The position numbers and the translations under genes were made by a program. From the NCBI RefSeq assembly GCF_037975245.1, contig NC_092576.1, positions 8,279,501 through 8,343,500 of the forward strand: a DNA stretch of 64,000 bases, read 5' to 3'. Shown piece after piece: positions 1 to 64,000 of the stretch. The DNA is from Apostichopus japonicus. Its lineage: Eukaryota > Echinodermata > Holothuroidea > Aspidochirotida > Stichopodidae. The notes under the pieces were generated by a model, which had not been told where the DNA came from, did no database searches, and saw only the letters and a program-made list of their open reading frames with translations. The stretch's first letter is position 1. The number at the start of each line of letters is the position of its first letter.

Positions 1-1815
1 GATGTATTTCATTATTCAGCAAAATCTTTAAAACGGCTCAGGCAAAAAAAAGGATACAAAGAAAGAAAGTCCTCGAATGTTCAGTAGTATAGTCAGTATT
101 GCGAAGTTCGCCATACTGCGAAGTTCGGGCACCCTAAGAAATACACGATTTTCACCATGAAAACCTACAGGAAGAGCCAAATTTCACCAAAAAGTACGAA
201 GCTACAGTTATTTTCTCTCCAAAATGACCCGTGTGCAAGAAATAACTTACATATTTGTCAATAAAATGACGAAGATCTATGAAGTCTGTTATAATTACTG
301 AAAGAGCAACAGCGCCACCAATTTTTACCAGCGCCACACTGAAATACCAGTTCCACAATCACGAAGAATTTTCTTGGAAAACAACGTGAAAACAGTTTGC
401 AGGAAAGAAAGTTTGGCCGTGTATCTTACTAAAACACAATTCTCATAATACGTTGTTTGAACACACACGCGCGCGCGCACACACACAATCATTTATCTGC
501 TAATAATAAGCGAGATTTAAACCGTTTTATTCTTACAAAACGATAAATAATTGTCCAAACATGTTTTCAAAATATGAGAACGCTAATGTTGCGTTTGACA
601 GAGAAACGATTTTTAATCGTTTAGGATGGATATTTCAAATATACAAATATTTCAAATATACAGTAATCACAACAAAAGCCGCATTTGAAAACAGATTAAT
701 TTCTTCCATTTCCGTGAAATTTCTAATAAATGATATATGTTTAAAAAAAAATGATTTCGTGATTTTTGTGTAACAGAAGATATGTTTAAACAGCGGACTC
801 TTCGTTGTTTATATATTGCGCTGTCCATCTCCAATGCGAAGAAAATTCGCATGTAGGCTACTCTAACGTTTACAATGCGACAGTTCTGCGAAGCCTAAGC
901 TTCTCGGTACACATTCTACTCAGATATCTATTCGGCCAAGCTTCATCTTTCGATGTTCCAAATACTTTTGAAGCTAGCTTCCTTTTACTATAAAGTTGAC
1001 CAGTGAATTTTATTTCAGCGATTTCGAAGAACGGTTTAAGAAATGTGTTTTGAGTGTTATAGTGTTATGTGCAACGAATGTACGTACGAACTGGGCATGA
1101 CAGGCTGTATACGTACGTTCGCCATTTGTAAGTAATATATAATAGGCAATCACCTGTGCGTGTACACGTGTGTGCGTATTTGCGTATTTGCTGCGGAAAT
1201 GGGAGTGCTAACTTCAAGCCGCTCGTTTTGCCTATTTGCCTGAACTACGTCATTCACCAAGTTGATGCTTTCGAACAAACGGTGCTTTTGGTGAGAAACT
1301 GGTGAATTTGAAAACCAGATTTCTACAAGAAGAAAACGTCGAATGGGAACAATTTTCACCTGGTTAGAAAAAAAAAATATATAAGAACTATGAGGACAAT
1401 GTATCCAAATCTTATACCAGACAATTGTTTTAAATGATAGGTTTGTTACCTTAAATTTTGAAGTCATAAGCAGCTTTCACCTAATCTCATCGTTCCTGCT
1501 ACAATTTTGTTTGGACTCAAGTTAACCATAATATGGGCACTGGAATTGTTCCTATAGATTGTTTTGGTTTGAGATATTCATCTTTAAAATATGCTAATAT
1601 CTCTGGAATGCTCCTTTAAGGTTAAATTGATAGCGATATCGTGCTCCCAAGTGCAGACCTTTAGTTATTGTTTATATACCACAGAATATCAAACATTTTA
1701 TGTAGTTTTCTCTTTGGTTTCTCTGAAAAGAACACATCTCTTCTGTACATATTTATGATAACTATACCTAGTAATGTCGTTTAAGGTACGCTATAGATAT
1801 TACAAAGTGTGCGTA
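1..1815. other. Intergenic, no gene seen
   Basis: Only short open frames without homology, several lacking an ATG start. A purine-pyrimidine microsatellite (CA, then CG, then CA steps) lies at 461-488. I recognise nothing else. Confidence 0.5.
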
Positions 1816-1823
1816 GAAAATAT

Positions 1824-2178
1824 CAAGGGCGTAGGAACCGGGGGGGGAGGCTGGGGGCGCTAGCCCCCCGGTGAAAAATATGGGGGCGGAGGTATCATTC
1901 CGCCCCCCCCCCCTCTGCTCCGCAAGTCAGAAAACCCCTTTTTCATTTCCAAATGAGAAAAAAATCTCATTTGGAGCACCAAATTGCATCTAAGGCCAGG
2001 TGAAAATGCAAAATTATTTACAAAATGGAGTGGGATGTTGAAGTGTGCTATATTGCACCAAATTGCATCTGAGGCCACCTGGAAATGCAAAAAAATTCAA
2101 AAGGGAGGGGGTGTCCCCTCCCCCAAGCCGGCCATCAGTCTTCAGCCACCCACTCAAAAGTACATTCCTACGCCACTG
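1824..2178. mobile_element. hAT-like MITE, copy 1
   Basis: A 355-bp element begins CAAGGGCGTAGGAACC and ends CCTACGCCACTG, so the termini are inverted repeats sharing GGCGTAGGAA. The ends resemble the hAT consensus CAGNGGCG. The direct repeat GAAAATAT (1816-1823 and 2179-2186) flanks it as an 8-bp target duplication; the match runs to 10 bp if the first CA is not counted as element. The interior has G- and C-runs and no coding capacity. A second copy lies at 49249-49600. Confidence 0.8.
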
Positions 2179-2186
2179 GAAAATAT

Positions 2187-4554
2187 CATAACACTAGGAT
2201 TTCGGAATACGACAATACTGTATTAATTAGCTATAATAAAGCAAAGTAAAAGCCTGGTTCGATCTCCCTTCGAACAAAGCAACTAACACATTATTTTCAT
2301 TAGAAAAGTTGTTAGGTTGGCGGTGAAACTGCGGGCAGGAGTCGAGACAGTGTTGTTGGAAATTTACTCCTCTTTTAGCGCAAAGCTTGCAGCGAAAAAT
2401 TTGCGGACATTCACCCCCTCCCCCCGCTACCCCATTTCCCGGTGCCTGGTGCCTTGAAGTACTGTTAGTGTTTTGCAAGAGATAGATGATCTATACTAAA
2501 ACGTAAGATTATTATGAACAAGAGACAAACATACGAATTTGGTAGGTTTGAGCTTTCTCCATTGACAAACGACATTTCTTTTGCAAGTTGGTACTATTTG
2601 TTATATTAACGTTGCAAGTTTTTGATGAAGCGATTATATTTGATTTAGGATTATGCTTGCATTTGATGCTGCGGATAACAGTTAAAGCTGTATGTGATCT
2701 TTAGTATAAGGAATGGATTGTTTTCCACTCGATTGTTTTCACTCGGTGCTACTGCATAATAATATGATTCCCATGCAAATATGAGGTATTACGGCGTTCC
2801 GTAGATCAAAAGTAGGCTTTTGCGGTTTGCATGCCTGGATCATCGAATTTAAGATGACCTGGATGTATCTCTTAACAGCACGTAAACGTACCAACCATGT
2901 GGACGGTCATGTGACGTGATCCCAGGTGCTACTTTATTTAACCCTTTGTCAATTCGGAGAGATAAATATTCCGTAGACAACAGAACGCCACTATAACGGG
3001 CATTTACGGTAAATTTGATATAATAATTGCTTAGGTTACGATGATAACGTTGTTTAGATTTTACTTTCCGTCTAATAGAAAAGCTGTATGGACCCTGACT
3101 ACATTTACTGTCAAAGTTTTATAGATTCCTTACATCGGTCATAGGCGCTGGTTTACGCACAAACACAGCAATGAGCCTTATGTTGCTAAGGAGCAAAGAA
3201 TCCTGTCGTCTGCTGTGTATATGCACATTTATGTATAGTCCTGATAAGCGCTGCGTGTGTTCCAGTTACAGTTCAATTTTTTTTAAGGAAAATACTAAAA
3301 ATAGCAACTTTGGAATTGAAAATTGCGGTAAACAATGAGAAAATGTACCACTTAGCTAGATTACACTGTTCCTTGTAGCTTCACAAGGAATGTTATAGCT
3401 ATGAGATTGTGTTATTAGTTATTGTAGAATATACATTCAAGGAGTAATATAAGAGTTGAATGCTACAAGGGATCGTCCCCCAATTGACGTAGTCGTCAAT
3501 AGAACGCCAAAGGTACCTCAGGTGGCGTTGCTACTGAGACTGAGACTGGCTCGTTGTGCCCTCTTACGGCTAATTTTCCCAAGTAAGGGCACAATTAGTT
3601 TCGCAATCTGCTTGTGTTCCCGGAATATGGGATCGAGAACTTGTGGAAATGAAATTGCCACTTACAATCATTGGATTTTTGTTTGCATGGGAATAAGTTC
3701 ATATTATCCGTACAGTACGCTGATAGGAGTAGGAACTGAGGTATGAGTAATGGGTTAAGTTTCTCCTCAATCATTTTGTAAAATAACAAGCCTTAACAGA
3801 GAATGAAGGAAATACATTTTCAAATTTTTGAAATTTCAGAATAATCCCCTTTGCTGTAATTATTTTGTGTTTCAAAATTGCTATGAAAGACAAGCACTGT
3901 CTGAAAATGCTACCCCCTTCACGCACCTCCATCTAACACTAAGCAGTGCACACAATCGGAAATAACATGCTATACGCCTCTGGGTATGTAGTCGTAATTA
4001 TAATGTAGAAACTGGAATTTTCTGTGTTTACTTTTCGAAGCCTTCACTCTGCCAGTCAATGAAGTCGCGGTCTTAGAAAAGCGTAGTCGGTTTCGAAGTC
4101 GACGTACACTCCAGTTAAAAATAATGAATACGTTAGCAAATGTACTTTAGAAGTTTATTATTTTAAACTTGGAAGAAGAACCAATCATGAAACAGTCAAT
4201 CGTTTATTCGTGAGCTGAATCACAGCTTATTCCGGATAATTTGTTATTTCTGAAAATTTTCGAAATAACCATCTTGATAGAGGTTTTACTTAGTAAGCTA
4301 TTTTTTGTGGTACAAATAACTGCAAGTTGTCACAAGACAAATATAGATTGGATCAAAGTACTAAGTTGATTTTTCTTAGAAAGTATCATGTGCATCATTA
4401 TGTAACCCTGTCAGGGTAATCGTGATACACACCTGACGATGATCACACAGTCACGTTTTCTATGCAAGGGAGCTGTGGTTGCGAGCGGATCAGTCGTTCG
4501 GTTGTTTTGTTGCTAGGTTCTTTCCTGGGTGACTTTTCTTAAAAATCGTAAGCA
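2187..4554. other. Intergenic, no gene seen
   Basis: No recognisable protein, RNA or repeat. The longest open frame (3456-3746, 96 codons) opens on TTG and resembles nothing I know. Confidence 0.45.
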
Positions 4555-4595
4555 ATCGCTTCTCGGACTTTTGGCTAAGATCATGTGTAGAATCT
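4555..4595 (+). pseudogene. U2 snRNA 5' fragment
   Basis: The first 41 nt of U2 snRNA are recognisable: it opens ATCGCTTCTCGG and contains TTTTGGCTAAGATCA. I count three mismatches to the vertebrate U2 5' end (C to A after CTCGG, then A to T and T to A further on). The match stops at about 4595, before the branch-point-pairing and Sm regions, so it cannot encode a working U2. It is probably a truncated retrocopy or part of a snRNA-derived repeat. Confidence 0.75.
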
Positions 4596-5259
4596 CTTTC
4601 TACGGAAATTTGCCAAACTTAGCCCAATACGTATAACGTGTATACCCTTACATTAGTGTAATTTTACTTGTTTCTAGTGGTAAGTTACTTTTTTGTGCTT
4701 CATGATATCAATTGAATAAAAACTGTGTAAATTTCGCTCCAAGGATGCGCCCAAACTTAGTATGTATTGTGATATGACGTAAACTTAGCAAAGAACCAAT
4801 CATGAAACAGCAATCGTATTTTAATGAGTTAAACATATCGTTTGCCAGTTCATGGTTTCTTCTCTCTCGTACAACTACAATCTGTCCTTGTACAAGGTTT
4901 AACCTGTTCTATTCTGTTATTGTACAGTACAGTGTAGAGCACGGTAGTACACGGTATACACAGATTCCCCATATCGAGAAAGGCAATAGTATTTTCCAGT
5001 GGGCCAAAAGGGCCTCTTGTTTCAAAGTCCCAGTGCCAGAGGTTTCCTTACCTATGCCCAAGCTCACCCTCATTAAGTGCCATACGCTGTAAACAACTGC
5101 ATTTATTTCTACGTTTACATTGTGCATTTCGAATTTAGCGAGGTTGATATTCAAATCGGACCGAGTGGAGGTATGCGGTAGACATACTCTTTACAAACGG
5201 GTCACTTGATTTGTACACTTGAACGCAACGCTTTTGGTTTTTGTGCTCTGGTTATACAC
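4596..5259. other. Intergenic, no gene seen
   Basis: No gene recognised. A 20-bp segment at about 4793-4812 (AAGAACCAATCATGAAACAG) repeats one at about 4178-4197. Confidence 0.4.
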
Positions 5260-8111
5260 TCATGTGGATTTTTGTTATCCCTCTTATATCCATGAGTATT
5301 AAAACCAAAGTTAATGCAAGTCTCATACCCTTTTCAAATAATATCAAGTAGTGGCCACACATTCAGCTGTCTAGTCGATCTAATGATTTTTGTTTAAAGT
5401 TTTAAAGTATATTCTTTTCAATTTCAATGGACTTGTCGTTATAAATGTTAACCTAATATTACATTTATCTAAGAAGTGTAGGCAAACTGAGAAACAAAGA
5501 GAATGAATAATACGTTTTTTTTTCAATTTTATATCCACTGTTATGAGGGGTCTAAGCACGCTGAATTCCGCTTCAAAGTTGTGACTGACATGATACCAAT
5601 TTGGGACCGACTACTGAATTTTACAGAAGGAAGAATTCCGATACAAAATTTTCCGAGTCTGAGCTGAACTAAGGCCTTGATCGTGAGAAAGTATCCATTG
5701 CGTTGATCCAAAGTAAATTTTTCTTTATAAATGATGTTGTCGGTGACAAGCGGAACATTACCAGATTCACAAAAACATTGTAATCAATGAAACGATGTCA
5801 TACCATAAGTATACAGTTTTGAGTCACATGTCTAACTATTCATGGAAGTCTGATGTTTTGCCCCATTCACCCTGCGAAGGAGCGGTAATCCTCCTCCACA
5901 GTCTGCTAAACGTGAGCAGATATTTCGTAATGAATGTGATAAATAAATTATCATCTGTGATCAATCAGTTTTTGATAAGTATTCACTCATATCCGATTCT
6001 ATTCTAAAGATGTATGATCTGAGAACTGAACTGATAGATAGGGGGAAAATGTTGGTAATGATGGATTAGTTCTTTTAATCTTTTTCCATGTTGGACAAAG
6101 TTGTAAGATTTATAAAACATTCAGATAGCTTTTAAGCATTCAGATGAGTATAACTTATGATCAAAGTAAACCATTGGCTGATTTTAAAAGCTAACTACTC
6201 TCTCTTCATCACCAAATATGAAAAAAATATTTGGACACGGTTAATTCAAAGAAAGAAATATTGGAATAATTCAGTAAGATTTTAAGTACTAAGTGGCAGT
6301 ATGCATAATTAAACTATGATGAGTACGGGAAGTAGGTCTATGACGTGTAGCCTAGCATTAACATTCGAATAGCTGGAAGTGTTGCCATGGAAAATTGTTT
6401 TCGTACGCAAATTAAGTTTGATCGCAAACTACATTTATTTGATTTTCATAAAAAGGTTACAACAGATGGCGTGTACTTTAGGAACTTTATTATGTTCACC
6501 CGATGCAGAATTTCACGCCTCTAGACTTATACTGCAACTCAGCAACTGGTATATTTTGTTTCCACTCATTGGAGTGTGAGAAACTGAGCGAGTAATCACC
6601 AAACCCACTCACCCCACGGTCCCACCACCCTCCATCCTCCCAGTCACCCCAACCCTCACGGATGTTTAGTCTTGAATCTCCGATAGGAATATGTATTGAA
6701 TACGAGGCTGCCGCGCGAGGCACACTTAGACAACAACTCAGCGGAAAATGAGTACATTTTACCAGAATTTATTCACCAATTGAACATACAGCTTTACAAA
6801 CTTCTACGAGACTTAAGGTGACACGTATCAATATGCAATGGTTGTAGCTTATTTAAGACCGTTTTACAACTCATGTGCAATGCCAACGGTATTTGATAAA
6901 AAGTAAAAAGTATTTGTATAAACTGATCATAAAGAAACATATATTTTGAAATTTGTATGACGTAATGATATCTCATTTGTTTATATGAAACTGTTGCACA
7001 ATTCTCACTGAGATGGAATCTGTATGGATCGTCAGATTTCAGTCCTTTTTCGACATTATAAACATCACCAATTAATATTATATAGACATATATTGGACAG
7101 ACGACACTATAATGACTAGGAAAATTATTCCACGGCATTCAACTCCCATGGGATTTGTTTATAAAGCAAAATGATTAATTCTTGTCGCTATGACATATTT
7201 TATATGTTATTGATCATTTACACACAAAAAACACTGTAATTCATTGCATATTTTGCAAAGTAACAGCAAAAAAGAGGATCATTCAGTCATGTATTAACCC
7301 CGAGTTACCTGCACACGAAATCCAGTCAACATGTATTATTCACAACACTGCATTATGTTAAGCATAGCAGAGACATACGCAGAATAGTAACCATTGAAAA
7401 TAATGCAGTGATGTTGCGATACAAAATATACGTCATGTAGAATAACATTAAATGATAATTCAAAACACAATACTTGCGGTAAGAAGTTAAGAAAAAAACA
7501 GTAGAGAATTATGCAAACAAACCGTTTGGAAACAATATAATATAATGTCATTCTTAAAGAAACTTTATCATATATAATTGATTTTGACAGTGAAATTTCT
7601 CAAATCATTTCATTTCTCATTCATATTCATTTCTCAAATCGTGTCATACTTTAAATTAACATGAACTTCAAGTGGGCTTCAATTAAGTTTTGAAATTCCA
7701 CAGACATCAAAGATAGCTCATTTTCTTTGCTTCATATGTAATCGAAAGAGATACACATTTTAGGTGAAGTGACATTCTCTTTTACATGATGCTCAAATTT
7801 AACATTGACTTATTTATACTTATTTTATACTTATTGGATGTAGTAGCGATGATATTCTTTTGTGAGAAAATTCAACTGTTGGAGGTAAATGAGGAGGAAG
7901 CCAAATTATAACAGATTGACATATTCCTCAACGATCAAAGGAACGAATAAAAAGATAGAGAAATACTGTAGGGAACTATTATTTTCTGAAATGATGTTTC
8001 GTTCATAATGTCAATTTTATAGTCCTATTGTTATCATTTGCTTTATTTCATTGGTGAAACTTGGGTAAATTAGGTAAAATTGTTGACAGACAAATGTTTA
8101 TCCATTTTCAG
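5260..8111 (-). repeat. 3' flank of LRR unit A
   Basis: This non-coding spacer lies downstream of the minus-strand pseudogene A and recurs beside other copies. 5260-5500 matches 17258-17460, 5470-5600 matches 19130-19200 and 39095-39230, and 6660-8111 matches 19410-20951 and 39250-41328. In unit C a gypsy fragment sits where this copy reads straight through (about 5455-5470), so A preserves the empty site. No open frame inside it is conserved between copies. Confidence 0.75.
8042..8047 (-). terminator. Poly(A) signal of LRR-A
   Basis: AATAAA on the minus strand, about 65 bp past the ancestral stop. It is kept at the equivalent place in C, D, E and F. Confidence 0.55.
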
Positions 8112-9621
8112 TTACGTTGGTACGCCTTCACTTATCGACACACAATCTTTCGTACTAACTTTAAAAGTATTAGAAATAGAAACAACGTGATAATAACTAA
8201 ACCGAATGCTAACACCCGACCGTTTATATCATGATCAACTACTGTAGTATCGCCGCTCACTGTAACAGATACAATATGAGTTAATGTTGTTTTCTCGTGA
8301 TCTGTTTCGCATCAATTCAGATTTACTGAGGTGATCCTTTGATTATTGTATTCATTGGGTGTCGCACAACTAGGATAAAAACTCTCTCGAGTAGTAGATA
8401 TTAGTAAATAATCCCTCAAATGAATTGCATGGCAATCGCACTTAATAGGATTACCTAAAAGGTATAATGTTGTATGTGTATGCAAGTTTGCATTCGTATG
8501 CATTCGATTCGGTTTCCAGCCAAATCGAGGAACCGAAGATTGGGATTGTTAGAAAAGAGATTTGGACTCATCGACTCTATCTTATTATATCCAAGTGAAA
8601 GAGCACTTAACTTTTCATTTTGATTAAAAATGTCTCGATCAGCAATTTTTCTAATAAGATTGCCAGACAAGTTAATTAGTTCCACGTTAGGGAACTTTGA
8701 AAAGAATGGTGGAGATATATCTTCTATGAAATTATTTTTTAGTCCAAGATGAACCACTGATGAAGAGTTGTAATTAAACCAATTTATTGGCAAATTTGAA
8801 ATATTATTATGGCTGAGAATGACAGAACGCAGTGACGTGAATCCGTAGAAATAAGCTGAATTTAAGTTGACCAAGTAGTTATTTGCTAATCGTAGATATT
8901 TAAGAGATTTATGGTAAACATATGTTCCAGTAAGAAACACTAACTCGTTGTCATCTAAATAAAGACATTCCAAATTGTGCAGGAAATTAAGTATATTAAG
9001 GGAAAACATTGATATTTTGTTAAAGGATGACTTCAAAATTTTCAGCGAACCAAATCCACGTAATGTATCGTCTTTAACTTCCACCAATCGATTATGCGAT
9101 AAATTCAGGCTTTCTACAGAAGTTGAATGTGCTACAAAATTACCAATATCAACGATACCGTTGTTATTTAAATACAAATTTTTCAAATTCATCACGTCTT
9201 TGAAAATTCTTGTGGGCAGTGTTTCGATATTGTTATAATATATATAAATATTCTTCAATTTCGTCAAATTTCGAAAAACTGTCGAATTAATATCATCAAG
9301 CAATAGCTTACCATTGTTAATAAAGGATAAATCGTTCAAGTTACTCAGATCGGCGAGAAACCGCCAGTCACCATTTTGAATGACTGTTGAGTTACTATTG
9401 GCTATGATCAGATCCGTCAACTAATGAGAGAGTTCCTTTTCAAACTGGTCGGAACTATTTGACATAAGTTTGCTGCAAACTAGATTTGTAGACAACGGAC
9501 AACAGTTGCATGGGGTAGGATTCTCGCATTCATCATATACGTCCCAATATAAACCACAACTATGAGAACACATTTTCAAAACTAAAAATATCAACGTCGT
9601 GAAAATAAAATATTGAGACAT
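8112..9621 (-). pseudogene. LRR receptor copy A, pseudogene
   Basis: This is a member of the window's 506-residue LRR receptor family. The ATG is at 9619-9621, the signal peptide and Cys-rich cap are readable, and the LRRs follow. Lesions relative to intact copies: (1) AAG to TAG at codon 67, just after KELSH; (2) a net 10-bp loss near 8485-8510 that removes the LRR13 segment and shifts frame; (3) AGA to TGA after SVNLN, near 8313; (4) a 1-bp deletion in the last codons. With four independent lesions it cannot make the receptor, although a 66-residue secreted peptide could be made from the first segment. It belongs to the same subfamily as E (SHSCGLYWDVYDEC, LTDLIIANS), and its 5' flank matches E's. 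Confidence 0.92.
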
Positions 9622-9855
9622 TGTCCTTGAAATGATTAAACCTTATTGACCTTTCAGTGGCAAAAGGACTGACCAGTAACGATATGAGTCAAGAGTGTGG
9701 GAGTGTCTGGATATAAACTACCATAACGAACATTTTGAGTGATAAGATCGTAAGCAGAAGGAAACCAGTCTTTGTAGGAAATCATTAAACGATTTTATCG
9801 TTTCTTATAGAACTTACGTACACGTTCCTTCACGTATTCCGCTCACGTGACGTCG
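9622..9855 (-). promoter_or_regulatory. Candidate promoter of LRR-A
   Basis: Conserved 5' segment of the family. TGAGTCA (AP-1 heptamer) is at 9685-9691 and TGACGTCG (CRE-like) at 9848-9855. The latter overlaps CACGTG, an E-box shared only with copy E. No clear TATA box is visible. Confidence 0.4.
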
Positions 9856-10370
9856 TTTCTGTTGTTAGTATCTTCGTTTGTTTCGGATATGAATAGGATT
9901 TTTCTCAGGTTGAAACAAATCTTCTGCTTTCAGGTTACTTGTCACTTGACGATATACAACGCAGAGCTGTTGGCATAGAACTTGTTCTCTCTGGATTGCT
10001 GTGAATCTATTCACTCAATGAAACCAACTTTGGTAGTGTAGTGTCATAAACACCAACACTTCTTCGTATATTTATGATAACATTTATTTTAATACCCAAA
10101 CTCCAAATGTGATCGCATGTGATCACATAACGGACAACAGTTGGACGGGGTAGGATTCTCGCATTCATCATATACATCCCAATATAAACCACAAGCTTGA
10201 GAACACATTTTCAAAACTAGAAATGTCAAAAGTGGGAAAAGGTTTGACCAGTAACAAAAGGAGCTAAGAGTGTGGGAGTGTTCGGATAGAAACTACTATA
10301 ACGGACATATTGAGTAATAAGATCGTCAGCTGGAAGATACCAGTCTTGGATTGGTTATATATTCTGTTTT
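9856..10370 (-). repeat. 5' flank of unit A with fused LRR fragment
   Basis: Matches 43084-43530 of unit E and, more distantly, 22702-22980 of C. At 10117-10128 the palindrome ATGTGATCACAT marks an abrupt junction into an LRR N-terminal relic. After the relic, promoter-proximal sequence (GACCAGTAAC and onward) appears a second time. Confidence 0.7.
10128..10230 (-). pseudogene. LRR N-terminal relic A'
   Basis: About 100 bp matching the signal-peptide end and Cys-rich N-cap of the LRR family (CGLYWDVYDEC region, then PTPSNCC). The start codon and first residues are deleted, and the sequence breaks off upstream at the ATGTGATCACAT palindrome. An equivalent relic sits at 43386-43511 in unit E, so the fusion predates the A/E duplication. 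Confidence 0.8.
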
Positions 10371-11690
10371 CAAATCTCCAAAGATTTTTATAGCTCTGTA
10401 GTATTTATCAATGTATGTGCTGGCTAAGAAAGATCTCGTCTTTAATATTTACGTGAACAAATGAAACCATGTTAAACCATGGTCATCTTTAATCATTAGT
10501 TTGCTGGAAGGATAAAAGAAGACGTGCTTGCACCGAGAAAAGAGCCTTTGTCCATTAAATTAAAACTAATGGCTTAATCATTTACCTATAACCTTTAAAT
10601 CCCTTTTAGTCGATACATTTTCTGAACCAAGCAAACTTTGTAGGCTAATTCATAAATATGAATACTACGCAGAATACTATAGAGAATTTAAAATTAACTG
10701 CAATCAAGACTAAGATGGCAGTTTACGATGCCTAAATCATCAGTACTCTCCAATACAGTAGTGAAGCTTAGGCAATGTAGAACATACACGACGACAAGGG
10801 GAATCGTTTCTATACCCACGATGCGTGCGACGAATCATAAGCTTTACCTGGAGAAAGAATGTTCCAAACTCCCACAAAACTCCCAATGTACATATTGCTC
10901 AGCCTGACAAAGGCTGCTCTGGTCTGGTCACGTATGCAGAATGGAGGATAGTAGATTCCCAATGAGATCCTGTATCTCTAATTTTTAGTTGGGAAGATGA
11001 GCATTGGACAGCACTAACTACCCCACCTGCCCACGAAGATATTTGCAAGGGCGATATAAAACGTCTGGAAGTCAACACAGACCGATGCGAGGATGTAGCA
11101 AGGAACCACAAACAATGGTGCTTTGTTCCTCGCCTAACTGAAAAGTCAACAAAAGGAAATTTATTACTCATCAACTGCTTTGAAGATTCATGTTACTATC
11201 TTCAAAATGTATTACAAAGTATAACAGCTGGCATTTCTAGTAAGTTGCCAGGTGTGTGTTTGTTTGGGGGAGGGGGTAAGAGTGCAAAACATCATTTAAC
11301 TGTATTTGATTTGATTCCGATAGAGTCCGTATAACTAACTCTTTATCTAACGTTTAGCTATATTTCCATCGATTTTTGTTTTTATAGAAAGTACAGAGTT
11401 CAGAGTTGATTTATCTTCATGAAAACATCAATACCCATCTTCTCACGTTCTAGCCCGATGATGAGTTTTATTAAGAGCGATATACTTCATCAGCTAATTT
11501 ATTACCAAGACAAGTCTTACTTTTTCATAATTGTGTTCTAGAGAAAAAAAACAATTATTGACGTACTGGTCAATACCTGCCCCTCAAGGATATATTTGAA
11601 TAACAGTATTACAAGAGGACAAATGAAGGCTGAAATGGTAATACAGATAATATCAATTAGATAGAGTGATAAAATGTGATTTCGATGTCT
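10370..11690. repeat. Inverted copy of the inter-unit spacer block
   Basis: Reads as the reverse complement of 27690-28760, 48600-50280 and 57800-59110. In those places the block lies on the 3' side of LRR genes D, F and G. Here it lies on the 5' side of A and is flipped. It contains the LINE C-terminal fragment listed next. Confidence 0.75.
10735..11250 (+). mobile_element. Non-LTR retrotransposon C-terminal fragment (family 1)
   Basis: Frame-broken remnant of the last part of a LINE polyprotein. Readable pieces include WSGHVCRMEDSRFP, then HEDICKGDIKRLEVNTDRC and ARNHKQWCF. These match the pattern after the reverse transcriptase in many animal LINEs (W-GHV-RMED, then an R/K-rich stretch, then D-R--W). 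Stops and frameshifts interrupt it. Other copies run on the minus strand at 27890-28400, 49040-49890 and 58220-58720. Confidence 0.7.
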
Positions 11691-11945
11691 ATTGACTTAT
11701 ATTGCTACATACGTTGATTGCATTGGTTTAACCTTCACCTCTACTGATATCTCGCAGAGGTATTGTGCATCATTTGTCTGATTTAACGTGAATATTTGAC
11801 TCAGAAAATAAAACTACCTTTAAAAGGCAAGTGTTCAATACCGATTTGAAATGAATTGACAAAATATTTGTTTCTAGGTTTTTATTTCAGCTAAATCACC
11901 TAACCTCAAGACATTAATACTTTGACAGATGATGAAGTGGTGAAC

Positions 11946-12251
11946 GACAGAATACTAGTAATTTCTTTTGATTATAATAAGATAGATTTGATCTTTAATC
12001 AAAATCTTCAACTGCATCTTTTCGATTTTACTGGAAATCAAGTAAAATTTGTTCACGAAAACATATTTCACCACTTACACAGCTATACAGTGTTCACTCT
12101 ATTGGAGACTCCTATTACGTGCGATTGCTATGCTATACACTCGAAAAATTATGTATTAAAGTCTCAATTTCACGATCACCTTTATCTTCAATGTGCCACA
12201 CCAACTGAATACCATGATCAAAAGATCCACATGGTAAACTTTTCACGATGT
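11946..12251 (+). pseudogene. Divergent LRR receptor relic B, opposite strand
   Basis: The plus strand encodes the last LRRs and LRRCT of the family in diverged form: ISFDYNKIDLIF, then LFDFTGNQVKFV, then the cap ETPITCDCYAIHSKN and a spaced C...C ending NFSRC. Alignment to the intact copies starts near LSLEYNKIES and ends at the last LRRCT cysteine. The stalk, membrane helix and tail are absent; the frame closes 19 residues later with unrelated sequence. Upstream the frame has a stop at 11901-11903 and no ATG. Identity is far lower than between A, C, D, E, F and G, so this is an old copy, inverted relative to the others. A pyrimidine tract plus CAG at 11881-11890 could be an acceptor site, but I cannot support a gene. 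Confidence 0.75.
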
Positions 12252-12689
12252 TACACAGTACCTAAAAAGCACCACATTTGCTCACATTGTATGTTTAAAG
12301 ACAGTCGATGACTCAAATTTCAAAGCCAATAATGATACTAAAGCCGGAGATAGCTGTAGGGGGTGCGATTTCTCTGCTATAAGTTGTAATCATGTATTTA
12401 AAATTTATGAAATATATCTTTTGCTATTCGGCTGGTTTAGATGTACCAACTAGTGGACAACAATGAAATAAGGAATCTAATGTAACTCCATTGTATTCCA
12501 TAGTTTCGTTTAAAGGAACGCTTTCATTGAAAATCTGTTGAGTAGAAAACTAAGAACAAATATCGAATGACCAATAAACATTTCCAAATATGCTGATAGA
12601 TACGATCATTAAATTATTCTACCTGTCAATCATCACAAGGTGTTCTAACGTTCAGTATTATCTGTTTTATCAGTATTATCCGAAGAAAT

Positions 12690-13165
12690 ACAGGGCAGAG
12701 CTGTTCGGAAGTTAGCTGAAAACTGCATTGGTTCAAGCCTTCCGTCACTCTCATCCTTATATGAAGAGAATATGATGAAGAAACCAAATAACATAAAAGA
12801 AGATCATACACACCTTTCTTACAGTCTTATCATGTTCAACAGATCCGGGATACGATTACAGGTGCCACATACTAAAACGTGCAGGTTCCGTATATCCTTC
12901 TTACCTGAGGCAATACACTTGTTTAACTCGCGTGCAAAGCGATCTGGCCACAGTGTGTGATCTGTCATTTGCAGCCCTCTGTGCTGCTTCCGTTACAGTT
13001 CTGGTTCTGCTTATTTAGTTTTGTTCCAGTAGTTGGTCAATTATAGATTGTTTATTGTATGGTTTTGTTTGTATTCACTACTTTTTGTTTTGTTTACTGT
13101 TGACGGACAATTATTTTGTTTTCTGAAATGGACAATAAAGTTATCTATCTATCTATCTATTTTTA
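12690..13165 (+). mobile_element. Non-LTR retrotransposon 3' end (family 2)
   Basis: Readable pieces in order are KLAENCIGSSLPSLSSLY, then SGIRLQVPHTKTCRFRISF, LPEAIHLFNS and a stop. This is the usual C-terminus of Jockey/CR1-like LINE polyproteins (a xxGxxLPSLxxIY motif, an R-T-R--F-xSF box, then P-A--L-N). A 3' UTR of about 180 bp ends in GACAATAAAG and an ATCT microsatellite (13144-13162), the expected tail. The element is 5'-truncated. Confidence 0.75.
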
Positions 13166-13859
13166 TGTTTTTTATATTAAGAATTGCATTACTAAATCCA
13201 CGATTTCGTTCCAGCAAGGTTTTACATATGTAATATGTGTGATGCCACATTAAACAAAGTTCAGGCTTATATAGTTCTTAGGAGTTGACTGGTGACTGAC
13301 ATCATTCAAGCGGCATATTGAATTCGTATGCACGTCTGTATATCCACATATACGTTTTAATTTGTTACTGAGATCTCTGTAGATGATAGTGTTTCAATAT
13401 TCCTAATATTTGACTATTTCACAGTTTATTACAGTACAGATAATATTTTGTTAAACAAACCGTTATTCGATTTATTCTTGCGATTTTGTATCCTTTTTTT
13501 GTGCGATAAGGTGGACACATACTCAAATTGTATTTGTAAAACGACATAAATATTTATACTGAGCTGATGAATTCATCGTTAAAATTAACACCTCGGTGTT
13601 GCATTGATCCGAATTTTATTAAACTTTCAATGCGTAATATGTAAATTTCAAACCCTTTCATGTAAATAAAAGAATCATATATAAAAGGATCAATTTTCAA
13701 AGGAACTCTGGTAAGAGCTCAGTAATTATTTTTTATAATGTGTTTATGATTTAATAATGTCTAATATAATCTTTAAACGCTTTTTGTTAATAATTTATGA
13801 ATTGGAATTTATTATTATACCCTATAACATGTATATAATTTAGGATTTCAAATATATAT
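13166..13859. other. Intergenic, no gene seen
   Basis: AT-rich sequence. No recognisable gene or repeat. Confidence 0.4.
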
Positions 13860-14830
13860 ATAATAATTGCACATATGCTAAATACGGGTACTGGGTTTAT
13901 TCGTAGGGACCATTAACCTGATTCAAATAGGTTAGTTAATTCTACCACGTTGTTGCTAATATGGAAGTATTCTATTTGGCTTGATTATGTCTTTTTCATT
14001 ATCTATCCTTTTCGTAATGCAGGACGGGAGTTGAATGCCTTCTAATTAGTTTCCTAGTCAATATGGTGTCTTCTATTAAAAACCGAAGACTGACAATCCA
14101 TACATATTCCATCTCAGTGAGAATTGGAAAACAGTTTTGTATGAACAAAATGAAATTTAATGATTGACCGTTAAGTTATACAGTTTCAAAATATATGTTT
14201 CTTTATTACCAACATATGGAAAAAAATATTTTGATTCAATGTTTTCAAATATATCGTACACATTGTACATAATTTTAAAATGGTCTTGAATAACTGCAGC
14301 AATTACATTAATCGTATAACGGTTTATGTCTATATTAATAACTTATTATTAACTAATAAATAGGTTTGTGTGTTGTATATAGTTATCGTATTATGAAGTT
14401 CTAACCTATACAATAACATTAAGAAATACTTACGTTCACATTGGTTTGAATTTTGGTTAGCTGAAATGAAAAAGGTAGTTAGTTGATTCTTGTTTCAGCA
14501 AATACTGATGTTATCAATTTTATGAGTACATCAAGCACATCAAAACAAACCTCTCCATGGTTCTTTCACAGGGATGGGCTTTACATAAAGAAGCGATTAT
14601 CAGAAAAATACTTTGCCCATCAAGAGAACAAAAAGAAGCAAAATTAAAACAAACGTATTGACAAATTGAAGTGCCTGGGCAACACCTGGTACACAGAAAA
14701 TCTTCTATAAGTAAGATAATTAATGGCCGAAAGAAGGATAAACGTAATTTAAATATAAATATTCATGGCATCACGAAATGTATTGACAAATTAGATGGTA
14801 GCCTTTATTGAAGACTAATGAAGTAATCAT
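13860..14830. repeat. Inverted duplicate of 44690-45914
   Basis: The reverse complement of this segment matches the region at 44690-45914. Both contain the reverse-strand sequence ending in GGGAGTTGAATGCC, the ATTATCTATCCTTTTCG string, and a unit with GCCCAGGCACTTCAATTTG. Here the 150-bp unit occurs once (about 14600-14760); at 44751-45200 it occurs three times. Its middle also resembles the LRR 3' flank at 6800-7100, so it derives from an old receptor unit. Confidence 0.75.
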
Positions 14831-15949
14831 GCAGTTGAAGCATAAGAGGAATATATATATATATGCTACGCTCCTGCACCCAAGCAAATGTCCCCCCCCC
14901 CCCCAACAATATTTGAAACAAATCGCCGTCCCTAATTAGAGTTATGGAAGTCAATATTAAAATCATAAGAAGCAAGCATGATTTTATCAACCAGGTTAAT
15001 GGCATTTAGCAGATTGGACGTCTCATAAATAAAAGTAACCATGGAAACATCCGGCGGTTTTCCGTAAACTACAAGCATTGATATGCATGAACGAATAATC
15101 ATTCCGACTTAAATATAGTTGTAAGTAAGGTTCTATCATCGAAGTAATAACACGGCAATATGTTACCATCACTACTAGAAGAATGGTTTTAAGATTCTGA
15201 AGATTGGCATACACTCGTAAAATAAAAGATCATTTAAGTGCATTTAAAGTTGTAGTAATATGGTTTTTAAACAATATTCCATAAAAAAAGCGATACATAC
15301 ATATAACGGTTTTGAAACAAACAAAACAATACGACACAGTTAGCAATACAATAAAATAAAAGTCCGTGAGAATAAAGGGTACTTGCGCTTTGAATATAAA
15401 GTGTCTTACCAAGGTGTAGGCTCTCAGAGATCAACAGAAACAGACTCAGCATTCTGGGGGCTTATTTTCTTTCGGTTGTTGGGTTGGGCTCGACGTACAG
15501 GACTCGCCGCATCCATTATGTGGCGGAGATTTGATTTTCCTCGGGTATTAGATCTTCTGTTACGAAGTAGTTTGTTTCTTGAAGATCACGTCGGGCATTA
15601 GCAATTATAAGTTGTCGTGGAGGGCAAAAAAAAAGAATTTAGATATAATATGACGATGTTTTCCGCTTTGGTGTTGCCCTAAACGATGAGTATTTTGATT
15701 AGTTACACCATTTATGCTGAAGTAGTTGATGAACAACTGTTACACCCACCGATTGGATCTTCATTTTGTTTTACAGGTATTTTACCAACTCTTAAGTTGT
15801 AGCTTCTGGGATATTCTCTGCCTTTAGCTGGGATTCTGAGATTGACTTCAGGTAATGCTATTTTTTAACAGATTTAAGCTTTTAAGAAGGGTACATTTGA
15901 CACAATAATACAAACAACTTCAGTAATCCAGTTCATACAAAACCAAATG
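14831..15949. other. Intergenic, no gene seen
   Basis: Contains a TA microsatellite (about 14852-14866) and a 13-C run near 14892-14904. A moderately GC-richer patch at 15400-15600 holds a 72-codon open frame I do not recognise. Confidence 0.4.
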
Positions 15950-16800
15950 TTAATGCTTTGCAGAACTGCGCCTGGCTCTATAAGAACAATTTGAGCTTTA
16001 ACATGATTATTGATCAAAAAGTGAGATCTCATCCATGTAATTAAAACCAAAAACATTGCCGTGTGTCACTAACTTAAAGGAAAATTAATTTTATACCTGA
16101 TTATCATCAGCATACCTTTCCCTGTTAAAACAAAGCTTTTTAATTTCAGCATACAACGAGCGAATAAAACAATTAACGTTATCCGGACAAGTACGGCCCC
16201 TAGAGGAACCCCACATGTAATATGAAGGTAACCAAAAAAGCTAGTACCAACTGTGACTCTCTGAGTTCTACCCATAAGAAAATATTTACACCACCTATAA
16301 ACAGTACCCTGCACACCAATAGCATGAAAAGGAATATTCAAGAGTTTAGGTAGATCAACCGTGTCGATAGCAGCGCTGAGATAAAGCAGCAAAATAATCG
16401 AAGCAGTCTTCTAATCAGAAGCAACCAAGAGTTGTTAACATTTTTTTTTTGTATAAGAGTGGTTTCTTTACTATTGCAATTTTCACATCCACAGAATGAT
16501 GGATATTTTAACGATTGTTTATGTCCATGTGATCATTCAATCTTTTAAGGACTACTCTCTCAATGAATTTGCCCACAAATGCAAGATTGGAAATAGGTCT
16601 ATGACTTTTTTTGAATTTTCCTAAACGCAAATGTTTAGGTCGTAGGTCTGATATCAACAGTCTTAACGCCCTCCATGGATACCGCTGAAAGAGAATGATT
16701 AACTAATTTGCACCAGATTGGTAGAAGTAACTCCAGGTTATCTTTTACCACTTCTCCAGGTCAGGGGTCACTGTAACCACAGCGAACAACATTTCATTTG
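15950..16800 (-). mobile_element. LINE reverse transcriptase fragment
   Basis: Decayed minus-strand RT. Readable in order: NLAFVGKFIE-like finger sequence, RLNDHM-like sequence, the palm motif A region LLYLSAAIDTVDLPKLL (standard form LDLSAAFDTVDH), then GTVYRWCKYFLMGRTQRVTVG and the TCGVPLGAVL box (standard CGVPQGSVL). Stops and frameshifts separate the blocks, and the catalytic YADD region is not readable. The family is CR1/Jockey-like by these motifs. It is dead. Confidence 0.8.
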
Positions 16801-17464
16801 ATCATCTTCTTCTGTTCATCGGAAGCGAAGTGTGTCAGAATACTAATGGAATAAACTGATGTTTATTAATCTATATCTCGTATTTGTATCAATAGGCAAT
16901 ACACCGATGGGATGTGGGTGGGGGGTGAACGACCTCACGTGAATGGCCGCAAAATTTCGCTGCAACAGTTGCGCTCCAACAACATTACCTCGAATCCGGT
17001 CCGCATCTTCACCGCCAACCTAACCACATTTCCATTGTAACTAATTTAGTTTATTGCTATGTTCGAAGGGAATGCTTAACTGATATTGTAAGCGTTTACA
17101 CGAATTCTATAGAAATAATTCAAAACAAGAGCTGGAAACAGGGATGGTTGACTCACCAAACTGGTTTGACATTCCGTAAGTACTCACACAACAGTCAAGC
17201 TTTTACACAGTGGAAAGTCTGTAAGTCTTACTGATGTTTTTTTTTTTATTTATATTTTGTAATTCCTCTTATATCCATGAGTATTAAAGCCAAAGTTAAT
17301 GCAACTTTCATACCTTGTTCGAAAAATATTTAGTAGTTTCCAAAGTCATACAACACAATCAGTTGTCTTTTTGATCTAATGACTTTTTAAGTTTTAACGT
17401 ATATTCTTTTCACTTTCAATGGAATTGCTGTGATATATGTTGACCTAACATTACACACACTCCA
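16801..17464. other. Intergenic plus far 3' flank repeat of unit C
   Basis: 16801-17257 shows nothing I recognise. 17258-17460 repeats 5275-5500 (shared string CTCTTATATCCATGAGTATT) and is the outer edge of the unit-C 3' flank. Confidence 0.5.
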
Positions 17465-18620
17465 GGTAAAGTGGGAATAACATCCAACATAGGTGAAGGG
17501 CAAATTAGGTTTGTTGCTCAAAATGCTGCACTAGTAGCAGTTCCAATTAAGACAATTGAATATGAAAGTAGTGCAGATCCGGAGTTATCATTACCCAGTG
17601 ATTGTTTACAGAAGAAAAATTGGTTTAGAATGTCCCAGTGGATATAAATGGTGAGAAATGAATTGGCAGTCCTTGGTAAACTGCTTCTTGTGGGCATTAG
17701 AATAATCATTCCAAAGGTGCACCGTAGTCAGATTGAAGACTTAGCTCCCGAGGGTCACCGTGGGATAGCAGAAAGTAAACAGAGGCTACGAACGAAAATT
17801 TGGTGTCCAGGCGCTGACAGAGATATGGAAGGAAAATGTAGAACATGCCAAGGTTGCAAAGTTGTTGGCCCAGCGCCAAACCCTGATCCAATACAGACAA
17901 CCCCGCTACCAACTCTACCATGGAGAGATGTAGCAGCTGATTTTATGGTACATCTACCAGATGGGTCTTATCTAATCGTAGTTGTAGATTTTTTCAGTAG
18001 ATATTTTGAAGTGGATGTTCTAATGTTCTGAAAGAATTATCAAATCACTTGCGAGTATGTAGAACGGCTATCCAGAAACCATCAAACAGATAATGGTTCA
18101 AGTTTTGTTCTGGTGAATTTGAATCGTATTTAGAAACTTGTGGTATAAGTCATAGGAAGACGACACCATGTTGGCCTCAGGCTAAAGGTGAGGTGAAGTG
18201 GCAGAATCGTACCCTCCTTAAATCCCTAAACTTGCCCAACTCGAAAAGAAGGATTGAGAAGTAAATTGAATCATATTCTTGTGGCATATCGTTCTACCCC
18301 ACACAGTACAACCGGAGTGAGTCCGGCAGAACTTTTGTTTCATCGAAATATTCGTACGTTTCAGTGTATGATAGGGAAGCAGAAATGAAACAAAGATCTA
18401 AGGATTATAGTGACACCAATAAAAATGCCACGGAAAACGAAATAGTCTTTGCTGACAAAGTCCTTGTTAGACAGGATAAAGGTAATAAGTTGTCGTCACT
18501 TTATAATTCAGAACCGTTTGAGATTGTAGATATGCACCACACTCAAGTCACCATTTAATCACCCCAAGGTGTGAAGTATAAAACAAATGCCTCACACTTG
18601 AAGGAGTATCACCAAGGTGA
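17465..18620 (+). pseudogene. Ty3/gypsy retrotransposon integrase fragment
   Basis: The 3' half of a gypsy pol, 5'-truncated and frameshifted. It starts in the tether before integrase (DPELSLPSDCLQKKNWF). The HHCC zinc finger follows: H in LAPEGHRGI, then CRTCQGC. The catalytic core start DVAADFMVHLPDGSYLIVVV carries the first Asp, and DFFSRYFEV follows. After a frameshift near 18030, the second Asp region (TDNGSSF) and the Glu region (PQAKGEVKWQNR) appear, then AYRSTPHSTTGVSPAELLF, and a C-terminal segment with DKVLVRQDK and ASHLKEYH. At least two frameshifts and an in-frame stop after HTQVTI make it inactive. Confidence 0.9.
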
Positions 18621-19130
18621 GATTTGTTATACTAATCCAGGTAGTGGTGATCGAAGAGAACCATTATTTGATACGCAAGATAGAGGCGCAATGATTGGGA
18701 GAGTTTGTTACGGACTCCAGACCAGTCCGTAGTAAGCACCCTCCGAGGTTCTTGGATGATTATTTTCAGTAACTGGTTTATTATAATGACTATTTTTATT
18801 GTAACTTAGTCTTAACTTCAACAAGGGAGTTAAGTGTGTTAGTTGTTTTTGTGTATTCATTGTTGATAGAGCAACTACCTAATATTCAAGATATGTATTT
18901 TTCATTAAAACAAAATGTTTTTTATCCTCTTTGTTTGTTAAACATTACCATGTGGTTACAGTGAAAAAAAGGGAAGTATGTTGTGTAATGGTAATAACTA
19001 TGTGTTTGATTTGTTATAGCGCTACCAAATAGATATTCAAAAGATGGCCGAATACAAAAGTAAAAACAAATTGTGAAACATGTTTATGTTTCTAGTAAAC
19101 TCCGAGACATCCTGATTGGGAGAATATTAC
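18621..19130 (+). mobile_element. Gypsy 3' untranslated region
   Basis: Follows pol directly and recurs at 38625-39105 next to unit E (shared strings GAGGCGCAATGATTGGGAGA and GCACCCTCCGAGGTTC). The junction back to host sequence, CTAGGAAG then GAGAAACAAAGAGAATGA, is the same in both units. I cannot define LTR boundaries. Confidence 0.65.
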
Positions 19131-20951
19131 GACACTCATCTAGGAAGAAAAGACATAATGAGAAACAAAGAGAATGAACAATACGCTTTTTGGTTTTTTT
19201 TTTAATTGATTAATTCTTTTAATTTTTTTTTCATGTTGGACAAAGTTGAAAGATTTATAAACATTTATATGAGTATTCATTATTAACAATGTAATCATTT
19301 TTATCAAAATTTCTAAGTGCTTACCCGAGTCAATGTTGTAATGTTACATGATATATTTAAGTCACACCAAACTATTATGTACGATATTTTACTAGTGTAC
19401 CGTTTTGTCTCGAATCTCCGATAGGTATTTAATGAATACAAGGCTGCCGCGAGAAGCATACTCAGACAATAACTCAGCGGAAAGGCAGTACATTTACCAG
19501 GATTTATTCACCAATTAAACATACAGCTTTACATACTTCTACGAGATTTAAGGTTACGGATATCAATATGCAATGGTTGCAGTTTATTTCAAACCGTTTT
19601 ACAAATTATGTGCAATGCCTACGATGTATTTTATTCCATTTAATCATAAATATTATTTATATCAGCTGATAATAAAGAACATATATATATATATGTATAT
19701 ACATATTTCTAAATGTGTATAAGTTTATGATCATCCATTGTACCTCATTTGTTTATATAAAACTGTTTCCCAATTATCACTGAGATGGAATCTGCATGGA
19801 TTGTCAGACTTCAGTTCTTCTTCGACATAATATGCATCAAGAATTAATATTATATAAATATATTCTAGACACAAGACACCATTATGACTATGAAAATTAT
19901 TCGACGGCATTCAACTCCCATGGGATTTGTATATGAAGCAAAATGAACAATTCTTGTCGCTATGACATATTTTATATGTTATTGACCATTTACACATAAA
20001 ACAACACTGTAACTTATAGCGTCTTTCTCAAAGTAACAGCCAAAGACAGGATCATTCAGTCATGTATTAACCCCGGGTTACCTGCACACGAAATCCAGTC
20101 AACATGCATTATTCATAAAACTGGAATAGTCGTTTGTGTTAAACATATTAGAGACATGCGCAGAATAGTAAAACTTGAAAATAATACAGTGATTCTACGA
20201 TACAAAACATACGTTATGTAGAATATCATTAATCAAACCACAATAATTGGGTTAGGAAGTTTTAAAAAAAACTTTAATTATTCAAACAAACCGTTTGGTA
20301 ACACTTTAAATATTATTTCATTCGTAAAGGAACTTGATCTTATAAAATTGATTTTGACAGTGTAACGAAATTTTCTCAAATCGTGTCATACTTTAATTGA
20401 ATATGAAATTCAAGTGGGCTTCAATTGGGTTTTGAAAATCCACAGTCATCAACGATAGCTCATTTTCTTTGCTTCATAAGTAGCCTAAGGAGATCAACAT
20501 GTAGGTGGAGTGTTCTTCTACACAATGCATAAATCTAACATTATTTGACTTATTTAGACTTACTTGATAATTATTGTATATAGTAGCGCTGATGCGCTTT
20601 TGTGAGAAAATTCAACTGGGAAATTAAGATGAAGTTAAATTATAATAATTTGACTTATTCCTCAACGATCAATTCTATTGGAACGAATGAAAAAGTGAGA
20701 AATACTCAACAGAATCATCATTTTCTGAAATGAAGTTTCTTCCATGGTGTTAACTTTATAAACATTGTGAAAGGCTCACGAAAATAGTCCTACTGTTATC
20801 ATAAGCTTTATTTCATTGGTGAAACCTGGTTAGATTAGGTAAAGATGTTGACAAAAAATCTATTTTCTGTACTTTTAAAGTGAACAACTTCAAGGTAATA
20901 TGATTTAACAGTTATTATTTTGATGAAGTCAAGTTGTTTATCCTTCTCCAG
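19131..20951 (-). repeat. 3' flank of LRR unit C
   Basis: Non-coding spacer matching 5470-8111 and 39120-41328. It contains a TA run at 19680-19700 that is the empty version of the site holding a Penelope fragment in unit E. The site where D, F and G carry a LINE insertion is also empty here (about 20620-20645). Confidence 0.75.
20807..20812 (-). terminator. Poly(A) signal of LRR-C
   Basis: AATAAA on the minus strand, about 140 bp past the stop codon and conserved in position across the family. Confidence 0.6.
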
Positions 20952-22472
20952 TTACGTTGGTACGTCTTCACTTATCGACGCACAAACCTTTCTAACTAAC
21001 TTTAAAAGTATTGGAAATAGAAACAACGTGATAATAACTAAACCGAATAGTAACACCCGACCGTTTATATCATGATCAACTACTGTAGTACCGCCGCTCA
21101 CTGTAACAGATACAATATGAGTCAATGTTGTTTTCTCGTAATCTGTTTCACATCTTGTAAAATTTACTGAGCTAATCTTTTGATTATTGTATTCATTGGG
21201 TGTCGCACAACTAGGAAAAAGTGTCTCGTGAGTATTGGACATTAACAAATAGTCTCTCAAATAAATTGCATAGCAATCGCAATTTATAGGATTATCTAAA
21301 AGGTTCAATGTTGAATATCCATACAAGTTGTTTAAAGTGTCAACGTCAAGAAATTCGATTTGGTTTCCAGCCAAATCGAGGAACCGAAGATAAGGATTGT
21401 TAGAAATGAGGTTTGGATTGATCGACTCTATCTTATTATATTCAAGTGAAAGAGCACTTAACTTTGTATTTCGATTAAAAAGGTCTAGATCAGTAATGTT
21501 TTTAATAAGGTTGCGAGACAAGTTAATTTCTTCAACGTTAGGGAAATATGAAAAGAATGGTGAAGAAATATCTTCTATGAAATTATTTGCTATTTCAAGT
21601 TGAACCACTGATGAAGAGTTGTTATTAAACCAATTTATTGGCAAATATGAAATATTATTATAGCTGAGACTGACAGAACGCAGTGACGTGAATCCGTAGA
21701 AATATGCTGAGTTTGAGTTAACCAAGTAATTATTTTTTAATACTAGAGATTTTAGAGATTTATGGTAAACATATGTTCCAGTAAGAAACACTAACTCGTT
21801 GTAACCTAAATCAAGTGATTCCAAATTTTGCAGATACTGAAGTATATTAAGGGAAAATATTGATATCTTGTTCTTGGATAAGTTTAAAGTTTTCAGCGAA
21901 CTAAATCCACGTAGTGTATCGTCTTTAACAACCACCAATCGGTTATGCGATAAATTCAGGCTTTCTACAGAAGTTAAATTTTGAAAAACATTACCAATAT
22001 CAACGATACCGTTGGTACTTAAATATAGGTTTTCCAAACTCATCATGCCTTGGAAAATTCTTGTGGGCAGTGTTTCGATATTGTTATGACTTATGTAAAT
22101 ATTCTTCAATTTCGTCAAATTTCGAAAATATGTCGAATTAATATTATCAAGCAATAGCTTACCATTGTTAATAAAGGATAACTCTCTTAAGTTATTCAGA
22201 CCGGCGAGAAACCGCCAGTCACCATTTTGAATGAATGTTGAATTACTATTGCTTATGACCAGAGCCGCCAATTTTTGAGAGAGTTCCTTTTCAAACTGGT
22301 CTGAACTATTTGACATAAGTTTGCTGCAAACTAGAGTATAATATAACGGACAACAGTTGGACGGGGTAGGATTCTCGCAGTCATCATATACATCCCAATA
22401 TAAACCACACGTTTTAGACCGTATTTTCAAAACTAGAAATGTCAAAGTCGCGAGAATAAAGTATTGAGACAT
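20952..22472 (-). CDS. LRR transmembrane receptor, copy C
   Basis: Intact 506-codon single-exon frame with an ATG in good context (ACA before ATG). Layout: signal peptide at about 1-20; Cys-rich LRRNT with cysteines at 22, 32, 40, 41 and 49; about 13 LRRs of 23-27 residues from 68 to 385 (pattern LxxLxLxxNxL); LRRCT 394-441 with CDC and two further Cys; Ser/Thr/Gly stalk 442-470; membrane helix about 471-490; basic stop-transfer and tail of about 15 residues with a juxtamembrane Cys, ending EDVPT. It has many N-x-S/T sites. By architecture it is a cell-surface pattern-binding receptor of the Toll/VLR-like LRR type. The absence of a TIR domain means signalling would need a partner. Copy-specific residues cluster in LRR7-LRR12 (S242, K246, S268, E293, A295). 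The first 222 codons match D at all but two residues. Confidence 0.9.
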   Translation of the reverse strand: MSQYFILATLTFLVLKIRSKTCGLYWDVYDDCENPTPSNCCPLYYTLVCSKLMSNSSDQFEKELSQKLAALVISNSNSTFIQNGDWRFLAGLNNLRELSFINNGKLLLDNINSTYFRNLTKLKNIYISHNNIETLPTRIFQGMMSLENLYLSTNGIVDIGNVFQNLTSVESLNLSHNRLVVVKDDTLRGFSSLKTLNLSKNKISIFSLNILQYLQNLESLDLGYNELVFLTGTYVYHKSLKSLVLKNNYLVNSNSAYFYGFTSLRSVSLSYNNISYLPINWFNNNSSSVVQLEIANNFIEDISSPFFSYFPNVEEINLSRNLIKNITDLDLFNRNTKLSALSLEYNKIESINPNLISNNPYLRFLDLAGNQIEFLDVDTLNNLYGYSTLNLLDNPINCDCYAIYLRDYLLMSNTHETLFPSCATPNEYNNQKISSVNFTRCETDYEKTTLTHIVSVTVSGGTTVVDHDINGRVLLFGLVIITLFLFPILLKLVRKVCASISEDVPT

Positions 22473-22701
22473 TGTCCTTAAAAACCTTATTGGCCTTTTT
22501 GTTGCAAAAAGACAGCCCAGTAACGAAATGAGTCAAACCCGTGAGAGGGTCTGGATAAAAACTACTATAACGAACACATGGAGTGATATGATCGTCAGCA
22601 GGAAGATACCAGTCTTTGTAGGAACCTAAATTAAATGATGTGATCGTTTCTCATGGAACTTTCATACCCGTTCCTTAACGTATTCCGCGCGCCTGACGTC
22701 G
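22473..22701 (-). promoter_or_regulatory. Candidate promoter of LRR-C
   Basis: TGAGTCA (AP-1) at 22529-22535 and TGACGTCG (CRE-like) at 22694-22701, both conserved in the other units. The segment is nearly identical to D's. No obvious TATA box. Confidence 0.4.
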
Positions 22702-23748
22702 TTTCTGTTATAATTCGTTTATGACGGATATTACAATTATTGTTTGATACAAGTTTGATACAATTCTTCTGCTTTCCAAGTAACCTTTAATTTGCGGATA
22801 TACAATGCAGAGCTGTTAGGAATGAACATGTCCTCTCTGGATTGCTGTGAAGGTATTCACCCAATGAAACCAACATTTGGTAATGTAGTGATATTTAACC
22901 TTATAGAATCAACATTGATCAACTCCAACAGTTCCTTGGAGAATTATGATAACATATATTTTAATACACAAACTCCAAATGTGTTGAAAATCGATGTCGA
23001 TCAAAAGTCGAAAATAGGAAGAGCATTCCTCCCCAAAAAGGTTTATTCATCTGGAGGTGAGGTGTAAACATCACCCGTATACACAGAACAAATATTCTTC
23101 TTAGCACAACAGAGAGATGAATAAAGTAGCGTCGATACACCAGGACATTGAAATTAATAAAGCTGATAAACCAGGACAGTTTTATCAAGAAATTTGTAAT
23201 ACATATTTCCTTCAAAAAATTGTCTTTCCAAATATGTCTTAGTTGCATGAAAAATCAATGAGGTTACTTGTCCATAGAATAAATCTCTTTAAGGCAATCA
23301 TATGCAGTTGTAATAGTCGCATCGATACACCAGAACTGAGTTAGTATTAACGTTTATATAACAGGACTGTTAAGCAAAGACACTGAAATTATGTTTTCCA
23401 GCACAAATTCCTCTTTGTAATTTTTCCATCAGTTCCATGAAAGAATATATTAGCTACATTCAAGAATAGTGAAAACATTTACTTTGACACAACAAGGTTG
23501 AGATGGAAATAGCTGCGTTGATACAATAACATGTCCAGGACTAAAGTTCACGTTGATCCATCAGAATGGTGCATAACACATCAAAATATTAGTATGTTGG
23601 ATGTCGTAAAAATATTCACTTAAATCCTCCTTCTAGTTATGATAAACAAAAAAGTAACACTGGTAAGTTCATGCTTCATTCTCTCCTGGTATTAAAGTGA
23701 AAAAAAAGAAGGTTTAAGAATAATCAGGAGACAGCCGCAAAATCTTTC
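22702..23748 (-). repeat. 5' flank of LRR unit C
   Basis: Shared with D (31996-33042), F (53729-54905) and G (62598-63645). C and D differ at only about three positions over the whole 5' flank that I could see. It holds a plus-strand open frame of 91 codons without an ATG at its start, which I reject as a gene. Confidence 0.8.
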
Positions 23749-23761
23749 GACAATCTTACCT
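23749..23761. repeat. Left target-site duplication of the Penelope insertion
   Basis: GACAATCTTACCT, repeated at 26173-26185. Unit D at 33039-33055 shows the sequence once, uninterrupted. Confidence 0.85.
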
Positions 23762-23779
23762 ATGTGTAAAAGTAAGTTG

Positions 23780-23818
23780 GCCTGACGTTTCGATCCTAGC
23801 AGGATCTTCTTCAGAGGC
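23780..23818 (-). ncRNA. Compact hammerhead-like ribozyme motif, left arm
   Basis: Minus strand: GCCT, then CTGAAGA, then hairpin GATCCT-GCT-AGGATC, then GAAAC, GTC and AGGC. CTGAAGA fits the hammerhead CUGANGA box and GAAA its partner. GCCT/AGGC forms stem I, and stem III is missing. Small hammerhead variants lacking stem III that act as dimers are known in Penelope-like elements. One extra A between box and stem II is odd. Confidence 0.6.
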
Positions 23819-24129
23819 TAAATGACAAGTTACAGTAACAGAGGGGACAAAAACACGCACAGAATACAGACAGGTTAATGAGCACGGTGAACACAATGAG
23901 ATGGATGAAAGGGGATTATAAGTAGAAAGCAACAGGAGAAGAGGAGAGGAAGGAGATAAACTGTGGAGGGACAAAGAGAGGATTAAAGGCACAGGGTGAG
24001 GAATAAACTGGAGAGGGACAAAGACAGAAAGGTGTGAAGAAAAATGGAGGGGAAGAGAGCTGTAAGAGGAAGAGTGAAAGGGGGGGGGGGAAGGGAGAAA
24101 GGGGAGAAGGAGTAGGGAACAGAGGAAAG

Positions 24130-24932
24130 TTAGTCATGTCCTTCCTGAATGTTCAGCCCATGAGGTTGAATGGTACGAAGGCGTTGCATCCAGAGCCTCT
24201 CTCTGCTGATACGTACTAGGTCAGGACGGCTACCTAAGGATTCAATCCCCTGTAGGGACATGTCGTTAATGGTATGGTTGGGAAGGTTAAAATGTTCTCC
24301 AACTGGGGTCTCAGTCTTCATGGTGTTGACTGTGGATCTGTGACCATAGAAACGCTTCTTGAGGGTGGTTTTGGTTTCGCCAACATACTGGATGCCGCAA
24401 ACTCTACAAGAGATCAGATAGATGACATTGGTGGTAGTGCAAGTGATGTGACCCTTAGTCTTGTGTGTGAGTTGCATGCTGTGGCTGGTGATGGAATTGG
24501 ATTCAACAATGTGGTGGCTGCAGACGATGCATCTCGAAGTACGATCACATTTGAAGGTACCATGCTGAATGGGTGTGGGGTTAGAAGTAAGAGGTGGAAC
24601 AGCAGCACGTACAAGAAGGTCTCGTAGGTTGCGTGGTCGTCTGTAGGCGATGATGGGTTTTTCAGGGATGGCTCGTTGGAGTCTATCTGAAGTGAGGAGA
24701 ATGTTGTGGTTGTTAGAGGTGATTTTCTGAAGGGGAGGAAGATTTGGGTGGAAAGTAACAACGAGGGGCAGCTTGTTGTCGCAATCTCGTCCCTTTTTGT
24801 CCTTCACTGCCAAAGTAGATGATCTGGAAAGGGAGCGGACTCTCTGAATGGCTACACGCACCCTTCTGGCACTATGGCCCCTGGCAATAAGGTGTTTTTC
24901 CAAAGCATCTGTATGGCGAATGAAAGAGGAAT
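24130..24932 (-). pseudogene. Penelope-like GIY-YIG endonuclease, left copy
   Basis: Open frame from the palindrome centre to a stop at 24130. It carries the C-terminal part of a Penelope-like retroelement protein: a basic linker (RHTDALEKHLIARGHS), a Cys/His cluster (KCDRTSRCIVC followed by H-H), then the GIY-YIG nuclease with IYLISC, IQYVGET (the YIG-equivalent), the catalytic Arg region LKKRFYGHRS, and VGEHFNLPNH. The reverse transcriptase is missing, so this is a truncated passenger. The Cys-rich motif before the nuclease is as in Neptune-type elements. The frame continues past the centre into antisense sequence; those extra N-terminal residues are not real. Confidence 0.85.
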
Positions 24933-24941
24933 ATAATTTTA

Positions 24942-25744
24942 ATTCCTCTTTCATTCGCCATACAGATGCTTTGGAAAAACACCTTATTGCCAGGGGCCAT
25001 AGTGCCAGAAGGGTGCGTGAAGCCATTCAGAGAGTCCGCTCCCTTTCCAGATCATCTACTTTGGCAGTGAAGGACAAAAAGGGACGAGATTGCGACAACA
25101 AGCTGCCCCTCGTTGTTACTTTCCACCCAAATCTTCCTCCCCTTCAGAAAATCACCTCTAACAACCACAACATTCTCCTCACTTCAGATAGACTCCAACG
25201 AGCCATCCCTGAAAAACCCATCATCGCCTACAGACGACCACGCAACCTACGAGACCTTCTTGTACGTGCTGCTGTTCCACCTCTTACTTCTAACCCCACA
25301 CCCATTCAGCATGGTACCTTCAAATGTGATCGTACTTCGAGATGCATCGTCTGCAGCCACCACATTGTTGAATCCAATTCCATCACCAGCCACAGCATGC
25401 AACTCACACACAAGACTAAGGGTCACATCACTTGCACTACCACCAATGTCATCTATCTGATCTCTTGTAGAGTTTGCGGCATCCAGTATGTTGGCGAAAC
25501 CAAAACCACCCTCAAGAAGCGTTTCTATGGTCACAGATCCACAGTCAACACCATGAAGACTGAGACCCCAGTTGGAGAACATTTTAACCTTCCCAACCAT
25601 ACCATTAACGACATGTCCCTACAGGGGATTGAATCCTTAGGTAGCCGTCCTGACCTAGTACGTATCAGCAGAGAGAGGCTCTGGATGCAACGCCTTCGTA
25701 CCATTCAACCTCATGGGCTGAACATTCAGGAAGGACATGACTAA
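24942..25744 (+). pseudogene. Penelope-like GIY-YIG endonuclease, right copy
   Basis: Mirror image of the left copy, the same protein with one Val/Glu difference close to the centre (REAIQ here, RVAIQ on the left). It ends at TAA 25742-25744. The GIY-YIG motifs are intact, but the RT half is absent and there is no natural start codon on this side of the centre. It is followed by a CT-rich 3' UTR of about 300 bp with a 14-C run and the ribozyme-like motif. Confidence 0.85.
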
Positions 25745-26058
25745 CTTTCCTCTGTTCCCTACTCCTTCTCCCCTTTCTCCCTTCCCCCCCCCCCCCCTTT
25801 CACTCTTCCTCTTACAGCTCTCTTCCCCTCCATTTTTCTTCACACCTTTCTGTCTTTGTCCCTCTCCAGTTTATTCCTCACCCTGTGCCTTTAATCCTCT
25901 CTTTGTCCCTCCACAGTTTATCTCCTTCCTCTCCTCTTCTCCTGTTGCTTTCTACTTATAATCCCCTTTCATCCATCTCATTGTGTTCACCGTGCTCATT
26001 AACCTGTCTGTATTCTGTGCGTGTTTTTGTCCCCTCTGTTACTGTAACTTGTCATTTA

Positions 26059-26097
26059 GCCTCTGAAGAAGATCCTGCTAGGATCGAAACGTCAGGC
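26059..26097 (+). ncRNA. Compact hammerhead-like ribozyme motif, right arm
   Basis: Stem I GCCT (26059-26062)/AGGC (26094-26097), CTGAAGA 26063-26069, stem II GATCCT/AGGATC with loop GCT (71-76/80-85), GAAAC 26086-26090, and cleavage triplet GTC 26091-26093. The palindromic ACGT at the stem III position would allow two molecules to pair, as in dimeric small hammerheads. Confidence 0.6.
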
Positions 26098-26172
26098 CAA
26101 CTTACTTTTACACATTCTATTACACAGGCTCTCTAGTGGATAAGCAGTTTGCTAACAGTTTTATTTCATTTT

Positions 26173-26185
26173 GACAATCTTACCT
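26173..26185. repeat. Right target-site duplication of the Penelope insertion
   Basis: GACAATCTTACCT, identical to 23749-23761. Confidence 0.85.
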
Positions 26186-26330
26186 AGAGAGAAAACAACT
26201 GTTAGTAAACTGCTATGTTAAAGTTAGAGCGCCTTACTTTCTGATCCTATCAGAATCTTCTTCAGTGGCAAACTGAGACGCAATCAAACACATCAAGTGA
26301 CACATATGCAAAGACATTTCAATTTTGACA
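26186..26330 (-). mobile_element. Decayed Penelope 3' end in the 5' flank
   Basis: On the minus strand CACTGAAGAAGATTCTG and then AGCAGTTTACTAACAGTTG parallel the ends of the intact element (CTCTGAAGAAGATCC, then AGCAGTTTGCTAACAGTTT). The GAAAC-GTC half of the ribozyme core has decayed to GAAAGTAAG. Present in the same place in D (33056-33200), F (54920-55060) and G (63650-63780). Confidence 0.65.
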
Positions 26331-26499
26331 TAAAAGTAATGAATAATAATAATACCAAATTAATATGCCACTCTTATCAGTCAAGACGTGTTCAATCGCG
26401 CTTACAACGACAACAAATTACGAACGAGACAGATAAATGAATGAATAAATAAATAAATAAATAAATGAAGGGTTAAAACATGACCTCTATCTAGCGAAT

Positions 26500-26870
26500 A
26501 ACACAAGAAGTGCACGGGTGTGCTTAAACCAAAATATAAATAAAGATAGTTGAAAAAAATTAGTTGATAGTTAACTTACAGAAGTATTCATCGTAATTAT
26601 TAAAGAGAATTTTTTTTAGACGTTTCTTAATAGAATCATAGGTTGGAATGATTCGGAGTTCTAGTGGTATGGTGTTCCATAATCGAGGCCACATTTTGAC
26701 AAGTGAGCAATCAGTGAACTTGGTTTAAGTTTTTGGTTTGAGTGCAATGGCTATGGAGGTAGGGGAAACTAATTATATCATTGATTAATAAATAGGCGCA
26801 TTGTCATGTAGACATTTATAGACCATCAGTATCAATTTTAATAAGATTATCTCAAGCACTCCCTATACAA
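26500..26870 (-). mobile_element. Decayed LINE C-terminus (family 3)
   Basis: The minus strand reads ILMVYKCLHDNAPIY, then LVKMWPRLWNTIPLELR, IPTYDSIKKRLKKIL and FNNYDEYF, with stops between. This is the classic end of CR1/RTE-like LINE proteins (LWN-LP--LR...S-K--LK--LF). Also present at 33430-33740 (D), 55300-55610 (F) and beyond 63640 (G, cut by the window). Confidence 0.75.
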
Positions 26871-26958
26871 TAGTCCGTGTACCTGAGACTGTGGTAATTA
26901 CCATTATGTTGATCGGGGTAATGTAAGTTGGTGTTAAACAAGAGCCTAAGGGCACTAT

Positions 26959-27682
26959 GGTTCCTTGCTTGTAAGGAATATTTACAAGGGAACAGCACTG
27001 TCCTAAAATCGCTATGTGGCCTGATGAACACACACAATATTATTGCCCAAAATATCACAAATCAACCGTTGGTCCTGTTGAGAACCTGTTGACGACCAAG
27101 TGACTGATATGAGCAAGAGTTGGCTTTTTTTTTTACAGAACTTACAGAATCATCCTAACTGTACTTATTAAGAATTTTAACAAAACCAAACGAACTTCGA
27201 TCTCTAATAACTTCGCACACAAAGGTTGCAGAGGAGTCAACTTATGGACAATTTAGATCGGAATATGCATTATAAAAAAAAAAAAATTAACCTCTCATAA
27301 CTTCGCACACGAAGGTCGCACAGGGGTCAACCATGGGCAATTTTGATCGGAAGGTACCTTTGAGATCCGATTATGGCCACGAAAATTTAAATAACCAAAG
27401 AAACTAATAAAGGTCACCGGAGGTCAACCTAAGGTCAAAGGTCACCTAGATGCGGGTCGACTGTTGGATTACAATAGCGTAACTCCCAACCTTGACGGAC
27501 ATTTTGTTTCAAGTTATTACAAAAATTATAGTTTTTGACCCCTTATTGACCTTTGTTGACCTTGGATCACATGACCCTTATGTTTTGAAACGATCCCTTA
27601 CCCCATTCATAACTACTCCCAAAATATCAACCATGTCGGAACCCTGTCAATAGGAGTTATTGCTGTTTTCAATATTATGGTT
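26959..27682. mobile_element. GGTTCC-ended repeat, right-truncated
   Basis: Begins GGTTCCTTGCTTGTAAGGAA and matches 55694-56417 of unit F, where the element is complete. It contains TGACCT/AGGTCA half-sites, including a direct repeat AGGTCA-A-AGGTCA at 27432-27444. It stops abruptly at about 27682, where the spacer block begins, which implies a deletion of about 1.5 kb relative to F. Confidence 0.6.
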
Positions 27683-28918
27683 ATTTACCTGATGAAGCAT
27701 ATCGCTCTTAATAAAACTCATCATCTGGCTAGAACGTAGGAAGATGTGTATTGGTGTTTTTATGAAGAAACATCAACTCTGAACTCTTTACTTTCTATGA
27801 AAACAAACATCGATGGAAATATAGCTAAACGATATATAAAGAGTTAGCTACGGACCCCAAACACACACACCTGGTAACTTACTAGGAATGCCAGCTGTTA
27901 TACTTTGTAACAAATTTTGAAGATAATAATATGAATCTTCAAAGCAGTTGATGAGAAATAAATTTCCTTTTGTTGCCTTTTGAGAAGGACGAGAGACAAA
28001 GGGCCAGCGTTTGAGGTCCCTTGCTACATCCTTGCATCGTTCTGTGTTGACGTCCAGACGTTTGATATCGCCCTTGTAAACATCTTCATGGGGCAGGTGG
28101 GGTAGTTAGTGCTGTCCAGTGATCCTCTTTTTAACTAAAAATTCGAAATACAGGATCTCGTTGGGAATCTACTATCCTCCATTCTGCATACGTGACCAGA
28201 CCGGAGCAGCCTATGTCAGCCTGAGCAATATGTGCATTGCGGGAGTTTTGTGGGAGTTTGGAGCATTCTCTCTTCAGGTAAAGCTTATAGAAACTATTCC
28301 CCTTGTCATGTTCTGTGTTCTACATTGCCTAAGCTTCACTACCGTATTGGAGAGTACTGATGATAAAGACTTTGGAAACTGCCATCTTGGTCTTGATTGC
28401 AGTTAATTTTGAATTCTCCATAGTATTCTACGTATTATTTATATTTATTAATTAGCGTACAAAGTTTGCTTAGTTCAAAAATATATCGACTAAAAGGGAT
28501 TTAAAGGTGATGTGCAAATGATTTAGCCATTACTTTTAATGGACAAAGGCTCTTTTCTCGGTGCAAGCACGTCTTCTTTTATCCTTCCATCAAACTAAAG
28601 ATTAACAAGTGCTTTCATGGTTTAACATGGTTTCATTTGTTCATGTAAATATTGAAGACGAGATCTTTTTGAACTGGCACATACATTGAGAAATACCAAA
28701 GAGCTATAAAAATCTTCGGAGATCTGAAAACAGAATATATAACCAATTCAAGGCACTGCTAGGAGCCAGATACTTAAATAAAGATCCAAGGCACTGTTAG
28801 GACAGATGTGACCGCGCCATCTGCCAAATATCTCTATTGCTGTTAAGATCAGTGGGGAAAAACAGAGATCACTAGCTCAGATAAGGAAGCGAAACATATA
28901 AAGTTTTCATATTTGCTG
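27683..28918 (-). repeat. Inter-unit spacer block before D (LINE family 1)
   Basis: Matches 48750-50400 and 57950-59260, and is inverted at 10370-11500. It includes the minus-strand LINE C-terminus at about 27890-28400, which lacks about 24 bp after GTAAAGCTTA relative to the F and G copies. No host gene. Confidence 0.7.
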
Positions 28919-29447
28919 TTGTAAAATGGGATTTGTATATAAAGCAAAATGATCCAGTTTTGTCGCTATGAAATATTTTATTGACCATTTACATACGAAA
29001 AAAAACTGTGATACATTGAAAATAATACATTGGTTGTACGATATAAAGTATAGGTCATGCATAATTATGTAAACCACAATACTTGCAGTAGGAAGTTAAA
29101 GAAAAGACGTTTAACAATACAAACAAACCGAATGGATACACTACAATTATTATTTCATTCATAAAGAAACTTGTTCACATATAATTAATTTGACATTGCA
29201 ACGCTATTCACTTCTCAAATCGTGTCATACTTTAATTTAATATGAACTTCAAGTGGGTTTCAATTTCTTTACTTTGCTTCATATGTAACCCGAAGAGATA
29301 AACATGTTAGGTGGAGTGACATGTTCTTCTACATAATGCATAAATCTAACATTATTTGACTTATTCAGACTTATTTGATAATTATCGTATGTAGTAGCGC
29401 TGATGCCCTTTTGTGAGAAAATTTAACTGGGAAATGAAGAGGAAGTT
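28919..29447 (-). repeat. 3' flank of LRR unit D, distal part
   Basis: Matches 50400-51174 and 59270-60047. The segment ends with the left target duplication TGAAGAGGAAGTT (29435-29447). Confidence 0.7.
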
Positions 29448-29992
29448 CTTCTTCTTCAGCCGTTGTCGATCCACTGCTGGATGAAGGCCTCAGCATGATA
29501 TCTCCAACTCTCTCTCTCCCTTGCATGTGTGTACCAATTGGTTTCATTCCAGAATTTCTGTATTTTATCTCTCCATCTCTTTCTTTGCCTGCCTCTGTTC
29601 CTTTCCCCGTCAAGCGGTGTCCATACAGTGGTTAGCGTGCTCCATCTTCCATCTCCCCTTCTAGTGACATGGCCGGCCCATGTCCATTTACGATGTTTGA
29701 TTACTTCCATTATATCCTGTACCTTTGTCTGTTTCCTTATCCACTTATTGGTTTTGTGATCTTTGTATGTTATGTTAAGCATACTCCTCTCCATGTTATG
29801 TTGTGCGGCTGCTAACTTTCTTTCCATTTTAATTGTTAGTGTCCATGTTTCTGATGCATATGTCATTGATGGGAGAATGCATTGGTCATACACTTTCCTT
29901 TTAAGCATAATGGTAGATTGTCCTTCATGATGTGGCTGTATCTGCCAAATGCTTGCCACCCTGCTTTGATCCTCCTCCTTATTTCATTATCT
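29448..29992 (-). mobile_element. 5'-truncated LINE insertion in unit D (family 4)
   Basis: A 545-bp insert bounded by the 13-bp duplication TGAAGAGGAAGTT (29435-29447 and 29993-30005). On the minus strand it encodes a LINE C-terminus: RRIKAGWQAFGRYSH, LKRKVYDQCILPSMTY, SETWTLTIKMERKLA, KWTWAGHVTRRGDGRW, GRQRKRWRDKIQ and a stop, ending directly in a GAA-repeat tail. A 1-bp deletion near 29902 breaks the frame. Sister insertions lie at 51175-51719 and 60048-60593; C, E and A have the empty site. Confidence 0.85.
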
Positions 29993-30245
29993 TGAAGAGG
30001 AAGTTATATTATGATAATTTGACTTATTCCTCAACAAAAATTCTAATTGAACGAATACAAAAAGTGAGAAATACTCAACAGAACCATTATTCTCTGAAAT
30101 GAAGTTTCTTCAAAGGAGTAAACTATATGCATATTGTGAAAGGCTCAAGAAAATAGTCCTCTTGTTATCACTAGCTTTATTTCATTGGTGAAACCTGGGA
30201 AGATTAGGTAAAATTGTTGACGAACAACTTTTTATACTTTTGCAG
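29993..30245 (-). repeat. 3' flank of LRR unit D, proximal part
   Basis: Continues the unit flank after the LINE. The minus-strand poly(A) signal AATAAA is at 30176-30181. Confidence 0.7.
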
Positions 30246-31766
30246 TTACGTTGGTACGTCTTCACTTATCGACACACAAAATTTTCGTACTAACCTTAAA
30301 AGTATTGGAAATAGAAACAATGTGATAACTAATAAACCGAATACTATCACCAGACCGTTTATATCATGATCAACTACTGTAGTACCGCCGCTCACTGTAA
30401 CAGATGTACCATGTGTCAATGTTGTTTTCTCGTGATCTGTTTCGCATCTTTTCAGATTAACAGAGGTAATCTTTTGATTATTGTATTCATTGGGTGTCGC
30501 ACAACTAGGATAAAGTCTCTCGTGAGTATGGGACATCAGTAAATAGTCTCTTAAATGAATTGCATAGCAATCGCACTTAATAGGATTACCTAAAAGGTTA
30601 AATGTTGAATATGTGTACAAGTTGTTTAAAGTGTCGACGTCAAGAAATTCGATTCGGTTTCCAGCCAAATCGAGGAACCGAAGATCGCGATTGTTATAAA
30701 AGAGGTTTGGATTGATCGACTCTATCTTATTATATTCAAGTGAAAGAGCACTTAACTTTTCATTTTGATTAAAAAGGTCTGGATCAGCAAGGTCTTTAAT
30801 AAGGTTGCCAGACAATTTAATTTCTTCAACGTTAGGGAACTTTGAAAAGAATAGTGAATAAATATCTTCTATGAAATTATTTTGAAGTCCAAGTTGAACC
30901 ACTGATGAAGAGTTGTTATTAAACCAATTTATTGGCAAATTTGAAATATTATTATGGCTGAGAATGACAGAACGCAGTGACGTAATTCCGTAGAAATAAG
31001 CTGAATTTAAGTTGACCAAGTAGTTATTTTCTAATACTAGATATTTTAGAGATTTATGGTAAACATATGTTCCAGTAAGAAACACTAACTCGTTGTCATC
31101 TAAATCAAGTGATTCCAAATTTTGCAGATACTGAAGTATATTAAGGGAAAATATTGATATCTTGTTCTTGGATAAGTTTAAAGTTTTCAGCGAACTAAAT
31201 CCACGTAGTGTATCGTCTTTAACAACCACCAATCGGTTATGCGATAAATTCAGGCTTTCTACAGAAGTTAAATTTTGAAAAACATTACCAATATCAACGA
31301 TACCGTTGGTACTTAAATATAGGTTTTCCAAACTCATCATGCCTTGAAAAATTCTTGTAGGCAGTGTTTCGATATTGTTATGACTTATGTAAATATTCTT
31401 CAATTTCGTCAAATTTCGAAAATATGTCGAATTAATATTATCAAGCAATAGCTTACCATTGTTAATAAAGGATAACTCTCTTAAGTTACTCAGACCGGCG
31501 AGAAACCGCCAGTCACCATTTTGAATGAATGTTGAATTACTATTGCTTATGACCAGAGCCGCCAATTTTTGAGAGAGTTCCTTTTCAAACTGGTCTGAAC
31601 TATTTGACATAAGTTTGCTGCAAACTAGAGTATAATATAACGGACAACAGTTGGACGGGGTAGGATTCTCGCAGTCATCATATACATCCCAATATAAACC
31701 ACACGTTTTAGACAGTATTTTCAAAACTAGAAATGTCAAAGTCGCGAGAATAAAGTATTGAGACAT
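30246..31766 (-). CDS. LRR transmembrane receptor, copy D
   Basis: Intact 506-codon frame with the same layout as C: signal peptide, LRRNT Cys22/32/40/41/49, 13 LRRs, LRRCT, stalk, one membrane helix (about 471-490), short tail ending EDVPT. Residues 1-222 differ from C at two sites only (L18 for R, S93 for N), but 223-506 differ at 50 sites and resemble copy G. That makes D a mosaic, best explained by gene conversion or unequal crossing-over near LRR7. Variable residues sit on the exposed beta-strand positions of LRR7-LRR11 (D223, D224, Y242, E246, I268, H271, G293, Q295, K317). It is likely a surface recognition receptor; the ligand is unknown. Confidence 0.9.
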   Translation of the reverse strand: MSQYFILATLTFLVLKILSKTCGLYWDVYDDCENPTPSNCCPLYYTLVCSKLMSNSSDQFEKELSQKLAALVISNSNSTFIQNGDWRFLAGLSNLRELSFINNGKLLLDNINSTYFRNLTKLKNIYISHNNIETLPTRIFQGMMSLENLYLSTNGIVDIGNVFQNLTSVESLNLSHNRLVVVKDDTLRGFSSLKTLNLSKNKISIFSLNILQYLQNLESLDLDDNELVFLTGTYVYHKSLKYLVLENNYLVNLNSAYFYGITSLRSVILSHNNISNLPINWFNNNSSSVVQLGLQNNFIEDIYSLFFSKFPNVEEIKLSGNLIKDLADPDLFNQNEKLSALSLEYNKIESINPNLFYNNRDLRFLDLAGNRIEFLDVDTLNNLYTYSTFNLLGNPIKCDCYAIHLRDYLLMSHTHERLYPSCATPNEYNNQKITSVNLKRCETDHEKTTLTHGTSVTVSGGTTVVDHDINGLVIVFGLLVITLFLFPILLRLVRKFCVSISEDVPT

Positions 31767-31995
31767 TGTCCTTAAAAACCTTATTGGCCTTTTTGGTGCA
31801 AAAAGACAGCCCAGTAACGAAATGAGTCAAACCCGTGAGAGGGTCTGGATAAAAACTACTATAACGAACACATGGAGTGATATGATCGTCAGCAGGAAGA
31901 TACCAGTCTTTGTAGGAACCTAAATTAAATTATGTGATCGTTTCTTATGGAACTTTCATACCCGTTCCTTAACGTATTCCGCGCGCCTGACGTCG
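31767..31995 (-). promoter_or_regulatory. Candidate promoter of LRR-D
   Basis: AP-1 heptamer TGAGTCA at 31823-31829 and CRE-like TGACGTCG at 31988-31995. Almost identical to C. Confidence 0.4.
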
Positions 31996-33045
31996 TTTCT
32001 GTTATAATTCGTTTATGACGGATATTACAATTATTGTTTGATACAAGTTTGATACAATTCTTCTGCTTTCCAAGTAACCTTTAATTTGCGGATATACAAT
32101 GCAGAGCTGTTAGGAATGAACATGTCCTCTCTGGATTGCTGTGAAGGTATTCACCCAATGAAACCAACATTTGGTAATGTAGTGATATTTAACCTTATAG
32201 AATCAACATTGATCAACTCCAACAGTTCCTTGGAGAATTATGATAACATATATTTTAATACACAAACTCCAAATGTGTTGAAAATCGATGTCGATCAAAA
32301 GTCGAAAATAGGAAGAGCATTCCTCCCCAAAAAGGTTTATTCATCTGGAGGTGAGGTGTAAACATCACCCGTATACACAGAACAAATATTCTTCTTAGCA
32401 CAACAGAGAGATGAATAAAGTAGCGTCGATACACCAGGACATTGAAATTAATAAAGCTGATAAACCAGGACAGTTTTATCAAGAAATTTGTAATACATAT
32501 TTCCTTCAAAAAATTGTCTTTCCAAATATGTCTTAGTTGCATGAAAAATCAATGAGGTTACTTGTCCATAGAATAAATCTCTTTAAGGCAATCATATGCA
32601 GTTGTAATAGTCGCATCGATACACCAGAACTGAGTTAGTATTAACGTTTATATAACAGGACTGTTAAGCAAAGACACTGAAATTATGTTTTCCAGCACAA
32701 ATTCCTCTTTGTAATTTTTCCATCAGTTCCATGAAAGAATATATTAGCTACATTCAAGAATAGTGAAAACATTTACTTTGACACAACAAGGTTGAGATGG
32801 AAATAGCTGCGTTGATACAATAACATGTCCAGGACTAAAGTTCACGTTGATCCATCAGAATGGTGCATAACACATCAAAATATTAGTATGTTGGATGTCG
32901 TAAAAATATTCACTTAAATCCTCCTTCTAGTTATGATAAACAAAAAAGTAACACTGGTAAGTTCATGCTTCATTCTCTCCTGGTATTAAAGTGAAAAAAA
33001 AGAAGGTTTAAGAATAATCAGGAGACAGCCGCAAAATCTTTCGAC
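31996..33045 (-). repeat. 5' flank of LRR unit D
   Basis: Near-identical to 22702-23748 of unit C. The Penelope target site (GACAATCTTACCT, about 33042-33054) is empty here. Confidence 0.8.
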
Positions 33046-33830
33046 AATCTTACCTAGAGAGAAAACAACTGTTAGTAAACTGCTATGTTAAAGTTAGAGC
33101 GCCTTACTTTTTGATCCTATCAGAATCTTCTTCAGTGGCAAACTGAGACGCAATCAAACATTTCAAGTGACACATATGCACTGACATTTCAGTTTTGACA
33201 TATAAGTAATGAATAATGATAATACCAAATTAATATGCCACTCTTATCAGTCAAGACGTGTTCAATCGCGCTTACAACGACAACAAATTACGAACGAGAC
33301 AGATAAATGAATGAATAAATAAATAAATGAAGGGTTAAAGCATGACCACTATCTAGCGAACAACACAAGAAGTGCACGGGCGTGCTTAAACCAAAATATA
33401 AATGAAGATAGTAGAAAAGAGAAATTAGTTGATAGTTAACTTACAGAAGTATTCATCGTAATTATTAAAGAGAATTTTTTTTAGACGTTTCTTAATAGAA
33501 TCATAGGTTGGAATGACACGGAGTTCTAGTGGTATGGTGTTCCATAATTTAGGCCACATTTTGACAAGTGAGCAATCAGTGAACTTGGTTTAAGTTTTTG
33601 GTTTGAGTGCAATGGCTATGGAGGGAGTGAAACTAATTATATCGTTGATTAAATTAGTAGGCGCAGAGTCATGTAGACATTTATAGACCATCAGTATCAT
33701 TTTTAATAAGATTATCTCAAGCACTCCCTATACAATAGTCCATGTATCTGAGACTGTGGTTAGTACCTTTATTTTGATTGGAGTAACGTTAGTTGGTGTT
33801 AAATAAAAAACAATTTGAAAATATATCTAT
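33046..33830 (-). mobile_element. Decayed Penelope end plus LINE C-terminus, unit D
   Basis: Same composite as 26186-26955 in unit C. Penelope-like CACTGAAGAAGATTC lies at about 33127-33141, and the LINE family 3 C-terminus at 33430-33740. The GGTTCC-ended element present in C and F is absent: sequence passes directly from GTTGGTGTTAAA into the next shared segment. Confidence 0.65.
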
Positions 33831-34590
33831 AACGAAAATAAATGTTTGCACTGCAGATGACGTATAAGGAACAAACATATTTTTTTATTTATTCTGAAAT
33901 ACAGTTCTCATTCGACTACTCAAAAATGTATATTTTAGGCCATCCTTACTCATTAAGAATATAACCCCTGTGACGAGGTACAAGTACGAAGGTTCTAATA
34001 TTTTTGACTAATGTTTCTAGAATGACTGGCAGTATTCCAAATCTAATTTCAAAATAAGGTAAGTAATTGACTATGAAGCCAGAATCTTACCATTGATATA
34101 CTAGAAGACTGAAAAATACAACAACAACAAAGAATGTAAAACTTTACAATTTCATCTGGCTTCATTTTATTGTCTATAGTATTCCATGAGGGAATGATAT
34201 AAAAAAAATCTACATTTACTTCAACGGCGTCAGGACAAAGAAGAAAGTCAGCATTGAGAACAAAACAAAACTTTCCCTAAAAGTCATGTCTTATGTAATT
34301 GTTTAAAAACACATGGAAGGATAGCGAGATCGCGTGGCATTAAAGAACGTAACAATGCATGTAGGTTCAATAATTAATTGGAAGCAACTTGTTTGATTTT
34401 GATCTTATTTTAGTCATCTTTAGATGGAGCTCTTACCAGTTTCCATTTCAAACTTTTCATCATAACCTGTAACTACAGCAACCTTTTTATTTGTTGCTTC
34501 TTTTCTTTCTCTTTCTCTTTCCTTTTCTTTTTATTTGATGCATATTTATTTTCAAAAGGAACTATCCTCTCTTTGAAAGAAAGTATTTAC
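33831..34590. repeat. Shared distal spacer, D and F
   Basis: Matches 56640-57320 (shared strings ATAAATGTTTGCACT and TTCCATGAGGGAATGATATA). A CT-rich tract runs 34495-34540. No gene. Confidence 0.6.
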
Positions 34591-35799
34591 CTAGTTCCCA
34601 TGAGTGGTAACAAAATGATAACCTAATGTAGGAAAGCAATATAAAAAACATTCTGCTACATAATTTAACATACAAACACAGCCTTTGTAGTCATATGGGC
34701 AGTGGAGGGAAATGTTGAGCCCATTGTTTAGCTCGATCAGTGCTCCCTAGTCGTTTCACTTCCATAACAAAATCGGGTGGTGTGTGATGCATGAAAGCAG
34801 AATCATGGCGATTCTTTGTTGGGTTTATATCCATGCAAATACCCTGAGCACAGACCTCACTATGTAATGTTACTCGGCACAGGCCACAACATTTTGGTAC
34901 AGCAAAGAATTATGATTAAATCTGCAAAGGAAGGCTTCGCCCCAATTTGGCGCTCCAGTACCAAACTTTTGAAGGTGATGTTATGTACCCACATGGGGTT
35001 TCGTGTGTGTGGTGATACATGGTCATGTTTACGCATGACAATTGTAATGATGTTTGAATAATTCTAGTGCACATGATATTCAATAAGTTTCGTGCACAGG
35101 TAATATAAGTATAATGTGTACGGAATAGGTATCAAGTTATTTTGTTATATGCCTTACCAGGTACATAAACAAAATACATTAAACAAGAAAACCTGTGCTT
35201 TAAAATTCCAATTTTGGTTCATAGATGTCTTTAAGCAGTTCTTTTGTTTCATATTGTGATTTATTCATATCCATCATTCCAATTCAATGAAACTCATTAG
35301 CTTCACTGTTCAACACCGGACATTGAAACCAATTAAATATAGTTGTTAGCACAAAATTGGATGAAGATGTAATTTGCAGCATATGACTCATGATGCATCA
35401 TTTCACATCTACAATTTGTATTCTTTAAAATCATTCATCTGACCCTGAACGGATCTATATTCGTCCATTGGGGGGTGGGGGGGGGGGGTTATCAAATGAA
35501 TGACCAACTAATCCACATTCTGTGTGGAAAAAGAGGTCCTCAAACAGAGAAAACGTAGTCCAAAAGGGACTACGTTGTTATGAAAATTGCAAGGTATGAT
35601 AAAATGAACACACCCTTTCCAATACTGAAAACAACATTCTGAGTAAGTTTTTTTTTTCTATTTTGGTTCTAGTATTAGCATGCAAAGCTGCATGGTATCT
35701 ATAAAAAGTTACAATCTCTGTATGAATTCAACAGTTATCTTTGAAACGAAACTTAACAAAACATATAACAAAATATATAACTCATCCAATTCACTGTTA
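34591..35799. other. Unassigned sequence
   Basis: No gene recognised. A G-run cluster lies at about 35471-35488. A perfect 10-bp inverted repeat (AACGTAGTCC at 35552-35561 and GGACTACGTT at 35567-35576, 5-nt loop) could form a hairpin. An 81-codon open frame at 34816-35061 is unrecognised and starts on TTG. Confidence 0.4.
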
Positions 35800-36289
35800 G
35801 GAATCAAATAAGTAGATTAAGATCTACGGCTCTGTTAAGACCGATGTGACAACGCCCTCTGCCAAATATACCCATTGCTGTTAAGATCAGTGGGGTGGAC
35901 CACAGGTCACTAGGTTAGTTGCGGAATCGAAACATATCAAGTTTTCATATTGGCTGTTGTAACATGGGATTTTTATATAAAGCAAAATGATCATTTTTTT
36001 CGCTATGAATTACTTTATATAAATTGACCTTTTAAACAGAAAACAACACTGTAATTCATTGTGTATTCAGGAAAGTAACAGCAAAACAGAAGATTATCCA
36101 GTCATTTATTGACCCCGAGTTACCTGCAAACAAACTCCAGCCATCATTCATTATCCATAACAATGCAATAGTCGTTTATGATACGAATGAAGATTACTTT
36201 TGTAGATTATCGTGCACAGTTACAGTTAAACATATCAGAGACATGCGCAGAAGATTAAATATTAAAAATAATACAGTGGTCTATACTTT
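35800..36289 (-). repeat. 3' flank of degenerate LRR unit R
   Basis: Matches 59100-59580 (shared GCTGTTAAGATCAGTGGGG). It joins directly to the middle of an LRR relic, so the proximal flank and the whole LRR C-terminus have been deleted from this unit. Confidence 0.7.
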
Positions 36290-37060
36290 TTACCTTTGAA
36301 AACCTTAAAAAGAATGACAAAGAAATATGTTCTATGAAATTATTCAATAGTACAAGATTAGTGATTGATGTTGATTTATTAGTAAACCGATTTGTTGTTA
36401 AATTTTAAATATTATTATAGCCTAGAATTACTTGTTGGAGTGACGGTAAATCGTTGAAATATGCTAAATTGTTTTCACCAGGTGTTATGTTTTAATTGTA
36501 GAAAATTTGAATATTTATGGTAAACATTTGTTCCAATAAGGTACACTAATTTGTTATTATTTTAAATGTAGTTTTCTAAGTTCTTAAGGAAATTAAGTAC
36601 CTTAACTGAAAAGAGTGTTATCTTGTTATAGGATTATATCAGCATTTTAAATGAAATAAAGTCCATGAAGTGCATAGCCTTTTACATATTCCATAGTTCG
36701 ATTGTAGGATAAATTGAGAATTTCTAGAAAACTTAATTTTACTACAAATTTACCAATATCAACTTTAACGTTGTTATGCATGTTAAGACTTTCCAAATTG
36801 ATCAAACCCGAGAATAATTCTGCGGGGATTTGCTCCATATTGTTATGAGCTATGTAAATATTCTTCAATTTTGTCAAATTTCCAAAAATGTCGGATATAT
36901 ATTATCAAGATATTGTCATTGCTGACAATGGATAAATCGTTGAAGTTAATCAGACCGACGATAAACCGCCAGTCACCATTTTGAAGAAGAAAATGTTGAA
37001 TTACTATTGGCTATGACCAGGTCCGTCAACTTATGAGAGAGTTCTTTTGCAAACTGGTTT
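36290..37060 (-). pseudogene. LRR receptor relic R
   Basis: A decayed minus-strand family member. Recognisable LRR2-LRR10 sequence includes TKLKNIYIAHNNMEQIPAELF, LESLNMHNNVKVDIGKF and LEILNLSYNRTMEYV; many stops and indels interrupt the rest. The N-terminal side ends in the conserved region before LTDLVIANS. The C-terminal LRRs, LRRCT and membrane helix are deleted. Residues and nucleotide context are closest to E. The adjacent 37087-37164 is the missing N-cap in inverted orientation. Confidence 0.85.
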
Positions 37061-37086
37061 ACATTGGGATGAATATAACGGATGAG

Positions 37087-37164
37087 AGAAACCTACCCCA
37101 TCCAACTGTTGTCCGTTATCTTTTACTCTAGTGTGCAGCAAACGTATGTCAAATAGTTCCGAAT
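37087..37164 (+). pseudogene. Inverted N-cap fragment of relic R
   Basis: CCTACCCCATCCAACTGTTG through GTCAAATAGTTCCGA reads on the plus strand as the LRRNT coding sequence (about residues 35-58), which in all other copies lies on the minus strand. It is exactly the stretch missing between the relic's LRR1 side and its expected N-terminus. Confidence 0.85.
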
Positions 37165-37420
37165 GCCTACTCTCTATGATTCACATCGGTATTGTTCATT
37201 CCAATAGCAACGTCGTATGTACAAATAGCACACTTTTGTAATACGACGACGTATGCAGCGAGCGACACAGTATAGCTATCGGCAATTTGTTCACGACTTC
37301 TGATTTCGGATTATACGAATGCCCATAAGCTAATTTCCAATTTTCGCACATGTTATCAAATATGCTGGTCGGTTCGAGATACGGTAGATTACGAGACAAG
37401 ATTTCCACAATTTGACCTTT
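37165..37420. other. Unassigned, one possible protein relic
   Basis: A minus-strand 70-codon frame (37196-37408) has no homology I can defend. Its WKLAYGHSYN stretch faintly recalls cathepsin pro-peptides. Confidence 0.2.
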
Positions 37421-38199
37421 GGTGACTCCAAGTGACCTTTGACCTCCAACAAATCAATATGCTTCTTCATAAAAGTATGTGGTACTCCTCAAAAAAATAT
37501 GAGATTGGTCCAAGGTTCCTTTCTTGAGATATTGTGTTAAAAAAGTTATAAAAATTTGACCCCTGATGATCTCAAATGACCTTTGACCTCCTCTTACAAC
37601 AATAAGCTTCTTTTTCATAATGTGATTCTCCTACACAAGAAATATTGTTCCAAGCTTCTCTTTTTGAGATATGGTGTTTACAAGCAAGGTGTCACACACA
37701 CTATCATATTTGATTTGACTAAAAAGTTAGACCACCGATTTTTCACAGTAAAGTGGAGCCAGTACCTTCCCTTCATATAATGTAGGTGTACTGCAGCGCA
37801 GCGTTTTAAGGTATAATAATGCGAATTGATCATCAAACTAGACAAACTAATTGATAAACAAAGTGAGACCATGTTTGACATAAGACAAAGTGAAGCCATT
37901 GCAGCATATTTCGCATAGTGAGACAAAGAGACATACAATACGCCGAGCCAAGCCTTGTGTTATGTAACATACCTAGAAAAAGTGCGCATTGCTATCCCAT
38001 ACTTTGCCAACAGTATCTGGTCAAGATCATATTACGGCACATACAGAACTACGACTTTACATGAACGTCTGAATATGGTACCGCAAACCTGCAGGTTTGC
38101 AATTCGTTCTAGGGTACATATAAACACACCTCAAACGATTACATTGCAATTGATGTTCAAACTGTGTCATCAAAAATAGGCAACCTCCAGTACTGTGGG
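37421..38199. repeat. TGACCTTTGACC-rich interspersed repeat and unassigned sequence
   Basis: TGACCTTTG(A/G) motifs recur at about 37414, 37430 and 37577. This resembles the repeat inside the GGTTCC-ended element. 37700-38199 is unassigned. Confidence 0.4.
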
Positions 38200-38585
38200 G
38201 CACAACGAAGGATCTTCATCGCAAAATTGACACTTCAAAGGAGACTACTTCGTAATATTCTCAACATTAGATAGACCAAACAATTGGTTATCAAACGATG
38301 AGCTCTACAATGAAACCAACCAAACACCTTGGTCATTCATAGTCGCACATTGACGATTGAGATTTTTCGGTCATGTAGCAAGACTCCAGGAGGACGCTCC
38401 AGCAAAGGTTGCCTTAAGAGAAGCATTGAGACATACTGCTTAACCAGTAGGAAGACCCGTGACGACCTTGCTTGGAAAAACAAAGTCGCAATTTAAAGAC
38501 ATTAATATTAACAATTTCGAGGAAGCAGTAAGCCTTGCACAAGATCGTGATACGTGGCGGAGGTTAATCACTGAGCATGTCGGAT
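38200..38585 (+). mobile_element. LINE C-terminal fragment (family 5)
   Basis: The plus strand reads RFFGHVARLQEDAPAKVAL, then GRPVTTLLGK, then FEEAVSLAQDRDTWRRLIT and a stop after EHVG. This is the LINE C-terminal pattern of W/F-GHV-R, GRP--TW and A-DR--WR. In-frame stops occur upstream. It abuts the gypsy 3' segment. Confidence 0.75.
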
Positions 38586-38619
38586 AGACGAGACTCGACT
38601 TACTACCACTACTATTATA

Positions 38620-39119
38620 TATAGAGGCGCAATGATTGGGAGAGTTTGTTTCAGACTCCAGATCAGTCTGTACTAAGCACCCTCCGAGGTTCTTGGATGA
38701 TTATTTTCAGTAACTGGTTTTTTACCATGACTTTTTTCTATTGTAACTTAGTCTTAACTTAATAAGTGAGTTAAGTGTGTTATTCGATTTTGTGTATTCA
38801 TTGTTGAAAGAGCAACTACCTAATATTCAAGTTATGTACTTTTCATTTAACCAAAATGTTTTTATCCTCTTTGTTTGTTAAACATTACCATGTGATAAAC
38901 TCTCTGGAAAAAAAGGACCGGTGTTGTGTACTGGTAATGCAACCTATTACTATGTATTTGATTTGTATAGCGCTACCAAATAGATATTCAAAAGATGGCC
39001 GAATACAAAAGCAAAAACGAATTGTGAAACATGTTTATGTTTCCAGTAAAATCCGAGTCATCCTGATTGGGAGAACATTACAACACTCGTCTAGGAAGTA
39101 AAGACATCATGAGAAACAA
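38620..39119 (+). mobile_element. Gypsy 3' region next to unit E
   Basis: Matches 18680-19130 and meets the same host junction (CTAGGAAG), but the pol part is replaced by the LINE fragment. The gypsy insertion is thus older than the C/E split and was later truncated here. Confidence 0.65.
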
Positions 39120-40108
39120 AGAGAATGAACAATACGTTTTTTTATTTGTTTTTTACTTTTATTTCCATTGTTATAAGAGGTCTAACCACGCTGAATTCGG
39201 CTTCAAATGTTTTGACTGACATGATATTACGTATGATATAGTACTAATGTACCGTTTTGTCACGAATCTCCGATAGGAATATATATTGAATACGAGGCTG
39301 CCACGAGAAGCACACTCAGACAATAACTCAGCGGTGAGTCAGTACATTTACCAGGATTTATTCACCAATTAACACATACAGCTTTACAAACTTCTACGAG
39401 ACTTAAGGTTACGGATATCAATATGCAATGGTTGCAGTTTATTTCAAACCGTTTTACAAATTATGTTCAATGACTACGATGTATTTTATTACATTTAATC
39501 ATAAATATTATTTATATGAACTGACAATAAAGAACATATATATATATATATACACAACTATGCTGCATTTAGAGAAAGGCTGGATCTCGAGTGAGATACA
39601 ATAATTAAATTAGGTAAGTGATTGGAAGTAAGACAGCCAATGTTTGGTTTTTGCAGAGCTTTCGAGCAAAACTAGCTCTTCTTCAGTGCATGATCACCGA
39701 AGGTGAGAAAGTGACAAGGAGTAGCAGGAATTGAAACTATTTTATAGAGAAGATTGTCGGCATGATTGTAAAGTCAAAGCGACTTACTGATTTCTGCTGA
39801 ATTGAGCAGAAGTTTTAGAAATTCGGATTATTTTAATCTGCGTCGGATTATTTTAATCCGATTCCGTCGTAATTGCAACGGAATTGTTTTGGTTTATCTG
39901 GGACAGCAAATCGTTTCTGATTTTTAAACCGAATGGTGCCGTGGTCTTTAGGTTTAGTTCCCAGAAATGTTCTTTTCCTTTCCTAGATTTATCTGTCCAA
40001 GAATCGTTCTGCTCAATGGCAATAACACGCAAATTCTCAATTGAATGATTTTGGAGATTGAAGTGATTTGCAACAGGTTGGTTGATCTTTTTTGTTTTGA
40101 TCGACGAT

Positions 40109-40148
<40 letters not shown>

Positions 40149-41328
40149 TTCTAAATGTGTATAAGGTAATGATCATCATTTGTTTGTATTAAACTGTCTC
40201 CCAATTCTCACTGAGATGGAATCTGCATGGATTGTCAGACTTCAGTTCTTCTTCGACATAATAAGCATCAAGAATTAATATTATATAAATATATTCTAGA
40301 CACAAGACACCATTATGACTATGAAAATTATTCGACGGCATTCAACTCCCAAGGGATTTGTCAATGAAGCAAAATGAACAATTCTTGTCGCTATGACATA
40401 TTTTATATGTTATTGACCATTTACACATTAATCAACACTGTTATTCATTGCGTCTTTCTCAAAGTAACAGCCAAAGAGAGGATCATTCAGTCATTTATTA
40501 ACCCCGGGTTCCCTGCACACGAAATCCATTCAACATGCATTATTCATAAAACTGGAATAGTCGTTTATGTTAAACATAGTAGAGACATGCGCAGAATAGG
40601 AAAACTTGAAAATAATACAGTGATTCTACGATACAAAACATACGTCATGTAGAGTTACATTAATTCAAACCACAATAATTGGGTTAGGAAGTTAAAAAAA
40701 ATCGTTAATTATTCAAACAAACCGTTTGGTAACACTATAAATGTTATTTCATTCATAAAGGAACTTGATCATATAAAATTGATTCTGACAGTGTAACGAT
40801 CAACAGGGTTTTGAAAATCCATAGTCATCAACGATAGCTCATTTTCTTTGCTTCATAAGTAACCTAAGGAGATCAACATGTTAGGTGGCGTGTTCTTCTA
40901 CACAATGCATAAATCTAACATTATTTGACTTATTTAGACTTACTTGATAATTATTGTATATAGTAGCGCTGATGCGCTTTTGTGAGAAAATTCAACTGGG
41001 AAATGAAGATGAAGTTAAATTATGATAATTTGACTTATTCCTCAACGATCATGTCTATTGGAACAAATAAAAAAAAATGAGAAATACTCAACAGAACCAT
41101 CTTTTTCTGAATTGAAGTTTCTTTCATGGTGTTAACTTTATAAACATTGTGAAAGGCTCACGAAAACTACTGTTATCATTAGCTTTATTTCATTGGTGAA
41201 ACCTGGTTAGATTAGGTAAAGATGTTGACAAAAAATGTATTTTCTTTACTTTTAAAGTGAACAACTTCAAGGTGATATGATTTAACAGATATTATTTTGA
41301 TGAAGTCAAGTTGTTTATCCTTCTCCAG
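39120..41328 (-). repeat. 3' flank of LRR unit E
   Basis: Matches 19131-20951 and 5470-8111. Interrupted at 39556-40111 by a Penelope fragment inside a TA microsatellite. The LINE target site (about 41000) is empty. Poly(A) signal AATAAA at 41184-41189 (minus). Confidence 0.75.
39556..40111 (-). mobile_element. Penelope-like element 3' fragment in a TA repeat
   Basis: The minus strand encodes a C-terminal piece of a second Penelope-like lineage: INQPVANHFNLQNHSIENLR, then HFWELNLKTTAPFGLK and RNDLL, which correspond to the VGEHFNLPNH segment of the palindromic element. Downstream lies CACTGAAGAAGAGC with CTCGAAAGC, a hammerhead-like core (39650-39695). TA repeats flank both sides; the equivalent site in unit C is a plain TA run. 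Confidence 0.75.
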
Positions 41329-42849
41329 TTACGTTGGTACGTCTTCATTTATCGACACACAAACCTTTCTGACTAACTTGAAAAGTATTGGAAAAAGAAA
41401 CAATGTGATCATAAATAAACCGAATACTATCACCAGACCGTTTATATCATGATCAACTACTGTAGTACCGCCGCTCACTGTAACAGATGTATTATGTGTC
41501 AATGTTGTATTCTCGTGATCTGTTTCGCATCTATTCAGATTTACTGAGCTAATCCTTTGATTATTGTATTCATTGGGTGTCGCACAACTAGGATAAAGTG
41601 TCTCGTGAGTATGGCACATCAGTAAATAGTCTCTTAAATGAATTGCATAGCAATCGCACTTTATAGGATTATCTAAAAGGTTCAATGTTGTATGTGTATG
41701 CAAGTTGTTTAAAGTGTCAACGTCAAGAAATTCGATTTGGTTTCCAACCAAATCGAGGAACCGAAGATTGGGATTGTTAGAAAAGAGGTTTGGATTGATC
41801 GACTCTATCTTATTATATTCAAGTGAAAGAGCACTTAACTTTACATTTTGATTAAAAAGGTCTGGATCAGCAATGCTTTTAATAAGGTTGCCAGACAAGT
41901 CAATTTCTTCAACGTTAGGGAAATATGAAAAGAATGGTGAAGAAATATCTTCTATGGAATTATTTTTTAGTCCAAGTGAAACCACTGACGAAGAGTTCTT
42001 ATTAAACCAATTTATTGGCAAATTTGAAATATTATTATGGCTGAGAACGACAGAACGCAGTGACGTAAATCCATAGAAATAAGCTGAATTAAAGTTAACC
42101 AAGTAATTATTTGTTAATCGTAGATATTTAAGAGATTTATGGTAAACATTTGTTCCAGTAAAAAACACTAACCCGTTGTCAGCTAAATCAAGTGATTCCA
42201 AATTTTGCAGATACTGACATATATTAAGGGAAAACATTGATATTTTGTTAAAGGATAAGTCCAAAATGTTAAGCGAACTTAATCCACGTAGTGTATCGTC
42301 TTTAACAACCACTAATCGGTTATGCGATAAATTCAGGCTTTCTACAGAAGTTGAATTTGCTACAAAATTACCAATATCAACGATACCGTTGCTATCTAAA
42401 TACAAATTTTTCAAATTCATCACGTCTTTGAAAATTCTTGTGGGAAGTGTTTCGGTATTATTATGATGTATGTAAATATTCTCTAAATTTGTCAAATTTT
42501 GAAAAACTGTCGAATTAATATCATCAAGACATAAGTTACCATTGTTGACAATGGATAAATCGTGCAAGTTAATCAGACCGATGGGAAACCGCCAGTCACC
42601 GTTTTGAAGAAATGTTGAATTACTATTGGCTATGATCAGATCCGTCAACTTATGAGAGAGTTCCTTTGCAAACTGGTCGGAACTATTTGACATAAGTTTG
42701 CTGCAAACTAGAGTTTTAGACAACGGACAACAGTTGGATGGGGTAGGATTCTTGCATTCATCATATACTTCCCAATATAAACCACAACTATGAGAACACA
42801 TTTTCAAAACTAGAAATATCAACGTCGTGAAAACGAAATATTGAGACAT
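41329..42849 (-). CDS. LRR transmembrane receptor, copy E
   Basis: Intact 506-codon frame. The true ATG is at 42847-42849 (MSQYFVFTT); the six upstream codons open only on TTG. Domain layout as in C. It represents the A/E subfamily: N-cap SHSCGLYWEVYDEC, LTDLIIANSNST, and a distinct LRR2 (LHDLSIVNNGNLCLDD) with an extra Cys. The tail has INEDVPT for ISEDVPT. Exposed LRR residues differ from C/D/G (A223, R244, T246, V268, S291, K295, D317). It is the only intact member of its subfamily in the window, since A, A', R and E' are broken. A surface recognition receptor by architecture; ligand unknown. Confidence 0.9.
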   Translation of the reverse strand: MSQYFVFTTLIFLVLKMCSHSCGLYWEVYDECKNPTPSNCCPLSKTLVCSKLMSNSSDQFAKELSHKLTDLIIANSNSTFLQNGDWRFPIGLINLHDLSIVNNGNLCLDDINSTVFQNLTNLENIYIHHNNTETLPTRIFKDVMNLKNLYLDSNGIVDIGNFVANSTSVESLNLSHNRLVVVKDDTLRGLSSLNILDLSFNKISMFSLNICQYLQNLESLDLADNGLVFFTGTNVYHKSLKYLRLTNNYLVNFNSAYFYGFTSLRSVVLSHNNISNLPINWFNKNSSSVVSLGLKNNSIEDISSPFFSYFPNVEEIDLSGNLIKSIADPDLFNQNVKLSALSLEYNKIESINPNLFSNNPNLRFLDLVGNQIEFLDVDTLNNLHTHTTLNLLDNPIKCDCYAIHLRDYLLMCHTHETLYPSCATPNEYNNQRISSVNLNRCETDHENTTLTHNTSVTVSGGTTVVDHDINGLVIVFGLFMITLFLFPILFKLVRKVCVSINEDVPT

Positions 42850-43083
42850 TGTCCTTGAAATGATCAAACCTTATTGACCTTTCAGTGGCAAAAAGACTGA
42901 CCAGTAACGATATGAGTCAAGAGTGTGGGAGTGTCTGGATATAAACTACCATAACGAACATTTTGAGTGATAAGATCGTAAGCTGAAAGAAACCAGTCTT
43001 TGTAGGAAATCATTAAACGATTTTATCGTTTCTTATAAAACTTACGTACACGTTCCTCCACGTATTCCGCTCACGTGACGTCG
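42850..43083 (-). promoter_or_regulatory. Candidate promoter of LRR-E
   Basis: AP-1 heptamer TGAGTCA at 42913-42919. CRE-like TGACGTCG at 43076-43083 overlaps the E-box CACGTG, as in copy A only. Confidence 0.4.
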
Positions 43084-43385
43084 TTTCTGTTGTTAGTATC
43101 TTCGTTTGTTTCGGATATAAATAGGATTTTTCTCAGGTTGTAACAGTTCTTCTGCTTTTCAGGTTACCTGTCACTTGACGATATACAACGCAGAGCTGTT
43201 GGCAATGAACTTGTCCTCTCTGGATTGCTGTGAATCTATTCACTCAATGAAACCAACTTTGTTTGTGTAGTGAGATTCAACCCTTAAGGAAAACAACACT
43301 CATAAACACCAACAGTTCTTCGATTATTTATGATAACATTTATTTTAATACCCAAACTCCAAATGTGATCGCATGTGATCACATA
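43084..43385 (-). repeat. 5' flank of unit E up to the fusion point
   Basis: Matches 9856-10127. It ends at the palindrome ATGTGATCACAT (43373-43384), where an LRR N-terminal fragment begins. Confidence 0.7.
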
Positions 43386-43511
43386 ACGGACAACAGTTGG
43401 ACGGGGTAGGATTCTCGCATTCATCATATACATCCCAATATAACCACAAGTTTGCGAAATCATTTTCAAAACTAAAAATGTCAATGTCGCGAAAATAAAA
43501 TATTGAGACAT
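43386..43511 (-). pseudogene. LRR N-terminal relic E'
   Basis: ATG at 43509-43511, signal peptide MSQYFIFATLTFLVLKM, then SQTCG; a 1-bp loss (TATAACCAC for TATAAACCAC) then shifts frame. The homology stops at the palindrome junction. On its other side the 5' flank resumes about 320 bp out of place (AGCAATGAACTTGTCC). It may be transcribed from a neighbouring promoter but cannot make a receptor. Confidence 0.85.
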
Positions 43512-44060
43512 TGTCCTTGAAATGATTAGCAATGAACTTGTCCTCTCTGGATCGCTGTGAAGGTATTAACTCAATGAAACCAACTGTTGGTAATGTAGTG
43601 CGATTTAACCCTTCAGGGAATTAACACACATTAACACCTACAATTCTTCAGAGAATTATGATAACATTTATATTAATACGCAAACTCTTAAATGTGTTAA
43701 AACTTGATGGTGACCCAAAGTCGAAAATAGCTAGAGTAGCTTTCCCCAAAAAGGTTTATTCATCTGGTTGTGAGGTGTAAATATCACCCGTCTACATAGT
43801 ACAAATATTCTTGTTAGCACAACAGAGAGATGAATAAAGTTGCGTCGATACACTAGGACGTCGAACGTATTAAAGCTGATAAACCAGGACAGTTTGATCA
43901 AGAAATATGTAATACATATTTTATCTTCAAATTTCTCTGTTAAAAATTGTTCGTTGCATGAAAAATTATAGAGGTTAATTGCACGTAGAAGAAAGATGCA
44001 AAACCTTGTTTTAAGCAAGACGATGTTGTAATAGTCGATTCGACTCACCAGAGCAGATTC
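43512..44060 (-). repeat. Second 5' flank copy of unit E
   Basis: Repeats the flank (AATGAACTTGTCCTCTCTGG onward) seen at 22820-23260 and elsewhere. The plus-strand frame open in C, D, F and G carries indels here, which argues against it coding. Confidence 0.7.
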
Positions 44061-44690
44061 GGTATTAACGTTGATATACCAGGGCAGGTAATGTTATCTG
44101 GGTAAAACAAAATTCAAACGTGAACGTGTTCTAGACCCTTGACTTTACTGAAGGTAAAGCTAGCATAAATCGTCTGACCAAAATTCACGATGGTGGCATT
44201 TTTCGTTTCCGTGTAGTGAAGCTACTACGTATATGCCGATTTGAAGAGTCTTCAGGACCAAGTAAGAATCCGTATCACGTTCATGAAAACAAATCTTCAC
44301 CATTCCATCAGTATTGTCACATTACGATGTATGTATGATTCTGAGCAACCTAGTAGTTATGTCTCCAAGTTTGTTTTCTTTGTATTTCTCGATTTTGTTC
44401 TTTTGTTGAAAACCAAAAGGTGGTGCAAACACATCCAGATTTCCGACAACAAATAACCTGATGCCTCGATATTTTCTTGCAGTGAAGGCTTGGACTTTTA
44501 ACAACATGGATTCACGTATTATATTAAAAGACTTGTTAGCAAAATCAAGTTTTAATGAATCAAAATAGACAACTAGGAATTTAAAATAGCCGCTTCGTCG
44601 TACTACGGCCGTCTTCAGTAAAGTCATTAATAGGACAAAGTAGGAGAATGAGTATTCCTCTATTCTCTATGTTTCTACTGCATGATTACT
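44061..44690. other. Unassigned, possible Penelope 3' relic
   Basis: On the minus strand ACTGAAGACGGCCGTAG followed by ACGAAGCGGC (44590-44625) resembles a Penelope hammerhead-like end. Open frames of 71 and 101 codons overlap on opposite strands without recognisable motifs. Confidence 0.3.
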
Positions 44691-44750
44691 TCATTAGTCT
44701 TCAATATAGGATACTATCTAATTTGCCATTACATTTCGTGGTGCCATGAT

Positions 44751-45200
44751 ATTTATATTCAAAATACGTTTATCCTTCTTTTAGCAATTAATTATCTTCT
44801 TATAAAAGATTTTCTGTGCTCCAGGTGTTGCCCAGGCACTTCAATTTGTCAATACGTTTGTTTTAATTTTGCTTGTCTTTGTTTTTTTGATGGGCAAAGT
44901 ATTTATATTCAAAATACGTTTATCCTTCTTTCAGAAATTAATTATCTTCTTATAAAAGATTTTCTGTGCACCAGGTGTTGCCCAGGCACTTCAATTTGTC
45001 AATACGTTTGTTTTAATTTTGCTTGTCTTTGTTTTCTTGATGGGCAAGGTATTTATATTCAAAATACGTTTATCCTTCTTTCAGCAATTAATTATCTCCT
45101 TATAGAAGATTTTCTGTGCACCAGGTGTTGCCCAGGAACTTTAATTTGTCAATACGTTTGTTTTAATTTTCCTTTTTTTGTGTTTTCTTGATGGGCAAAG
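44751..45200 (+). repeat. 150-bp tandem repeat, three copies
   Basis: Units 44751-44900, 44901-45050 and 45051-45200 each begin ATTTATATTCAAAATACG and end near TGATGGGCAAAG. The period is exactly 150 bp, so an open frame of 50-residue repeats survives by arithmetic. The inverted paralogue at about 14600-14760 has one unit. Confidence 0.9.
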
Positions 45201-45914
45201 TAATTTTTTCTACTGGATTATATCTCTTCATCGCCTCTTTATGTAAAGCCCATTCCTGTGCAAGAACCACAGAGAGGTTTGTTTTGATGAGCTTGATGTA
45301 CTCATAAATTGATAACATCAGTATTTGACGAAACAAGAATCAACTAACTACCTTTTTCATTTCAGCTAACATAAATTCAACCCAATATGAACGTAAGTAT
45401 TTGTTAATGTTATTGTATAGGTTAGAACTTCATAATACGATAACTATAAACAGCAAACCTAATTATTAGATGATATAAAGTAATTAATGCATACATAAAC
45501 CGTTATACGATTAATGTTATTGTTGCAGTTATTCAAGACCATTTTAAAATTATGTGCAATGTCTACGATATATTTAAAAACATTGAATCAAAATACTTGT
45601 TTCCAAATGTTGATAATAAAGAAACATATATTTTAAAATTGTATAACTTAATAGTCAATCATTATATCTCATTTTGTTCATACAAAACTGTTTTCCAATT
45701 CACATTGAGATGGAATCTGTATGGATTGGCAGTCTTCGGTTCTTGATACAAGACACCATATTGACTAGGAAAATAATTAGAAGGCATTCAACTCCCGTCC
45801 TGCAACACGAAAAGGATAGATAATGATGAAAAAAATCAAGCCAAAAAGAATACTTTAATATAAGCAACAACGTGGCAGAATTTACTAACCTATTTGAATT
45901 AAGGTAATCGTCCC
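45201..45914. repeat. Spacer matching the LRR 3' flank
   Basis: Inverted match to 13860-14500. 45540-45770 also resembles the receptor 3' flank at 6840-7110 (AATAAAGAAACATATATTTT). It is probably the remains of another unit. It ends exactly where a hAT-like terminus begins. Confidence 0.6.
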
Positions 45915-46048
45915 CAGGCGCGTATCCAGGCGGGCGTTGGGGCGCTCGCCCCGGGTAGATCGAAGATTATGGAGGGGGCGTGCACCTCATCCTACCTCTT
46001 ACATCGACAACTCCATTTTTGACGTTTCTATTTTTCCTCTCTCACTAA

Positions 46049-46111
<63 letters not shown>

Positions 46112-48135
46112 GCCCTTGGTACGCCCTTGGTTATGGAGTTATGTCCTTCGATGCAACACTGCCATCGAGAGATACAATGTTACACACTTCGACCTGAATG
46201 CTAATTGTACCCCAAACCTAGTACCGTAACTCTTACAATGAATCTAAAAATAAATACCGCATGCGACTGGAGAATTGAGTACGTCTCCTGCGAATATCAT
46301 GTATTGGATCCAAGGGCGTATCATGGGCGTGTTGGGGATTGGCGGACGCACCCATCACTTCTTGAGATAGTTCCCATCTGCATGAAAACGCGCACCCACA
46401 ACCCTACGCCCCGCCCCTCTAATCGCTTCCCGATGAGTTACAAAACTTAATTAAATGACCTTCGCTCGTAGTACAAAGACCTTGACAAAAATCCGGCAAC
46501 ACACCACTTCATCGATAACAGATGGCCGGATTGTGTATTAGTGACGTCTAGAGGCCGTGCACTGACCTACATGGAGTGTGACCACTCCCGACTTTTCAAT
46601 TTCCCAAGATCAGGCCCCGAAAAATCCAAGAAATCACAAGAACACTGTACTGTATGGATATCTAGCAATATCTAGCGATATCTAGCGATGAAAATCCCAA
46701 GATATTCCCTAAACTGAAGGCAGATAGAGAATCGAAGCCTTCAGTGTGTAATGAACTTGAAAATGTGCGTCTTTCGAAATGAAAAGAATGTGGGGCAAAG
46801 TAGCGTAACTCATATGGGCTCGGACCGTGCTAAGCCGGTGGCCCGACCAAAAGGGAGCCCCCACTATACTGATGCACAGAAAAGGGTATACCTCTTTGGA
46901 TAGGGACGGCCCGTTTTATTGGGAAAGAAAAGCTACTGCAAGACTGAACAAGACAATTATACATATTTTCACGTGATACGGAATACGGACATCATGATCA
47001 CGGGTTCATTGGGTATTAATGTCTGTATCGAGCTAGTTGTGTTATTTATTATTATAATGAAAACAAAGTATATATAATTTAAAACCCAATTCCAGCCAAT
47101 GTTATACTGAGTACAACCTCGGGACATATGAATTTTTGAAACTGCGCTCATTTGAAAAAAGAAGGCAGGGCTTTCATATAAGTATAATAATAAAAAGTAA
47201 AAATAAAGATGCCTTCGGTGTATCTTGTAAGTAAAAAAGCACAGGAAATTAGATGGAGACAAAGTTTCAGCCGAAATTAGGCCTATGCTTAGGTTTGATT
47301 ACTGTATTTGTACATTAGTCTCCATTATGCTCCATACAGTAGTGGGGCACTTGCCCACGGCCCCCCTGGAAAATCACAACTAAAATTAAAAAGTTAAGCA
47401 TTTGACGTTTCAATGATTTCCCCCAATCAACAGTTCTCTAGAAATGTTCATTGCATAGATGTGTGTAGAATTCGGTTTCGGAAATATCTGGTATTTTATT
47501 TCCTTCAACGAAGTTATAGTAGCCGTTATAAGAGGTTTCAATATTTGTACACCAATAAATTAACTGTGTCTGAATTTTCGAAAAATCCCTGACCACCATT
47601 CTTTATCATACTTCCCTCTACTCGTGCAATTTTGACCTGACCGGTCTGTTAGGGGTTGAAGGAGGTTTTTCTATATTGGTTGTCAATAGATGAAATTTTG
47701 TGCAACATTATGGGTATGTTTTGAAGTGAATTTATTCAAGAAAATTGTAAATTTTCAAATTCTGAACAAATAATAGGCTTAAAACCTTGAAAAGTGGGGC
47801 TTACGGGTATTGTGGGCCGCGACGTAGAATCACCTACAAAAAGCAATGTTCCACAGGAGATGCGATGAGGTCAAACATAATGTGTGACTGGTGACTATCT
47901 TCAAAAAGGTTATGGATGAAAAAAAACTATTGGGAAATTCTTGGTTCTCAGTCAAAAGTGTACATCTGGTTCGTCATTTCAAGCCCGAAAAGTGGCATTT
48001 CCGGTGATCTGGGGGGGGGAGAGGGGGCTATCAAAACCAGAAATTTTCTTGTACGCTGCGCGCCAACAGATGGTGGCGCTCCGCTTAGATAGTAATTCGC
48101 GCCTCCCGGGTTAGGAAATCCTGGATACGCCCCTG
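45915..48135. mobile_element. Pair of hAT-like termini enclosing 2.2 kb
   Basis: The left end CAGGCGCGTATCCAGG and the right end CCTGGATACGCCCCTG are inverted repeats matching at 15 of 16 positions and fit hAT ends. The left junction is confirmed by comparison with 13880-13910. The expected 8-bp duplication is not found at the right end. No transposase is readable inside. A TA/TG microsatellite spans about 46050-46110, and a further hAT-like end (CCAAGGGCGTATCATGGGCG) lies at about 46309. This is either a large nested non-autonomous element or two unrelated ends. Confidence 0.5.
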
Positions 48136-48189
48136 TTGAGAAGGGAAAGCTTGGCACGAATGTATATGCAAACACTTTTCAGCCTACCT

Positions 48190-48480
48190 CTCCTGTTCTC
48201 CCTATTGGCTTCTTTATTATCTCCATCACTCGTGTGCTAATCATCTTATCATTATCTCGTTTGTGTTCACCCTGCTCATTAACCTGACTGTTTTCTGTTT
48301 GTGTATTTTTTCCCTTCTGTTACTGTCACTTGTCATTCAGCCACTAAAGAATATCCTACCTCGATCGAAACGTCAAGTCCTCTTACTTTTTCACATTCTC
48401 TTACACAGGCCCTTCAAGTGATAAGCAGTTTGTTAACAGGTTTGTCTTATTTTAAAATAAAACATGTCTAAAAAAACGGG
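48190..48480 (+). mobile_element. Penelope-like 3' end, diverged
   Basis: Same 3' UTR order as the palindromic element: CT-rich stretch, TGTTACTGTCACTTGTCATT, then a degraded ribozyme core (CTAAAGAATATCC, then GATCGAAACGTC), then AAGCAGTTTGTTAACAG. The first core box is mutated (CTAAAGA for CTGAAGA). Confidence 0.7.
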
Positions 48481-50399
48481 ATATTTGTCTCATAAGTGGA
48501 CTCAAAGGTGAGAAAAATGTTTGTTTGTTTTGTAGTTAATGTTTGGTTTCATATTTTTTATCATTTATCTATCTAATTGATAGTATCTGTATTATCCGTT
48601 CAGCCTTCATTTATCGTCTTGTAATTTTGTTTTTCAAATATATCCTTGAGTGGCAGGTGTTGACCAGTACGTCAATAAGCTGATAAGGTGGTTTGATTGT
48701 TTTTCTCTAGAATAAAATTATGGAACAGTAAGACTTGTCTTGGTGATAAATTAGCTGATGAAGCATATCGCTCTTAATAAAACTCATCATCTGGCTAGAA
48801 CGTAGAAAGATGTGTATTGATGTTTTCATAAAGAAAAGTCAACTCTGAACTCTGTACTTTCTATAAAAACAAGCATCGATGGCAATATAGCTAATTGTTA
48901 GATGAAGAGTTAGTTACGGACTCTATCGGAATCATATGAAATACAGTTAAATGATGTTTTGCACTATTACCCCCTCCCCCAAACACACACACACACATGG
49001 CAACTTACTAGAAATGCCAGTTGTTATACTTTGCAATACATTTTGAAGATAGTAACATGAATCTTCAAAGCAGTTGATGAGTAATTAATTTCCTTTCGTT
49101 GACTTTTCAGTTAAGCGAGGAACAAAGCGCCATTGTTTGTGGTTCCTTGCTACATCCTCGCATCTGTCTGTGTTGACGTCCAGACGTTTTATATCGCCCT
49201 TGCAAATATCTTCGTGGGCAGGTGGGGTAGTTAGTGCTGTCCAATGCTCAAGGGCGTAGGAACCGGGGGACTGGAAAAATATGGAGGGGCGGAAGTATCA
49301 TTCCGCCCCCCGCTTCGCAAGTCAGAAAACCCCTATTTCATTTCCAAATGAGAAAAATATCCCATTTGGAGCACCAAATTGCATCTAAGGCCAGGTGAAA
49401 ATGCGAAATTATATACAAAATGGATTGGGTGGGTTGAAGTGTGCTATATTACACCAAATTGCATCTGAGGCCACCTGGAAATGCAAAAAAAAAAAATCCA
49501 AATGGGAGGGGGACACCCCCTCCCCTCAGACCCCTCCCCCAGGCCGGTCATCAGTCTTCACCACCCCCCCCCCGCTCAAAAGTACCTTTCTACGCCACTG
49601 CCAATGCTCATCTCCCAACTAAAAATTAGAAATACAGGATCTCGTTGGGAATCTACCATCCTCCATTCTGCATACGTGACCAACCACAGCAGCCTTTGTC
49701 AGTCTGAGCAATATGTACATTGGGAGTTTTGTGGGAGTCTGGAACATTCTCTCTCCAGGTAAAGCTTATGATTCGTCGCACGCATCGTGGACTGGGTATA
49801 GAAACTATTCCCCTTGTTGTCTTGTATGTTCTACATTGCCTAAGATTCACTACTGTATTGGAGAGTACTGATTATTTAGGCGTTATAAACTGCCATATTG
49901 GTCTTGATTGCAATTAATTTTGAATTTCTCTCTAGAATTCTGCGTAGTATTCATATTTATGAATTAGCCTACAAAGTCTGCTTAGTTCAGTAAATATATC
50001 GACTGAAAGGGATTTAAAGGTAATATGTAAATGATTTAGCCATTATTTTTAATTTAATGGACAAAGGCCCTTTTCTCGGTGCAAGCACGTCTTCTTTTAT
50101 TCTTCCATCGAACTAAAGATTAACAAGTGCTTTCATGGTTTAACATGGTTTCATTTGTTCATGTAAATATTGAAGACGAGATCTTTCTGAACTAGCACAT
50201 ACATTGAGAAATACCAAAGGGCTATACAAATCTTCGGAGATCTGAAAACAGAATATATAACCAATTCAAGGCACTGCAAGGAGCCAGATACTTTTAAAGA
50301 TCCAAGGCACTGTTAGGACAGATGTGACCGCGCCATCTGCCAAATAACCCTATTGCTGTTAAGATCAGTTGCGGAAGCGAAACATATCAAGTTTTCATA
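48481..50399 (-). repeat. Inter-unit spacer block before F (LINE family 1)
   Basis: Matches 57670-59270. It contains the minus-strand LINE C-terminus (about 49040-49890), split by the hAT-like MITE. No host gene. Confidence 0.7.
49249..49600. mobile_element. hAT-like MITE, copy 2
   Basis: A 352-bp copy of the 1824-2178 element (CAAGGGCGTAGGAACC ... CTACGCCACTG). The direct repeat CCAATGCT flanks it at 49241-49248 and 49601-49608. Paralogous spacers at 58440-58447 and about 28110 show the uninterrupted LINE sequence, so this insertion is nested in a LINE and came after the block duplicated. Confidence 0.85.
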
Positions 50400-51174
50400 T
50401 TTGCTGTTGTAACATGGGATCTGTATATAAAGCAAAATAATCCATTTTTGTCGCTATGAAATATTTTATTGACCATTTACATACGAAAAAACTGTGATAC
50501 ATTGCGACTTCAGGAAAATAACAGCAAAAAAAGATCGTCATTATCTCGTCATTTAATGACCCTAGGGTTACCTGCATACGATACCCAGTCACCGTGCATT
50601 ATTCATAACACTGCAATAGTCGTTCATTATAAGAATGAAGATTACTTTGTAGATTGTCGTGCACAGTTACAGTTTAACATAGTAGAGACATGCGCAGAAG
50701 AGTAAACATTGGAAATAAAACATTGGTTGTACGATATAAAGTATACGTCGTGTATAATTACATGAACCACAATACTTGCAGTAGGAAGTTAAAGAAAGAC
50801 GTTTAACAATACAAACAAACCGGATGGATAAACTACAAATATTATTTCATTCATAAAGAAACTTGTTCACATATAATTAATTTGACATTGCAACGCTATT
50901 CACTTCTCAAATCGTGTCATACTTTAATTTAATATGAACTTCAAGTGGGTTTCAATTAGTTTTTTTTTAAATCCACAGATATCAAAGACAGTTCATTTAC
51001 TTTGCTTCATATGTAACCCGAGGAGATAAACATGTTAGGTGGAGTGACATGTTCTTCTACATAATGCATAAATCTAACATTATTTGACTTATTTAGACTT
51101 ATTTGATAATTATCGTATGTAGTAGCGCTGATGCCCTTTTGTGAGAAATTCAACTGGGAAATGAAAAGGAAGTT
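50400..51174 (-). repeat. 3' flank of LRR unit F, distal part
   Basis: Matches 28919-29447 and 59270-60047. Ends with the left target duplication, here with one substitution (TGAAAAGGAAGTT, 51162-51174). Confidence 0.7.
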
Positions 51175-51719
51175 CTTCTTCTTCAGCCGTTGTCGACCCA
51201 CTGCTGGATGAAGGCCTCAGCATGATATCTCCAATTCTCTCTCTCCCTTGCATGTGTGTACCAATTGGTTTCATTCCAGAATGTCTGTATTTCATCTCTC
51301 CATCTCTTTCTTTGCCTGCCTCTGTTCCTTTTCCCGTCAAGCGGTGTCCATACAGTGGTTAGCGTGCTCCATCTTCCATCTCCCCTTCTAGTGACATGGC
51401 CGGCCCATGTCCATTTACGATGTTTGATTACTTCCATTATATCCTGTACCTTTGTCTGTTCCCTTATCCACTTATTGGTTTTGTGATCTTTGTATGTTAT
51501 GTTAAGCGTACTCCTCTCCATGTTATGTTGTGCGGCTGCTAACTTTCTTCCTTTTTAATTGTTAGTGTCCATGTTTCTGATGCATATGTCATTGATGGGA
51601 GAATGCATTGGTCAAACACTTTCCTTTTTAAGCATAATGGTAGATTGCCCTTCATGATGTGACTGTATCTGCCAAATGCTTGCCACCCTGATTTGATTCT
51701 CCTACTTATTTCATTATCT
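51175..51719 (-). mobile_element. LINE insertion in unit F (family 4)
   Basis: Same 545-bp insert as in D. The C-terminal protein is readable from 51521 down to a stop at 51183, and a frameshift near 51550 (AACTTTCTTCCTTTTTAATT) breaks the upstream part. Right duplication TGAAGAGGAAGTT at 51720-51732. Confidence 0.85.
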
Positions 51720-51732
51720 TGAAGAGGAAGTT

Positions 51733-51973
51733 AAATTATGATAATTTGACTTATTCCTCAACGATAATTTCTAATTGAACGAATACAAATAGTGAGAAAT
51801 ACTCAACAGAACCATTATTTTCTGAAATGAAGTTTCTTTCAAGGAGTAAACTATATGCAAATTGTGAAAGGCTCAAGAAAATAGTCCTCTTGTTATCACT
51901 AGCTTTATTTCATTGGTGAAACCTGGGTAGATTAGGTAAAATTGTTGACGAATAACTTTTTATACTTTTGCAG
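51733..51973 (-). repeat. 3' flank of LRR unit F, proximal part
   Basis: Poly(A) signal AATAAA at 51904-51909 (minus strand). Otherwise as in D and G. Confidence 0.7.
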
Positions 51974-53499
51974 TTACGTTGGTACGTCTTCACTTATCGA
52001 CACACAAACTTTTCGTACTAACCTTAAAAGTATTGGAAATAGAAACAATGTGATAATAAATAAACGAAAACTATCACCAGACCGTTTATATCATGATCAA
52101 CTACTGTAGTACCGCCGCTCACTGTAACAGATACAATATGAGCCAATGTTGTTTTCTCGTGATCTGTTTCGCATCTATTCAGATTTACTGAGCTAATCTT
52201 TTGATTATTGTATTCATTGGGTGTCGCACAACTAGGATAAAGTATCTCGTCAGTATAGGACATTAGTAAATAGTCTCTTAAATGAATTGCATAGCAATCG
52301 CACTTTATAGGATTATCTAAAAGGTTCAATGTTGTATATCCATGCAAGTTGTTTAAAGTGTCAACGTCAAGAAATTCGATTTGGTTTCCAGCCAAATCGA
52401 GGAACCCAAGATTGGGATTGTTAGAAAAGAGGTTTCGATTGATCGACTCTATCTTATTATATTCAAGTGAAAGACCACTTAACTTTATATTTTGATTAAA
52501 AAGGTCTGGATCAGCAAGGTTTTTAATAAGGTTGCCAGACAAGTTAATTTCTTCAACGTTAGGGAAATATGAAAAGAATGGTGAAGAAATATTTTCTATG
52601 GAATTATTGTTTAGTCCAAGTGAAACCACTGATGAAGAGTTGTTATTAAACCAATTAATTGGCAAATTCGAAATATTATTATGGCCGAGAATGACAGCAC
52701 GCAGTGACGTGAATCTGTAGAAATATGCTGAATTTGAGTTAACCAAGTAATTATTTGCTAATCGTAGATATTTAAGAGATGCATGGTAAACATATGTGCC
52801 AGTAAAGAACACTAATTCGTTGTCATCTAAATCAAGTGATTCCAAATTTTGCAGATACTGAAGTATATTAAGGGAAAACATTGATATCTTGTTATTGGAT
52901 AAGTTCAAAGTTTTCAGCCAACTAAATCCACGTAGTGTATCGTCTTTAACAACCACCAATCGGTTATGCGATAAATTCAGGCTTTCTACAGAAGTTAAAT
53001 TTGGAAAAACATTACCAATATCAACGATACCGTTGTTACTTAAATATAAGTTTTCCAAACTCATCACGCCTTGGAAAATTCTTGTAGGCAGTGTTTCGAT
53101 ATTGTTATGATATATGTAAATATTCTTCAATTTCGTCAAATTTCGAAAATATGTCGAATTAATATTATCAAGCAATAGCTTACCATTGTTAATAAAGGAT
53201 AACTCTCTTAAGTTACTCAGACCGGCTAGAAACCGCCAGTCACCATTTTGAATGAATGTTGAATTACTATTGGCTATGATCAAATCCGTCAACTTATGAG
53301 AGAGTTCCTTTTCAAACTGGTCGGAACTATTTGACATAAGTTTGCTGCAAACTAGAGTATGATATAACGGACAACAGTTGGACGGGGTAGGATTCTCGCA
53401 TTCATCATATACATGCCAATATAAACCACAAGTATGAGAACACATTTTTAAAACTAGAAATGTCAATATCGCGAGAATAAAGTATTGAGACATTGTCAT
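51974..53499 (-). CDS. LRR receptor copy F with frameshifted C-terminus
   Basis: Signal peptide, N-cap, 13 LRRs, LRRCT and stalk are intact. A 1-bp deletion (one C of AAACC, near 52064) shifts frame inside the membrane helix. The frame then ends at 52024 after 491 codons, while the ancestral stop is at 51974. The new end after NGLVIVF is VYLLSHCFYFQYF: still hydrophobic, with no basic stop-transfer or EDVPT tail. F could therefore still be membrane-anchored, or be mis-sorted. It starts at ATGACAATG (53499 or 53493). The N-cap resembles the E type (SHTCGLYWHVYDEC, LTDLIIANS) but LRR1-LRR7 resemble C/D/G, so it is a subfamily mosaic. Exposed LRR residues include A244, S291 and N295. It may be a young pseudogene or a tail-less variant. 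Confidence 0.8.
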
Positions 53500-53728
53500 G
53501 GAATTATAAAACCTTATTGACCTTTTTGTGGCAAAAAGACTGCCGAGTAACGAAATGAGTCAATATCGTGCGGGTGTATGGATAAAAACTACTATAACGA
53601 ACACTTTGAGTGATATGATCGTGAGCAGGAAGATACCAGTCTTTGTAGGAACCTTACTTAAATTATGTGATCGTTTCTTATAGAACTTTCATACCCGTTC
53701 CTTAACGTATTCCGCGCGCGTGACGTCG
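53500..53728 (-). promoter_or_regulatory. Candidate promoter of LRR-F
   Basis: AP-1 heptamer TGAGTCA at 53556-53562 and CRE-like TGACGTCG at 53721-53728, preceded by CGCGCGCG. Confidence 0.4.
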
Positions 53729-54905
53729 TTTCTGTTATAATTCATTTATGACGGATATTACAATTATTGTTTGATACAAGTTTGATACATTTCTTCTGCT
53801 TTCCAAGTTACCTTTAATTTGCGGATATACAATGCAGAGCTGTTAGGAATGAACATGTCCTCTCTGGATCGCTGTGAAGGTATTCACCCAATGAAACCAA
53901 CATTTGGTAATGTAGTGATATTTAACCTTATAGAATCAACATGGATCAAATCCAACAGTTCCTTGGAGAATTATGATAACATATATTTTAATACACAAAC
54001 TCCAAATGTGTTGAAAATCGATGGCTATCAAAAGTCGAAAATAGGAAGAGCAGTCCTCCCCAAAAAGGTGTATTCATCTGGAGGTGAGGTGTAAACATCA
54101 CCCGTATACACAGAACAAATATTCTTGTTAGCACAACAGAGAGATGAATAAATTAGCGTCGATACACCAGGACATTGTAATACATTTTGTAATACATATT
54201 TCCTCCACAAAATTGTCTTTCCAAAAATGTCTTAGTTGCATGAAAAATCAATGAGGTTACTTGTCCATAGAATAAATCTCTTTAAGGCAATCATATGCAG
54301 TTGTAATAGTCGCATCGATACACCAGAACTGAGTTAGTATTAACGTTTATATACCAGGACAGTTAAGCAAAGACACTGAAATTATGTTTTCCAGCACAAA
54401 TTCCTCTTTGTAATTTTTCCGTCAGTTCCATGAAAGAATATATTAGCTACATTCAAGAATAGTGAAAACATTTACTTTGACACAACAAGGTTGAGATGGA
54501 AATAGCTGCGTTGATACAATAACATGTCCAGGACTAAAGTTCACGTTGATCCATCAGAATGGTGCATAACACATCAAAATATTAGTATGTTGGATGTCGT
54601 AAAAATATTCACTTAAATCCTCCTTCTAGTTATGATAAACAAAAAAGTAACACTGGTAAGTTCATGCTTCATTCTCATAAATAATTCAAATAACATGTCC
54701 AGGACTAAAGTTCACGTTGATCCATCAGAATGGTGCATAACACATCAAAATATTAGTATGTTGGATGTCGTAAAAATATTCACTTAAATCCTCCTTCTAG
54801 TTATGATAAACAAAAAAGTAACACTGGTAAGTTCATGCTTCATTCTCTCCTGGTATTAAAGTAAAAAAAAAGAAGGTTTAAGAATAATCAGGAGACAGCC
54901 GCAAA
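53729..54905 (-). repeat. 5' flank of LRR unit F with internal duplication
   Basis: As in C, D and G, except that 54520-54676 is repeated at 54691-54847 (157 bp, apparently identical) with a 14-bp spacer ATAAATAATTCAAA. The duplication is unique to F. Confidence 0.8.
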
Positions 54906-55690
54906 ATCTTTCAACAATCTTACCTAGAGAGAAAACAACTGTTAGAAAACAGCTATGTTAAAGTTAGAGCGCCTTACTTTCTGATCCTATCAGAATCTTC
55001 TTCAGTGGCAAACTGAGACGCAATCAAACACATCAAGTGACACATATGCACAGACATTTCAATTTTGACATAAAAGTAATGAATAATAATAATACCAAAT
55101 TAATATGCCACTCTTATCAGTCAAGACGTGTTCAATCGCGCTTACAACGACAACAAATTACGAACGAGACAGATAAATGAATGAATAAATAAATAAATGA
55201 AGGATTAAAGCATGACCTCTATCTACCGAATAACACAAGAAGTGCACGGGCGTGCTTAAACCAAAATATAAATAAAGATAGTTGAAAAGAGAAATTAGTT
55301 GATAGGTAACTTACAGAAGTATTCATCGTAATTATTAAAGAGAATTTTTTTTAGACGTTTCTTAATAGAATCATAGGTTGGAATGACTCGGAGTTCTAGT
55401 GGTATGGTGTTCCATAATCGAGGCCACATTTTCACAAGTGAGCAATCAGTGAACTTGGTTTAAGTTTTTGGTTTGAGTGCAATGGCTATGGAGGTAGGGG
55501 AAACTAATTATATCATTGATTAATAAATAGGCGCATTGTCATGTAGACATTTATAGACCATCAGTATCAATTTTAATAAGATTATCTCAAGCACTCCCTA
55601 TACAATAGTCCGTGTACCTGAGACTGTGGTAAGTACCATTATGTTGATCGGGGTAATGTAAGTGGGTGTTAAACAAGAGCCCAAGGGCAC
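54906..55690 (-). mobile_element. Decayed Penelope end plus LINE C-terminus, unit F
   Basis: Penelope-like minus-strand core at about 54985-55005. LINE family 3 C-terminus (LVKMWPRLWNTIPLELR region) at 55300-55610. Confidence 0.65.
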
Positions 55691-55693
55691 TAT

Positions 55694-56627
55694 GGTTCCT
55701 TGCTTGTAAGGAATATTTACAAGGGAACAGCACTGTCCTAAAATCGCTCTGTGGTCTGATGAACACACACAATATTATTGCCCAAAATATCACAAATCAA
55801 CCGTTGGTCCTGTTGAGAACCTGTTGACGACCAAGTGACTGATATGAGCAAGAGTTGGCTTTTTTTTTTACAGAACTTACAGAATCATCCTAACTGTACT
55901 TATTAAGAATTTTAACAAAACCAAACGAACTTCGATCTCTAATAACTTCGCACACAAAGGTTGCAGAGGAGTCAACTTATGGACAATTTAGATCGGAATA
56001 TGTATTATAAAAAAAAAAAACTTAACCTCTCATAACTTCGCACACGAAGGTCGCACAGGGGTCAACCATGGGCAATTTTGATCGGAAGGTACCTTTGAGA
56101 TCCGATTATGGCCACGAAAATTTAAATAACCAAAGAAACTAATAAAGGTCACCGGAGGTCAACCTGAGGTCAAAGGTCACCTAGATGCGGGTCGACTGTT
56201 GGATTACAATAGCGTAACTCCCAACCTTGACGGACATTTTGTTTCAAGTTATTACAAAAATTATAGTTTTTGACCCCTTATTGACCTTTGTTGACCTTGG
56301 ATCACATGACCCTTATGTTTTGAAACGATCCCTTACCCCATTCATAACTACTCCCAAAATATCAACCATGTCGGAACCCTGTCAATAGGAGTTATTGCTG
56401 TTTTCAATATTATGGTTTTGGCGTCTAACTGACCTTTGGTGACCTTCACATGCACCAAAAAAAAATAGGGCACACGTTCTCACTATGGCGGATCTATATA
56501 CCAAGTTTGAGTTATGTTCAACTTTACCCTTGTTGAGTTACAATGTACCCAAACAAGTGTCGCACACGCACACATAGACGCACACGCCAACCTGACTACA
56601 TAGGTTCCTTTGCTAAAGCAAGGAACC
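55694..56627. mobile_element. GGTTCC-ended repetitive element, complete
   Basis: Left end GGTTCCTTGCTTGTAAGGAA; right end GGTTCCTTTGCT followed by AAAGCAAGGAACC, itself a palindrome. Length 934 bp, non-coding. It contains nuclear-receptor-like half-sites including AGGTCA-A-AGGTCA at 56167-56179, and a CA-rich stretch near the right end. Unit D lacks it; unit C has the left three-quarters. Confidence 0.6.
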
Positions 56628-56639
56628 AATAAAAACCAA

Positions 56640-57335
56640 TTTGGAAATGTATCTATCACGAAAATAAATGTTTGCACTTCAGATGACGTATAAGGAATAA
56701 ACTTATTTGTTATTTCTCCTGAAATACAATTCTCATTCGACTACTCAAAATGTATATTATATGCCATCCTTATTCATTAGGAATATAACCCCTGTGACGC
56801 GGTACAAGTACGAAGGTTCTAATATTTTTCACTAATGTTTCTAGAATGACTGGCAGTATTCCAAATGTTCCAATATTCCAAATTGAAAAGTAAAGTAAGT
56901 CATTGACTATGAAGCCAAAATCTTACCACTGATATACTAGAAGACTGAAAAACAAAACAAAGAATGTAAAACTTTAAACTTTTATCTGGCTTTATTTTAT
57001 TGTCTATAGTATTCCATGAGGGAATGATATAAACAAAAAATCTACATTTACTTCAACGGTATCAGGACAAAGAATAGAGCCAGCCATGAGAACAAAACAA
57101 ACCATTCTCTAAAAGACATATCATATGTAATTGTTTAAAACAAATGAAAGTATAGCGAAATCGCGTGGCATTCAAGAACCTAACGATGCATGTAGATTCA
57201 ACAATTTATTGTAAGCAACTAGATTGACGTTGTTCTTATGTTAATCATCTTTAGATGCAGCTCTTACCTGTGTCCATTTCAAACTTTTCATCATAACCAT
57301 TAACTACAGCAACCTTTTATTTGTTTGAAAATACC
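56640..57335. repeat. Shared distal spacer, F and D
   Basis: Matches 33831-34590. No gene. Confidence 0.6.
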
Positions 57336-57385
57336 TTTTCCAAACTAAAAATTTCAATGTTGCAATGATAAAGTATTGAGACATT
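57336..57385 (-). pseudogene. LRR signal-peptide relic
   Basis: About 50 bp, CCAAACTAAAAATTTCAATG through AAAGTATTGAGACATTG, matching the first codons of the LRR genes on the minus strand (ATG at 57382-57384). It is fused directly to a Penelope 3' end, and a partial echo of the ATG-proximal string follows (57390-57407). Confidence 0.65.
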
Positions 57386-57407
57386 GATTAAAATATTGAG
57401 ATATTGT

Positions 57408-57665
57408 TCTTTTCTTCTCTCCATCCCTCCTCTACTGATCCTCTTACCTTTTCTCTTTGTGTTCCTTCTGCTTATTAACCTGTCTGTATTTTGTTTGTGT
57501 ATTTGTCCCTTCTGTTACTGTAACTTGTCATTTAGCCACGAAAGAAGATCCTACTTCAATTGAAACGTCAAGTCCTCTTACTTTTTCACATTCTCTTACA
57601 CAGGCCCTTCAGTGGATAAGCAGTTTGCTAACAGTTTTGTCTTATTTTAAAATAAAACATGTCTA
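57408..57665 (+). mobile_element. Penelope-like 3' end, diverged
   Basis: Same order as 48190-48480: CT-rich segment, TGTTACTGTAACTTGTCATT, decayed ribozyme core (CGAAAGAAGATCC, then TTGAAACGTC), then AAGCAGTTTGCTAACAG. The CTGAAGA box is mutated to CGAAAGA. Confidence 0.7.
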
Positions 57666-59269
57666 AAAGACGGGATATTTGTCTCATAAGTGGACTCAAG
57701 AGAGAAAAATGTTTGCTTGTTTTGTAGTGTACCTTTCCGTCTAATGTTTGGTTTCCTTTTTTTATCATTTATCTATCTAATTGATAGTATCTGTATTATC
57801 CGTTCAGCCTCATTTATCGTCTTGTAATTTTGTTTTTCAAATATATCCTTGAGTGGCAGGTGTTGACCAGTACGTCAATAAGCTGATAAGGTGGTTTGAT
57901 TGTTTTTCTCTAGAATAAAATTATGGAACAGTAAGACTTGTCTTGGTGATAAATTACCTGATGAAGCATATCGCTCTTAATGAAACTCATCATCTGGCTA
58001 GAACGTAGGAAGATGTATATTGATGTTTTCATCAAGAAACATCAACTCTGAACTCTGTACTTTCTATAAAAACAAACATCGATGGAAATATAGCTAATTG
58101 TTAGATAAAGAGTTAGTTACGGACTCTAGCGGAATCAAATCAAATACAGTTAAATGATGTTTTGCACTATTACCCCCTCCCCCAAACACACACACCTGAC
58201 AACTTACTAGAAATGCCAGTTGTTATACTTTGCAATACATTTTGAAGATAGTAACATGAATCTTCAAAGCAGTTGATGAGTAATTAATTTCCTTTCGTTG
58301 ACTTTTCAGTTAAGCGAGGAACAAAGCGCCATTGTTTGTGGTACCTTGCTACATCCTCGCATCTGTCTGTGTTGACGTCCAGACGTTTTATATCGCCCTT
58401 GCAAATATCTTCGTGGGGCAGGTGGGGTAGTTAGTGCTGTCCAATGCTCCTCTTTCCAACTAAAAATGAGAAAAACAGGATCTCGTTGGGAATCTACTAT
58501 CCTCCCTTCTGCATATGTGACCAGACCAGAGCAGGCTATGTCAGCCTGAGCAATATGTACATTGGGAGTTTTGTGAGAGTTTGGAACATTCTCTCTCCAG
58601 GTAAAGCCTATGATTCGTCGCACGCAGCGTGGGTATAGAAACTATTCCCCTTGTCGTCTTGTATGTTCTACATTGCCTAAGCTTCACTAATGTATTGGAG
58701 AGTACTGATGATTTAGGCAAACTGCCATATTGGTCTTGATTGCAATTAATTTGAATTTCTCTCTAGTATTCTGCGTAGTATTCATATTTATGAATTAGCC
58801 TACAAAGTTTGCTTAGTTCAGTACATATATCGACTAAAATGGAAGTAAAGGTAATATGTAAATGATTTAGCCATTATTTTTCATTTAATGGACAAAGGCT
58901 CTTTTCTCGGTGCAAGCATGTCTTCTTTTATCCTTCCAGCAAACTAAAGATTAACAAGTGCTTTTATGGTTTAACATGGTTTCCTTTGTTCATGTAAATA
59001 TTGAAGACAAGATCTTTCTGAACTAGCACATACATTGAGAAATACCAAAGAGCTATAACAATCTTCGGAGATCTGAAAACAGAATATATAACCAATTCAA
59101 GGCACTGCTAGGAGCCAGATACTTAGATAAAGATCCAAGGCACTGTTAGGACAGATGTGACCGCGCCATCTGCCAAATATCTCTATTGCTGTTAAGATCA
59201 GTGGGGAAAACCATGGGTCACTAGGTCAGTTGCGGAAGCGAAACATATCAAGTTTTCATATTTGCTGTT
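57666..59269 (-). repeat. Inter-unit spacer block before G (LINE family 1)
   Basis: Matches 48481-50399 without the MITE, so it is the empty-site reference. The LINE C-terminus on the minus strand is at about 58220-58720. Confidence 0.7.
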
Positions 59270-60047
59270 GTAACATGGGATTTGTATATGAAGCAAAATC
59301 ATCCAGTTTTGTCGCTAAGAAATATTTGATATTTTATTGACACTTTACACACGAAACAAAACTGTGATACATTGCGACTTCAGGAAAATAACAGCAAAAA
59401 AGACGGTTATCTCGTCATTTAATGACCCAAGGGTTACCTGCATACGATACCCATTCGCCGTGCATTATTCATAACAGTGCAATAGTCTTTCATGATAAGA
59501 ATGAAGATTACTTTGTAGATTGTCGTGCACAGTTACAGTTTAACATAGTAGAGACATGCGCAGAAGAGTAAACATTGAAAATAAAACATTGGTTGTACGA
59601 TATAAAGTATACGTCATGTATAATTACATGAACCACAATACTTGCAGTAGGAAGTTAAAGAAAAGACGTTTAACAATACAAACAAACCGGATGGATACAC
59701 TGCAAATATGATTTCATTCATATAGAAACTTGTTCACATATAATTAATTTGACATTGCAACGCTATTCACTTCTCAAATCGTGTCATACTTTAATTTAAT
59801 ATGAACTTCAAGTGGGCTTCAATTAGTTTTTTTAAAATCCACAGATATCAAAGACAGCTCATTTACTTTGCTTCATATGTAACACGAGGAGATAAACATG
59901 TTAGGTGGAGTGACATGTTCTACATAATGCATAAATCTAACATTATTTGACTTATTTAGACTTATTTAGACTTATTTGATAATTATCGTATGTAGTAGCG
60001 CTGATGCCCTTTTGTGAGAAATTCAACTGGGAAATGAAAAGGAAGTT
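59270..60047 (-). repeat. 3' flank of LRR unit G, distal part
   Basis: Matches 28919-29447 and 50400-51174. It has a small local duplication of TTATTTAGAC (about 59952-59975). Left target duplication TGAAAAGGAAGTT at 60035-60047, with the same substitution as in F. Confidence 0.7.
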
Positions 60048-60593
60048 CTTCTTCTTCAGCCGTTGTCGATCCACTGCTGGATGAAGGCCTCAGCATGATA
60101 TCTCCAACTCTCTCTCTCCCTTGCATGTGTGTACCAATTGGTTTCATTCCAGAATTTCTGTATTTCATCTCTCCATCTCTTTCTTTGCCTGCCTCTGTTC
60201 CTTTTCCCGTCAAGCCGTGTCCATACAGTGGTTAGCGTGCTCCATCTTCCATCTCCCCTTCTAGTGACATGGCCGGCCCATGTCCATTTACGATGTTTGA
60301 TTACTTCCATTATATCCTGTGCCTCTGTCTGTTCCCTTATCCACTTATTGGTTTTGTGATCTTTGTATGTTATGTTGAGCATACTCCTCTCCATGTTATG
60401 TTGTGCGGCTGCTAACTTTCTTTCCATTTTAATTGTTAGTGTCCATGTTTCTGATGCATATGTCATTGATGGGAGAATGCATTGGTCATACACTTTCCTT
60501 TTTAAGCATAATGGTAGATTGCCCTTCATGATGTGGCTGTATCTGCCAAATGCTTGCCACCCTGCTTTGATCCTCCTCCTTATTGCATTATCT
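60048..60593 (-). mobile_element. LINE insertion in unit G (family 4), best-preserved
   Basis: The 546-bp insert has one continuous frame from its truncated 5' end to the stop at 60056: GWQAFGRYSHIMKG, LCLKRKVYDQCILPSMTY, SETWTLTIKMERKLA, WAGHVTRRGDGRW, GRQRKRWRDEIQ, RESWRYHAEAFIQQW. It has no RT or endonuclease and only a GAA tail after the stop. The right duplication is at 60594-60606. Confidence 0.85.
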
Positions 60594-60847
60594 TGAAGAG
60601 GAAGTTAAATTATGATAATTTGACTTATTCCTCAACGATAATTTCTATTTGAACGAATACAAAAAGTGATAAATTCTCAACAGAACCATTATTTTCTGAA
60701 ATGAAGTTTCTTTAAAGGAGTAAACTATATGCAAATTGTGAAAGGCTCAAGAAAATAGTCCTCTTGTTATCACTAACTTTATATCATTGGTGAAACCTGG
60801 GTAGATTAGGTTAAATTGTTGACGAACAACTTTCTGTACATTTGCAG
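60594..60847 (-). repeat. 3' flank of LRR unit G, proximal part
   Basis: The poly(A) hexamer is altered here: TATAAA on the minus strand (60778-60783) where the other copies have AATAAA. Confidence 0.6.
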
Positions 60848-62368
60848 TTACGTTGGTACGTCTTCACTTATCGACACACAAACTTTTCGTACTAACCTTA
60901 AAAGTATTGGAAATAGAAACAATGTGATAATAAATAAACCGAATACTATCACCAGACCGTTTATATCATGATCAACTACTGTAGTACCACCGCTCACTGT
61001 AACAGATACAATATGAGTCAATGTTGTTTTCTCGTGATCCGTTTCGCATCTATTCAGATTTACTGAGCTAATCTTTTGATTATTGTATTCATTGGGTGTC
61101 GCACAACTAGGATAAAGTCTATCGTGAGTATAGGAAATTAATAAATAGTCTCTTAAATGAATTGCATAGCAATCGCACTTAATAGGATTATCTAAAAGGT
61201 TCAATGTTGTATATCCATGCAAGTTGTTTAAAGTGTCGACGTCAAGAAATTCGATTCGGTTTCCAGCCAAATCGAGGAACCGAAGATCGCGATTGTTATA
61301 AAAGAGGTTTGGATTAATCGACTCTATCTTATTATATTCAAGTGAAAGAGCACTTAACTTTTCATTTTGATTAAAAAGGTCTGGATCAGCAAGGTTTTTA
61401 ATAAGGTTGCCAGACAAGTTAATTTCTTCCACGTTAGGGAACTTTGAAAAGAATGGTGAAGAAATATCTTCTATGAAATTATTTTTTAGTCCAAGTTGAA
61501 CCACTGATGAAGAGTTGTTATTAAACCAATTTATTGGCAAATTTGAAATATTATTATGGCTGAAATTGACAGAACGCAGTGACGTAATTCCGTAGAAATA
61601 AGCTGAATTTAAGTTGACCAAGTAGTTATTTTCTAATACTAGATATTTTAGAGATTTATGGTAAACATATGTTCCAGTAAGAAACACTAACTCGTTGTCA
61701 TCTAAATCAAGTGATTCCAAATTTTGCAGATACTGAAGTATATTAAGGGAAAATATTGATATCTTGTTCTTGGATAAGTTTAAAGTTTTCAGCGAACTAA
61801 ATCCACGTAGTGTATCGTCTTTAACAACCACCAATCGGTTATGCGATAAATTCAGGCTTTCTACAGAAGTTAAATTTTGAAAAACATTACCAATATCAAC
61901 GATACCGTTGCTACTTAAATATAGGTTTTCCAAACTCATCATGCCTTGGAAAATTCTTGTGGGCAGTGTTTCGATATTGTTATGATATATGTAAATACTC
62001 TTCAATTTCGTCAAATTTTGAAAATATGTCGAATTAATATCATCAAGCAATAGCTTACCATTGTTAATAAAGGATAACTCTCTTAAGTTACTCAGACCGG
62101 CGAGAAACCGCCAGTCACCAGTTTGAATGAAGGTTGAATTACTATTGCTTATGACCAGAGCCGCCAATTTATGAGAGAGTTCCTTTTCAAACTGGTCGGA
62201 ACTATTTGACATAAGTTTGCTGCAAACTAGAGTATAATATAACGGACAACAGTTGGACGGGGTAGGATTCTCGCAGTCATCATATACATCCCAATATAAA
62301 CCACACGTTTTAGAACATATTTTCAAAACTAGAAATGTCAAAGTCGCGAGAATAAAGTATTGAGACAT
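60848..62368 (-). CDS. LRR transmembrane receptor, copy G
   Basis: Intact 506-codon frame; signal peptide, LRRNT (Cys22/32/40/41/49 plus Cys18), 13 LRRs, LRRCT, stalk, membrane helix and EDVPT tail as in C. The C-terminal half is the closest match to D (about 23 differences in 284 residues, against 50 between D and C); the N-terminal half differs from D at eight sites. Distinctive exposed LRR residues are N268/F269 in LRR9, K295 in LRR10 and N317 in LRR11. The CRE-like site upstream is mutated and the poly(A) signal is a variant, so expression may differ from its sisters. Probably a functional surface receptor; ligand unknown. Confidence 0.9.
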   Translation of the reverse strand: MSQYFILATLTFLVLKICSKTCGLYWDVYDDCENPTPSNCCPLYYTLVCSKLMSNSSDQFEKELSHKLAALVISNSNSTFIQTGDWRFLAGLSNLRELSFINNGKLLLDDINSTYFQNLTKLKSIYIYHNNIETLPTRIFQGMMSLENLYLSSNGIVDIGNVFQNLTSVESLNLSHNRLVVVKDDTLRGFSSLKTLNLSKNKISIFSLNILQYLQNLESLDLDDNELVFLTGTYVYHKSLKYLVLENNYLVNLNSAYFYGITSLRSVNFSHNNISNLPINWFNNNSSSVVQLGLKNNFIEDISSPFFSKFPNVEEINLSGNLIKNLADPDLFNQNEKLSALSLEYNKIESINPNLFYNNRDLRFLDLAGNRIEFLDVDTLNNLHGYTTLNLLDNPIKCDCYAIHLRDYLLISYTHDRLYPSCATPNEYNNQKISSVNLNRCETDHEKTTLTHIVSVTVSGGTTVVDHDINGLVIVFGLFIITLFLFPILLRLVRKVCVSISEDVPT

Positions 62369-62597
62369 TGTCCTTGAAAACCTTATTGGCCTTTTTGTGG
62401 CAAAAAGACAGCCCAGTAACGAAATGAGTCAAACCCGTGAGAGGGTCTGGATAAAAACTACTATAACGAACACATTGAGTGATATGATCGTCAGCAGGAA
62501 GATACCAGTCTTTGTAGGAACCTTACTTAAATTATGTGATCGTTTCTTATAAAACTTTCATACCCGTTCCTTAACGTATTCCGCGCGCGTGCCGTCG
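62369..62597 (-). promoter_or_regulatory. Candidate promoter of LRR-G
   Basis: AP-1 heptamer TGAGTCA at 62425-62431 is kept. The CRE-like site is changed to TGCCGTCG (62590-62597). Confidence 0.4.
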
Positions 62598-63645
62598 TTT
62601 CTGTTATAATTCGTTTATGACGGATATTACAATTATTGTTTGATACAAGTTTGATACATTTCTTCTGCTTTCCAAGTTACCTTTAATTTGCGGATATACA
62701 ATGCAGAGCTGTTAGGAATGAACATGTCCTCTCTGGATCGCTGTGAAGGTATTCACCCAATGAAACCAACATTTGGTAATGTAGTGATATTTAACCTTAT
62801 AGAATCAACATTGATCAACTCCAACAGTTCCTTGGAGAATTATGATAACATATATTTTAATACACAAACTCCAAATGTGTTGAAAATCGTTGGCGATCAA
62901 AAGTCGAAAATAGGAAGAGCATTCCTCCCCAAAAAGGTGTATTCATCTGGAGGTGAGGTGTAAACATCACCCGTATACACAGAACAAAGATTCTTGTTAG
63001 CACAACAGAGCGATGAATAAAGTAGCGTCGATACACCAGGACGTTGAAACTAATAAAGCTGATAAACCAGGACAGTTTTATCAAGATATTTGAAATACAT
63101 ATTTCCTCCACAAAATTATCTTGAAAAAATGTATTAGATGCATGAAAATTAATGAGGTATTTTGTCCATAGGAAAAAACTTACTTTAAGGAAATCATATG
63201 CAGTTGTAATAGTCGCATCGATACACCAGAACGGAGTTAGTATTATATACCAGGACAGTTAAGCAAAGACACTGAAATTATGTTTTCCAGAACAAATTCC
63301 TCTTTGTAATTTTTCCATCAGTTCCATGAAAGAATATATTAGCTACATTCAAGAATAGTGAAAACATTTACTTTGACACAACAAGGTTGAGATGTAAATA
63401 GCTGCGTTGATACAATAACCCTCCTAGGACTAAAGTTCACATGATCCATTAGACCGGTGCATAACACATAGAATTTTAATAGTATGTTGGATGTCGTAAA
63501 AATATTCACTTAAATCCTTCTAGTTATGGTATAAAAATGTAACACTGGTCAGTTGATGCTTCATTCTCTCCTGGTATTAAATTTATAGAAAAGGATTTAA
63601 GAATAATCAGGAGACAGCCGCAAAATCTTTCGACAACCTTACCTA
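62598..63645 (-). repeat. 5' flank of LRR unit G
   Basis: As in C, D and F but more diverged at its far end, with several small deletions after 63120. No gene. Confidence 0.75.
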
Positions 63646-64000
63646 GAGAAAAAACAACTGCCAGTAAACTGCTATGTTAAAGTTAGAGTGCCTTACTTTT
63701 GTAACCTATCAGAATCTTCTTCAGTGGCAAACTGAACGCAAACAAATACATCAAGGGACACATATGGACAGACCATTCAATTTTGACAAATTAGTAATGA
63801 ATAATAATATTAATAATGCCAAATGAATATGCAACTCTTATCAGTCAAGACGTGTTCAATCGCGCTTACAACGACAACAAATTACTAACGAAACAGATAA
63901 ATGAATGAATAAATGAAGGGTTAAAGCATGACCACTATCTAGCGGACAACACAAGAACTCCACGGTAGTGCTTAAACCAAAATATAAATAAAGATAGGAG
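63646..64000 (-). mobile_element. Decayed Penelope end and LINE start, cut by window
   Basis: Same composite as 54906-55300. The Penelope-like core (minus strand CACTGAAGAAGATTCTG) is at about 63713-63729. The window ends before the LINE C-terminus. Confidence 0.6.

Follow-up and report, generated by a model that had tools for sequence, protein, structure and literature searches.

What do genes encoding leucine-rich repeat (LRR) receptors do when they stand in a tandem row and carry no recognizable means of signaling? The question is raised by a 64,000-nucleotide stretch of the Apostichopus japonicus genome (C16:8279501-8343500, hereafter the window; coordinates without a contig prefix are window positions). 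The mitochondrial contig of the same assembly (C35, 16,099 bases) carries a cox1 that fits the echinoderm code at conserved positions (AAA = Asn, AGA = Ser, and ATA = Ile), and its open frames, read by eye, are ordered cox1-nd4L-cox2-atp-cox3-nd3-nd4-nd5-nd6(minus)-cytb ... nd1-nd2. The original prediction, made from the letters alone, described six large copies and five relics of one LRR family, with copies C, D, E, and G intact at 506 residues, F frameshifted, and A dead. The same six copies and five relics were found using the open reading frame list together with tblastn, and their frames and stops confirm the state assigned to each large copy (Table 1). The four intact 506-aa open frames in the window (C, D, E, and G) all lie on the minus strand. 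The open frame of copy F spans 52024-53499 (491 aa), and its residues 476-506 lie in a different frame at 51977-52069, with 97% identity to G. The other three intact window copies are 94, 90, and 82% identical to G. To the left of the window the array runs on with an intact copy at C16:8260202-8261719 (hereafter the outside copy) and a broken one at C16:8250439-8251882, a continuation that was absent from the original prediction. Among the resulting five full-frame copies, protein divergence reaches 18%.

Table 1. Gene copies and relics in the window (window positions) and intact single-frame LRR-membrane-helix genes across the genome (contig coordinates).
Feature	Position	Strand	Description
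Copy G	60848..62368	-	intact 506-aa LRR receptor gene; Pfam LRR_8 E 6e-44
Copy F	51977..53499	-	frame lost within membrane helix
Relic (N-terminal piece, residues 1-43)	43384..43511	-	upstream of copy E; tblastn
Copy E	41329..42849	-	intact 506 aa; 82% identity to G, the most divergent intact copy
Relic (N-terminal piece, residues 23-77), inverted	37056..37211	+	tblastn
Relic (middle LRRs, in pieces)	36279..37059	-	47-66% identity to G; tblastn
Copy D	30246..31766	-	intact 506 aa
Copy C	20952..22472	-	intact 506 aa; early part D-like, later part like outside copy C16:8260202
Relic (last LRRs and C-cap, residues 335-443)	11943..12257	+	46% identity; tblastn
Relic (N-terminal piece, residues 6-43)	10128..10241	-	upstream of copy A; tblastn
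Copy A	about 8115..9621	-	dead: several stops and a frame change
Window array (including outside copy)	C16:8.26-8.34 Mb		5 intact
Array	C16:14.58-15.12 Mb		9 intact
Array	C16:27.49-28.06 Mb		7 intact
Array	C11		5 intact
Array	C19:4.70-4.78 Mb		7 intact
Array	C13		5 intact
Array	C18:17.36-17.37 Mb		4 intact
Array	C22		2 intact
Single gene	C19:27.87 Mb		1 intact

A single coding frame in each intact gene encodes a signal peptide, a Cys-rich N-cap, an LRR solenoid, a C-cap, a stalk, a membrane helix, and a very short tail; the signal peptide was called by eye, and in two of the five intact copies (L004 and L006) it falls below the hydropathy cut-off there. The 13 LRRs first proposed are a fair count, since a motif scan identified 12 canonical LRRs and the predicted model has 14 solenoid strands (strand list read by eye). 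Using a hydropathy rule, the tail was determined to be 13-16 residues long in the five intact copies; the predicted length of about 15 residues with an EDVPT end is true of the four window copies, while the outside copy ends in EDAPT. In agreement with the claim that the family has no signaling domain, Pfam listed only LRR families for the four window copies, with no TIR or other signaling domain, and no Ig family was listed for the window protein even at E 5. The N-cap holds five invariant cysteines (22, 32, 40, 41, and 49) with a spacing unlike that of the other arrays described below. At E up to 5, Pfam matched no cap model, N-terminal or C-terminal, in the window protein or in three members of those other arrays; because it is missing in all of them, the lack of a cap model does not mark this N-cap as unusual. 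The best sequence matches among solved structures were LRIG1 (the best PDB match, E 9.3e-38), the acid-labile subunit, LRRC15, and Toll-like proteins.

Structure prediction, which had been suggested as a check, returned an LRR fold with Toll and TLR3 among the top matches. The AlphaFold model, of modest confidence overall (mean pLDDT 61.6), shows a solenoid followed by a helix at the C-terminus; the caps are not modeled, as pLDDT is below 50 at residues 1-57 and 393-483. The top VIA-align matches were tied between Toll (4bv4, Z 27.9, rmsd 3.4, 354 aligned), TLR3 (1ziw, Z 27.7, rmsd 3.7, 357 aligned), and LGR4 (4li1, Z 27.7, rmsd 4.2, 347 aligned); LRIG1 is also in the top fold-match rows, and LINGO-1 and LRRTM2 are among the matches listed. 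In Foldseek the highest-ranked match was the LRR domain of a bacterial Roco protein (5il7, TM of 0.41 relative to the query), followed by TLR8; because the bacterial domain ranks first, the fold comparison gives the LRR class rather than a family.

Splicing of these frames to a TIR domain had been named among the observations that would overturn the prediction. A TIR model matched the genome 13 times at E <= 0.001. Seven of these matches lie at C9:23.38-23.80 Mb and C16 has none, although weak matches may escape such a search; splicing to a TIR is therefore unlikely. A TIR spliced from the same chromosome was rejected on this basis. A 1350-residue frame at C16:14584724, in a related gene, was also considered as a signaling-domain fusion and rejected, as the frame crosses a run of N.

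A search of the whole genome (671,581,487 bases in 35 contigs) with copy G returned many full-length matches beyond its own array, at 23-28% identity and with open frames of ~440-550 residues. When members of three other arrays were used as queries, the arrays on C11, C13, C16 (14.6-15.1 and 27.5-28.1 Mb), C19, and C22 matched one another at roughly 28-35% identity. C18 was more distant, with often partial matches at 25-31%, and so was the window family, at 25-27%. Counting by hand, we found at least 45 intact single-frame LRR-membrane-helix genes, compared with 13 TIR matches in the same genome. Intact was defined as having no internal stop and a full-length match (one of the 45 is cut by a gap near its end), and 45 is a lower bound because the searches score best candidates only. 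The tails comprise 1-36 residues in all 42 genes examined (42 of the 45), and a YxxL/I/V motif is absent from all 42. For the three genes of one group (c16b), the tail is a single residue by this rule, and their hydrophobic end could equally be a GPI signal.

We refer to these genes as the sea cucumber single-frame LRR-helix superfamily, a term defined in this analysis that does not imply a single ancestor, given the star-like tree described here. The window protein belongs to it by its full-length alignment, one frame, single C-terminal helix, and short tail. In a tree of 36 rows that included one mcc and one scc TLR (two other LRR genes, L043 and L044, were left out of later analyses), every array with at least two members forms one group, most at full support and the window family at 100/100, and long array stems meet in a nearly star-like center. 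As each array forms its own group on a long stem, the arrays represent separate local expansions. The branch separating the TLRs from the family (58/87) is weakly supported and lies among long branches. The family is thus expanded, as predicted, but it does not stand alone: the genome carries several related tailless LRR arrays, of which this is one. These arrays differ in N-cap and tail, which suggests a broad repertoire rather than a single ligand pair.

Within the window array, sequence has been exchanged between copies. In 90-base windows, the outside copy is 99-100% identical to G over approximately the first 600 coding bases and 97-100% identical to C thereafter (one window, 94%), while the first part of copy C is a 98-100% match to D. 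Across 77 informative sites, the outside copy shows 13 consecutive G-like sites up to base 458 and, from base 668, C-like runs that give way three times to a short G-like run (five G-like sites altogether), a clustering that reaches the floor of the runs test (p about 5e-5). Sites in the other three comparisons were also clustered in runs (p <= 4.5e-4). The copies are recombinant mosaics, with halves of the solenoid re-assorted among neighbors in the germline.

Amino-acid change is concentrated on the concave face of the solenoid, for which we labeled, within the LxxLxLxxNxL motif, the x residues projecting from the concave sheet (+1, +2, +4, +6, and +7). Pooling pairwise comparisons of the five intact copies of the window family, pN was 0.121 at concave codons and 0.047 in the remaining LRR codons (a ratio of 2.60; permutation p = 0.0002, the lowest value the test can give), while pS was 0.026 and 0.096, respectively. 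With a concave pS of only 0.026, the raw concave pN/pS of 4.62 depends on a small number of synonymous changes, and it becomes ~1.3 against the family-wide pS of 0.092. The pN ratio was 3.17 in the C16:14-15 Mb array (p = 0.0002) and 2.33 in the C19 array (p = 0.0008), with permutation on pN/pS itself not significant in either (p = 0.094 and p = 0.11, respectively). L041 was dropped from the pN/pS counts (its excised sequence was too short), and in these two arrays the motif scan counted a few stretches that are not true repeats (helix stretch and C-cap); the codon model described next excludes the helix stretch and still includes one C-cap stretch in C19.

A fixed-site codon model with shared branch lengths was applied to five of the nine arrays (L053 was omitted, as its protein is the same as that of L052); the model presumes a single tree, an assumption that recombination between copies violates. 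For the window family, omega was 1.72 at concave sites and 0.67 at the rest (0.80 overall), with strong preference for two classes (p = 4.8e-7) and a concave omega significantly different from 1 (p = 0.0071); shifting the labels by 8, 12, and 16 residues gave 0.37, 0.59, and 0.92. Concave omega was 1.88 in the C16:14-15 Mb array (nine genes, p = 0.0012; shifted labels 0.34, 0.48, and 0.39), 2.92 in the C11 array (five genes, p = 0.004; rest 1.10), and 1.92 in the C13 array (five genes, p = 0.016). Two of the three shifted label sets in C11 were also above 1 (1.56 and 1.79, not significant), as overall omega there is 1.42. In the C19:4.7 Mb array (six genes), concave omega was not above 1 (0.89, p = 0.58). 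Concave omega therefore exceeds 1 in four of the five arrays at p < 0.05 uncorrected, and in three after correction for five tests. Four TLR genes from the C9 cluster served as a control and showed no significant difference across the only 16 repeats recognized (0.57 concave versus 0.38 rest, p = 0.24). The binding face of these four TLR genes changes more slowly than that of four of the five arrays tested. This focus of replacements on exposed concave positions strengthens the recognition role originally proposed.

The window family shares its LRR ectodomain with TLRs (Pfam LRR_8; Toll and TLR3 fold matches), but it is not a TLR family, because its proteins lack the cytoplasmic TIR. LRIG, LINGO, and LRRTM proteins likewise combine an LRR ectodomain with a single helix; LRIG, however, has Ig domains after its LRRs, whereas the window family has none by Pfam and is expanded as an array. 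Plant Cf-type LRR receptor-like proteins are encoded in tandem arrays and consist of an LRR ectodomain, a helix, and a short tail, and they combine concave diversification and mosaic exchange with signaling through a partner. As they belong to another kingdom and another LRR class, their likeness to the window family, set here against the Cf proteins as generally described, is one of convergence. VLR germline genes are incomplete and somatically assembled, whereas those of the window family are complete. Because every intact copy is already a complete 506-aa germline frame, VLR membership was rejected, and the label "VLR/Toll-like" holds for the LRR ectodomain but, for VLRs, only as a resemblance. 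That resemblance to lamprey and hagfish VLRs, as described in the available text of PMC13428168, includes a capped LRR solenoid, variable concave beta-strand positions, and exchange between related sequences. The window family shows such hypervariable concave positions, with the variation lying between gene copies rather than between cells.

With its LRR ectodomain and no TIR, the family falls into the class of "LRR-only" Toll-like proteins named in PMC8609888, where a Hydra LRR-only protein activates the Toll pathway in association with a TIR-only protein. Compared with the Hydra protein, the genes here number in the tens and stand in tandem arrays, their concave face is diversifying, and copies are mosaics. 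Amphioxus FrLRR offers a precedent for bacterial uptake driven by an LRR receptor that lacks a tail: it is attached to the membrane, has no cytoplasmic tail, binds bacteria, and promotes phagocytosis by way of Grb2, its link to Grb2 being left unexplained (PMC10199209). FrLRR is a unique gene; it carries a folate-receptor domain, has few LRRs, and is predicted to have a GPI site (PMC10199209), whereas the window family forms an array and its proteins end in a helix and a charged tail. Relative to the LRR-only receptors of PMC8609888, what is new is the scale, the single-frame arrays, and the site pattern. In searches of open-licence PMC papers, we recognized no earlier description of these arrays.

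We consider it probable (roughly 0.6) that these genes are a germline-encoded set of recognition receptors of the LRR-only, Toll-like kind, which has diversified through birth-and-death and gene conversion and which signals through a partner. The architecture, the absent signaling domain, the tandem birth and death, the mosaics, and the concave-focused amino-acid change are observed; with FrLRR and the Hydra pair as precedents, a tethered solenoid with a diversifying concave face and a near-absent cytoplasm most likely binds variable ligands and passes the signal to a partner. The concave face would bind variable non-self ligands, most likely microbial, on receptors that may be located on coelomocytes or epithelia, and binding would trigger a signal or uptake via a partner with a cytoplasmic domain. 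On an evolutionary timescale, exchange among tandem copies could bring N-terminal and C-terminal binding-face halves together in new combinations.

Tandem copies and a binding-face omega above 1 would suit any recognition arms race, including gamete or allo-recognition, where the concave faces would be keeping pace with a self ligand that co-evolves with them and not with microbes, and in marine broadcast spawners gamete proteins evolve rapidly. The many separate arrays with their differing N-caps and tails instead suggest a broad repertoire, and we regard a gamete or allo-recognition role as unlikely. Slightly less plausible are decoy or inhibitory receptors, which would bind ligands or dimerize with the few TLRs and, without a TIR, damp the signal: the lack of a TIR, the tail of 13-16 residues, and the LRR fold common to TLR ectodomains are as expected for decoys, but intact array genes (at least 45) exceed TIR matches (13), and the tree, at weak support, does not group the family with the two TLR types included. 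We are more doubtful still of a local expansion of adhesion or neural-type LRR proteins (LRRTM, LINGO, or LRIG-like) outside any recognition arms race. LRIG1 is the best PDB sequence match and LINGO-1 and LRRTM2 are among the fold matches, but against this reading stand a concave omega that exceeds 1 in four of the five arrays tested, the mosaics, the frequency of dead copies, and the lack of an Ig domain in Pfam.

Relaxed constraint on decaying, non-functional duplicates would account for the two broken copies among the six large ones, the five relics, and the overall omega of 0.80. Omega is not uniformly 1, however, but 1.72 at concave sites, 0.67 elsewhere, and 0.37 in the +8 register, and five copies hold full frames despite protein divergence of up to 18%, making decay alone very improbable. 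We give equally little credence to a VLR-like system in which relic fragments would donate to ongoing gene conversion, both across generations and in coelomocytes, so that the variants in each animal would exceed those of the germline.

Echinoderm immunity is usually told through large sets of TLRs, NLRs, and scavenger receptors. The genes described here have the look of an inherited repertoire of the immune type, with near-identical surface receptors, a predicted binding face that changes fast, and almost no signaling part inside the cell. If they are immune receptors, this lineage puts much of its recognition diversity into receptors that are separated from signaling, a separation also made by plant receptor-like proteins and agnathan VLRs, and the way in which tailless LRR receptors signal would become testable in a farmed, easily sampled animal.

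Two of the receptor copies in the window's tandem 506-residue LRR family, D and G, are accompanied by short frames that seem to have been duplicated together with the receptor gene. Judged by eye, these frames look like the terminal part of a retroelement polymerase; a Pfam scan of the one beside copy D listed no family. The two GIY-YIG frames are near-identical and overlap head to head, forming an inverted pair that is probably a Penelope-like retroelement. In addition, across the copies of the 150-base tandem repeat a frame of 169 residues stays open (44682-45191).

Retroelement-like frames and tandem repeats in the window
Feature	Position	Strand	Remarks
GIY-YIG frame, 298 aa	24130-25026	-	matches of the pair: E 3e-5 and 5.5e-5
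GIY-YIG frame, 298 aa	24848-25744	+	as above, second of the pair
Short frame	29456-29983	-	directly downstream of copy D; resembles 60056-60604
150-base tandem repeat	44750-45202		3 copies, 95% matches
171-base repeat unit	54518-54847		1.9 copies, 100% matches; in region upstream of copy F
Short frame	60056-60604	-	directly downstream of copy G; resembles 29456-29983

Elsewhere in the A. japonicus assembly, contig C3 carries four LRR-rich open frames of ~1280 residues each (7726045-7855918), and the genome-wide TIR model search returned no match on that contig. An LRR gene of another sort, L044 (C19:8799000-8801000; 449 residues), has a predicted helix spanning 319-337, which would leave a tail of ~110 residues; related LRR matches lie at 1.65-1.70 and 8.65-8.80 Mb of the same contig. 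Separately, a small contig contains COX1 pieces in broken order (C29:14745-31219); these are either mitochondrial DNA inserted into the nuclear genome or an artefact of the assembly.

On contig C16, genome searches with array members gave identical scores for two LRR gene pairs ~30 kb apart (28011783-28058158), as would fit a segment duplicated recently in the genome or one duplicated in the assembly. In three relatives at 27.49-27.75 Mb (L012, L015 and L016), the C-terminal end follows the hydrophobic stretch almost directly, with a tail of one residue by the hydropathy rule, and this hydrophobic end could be a GPI signal rather than a membrane helix.
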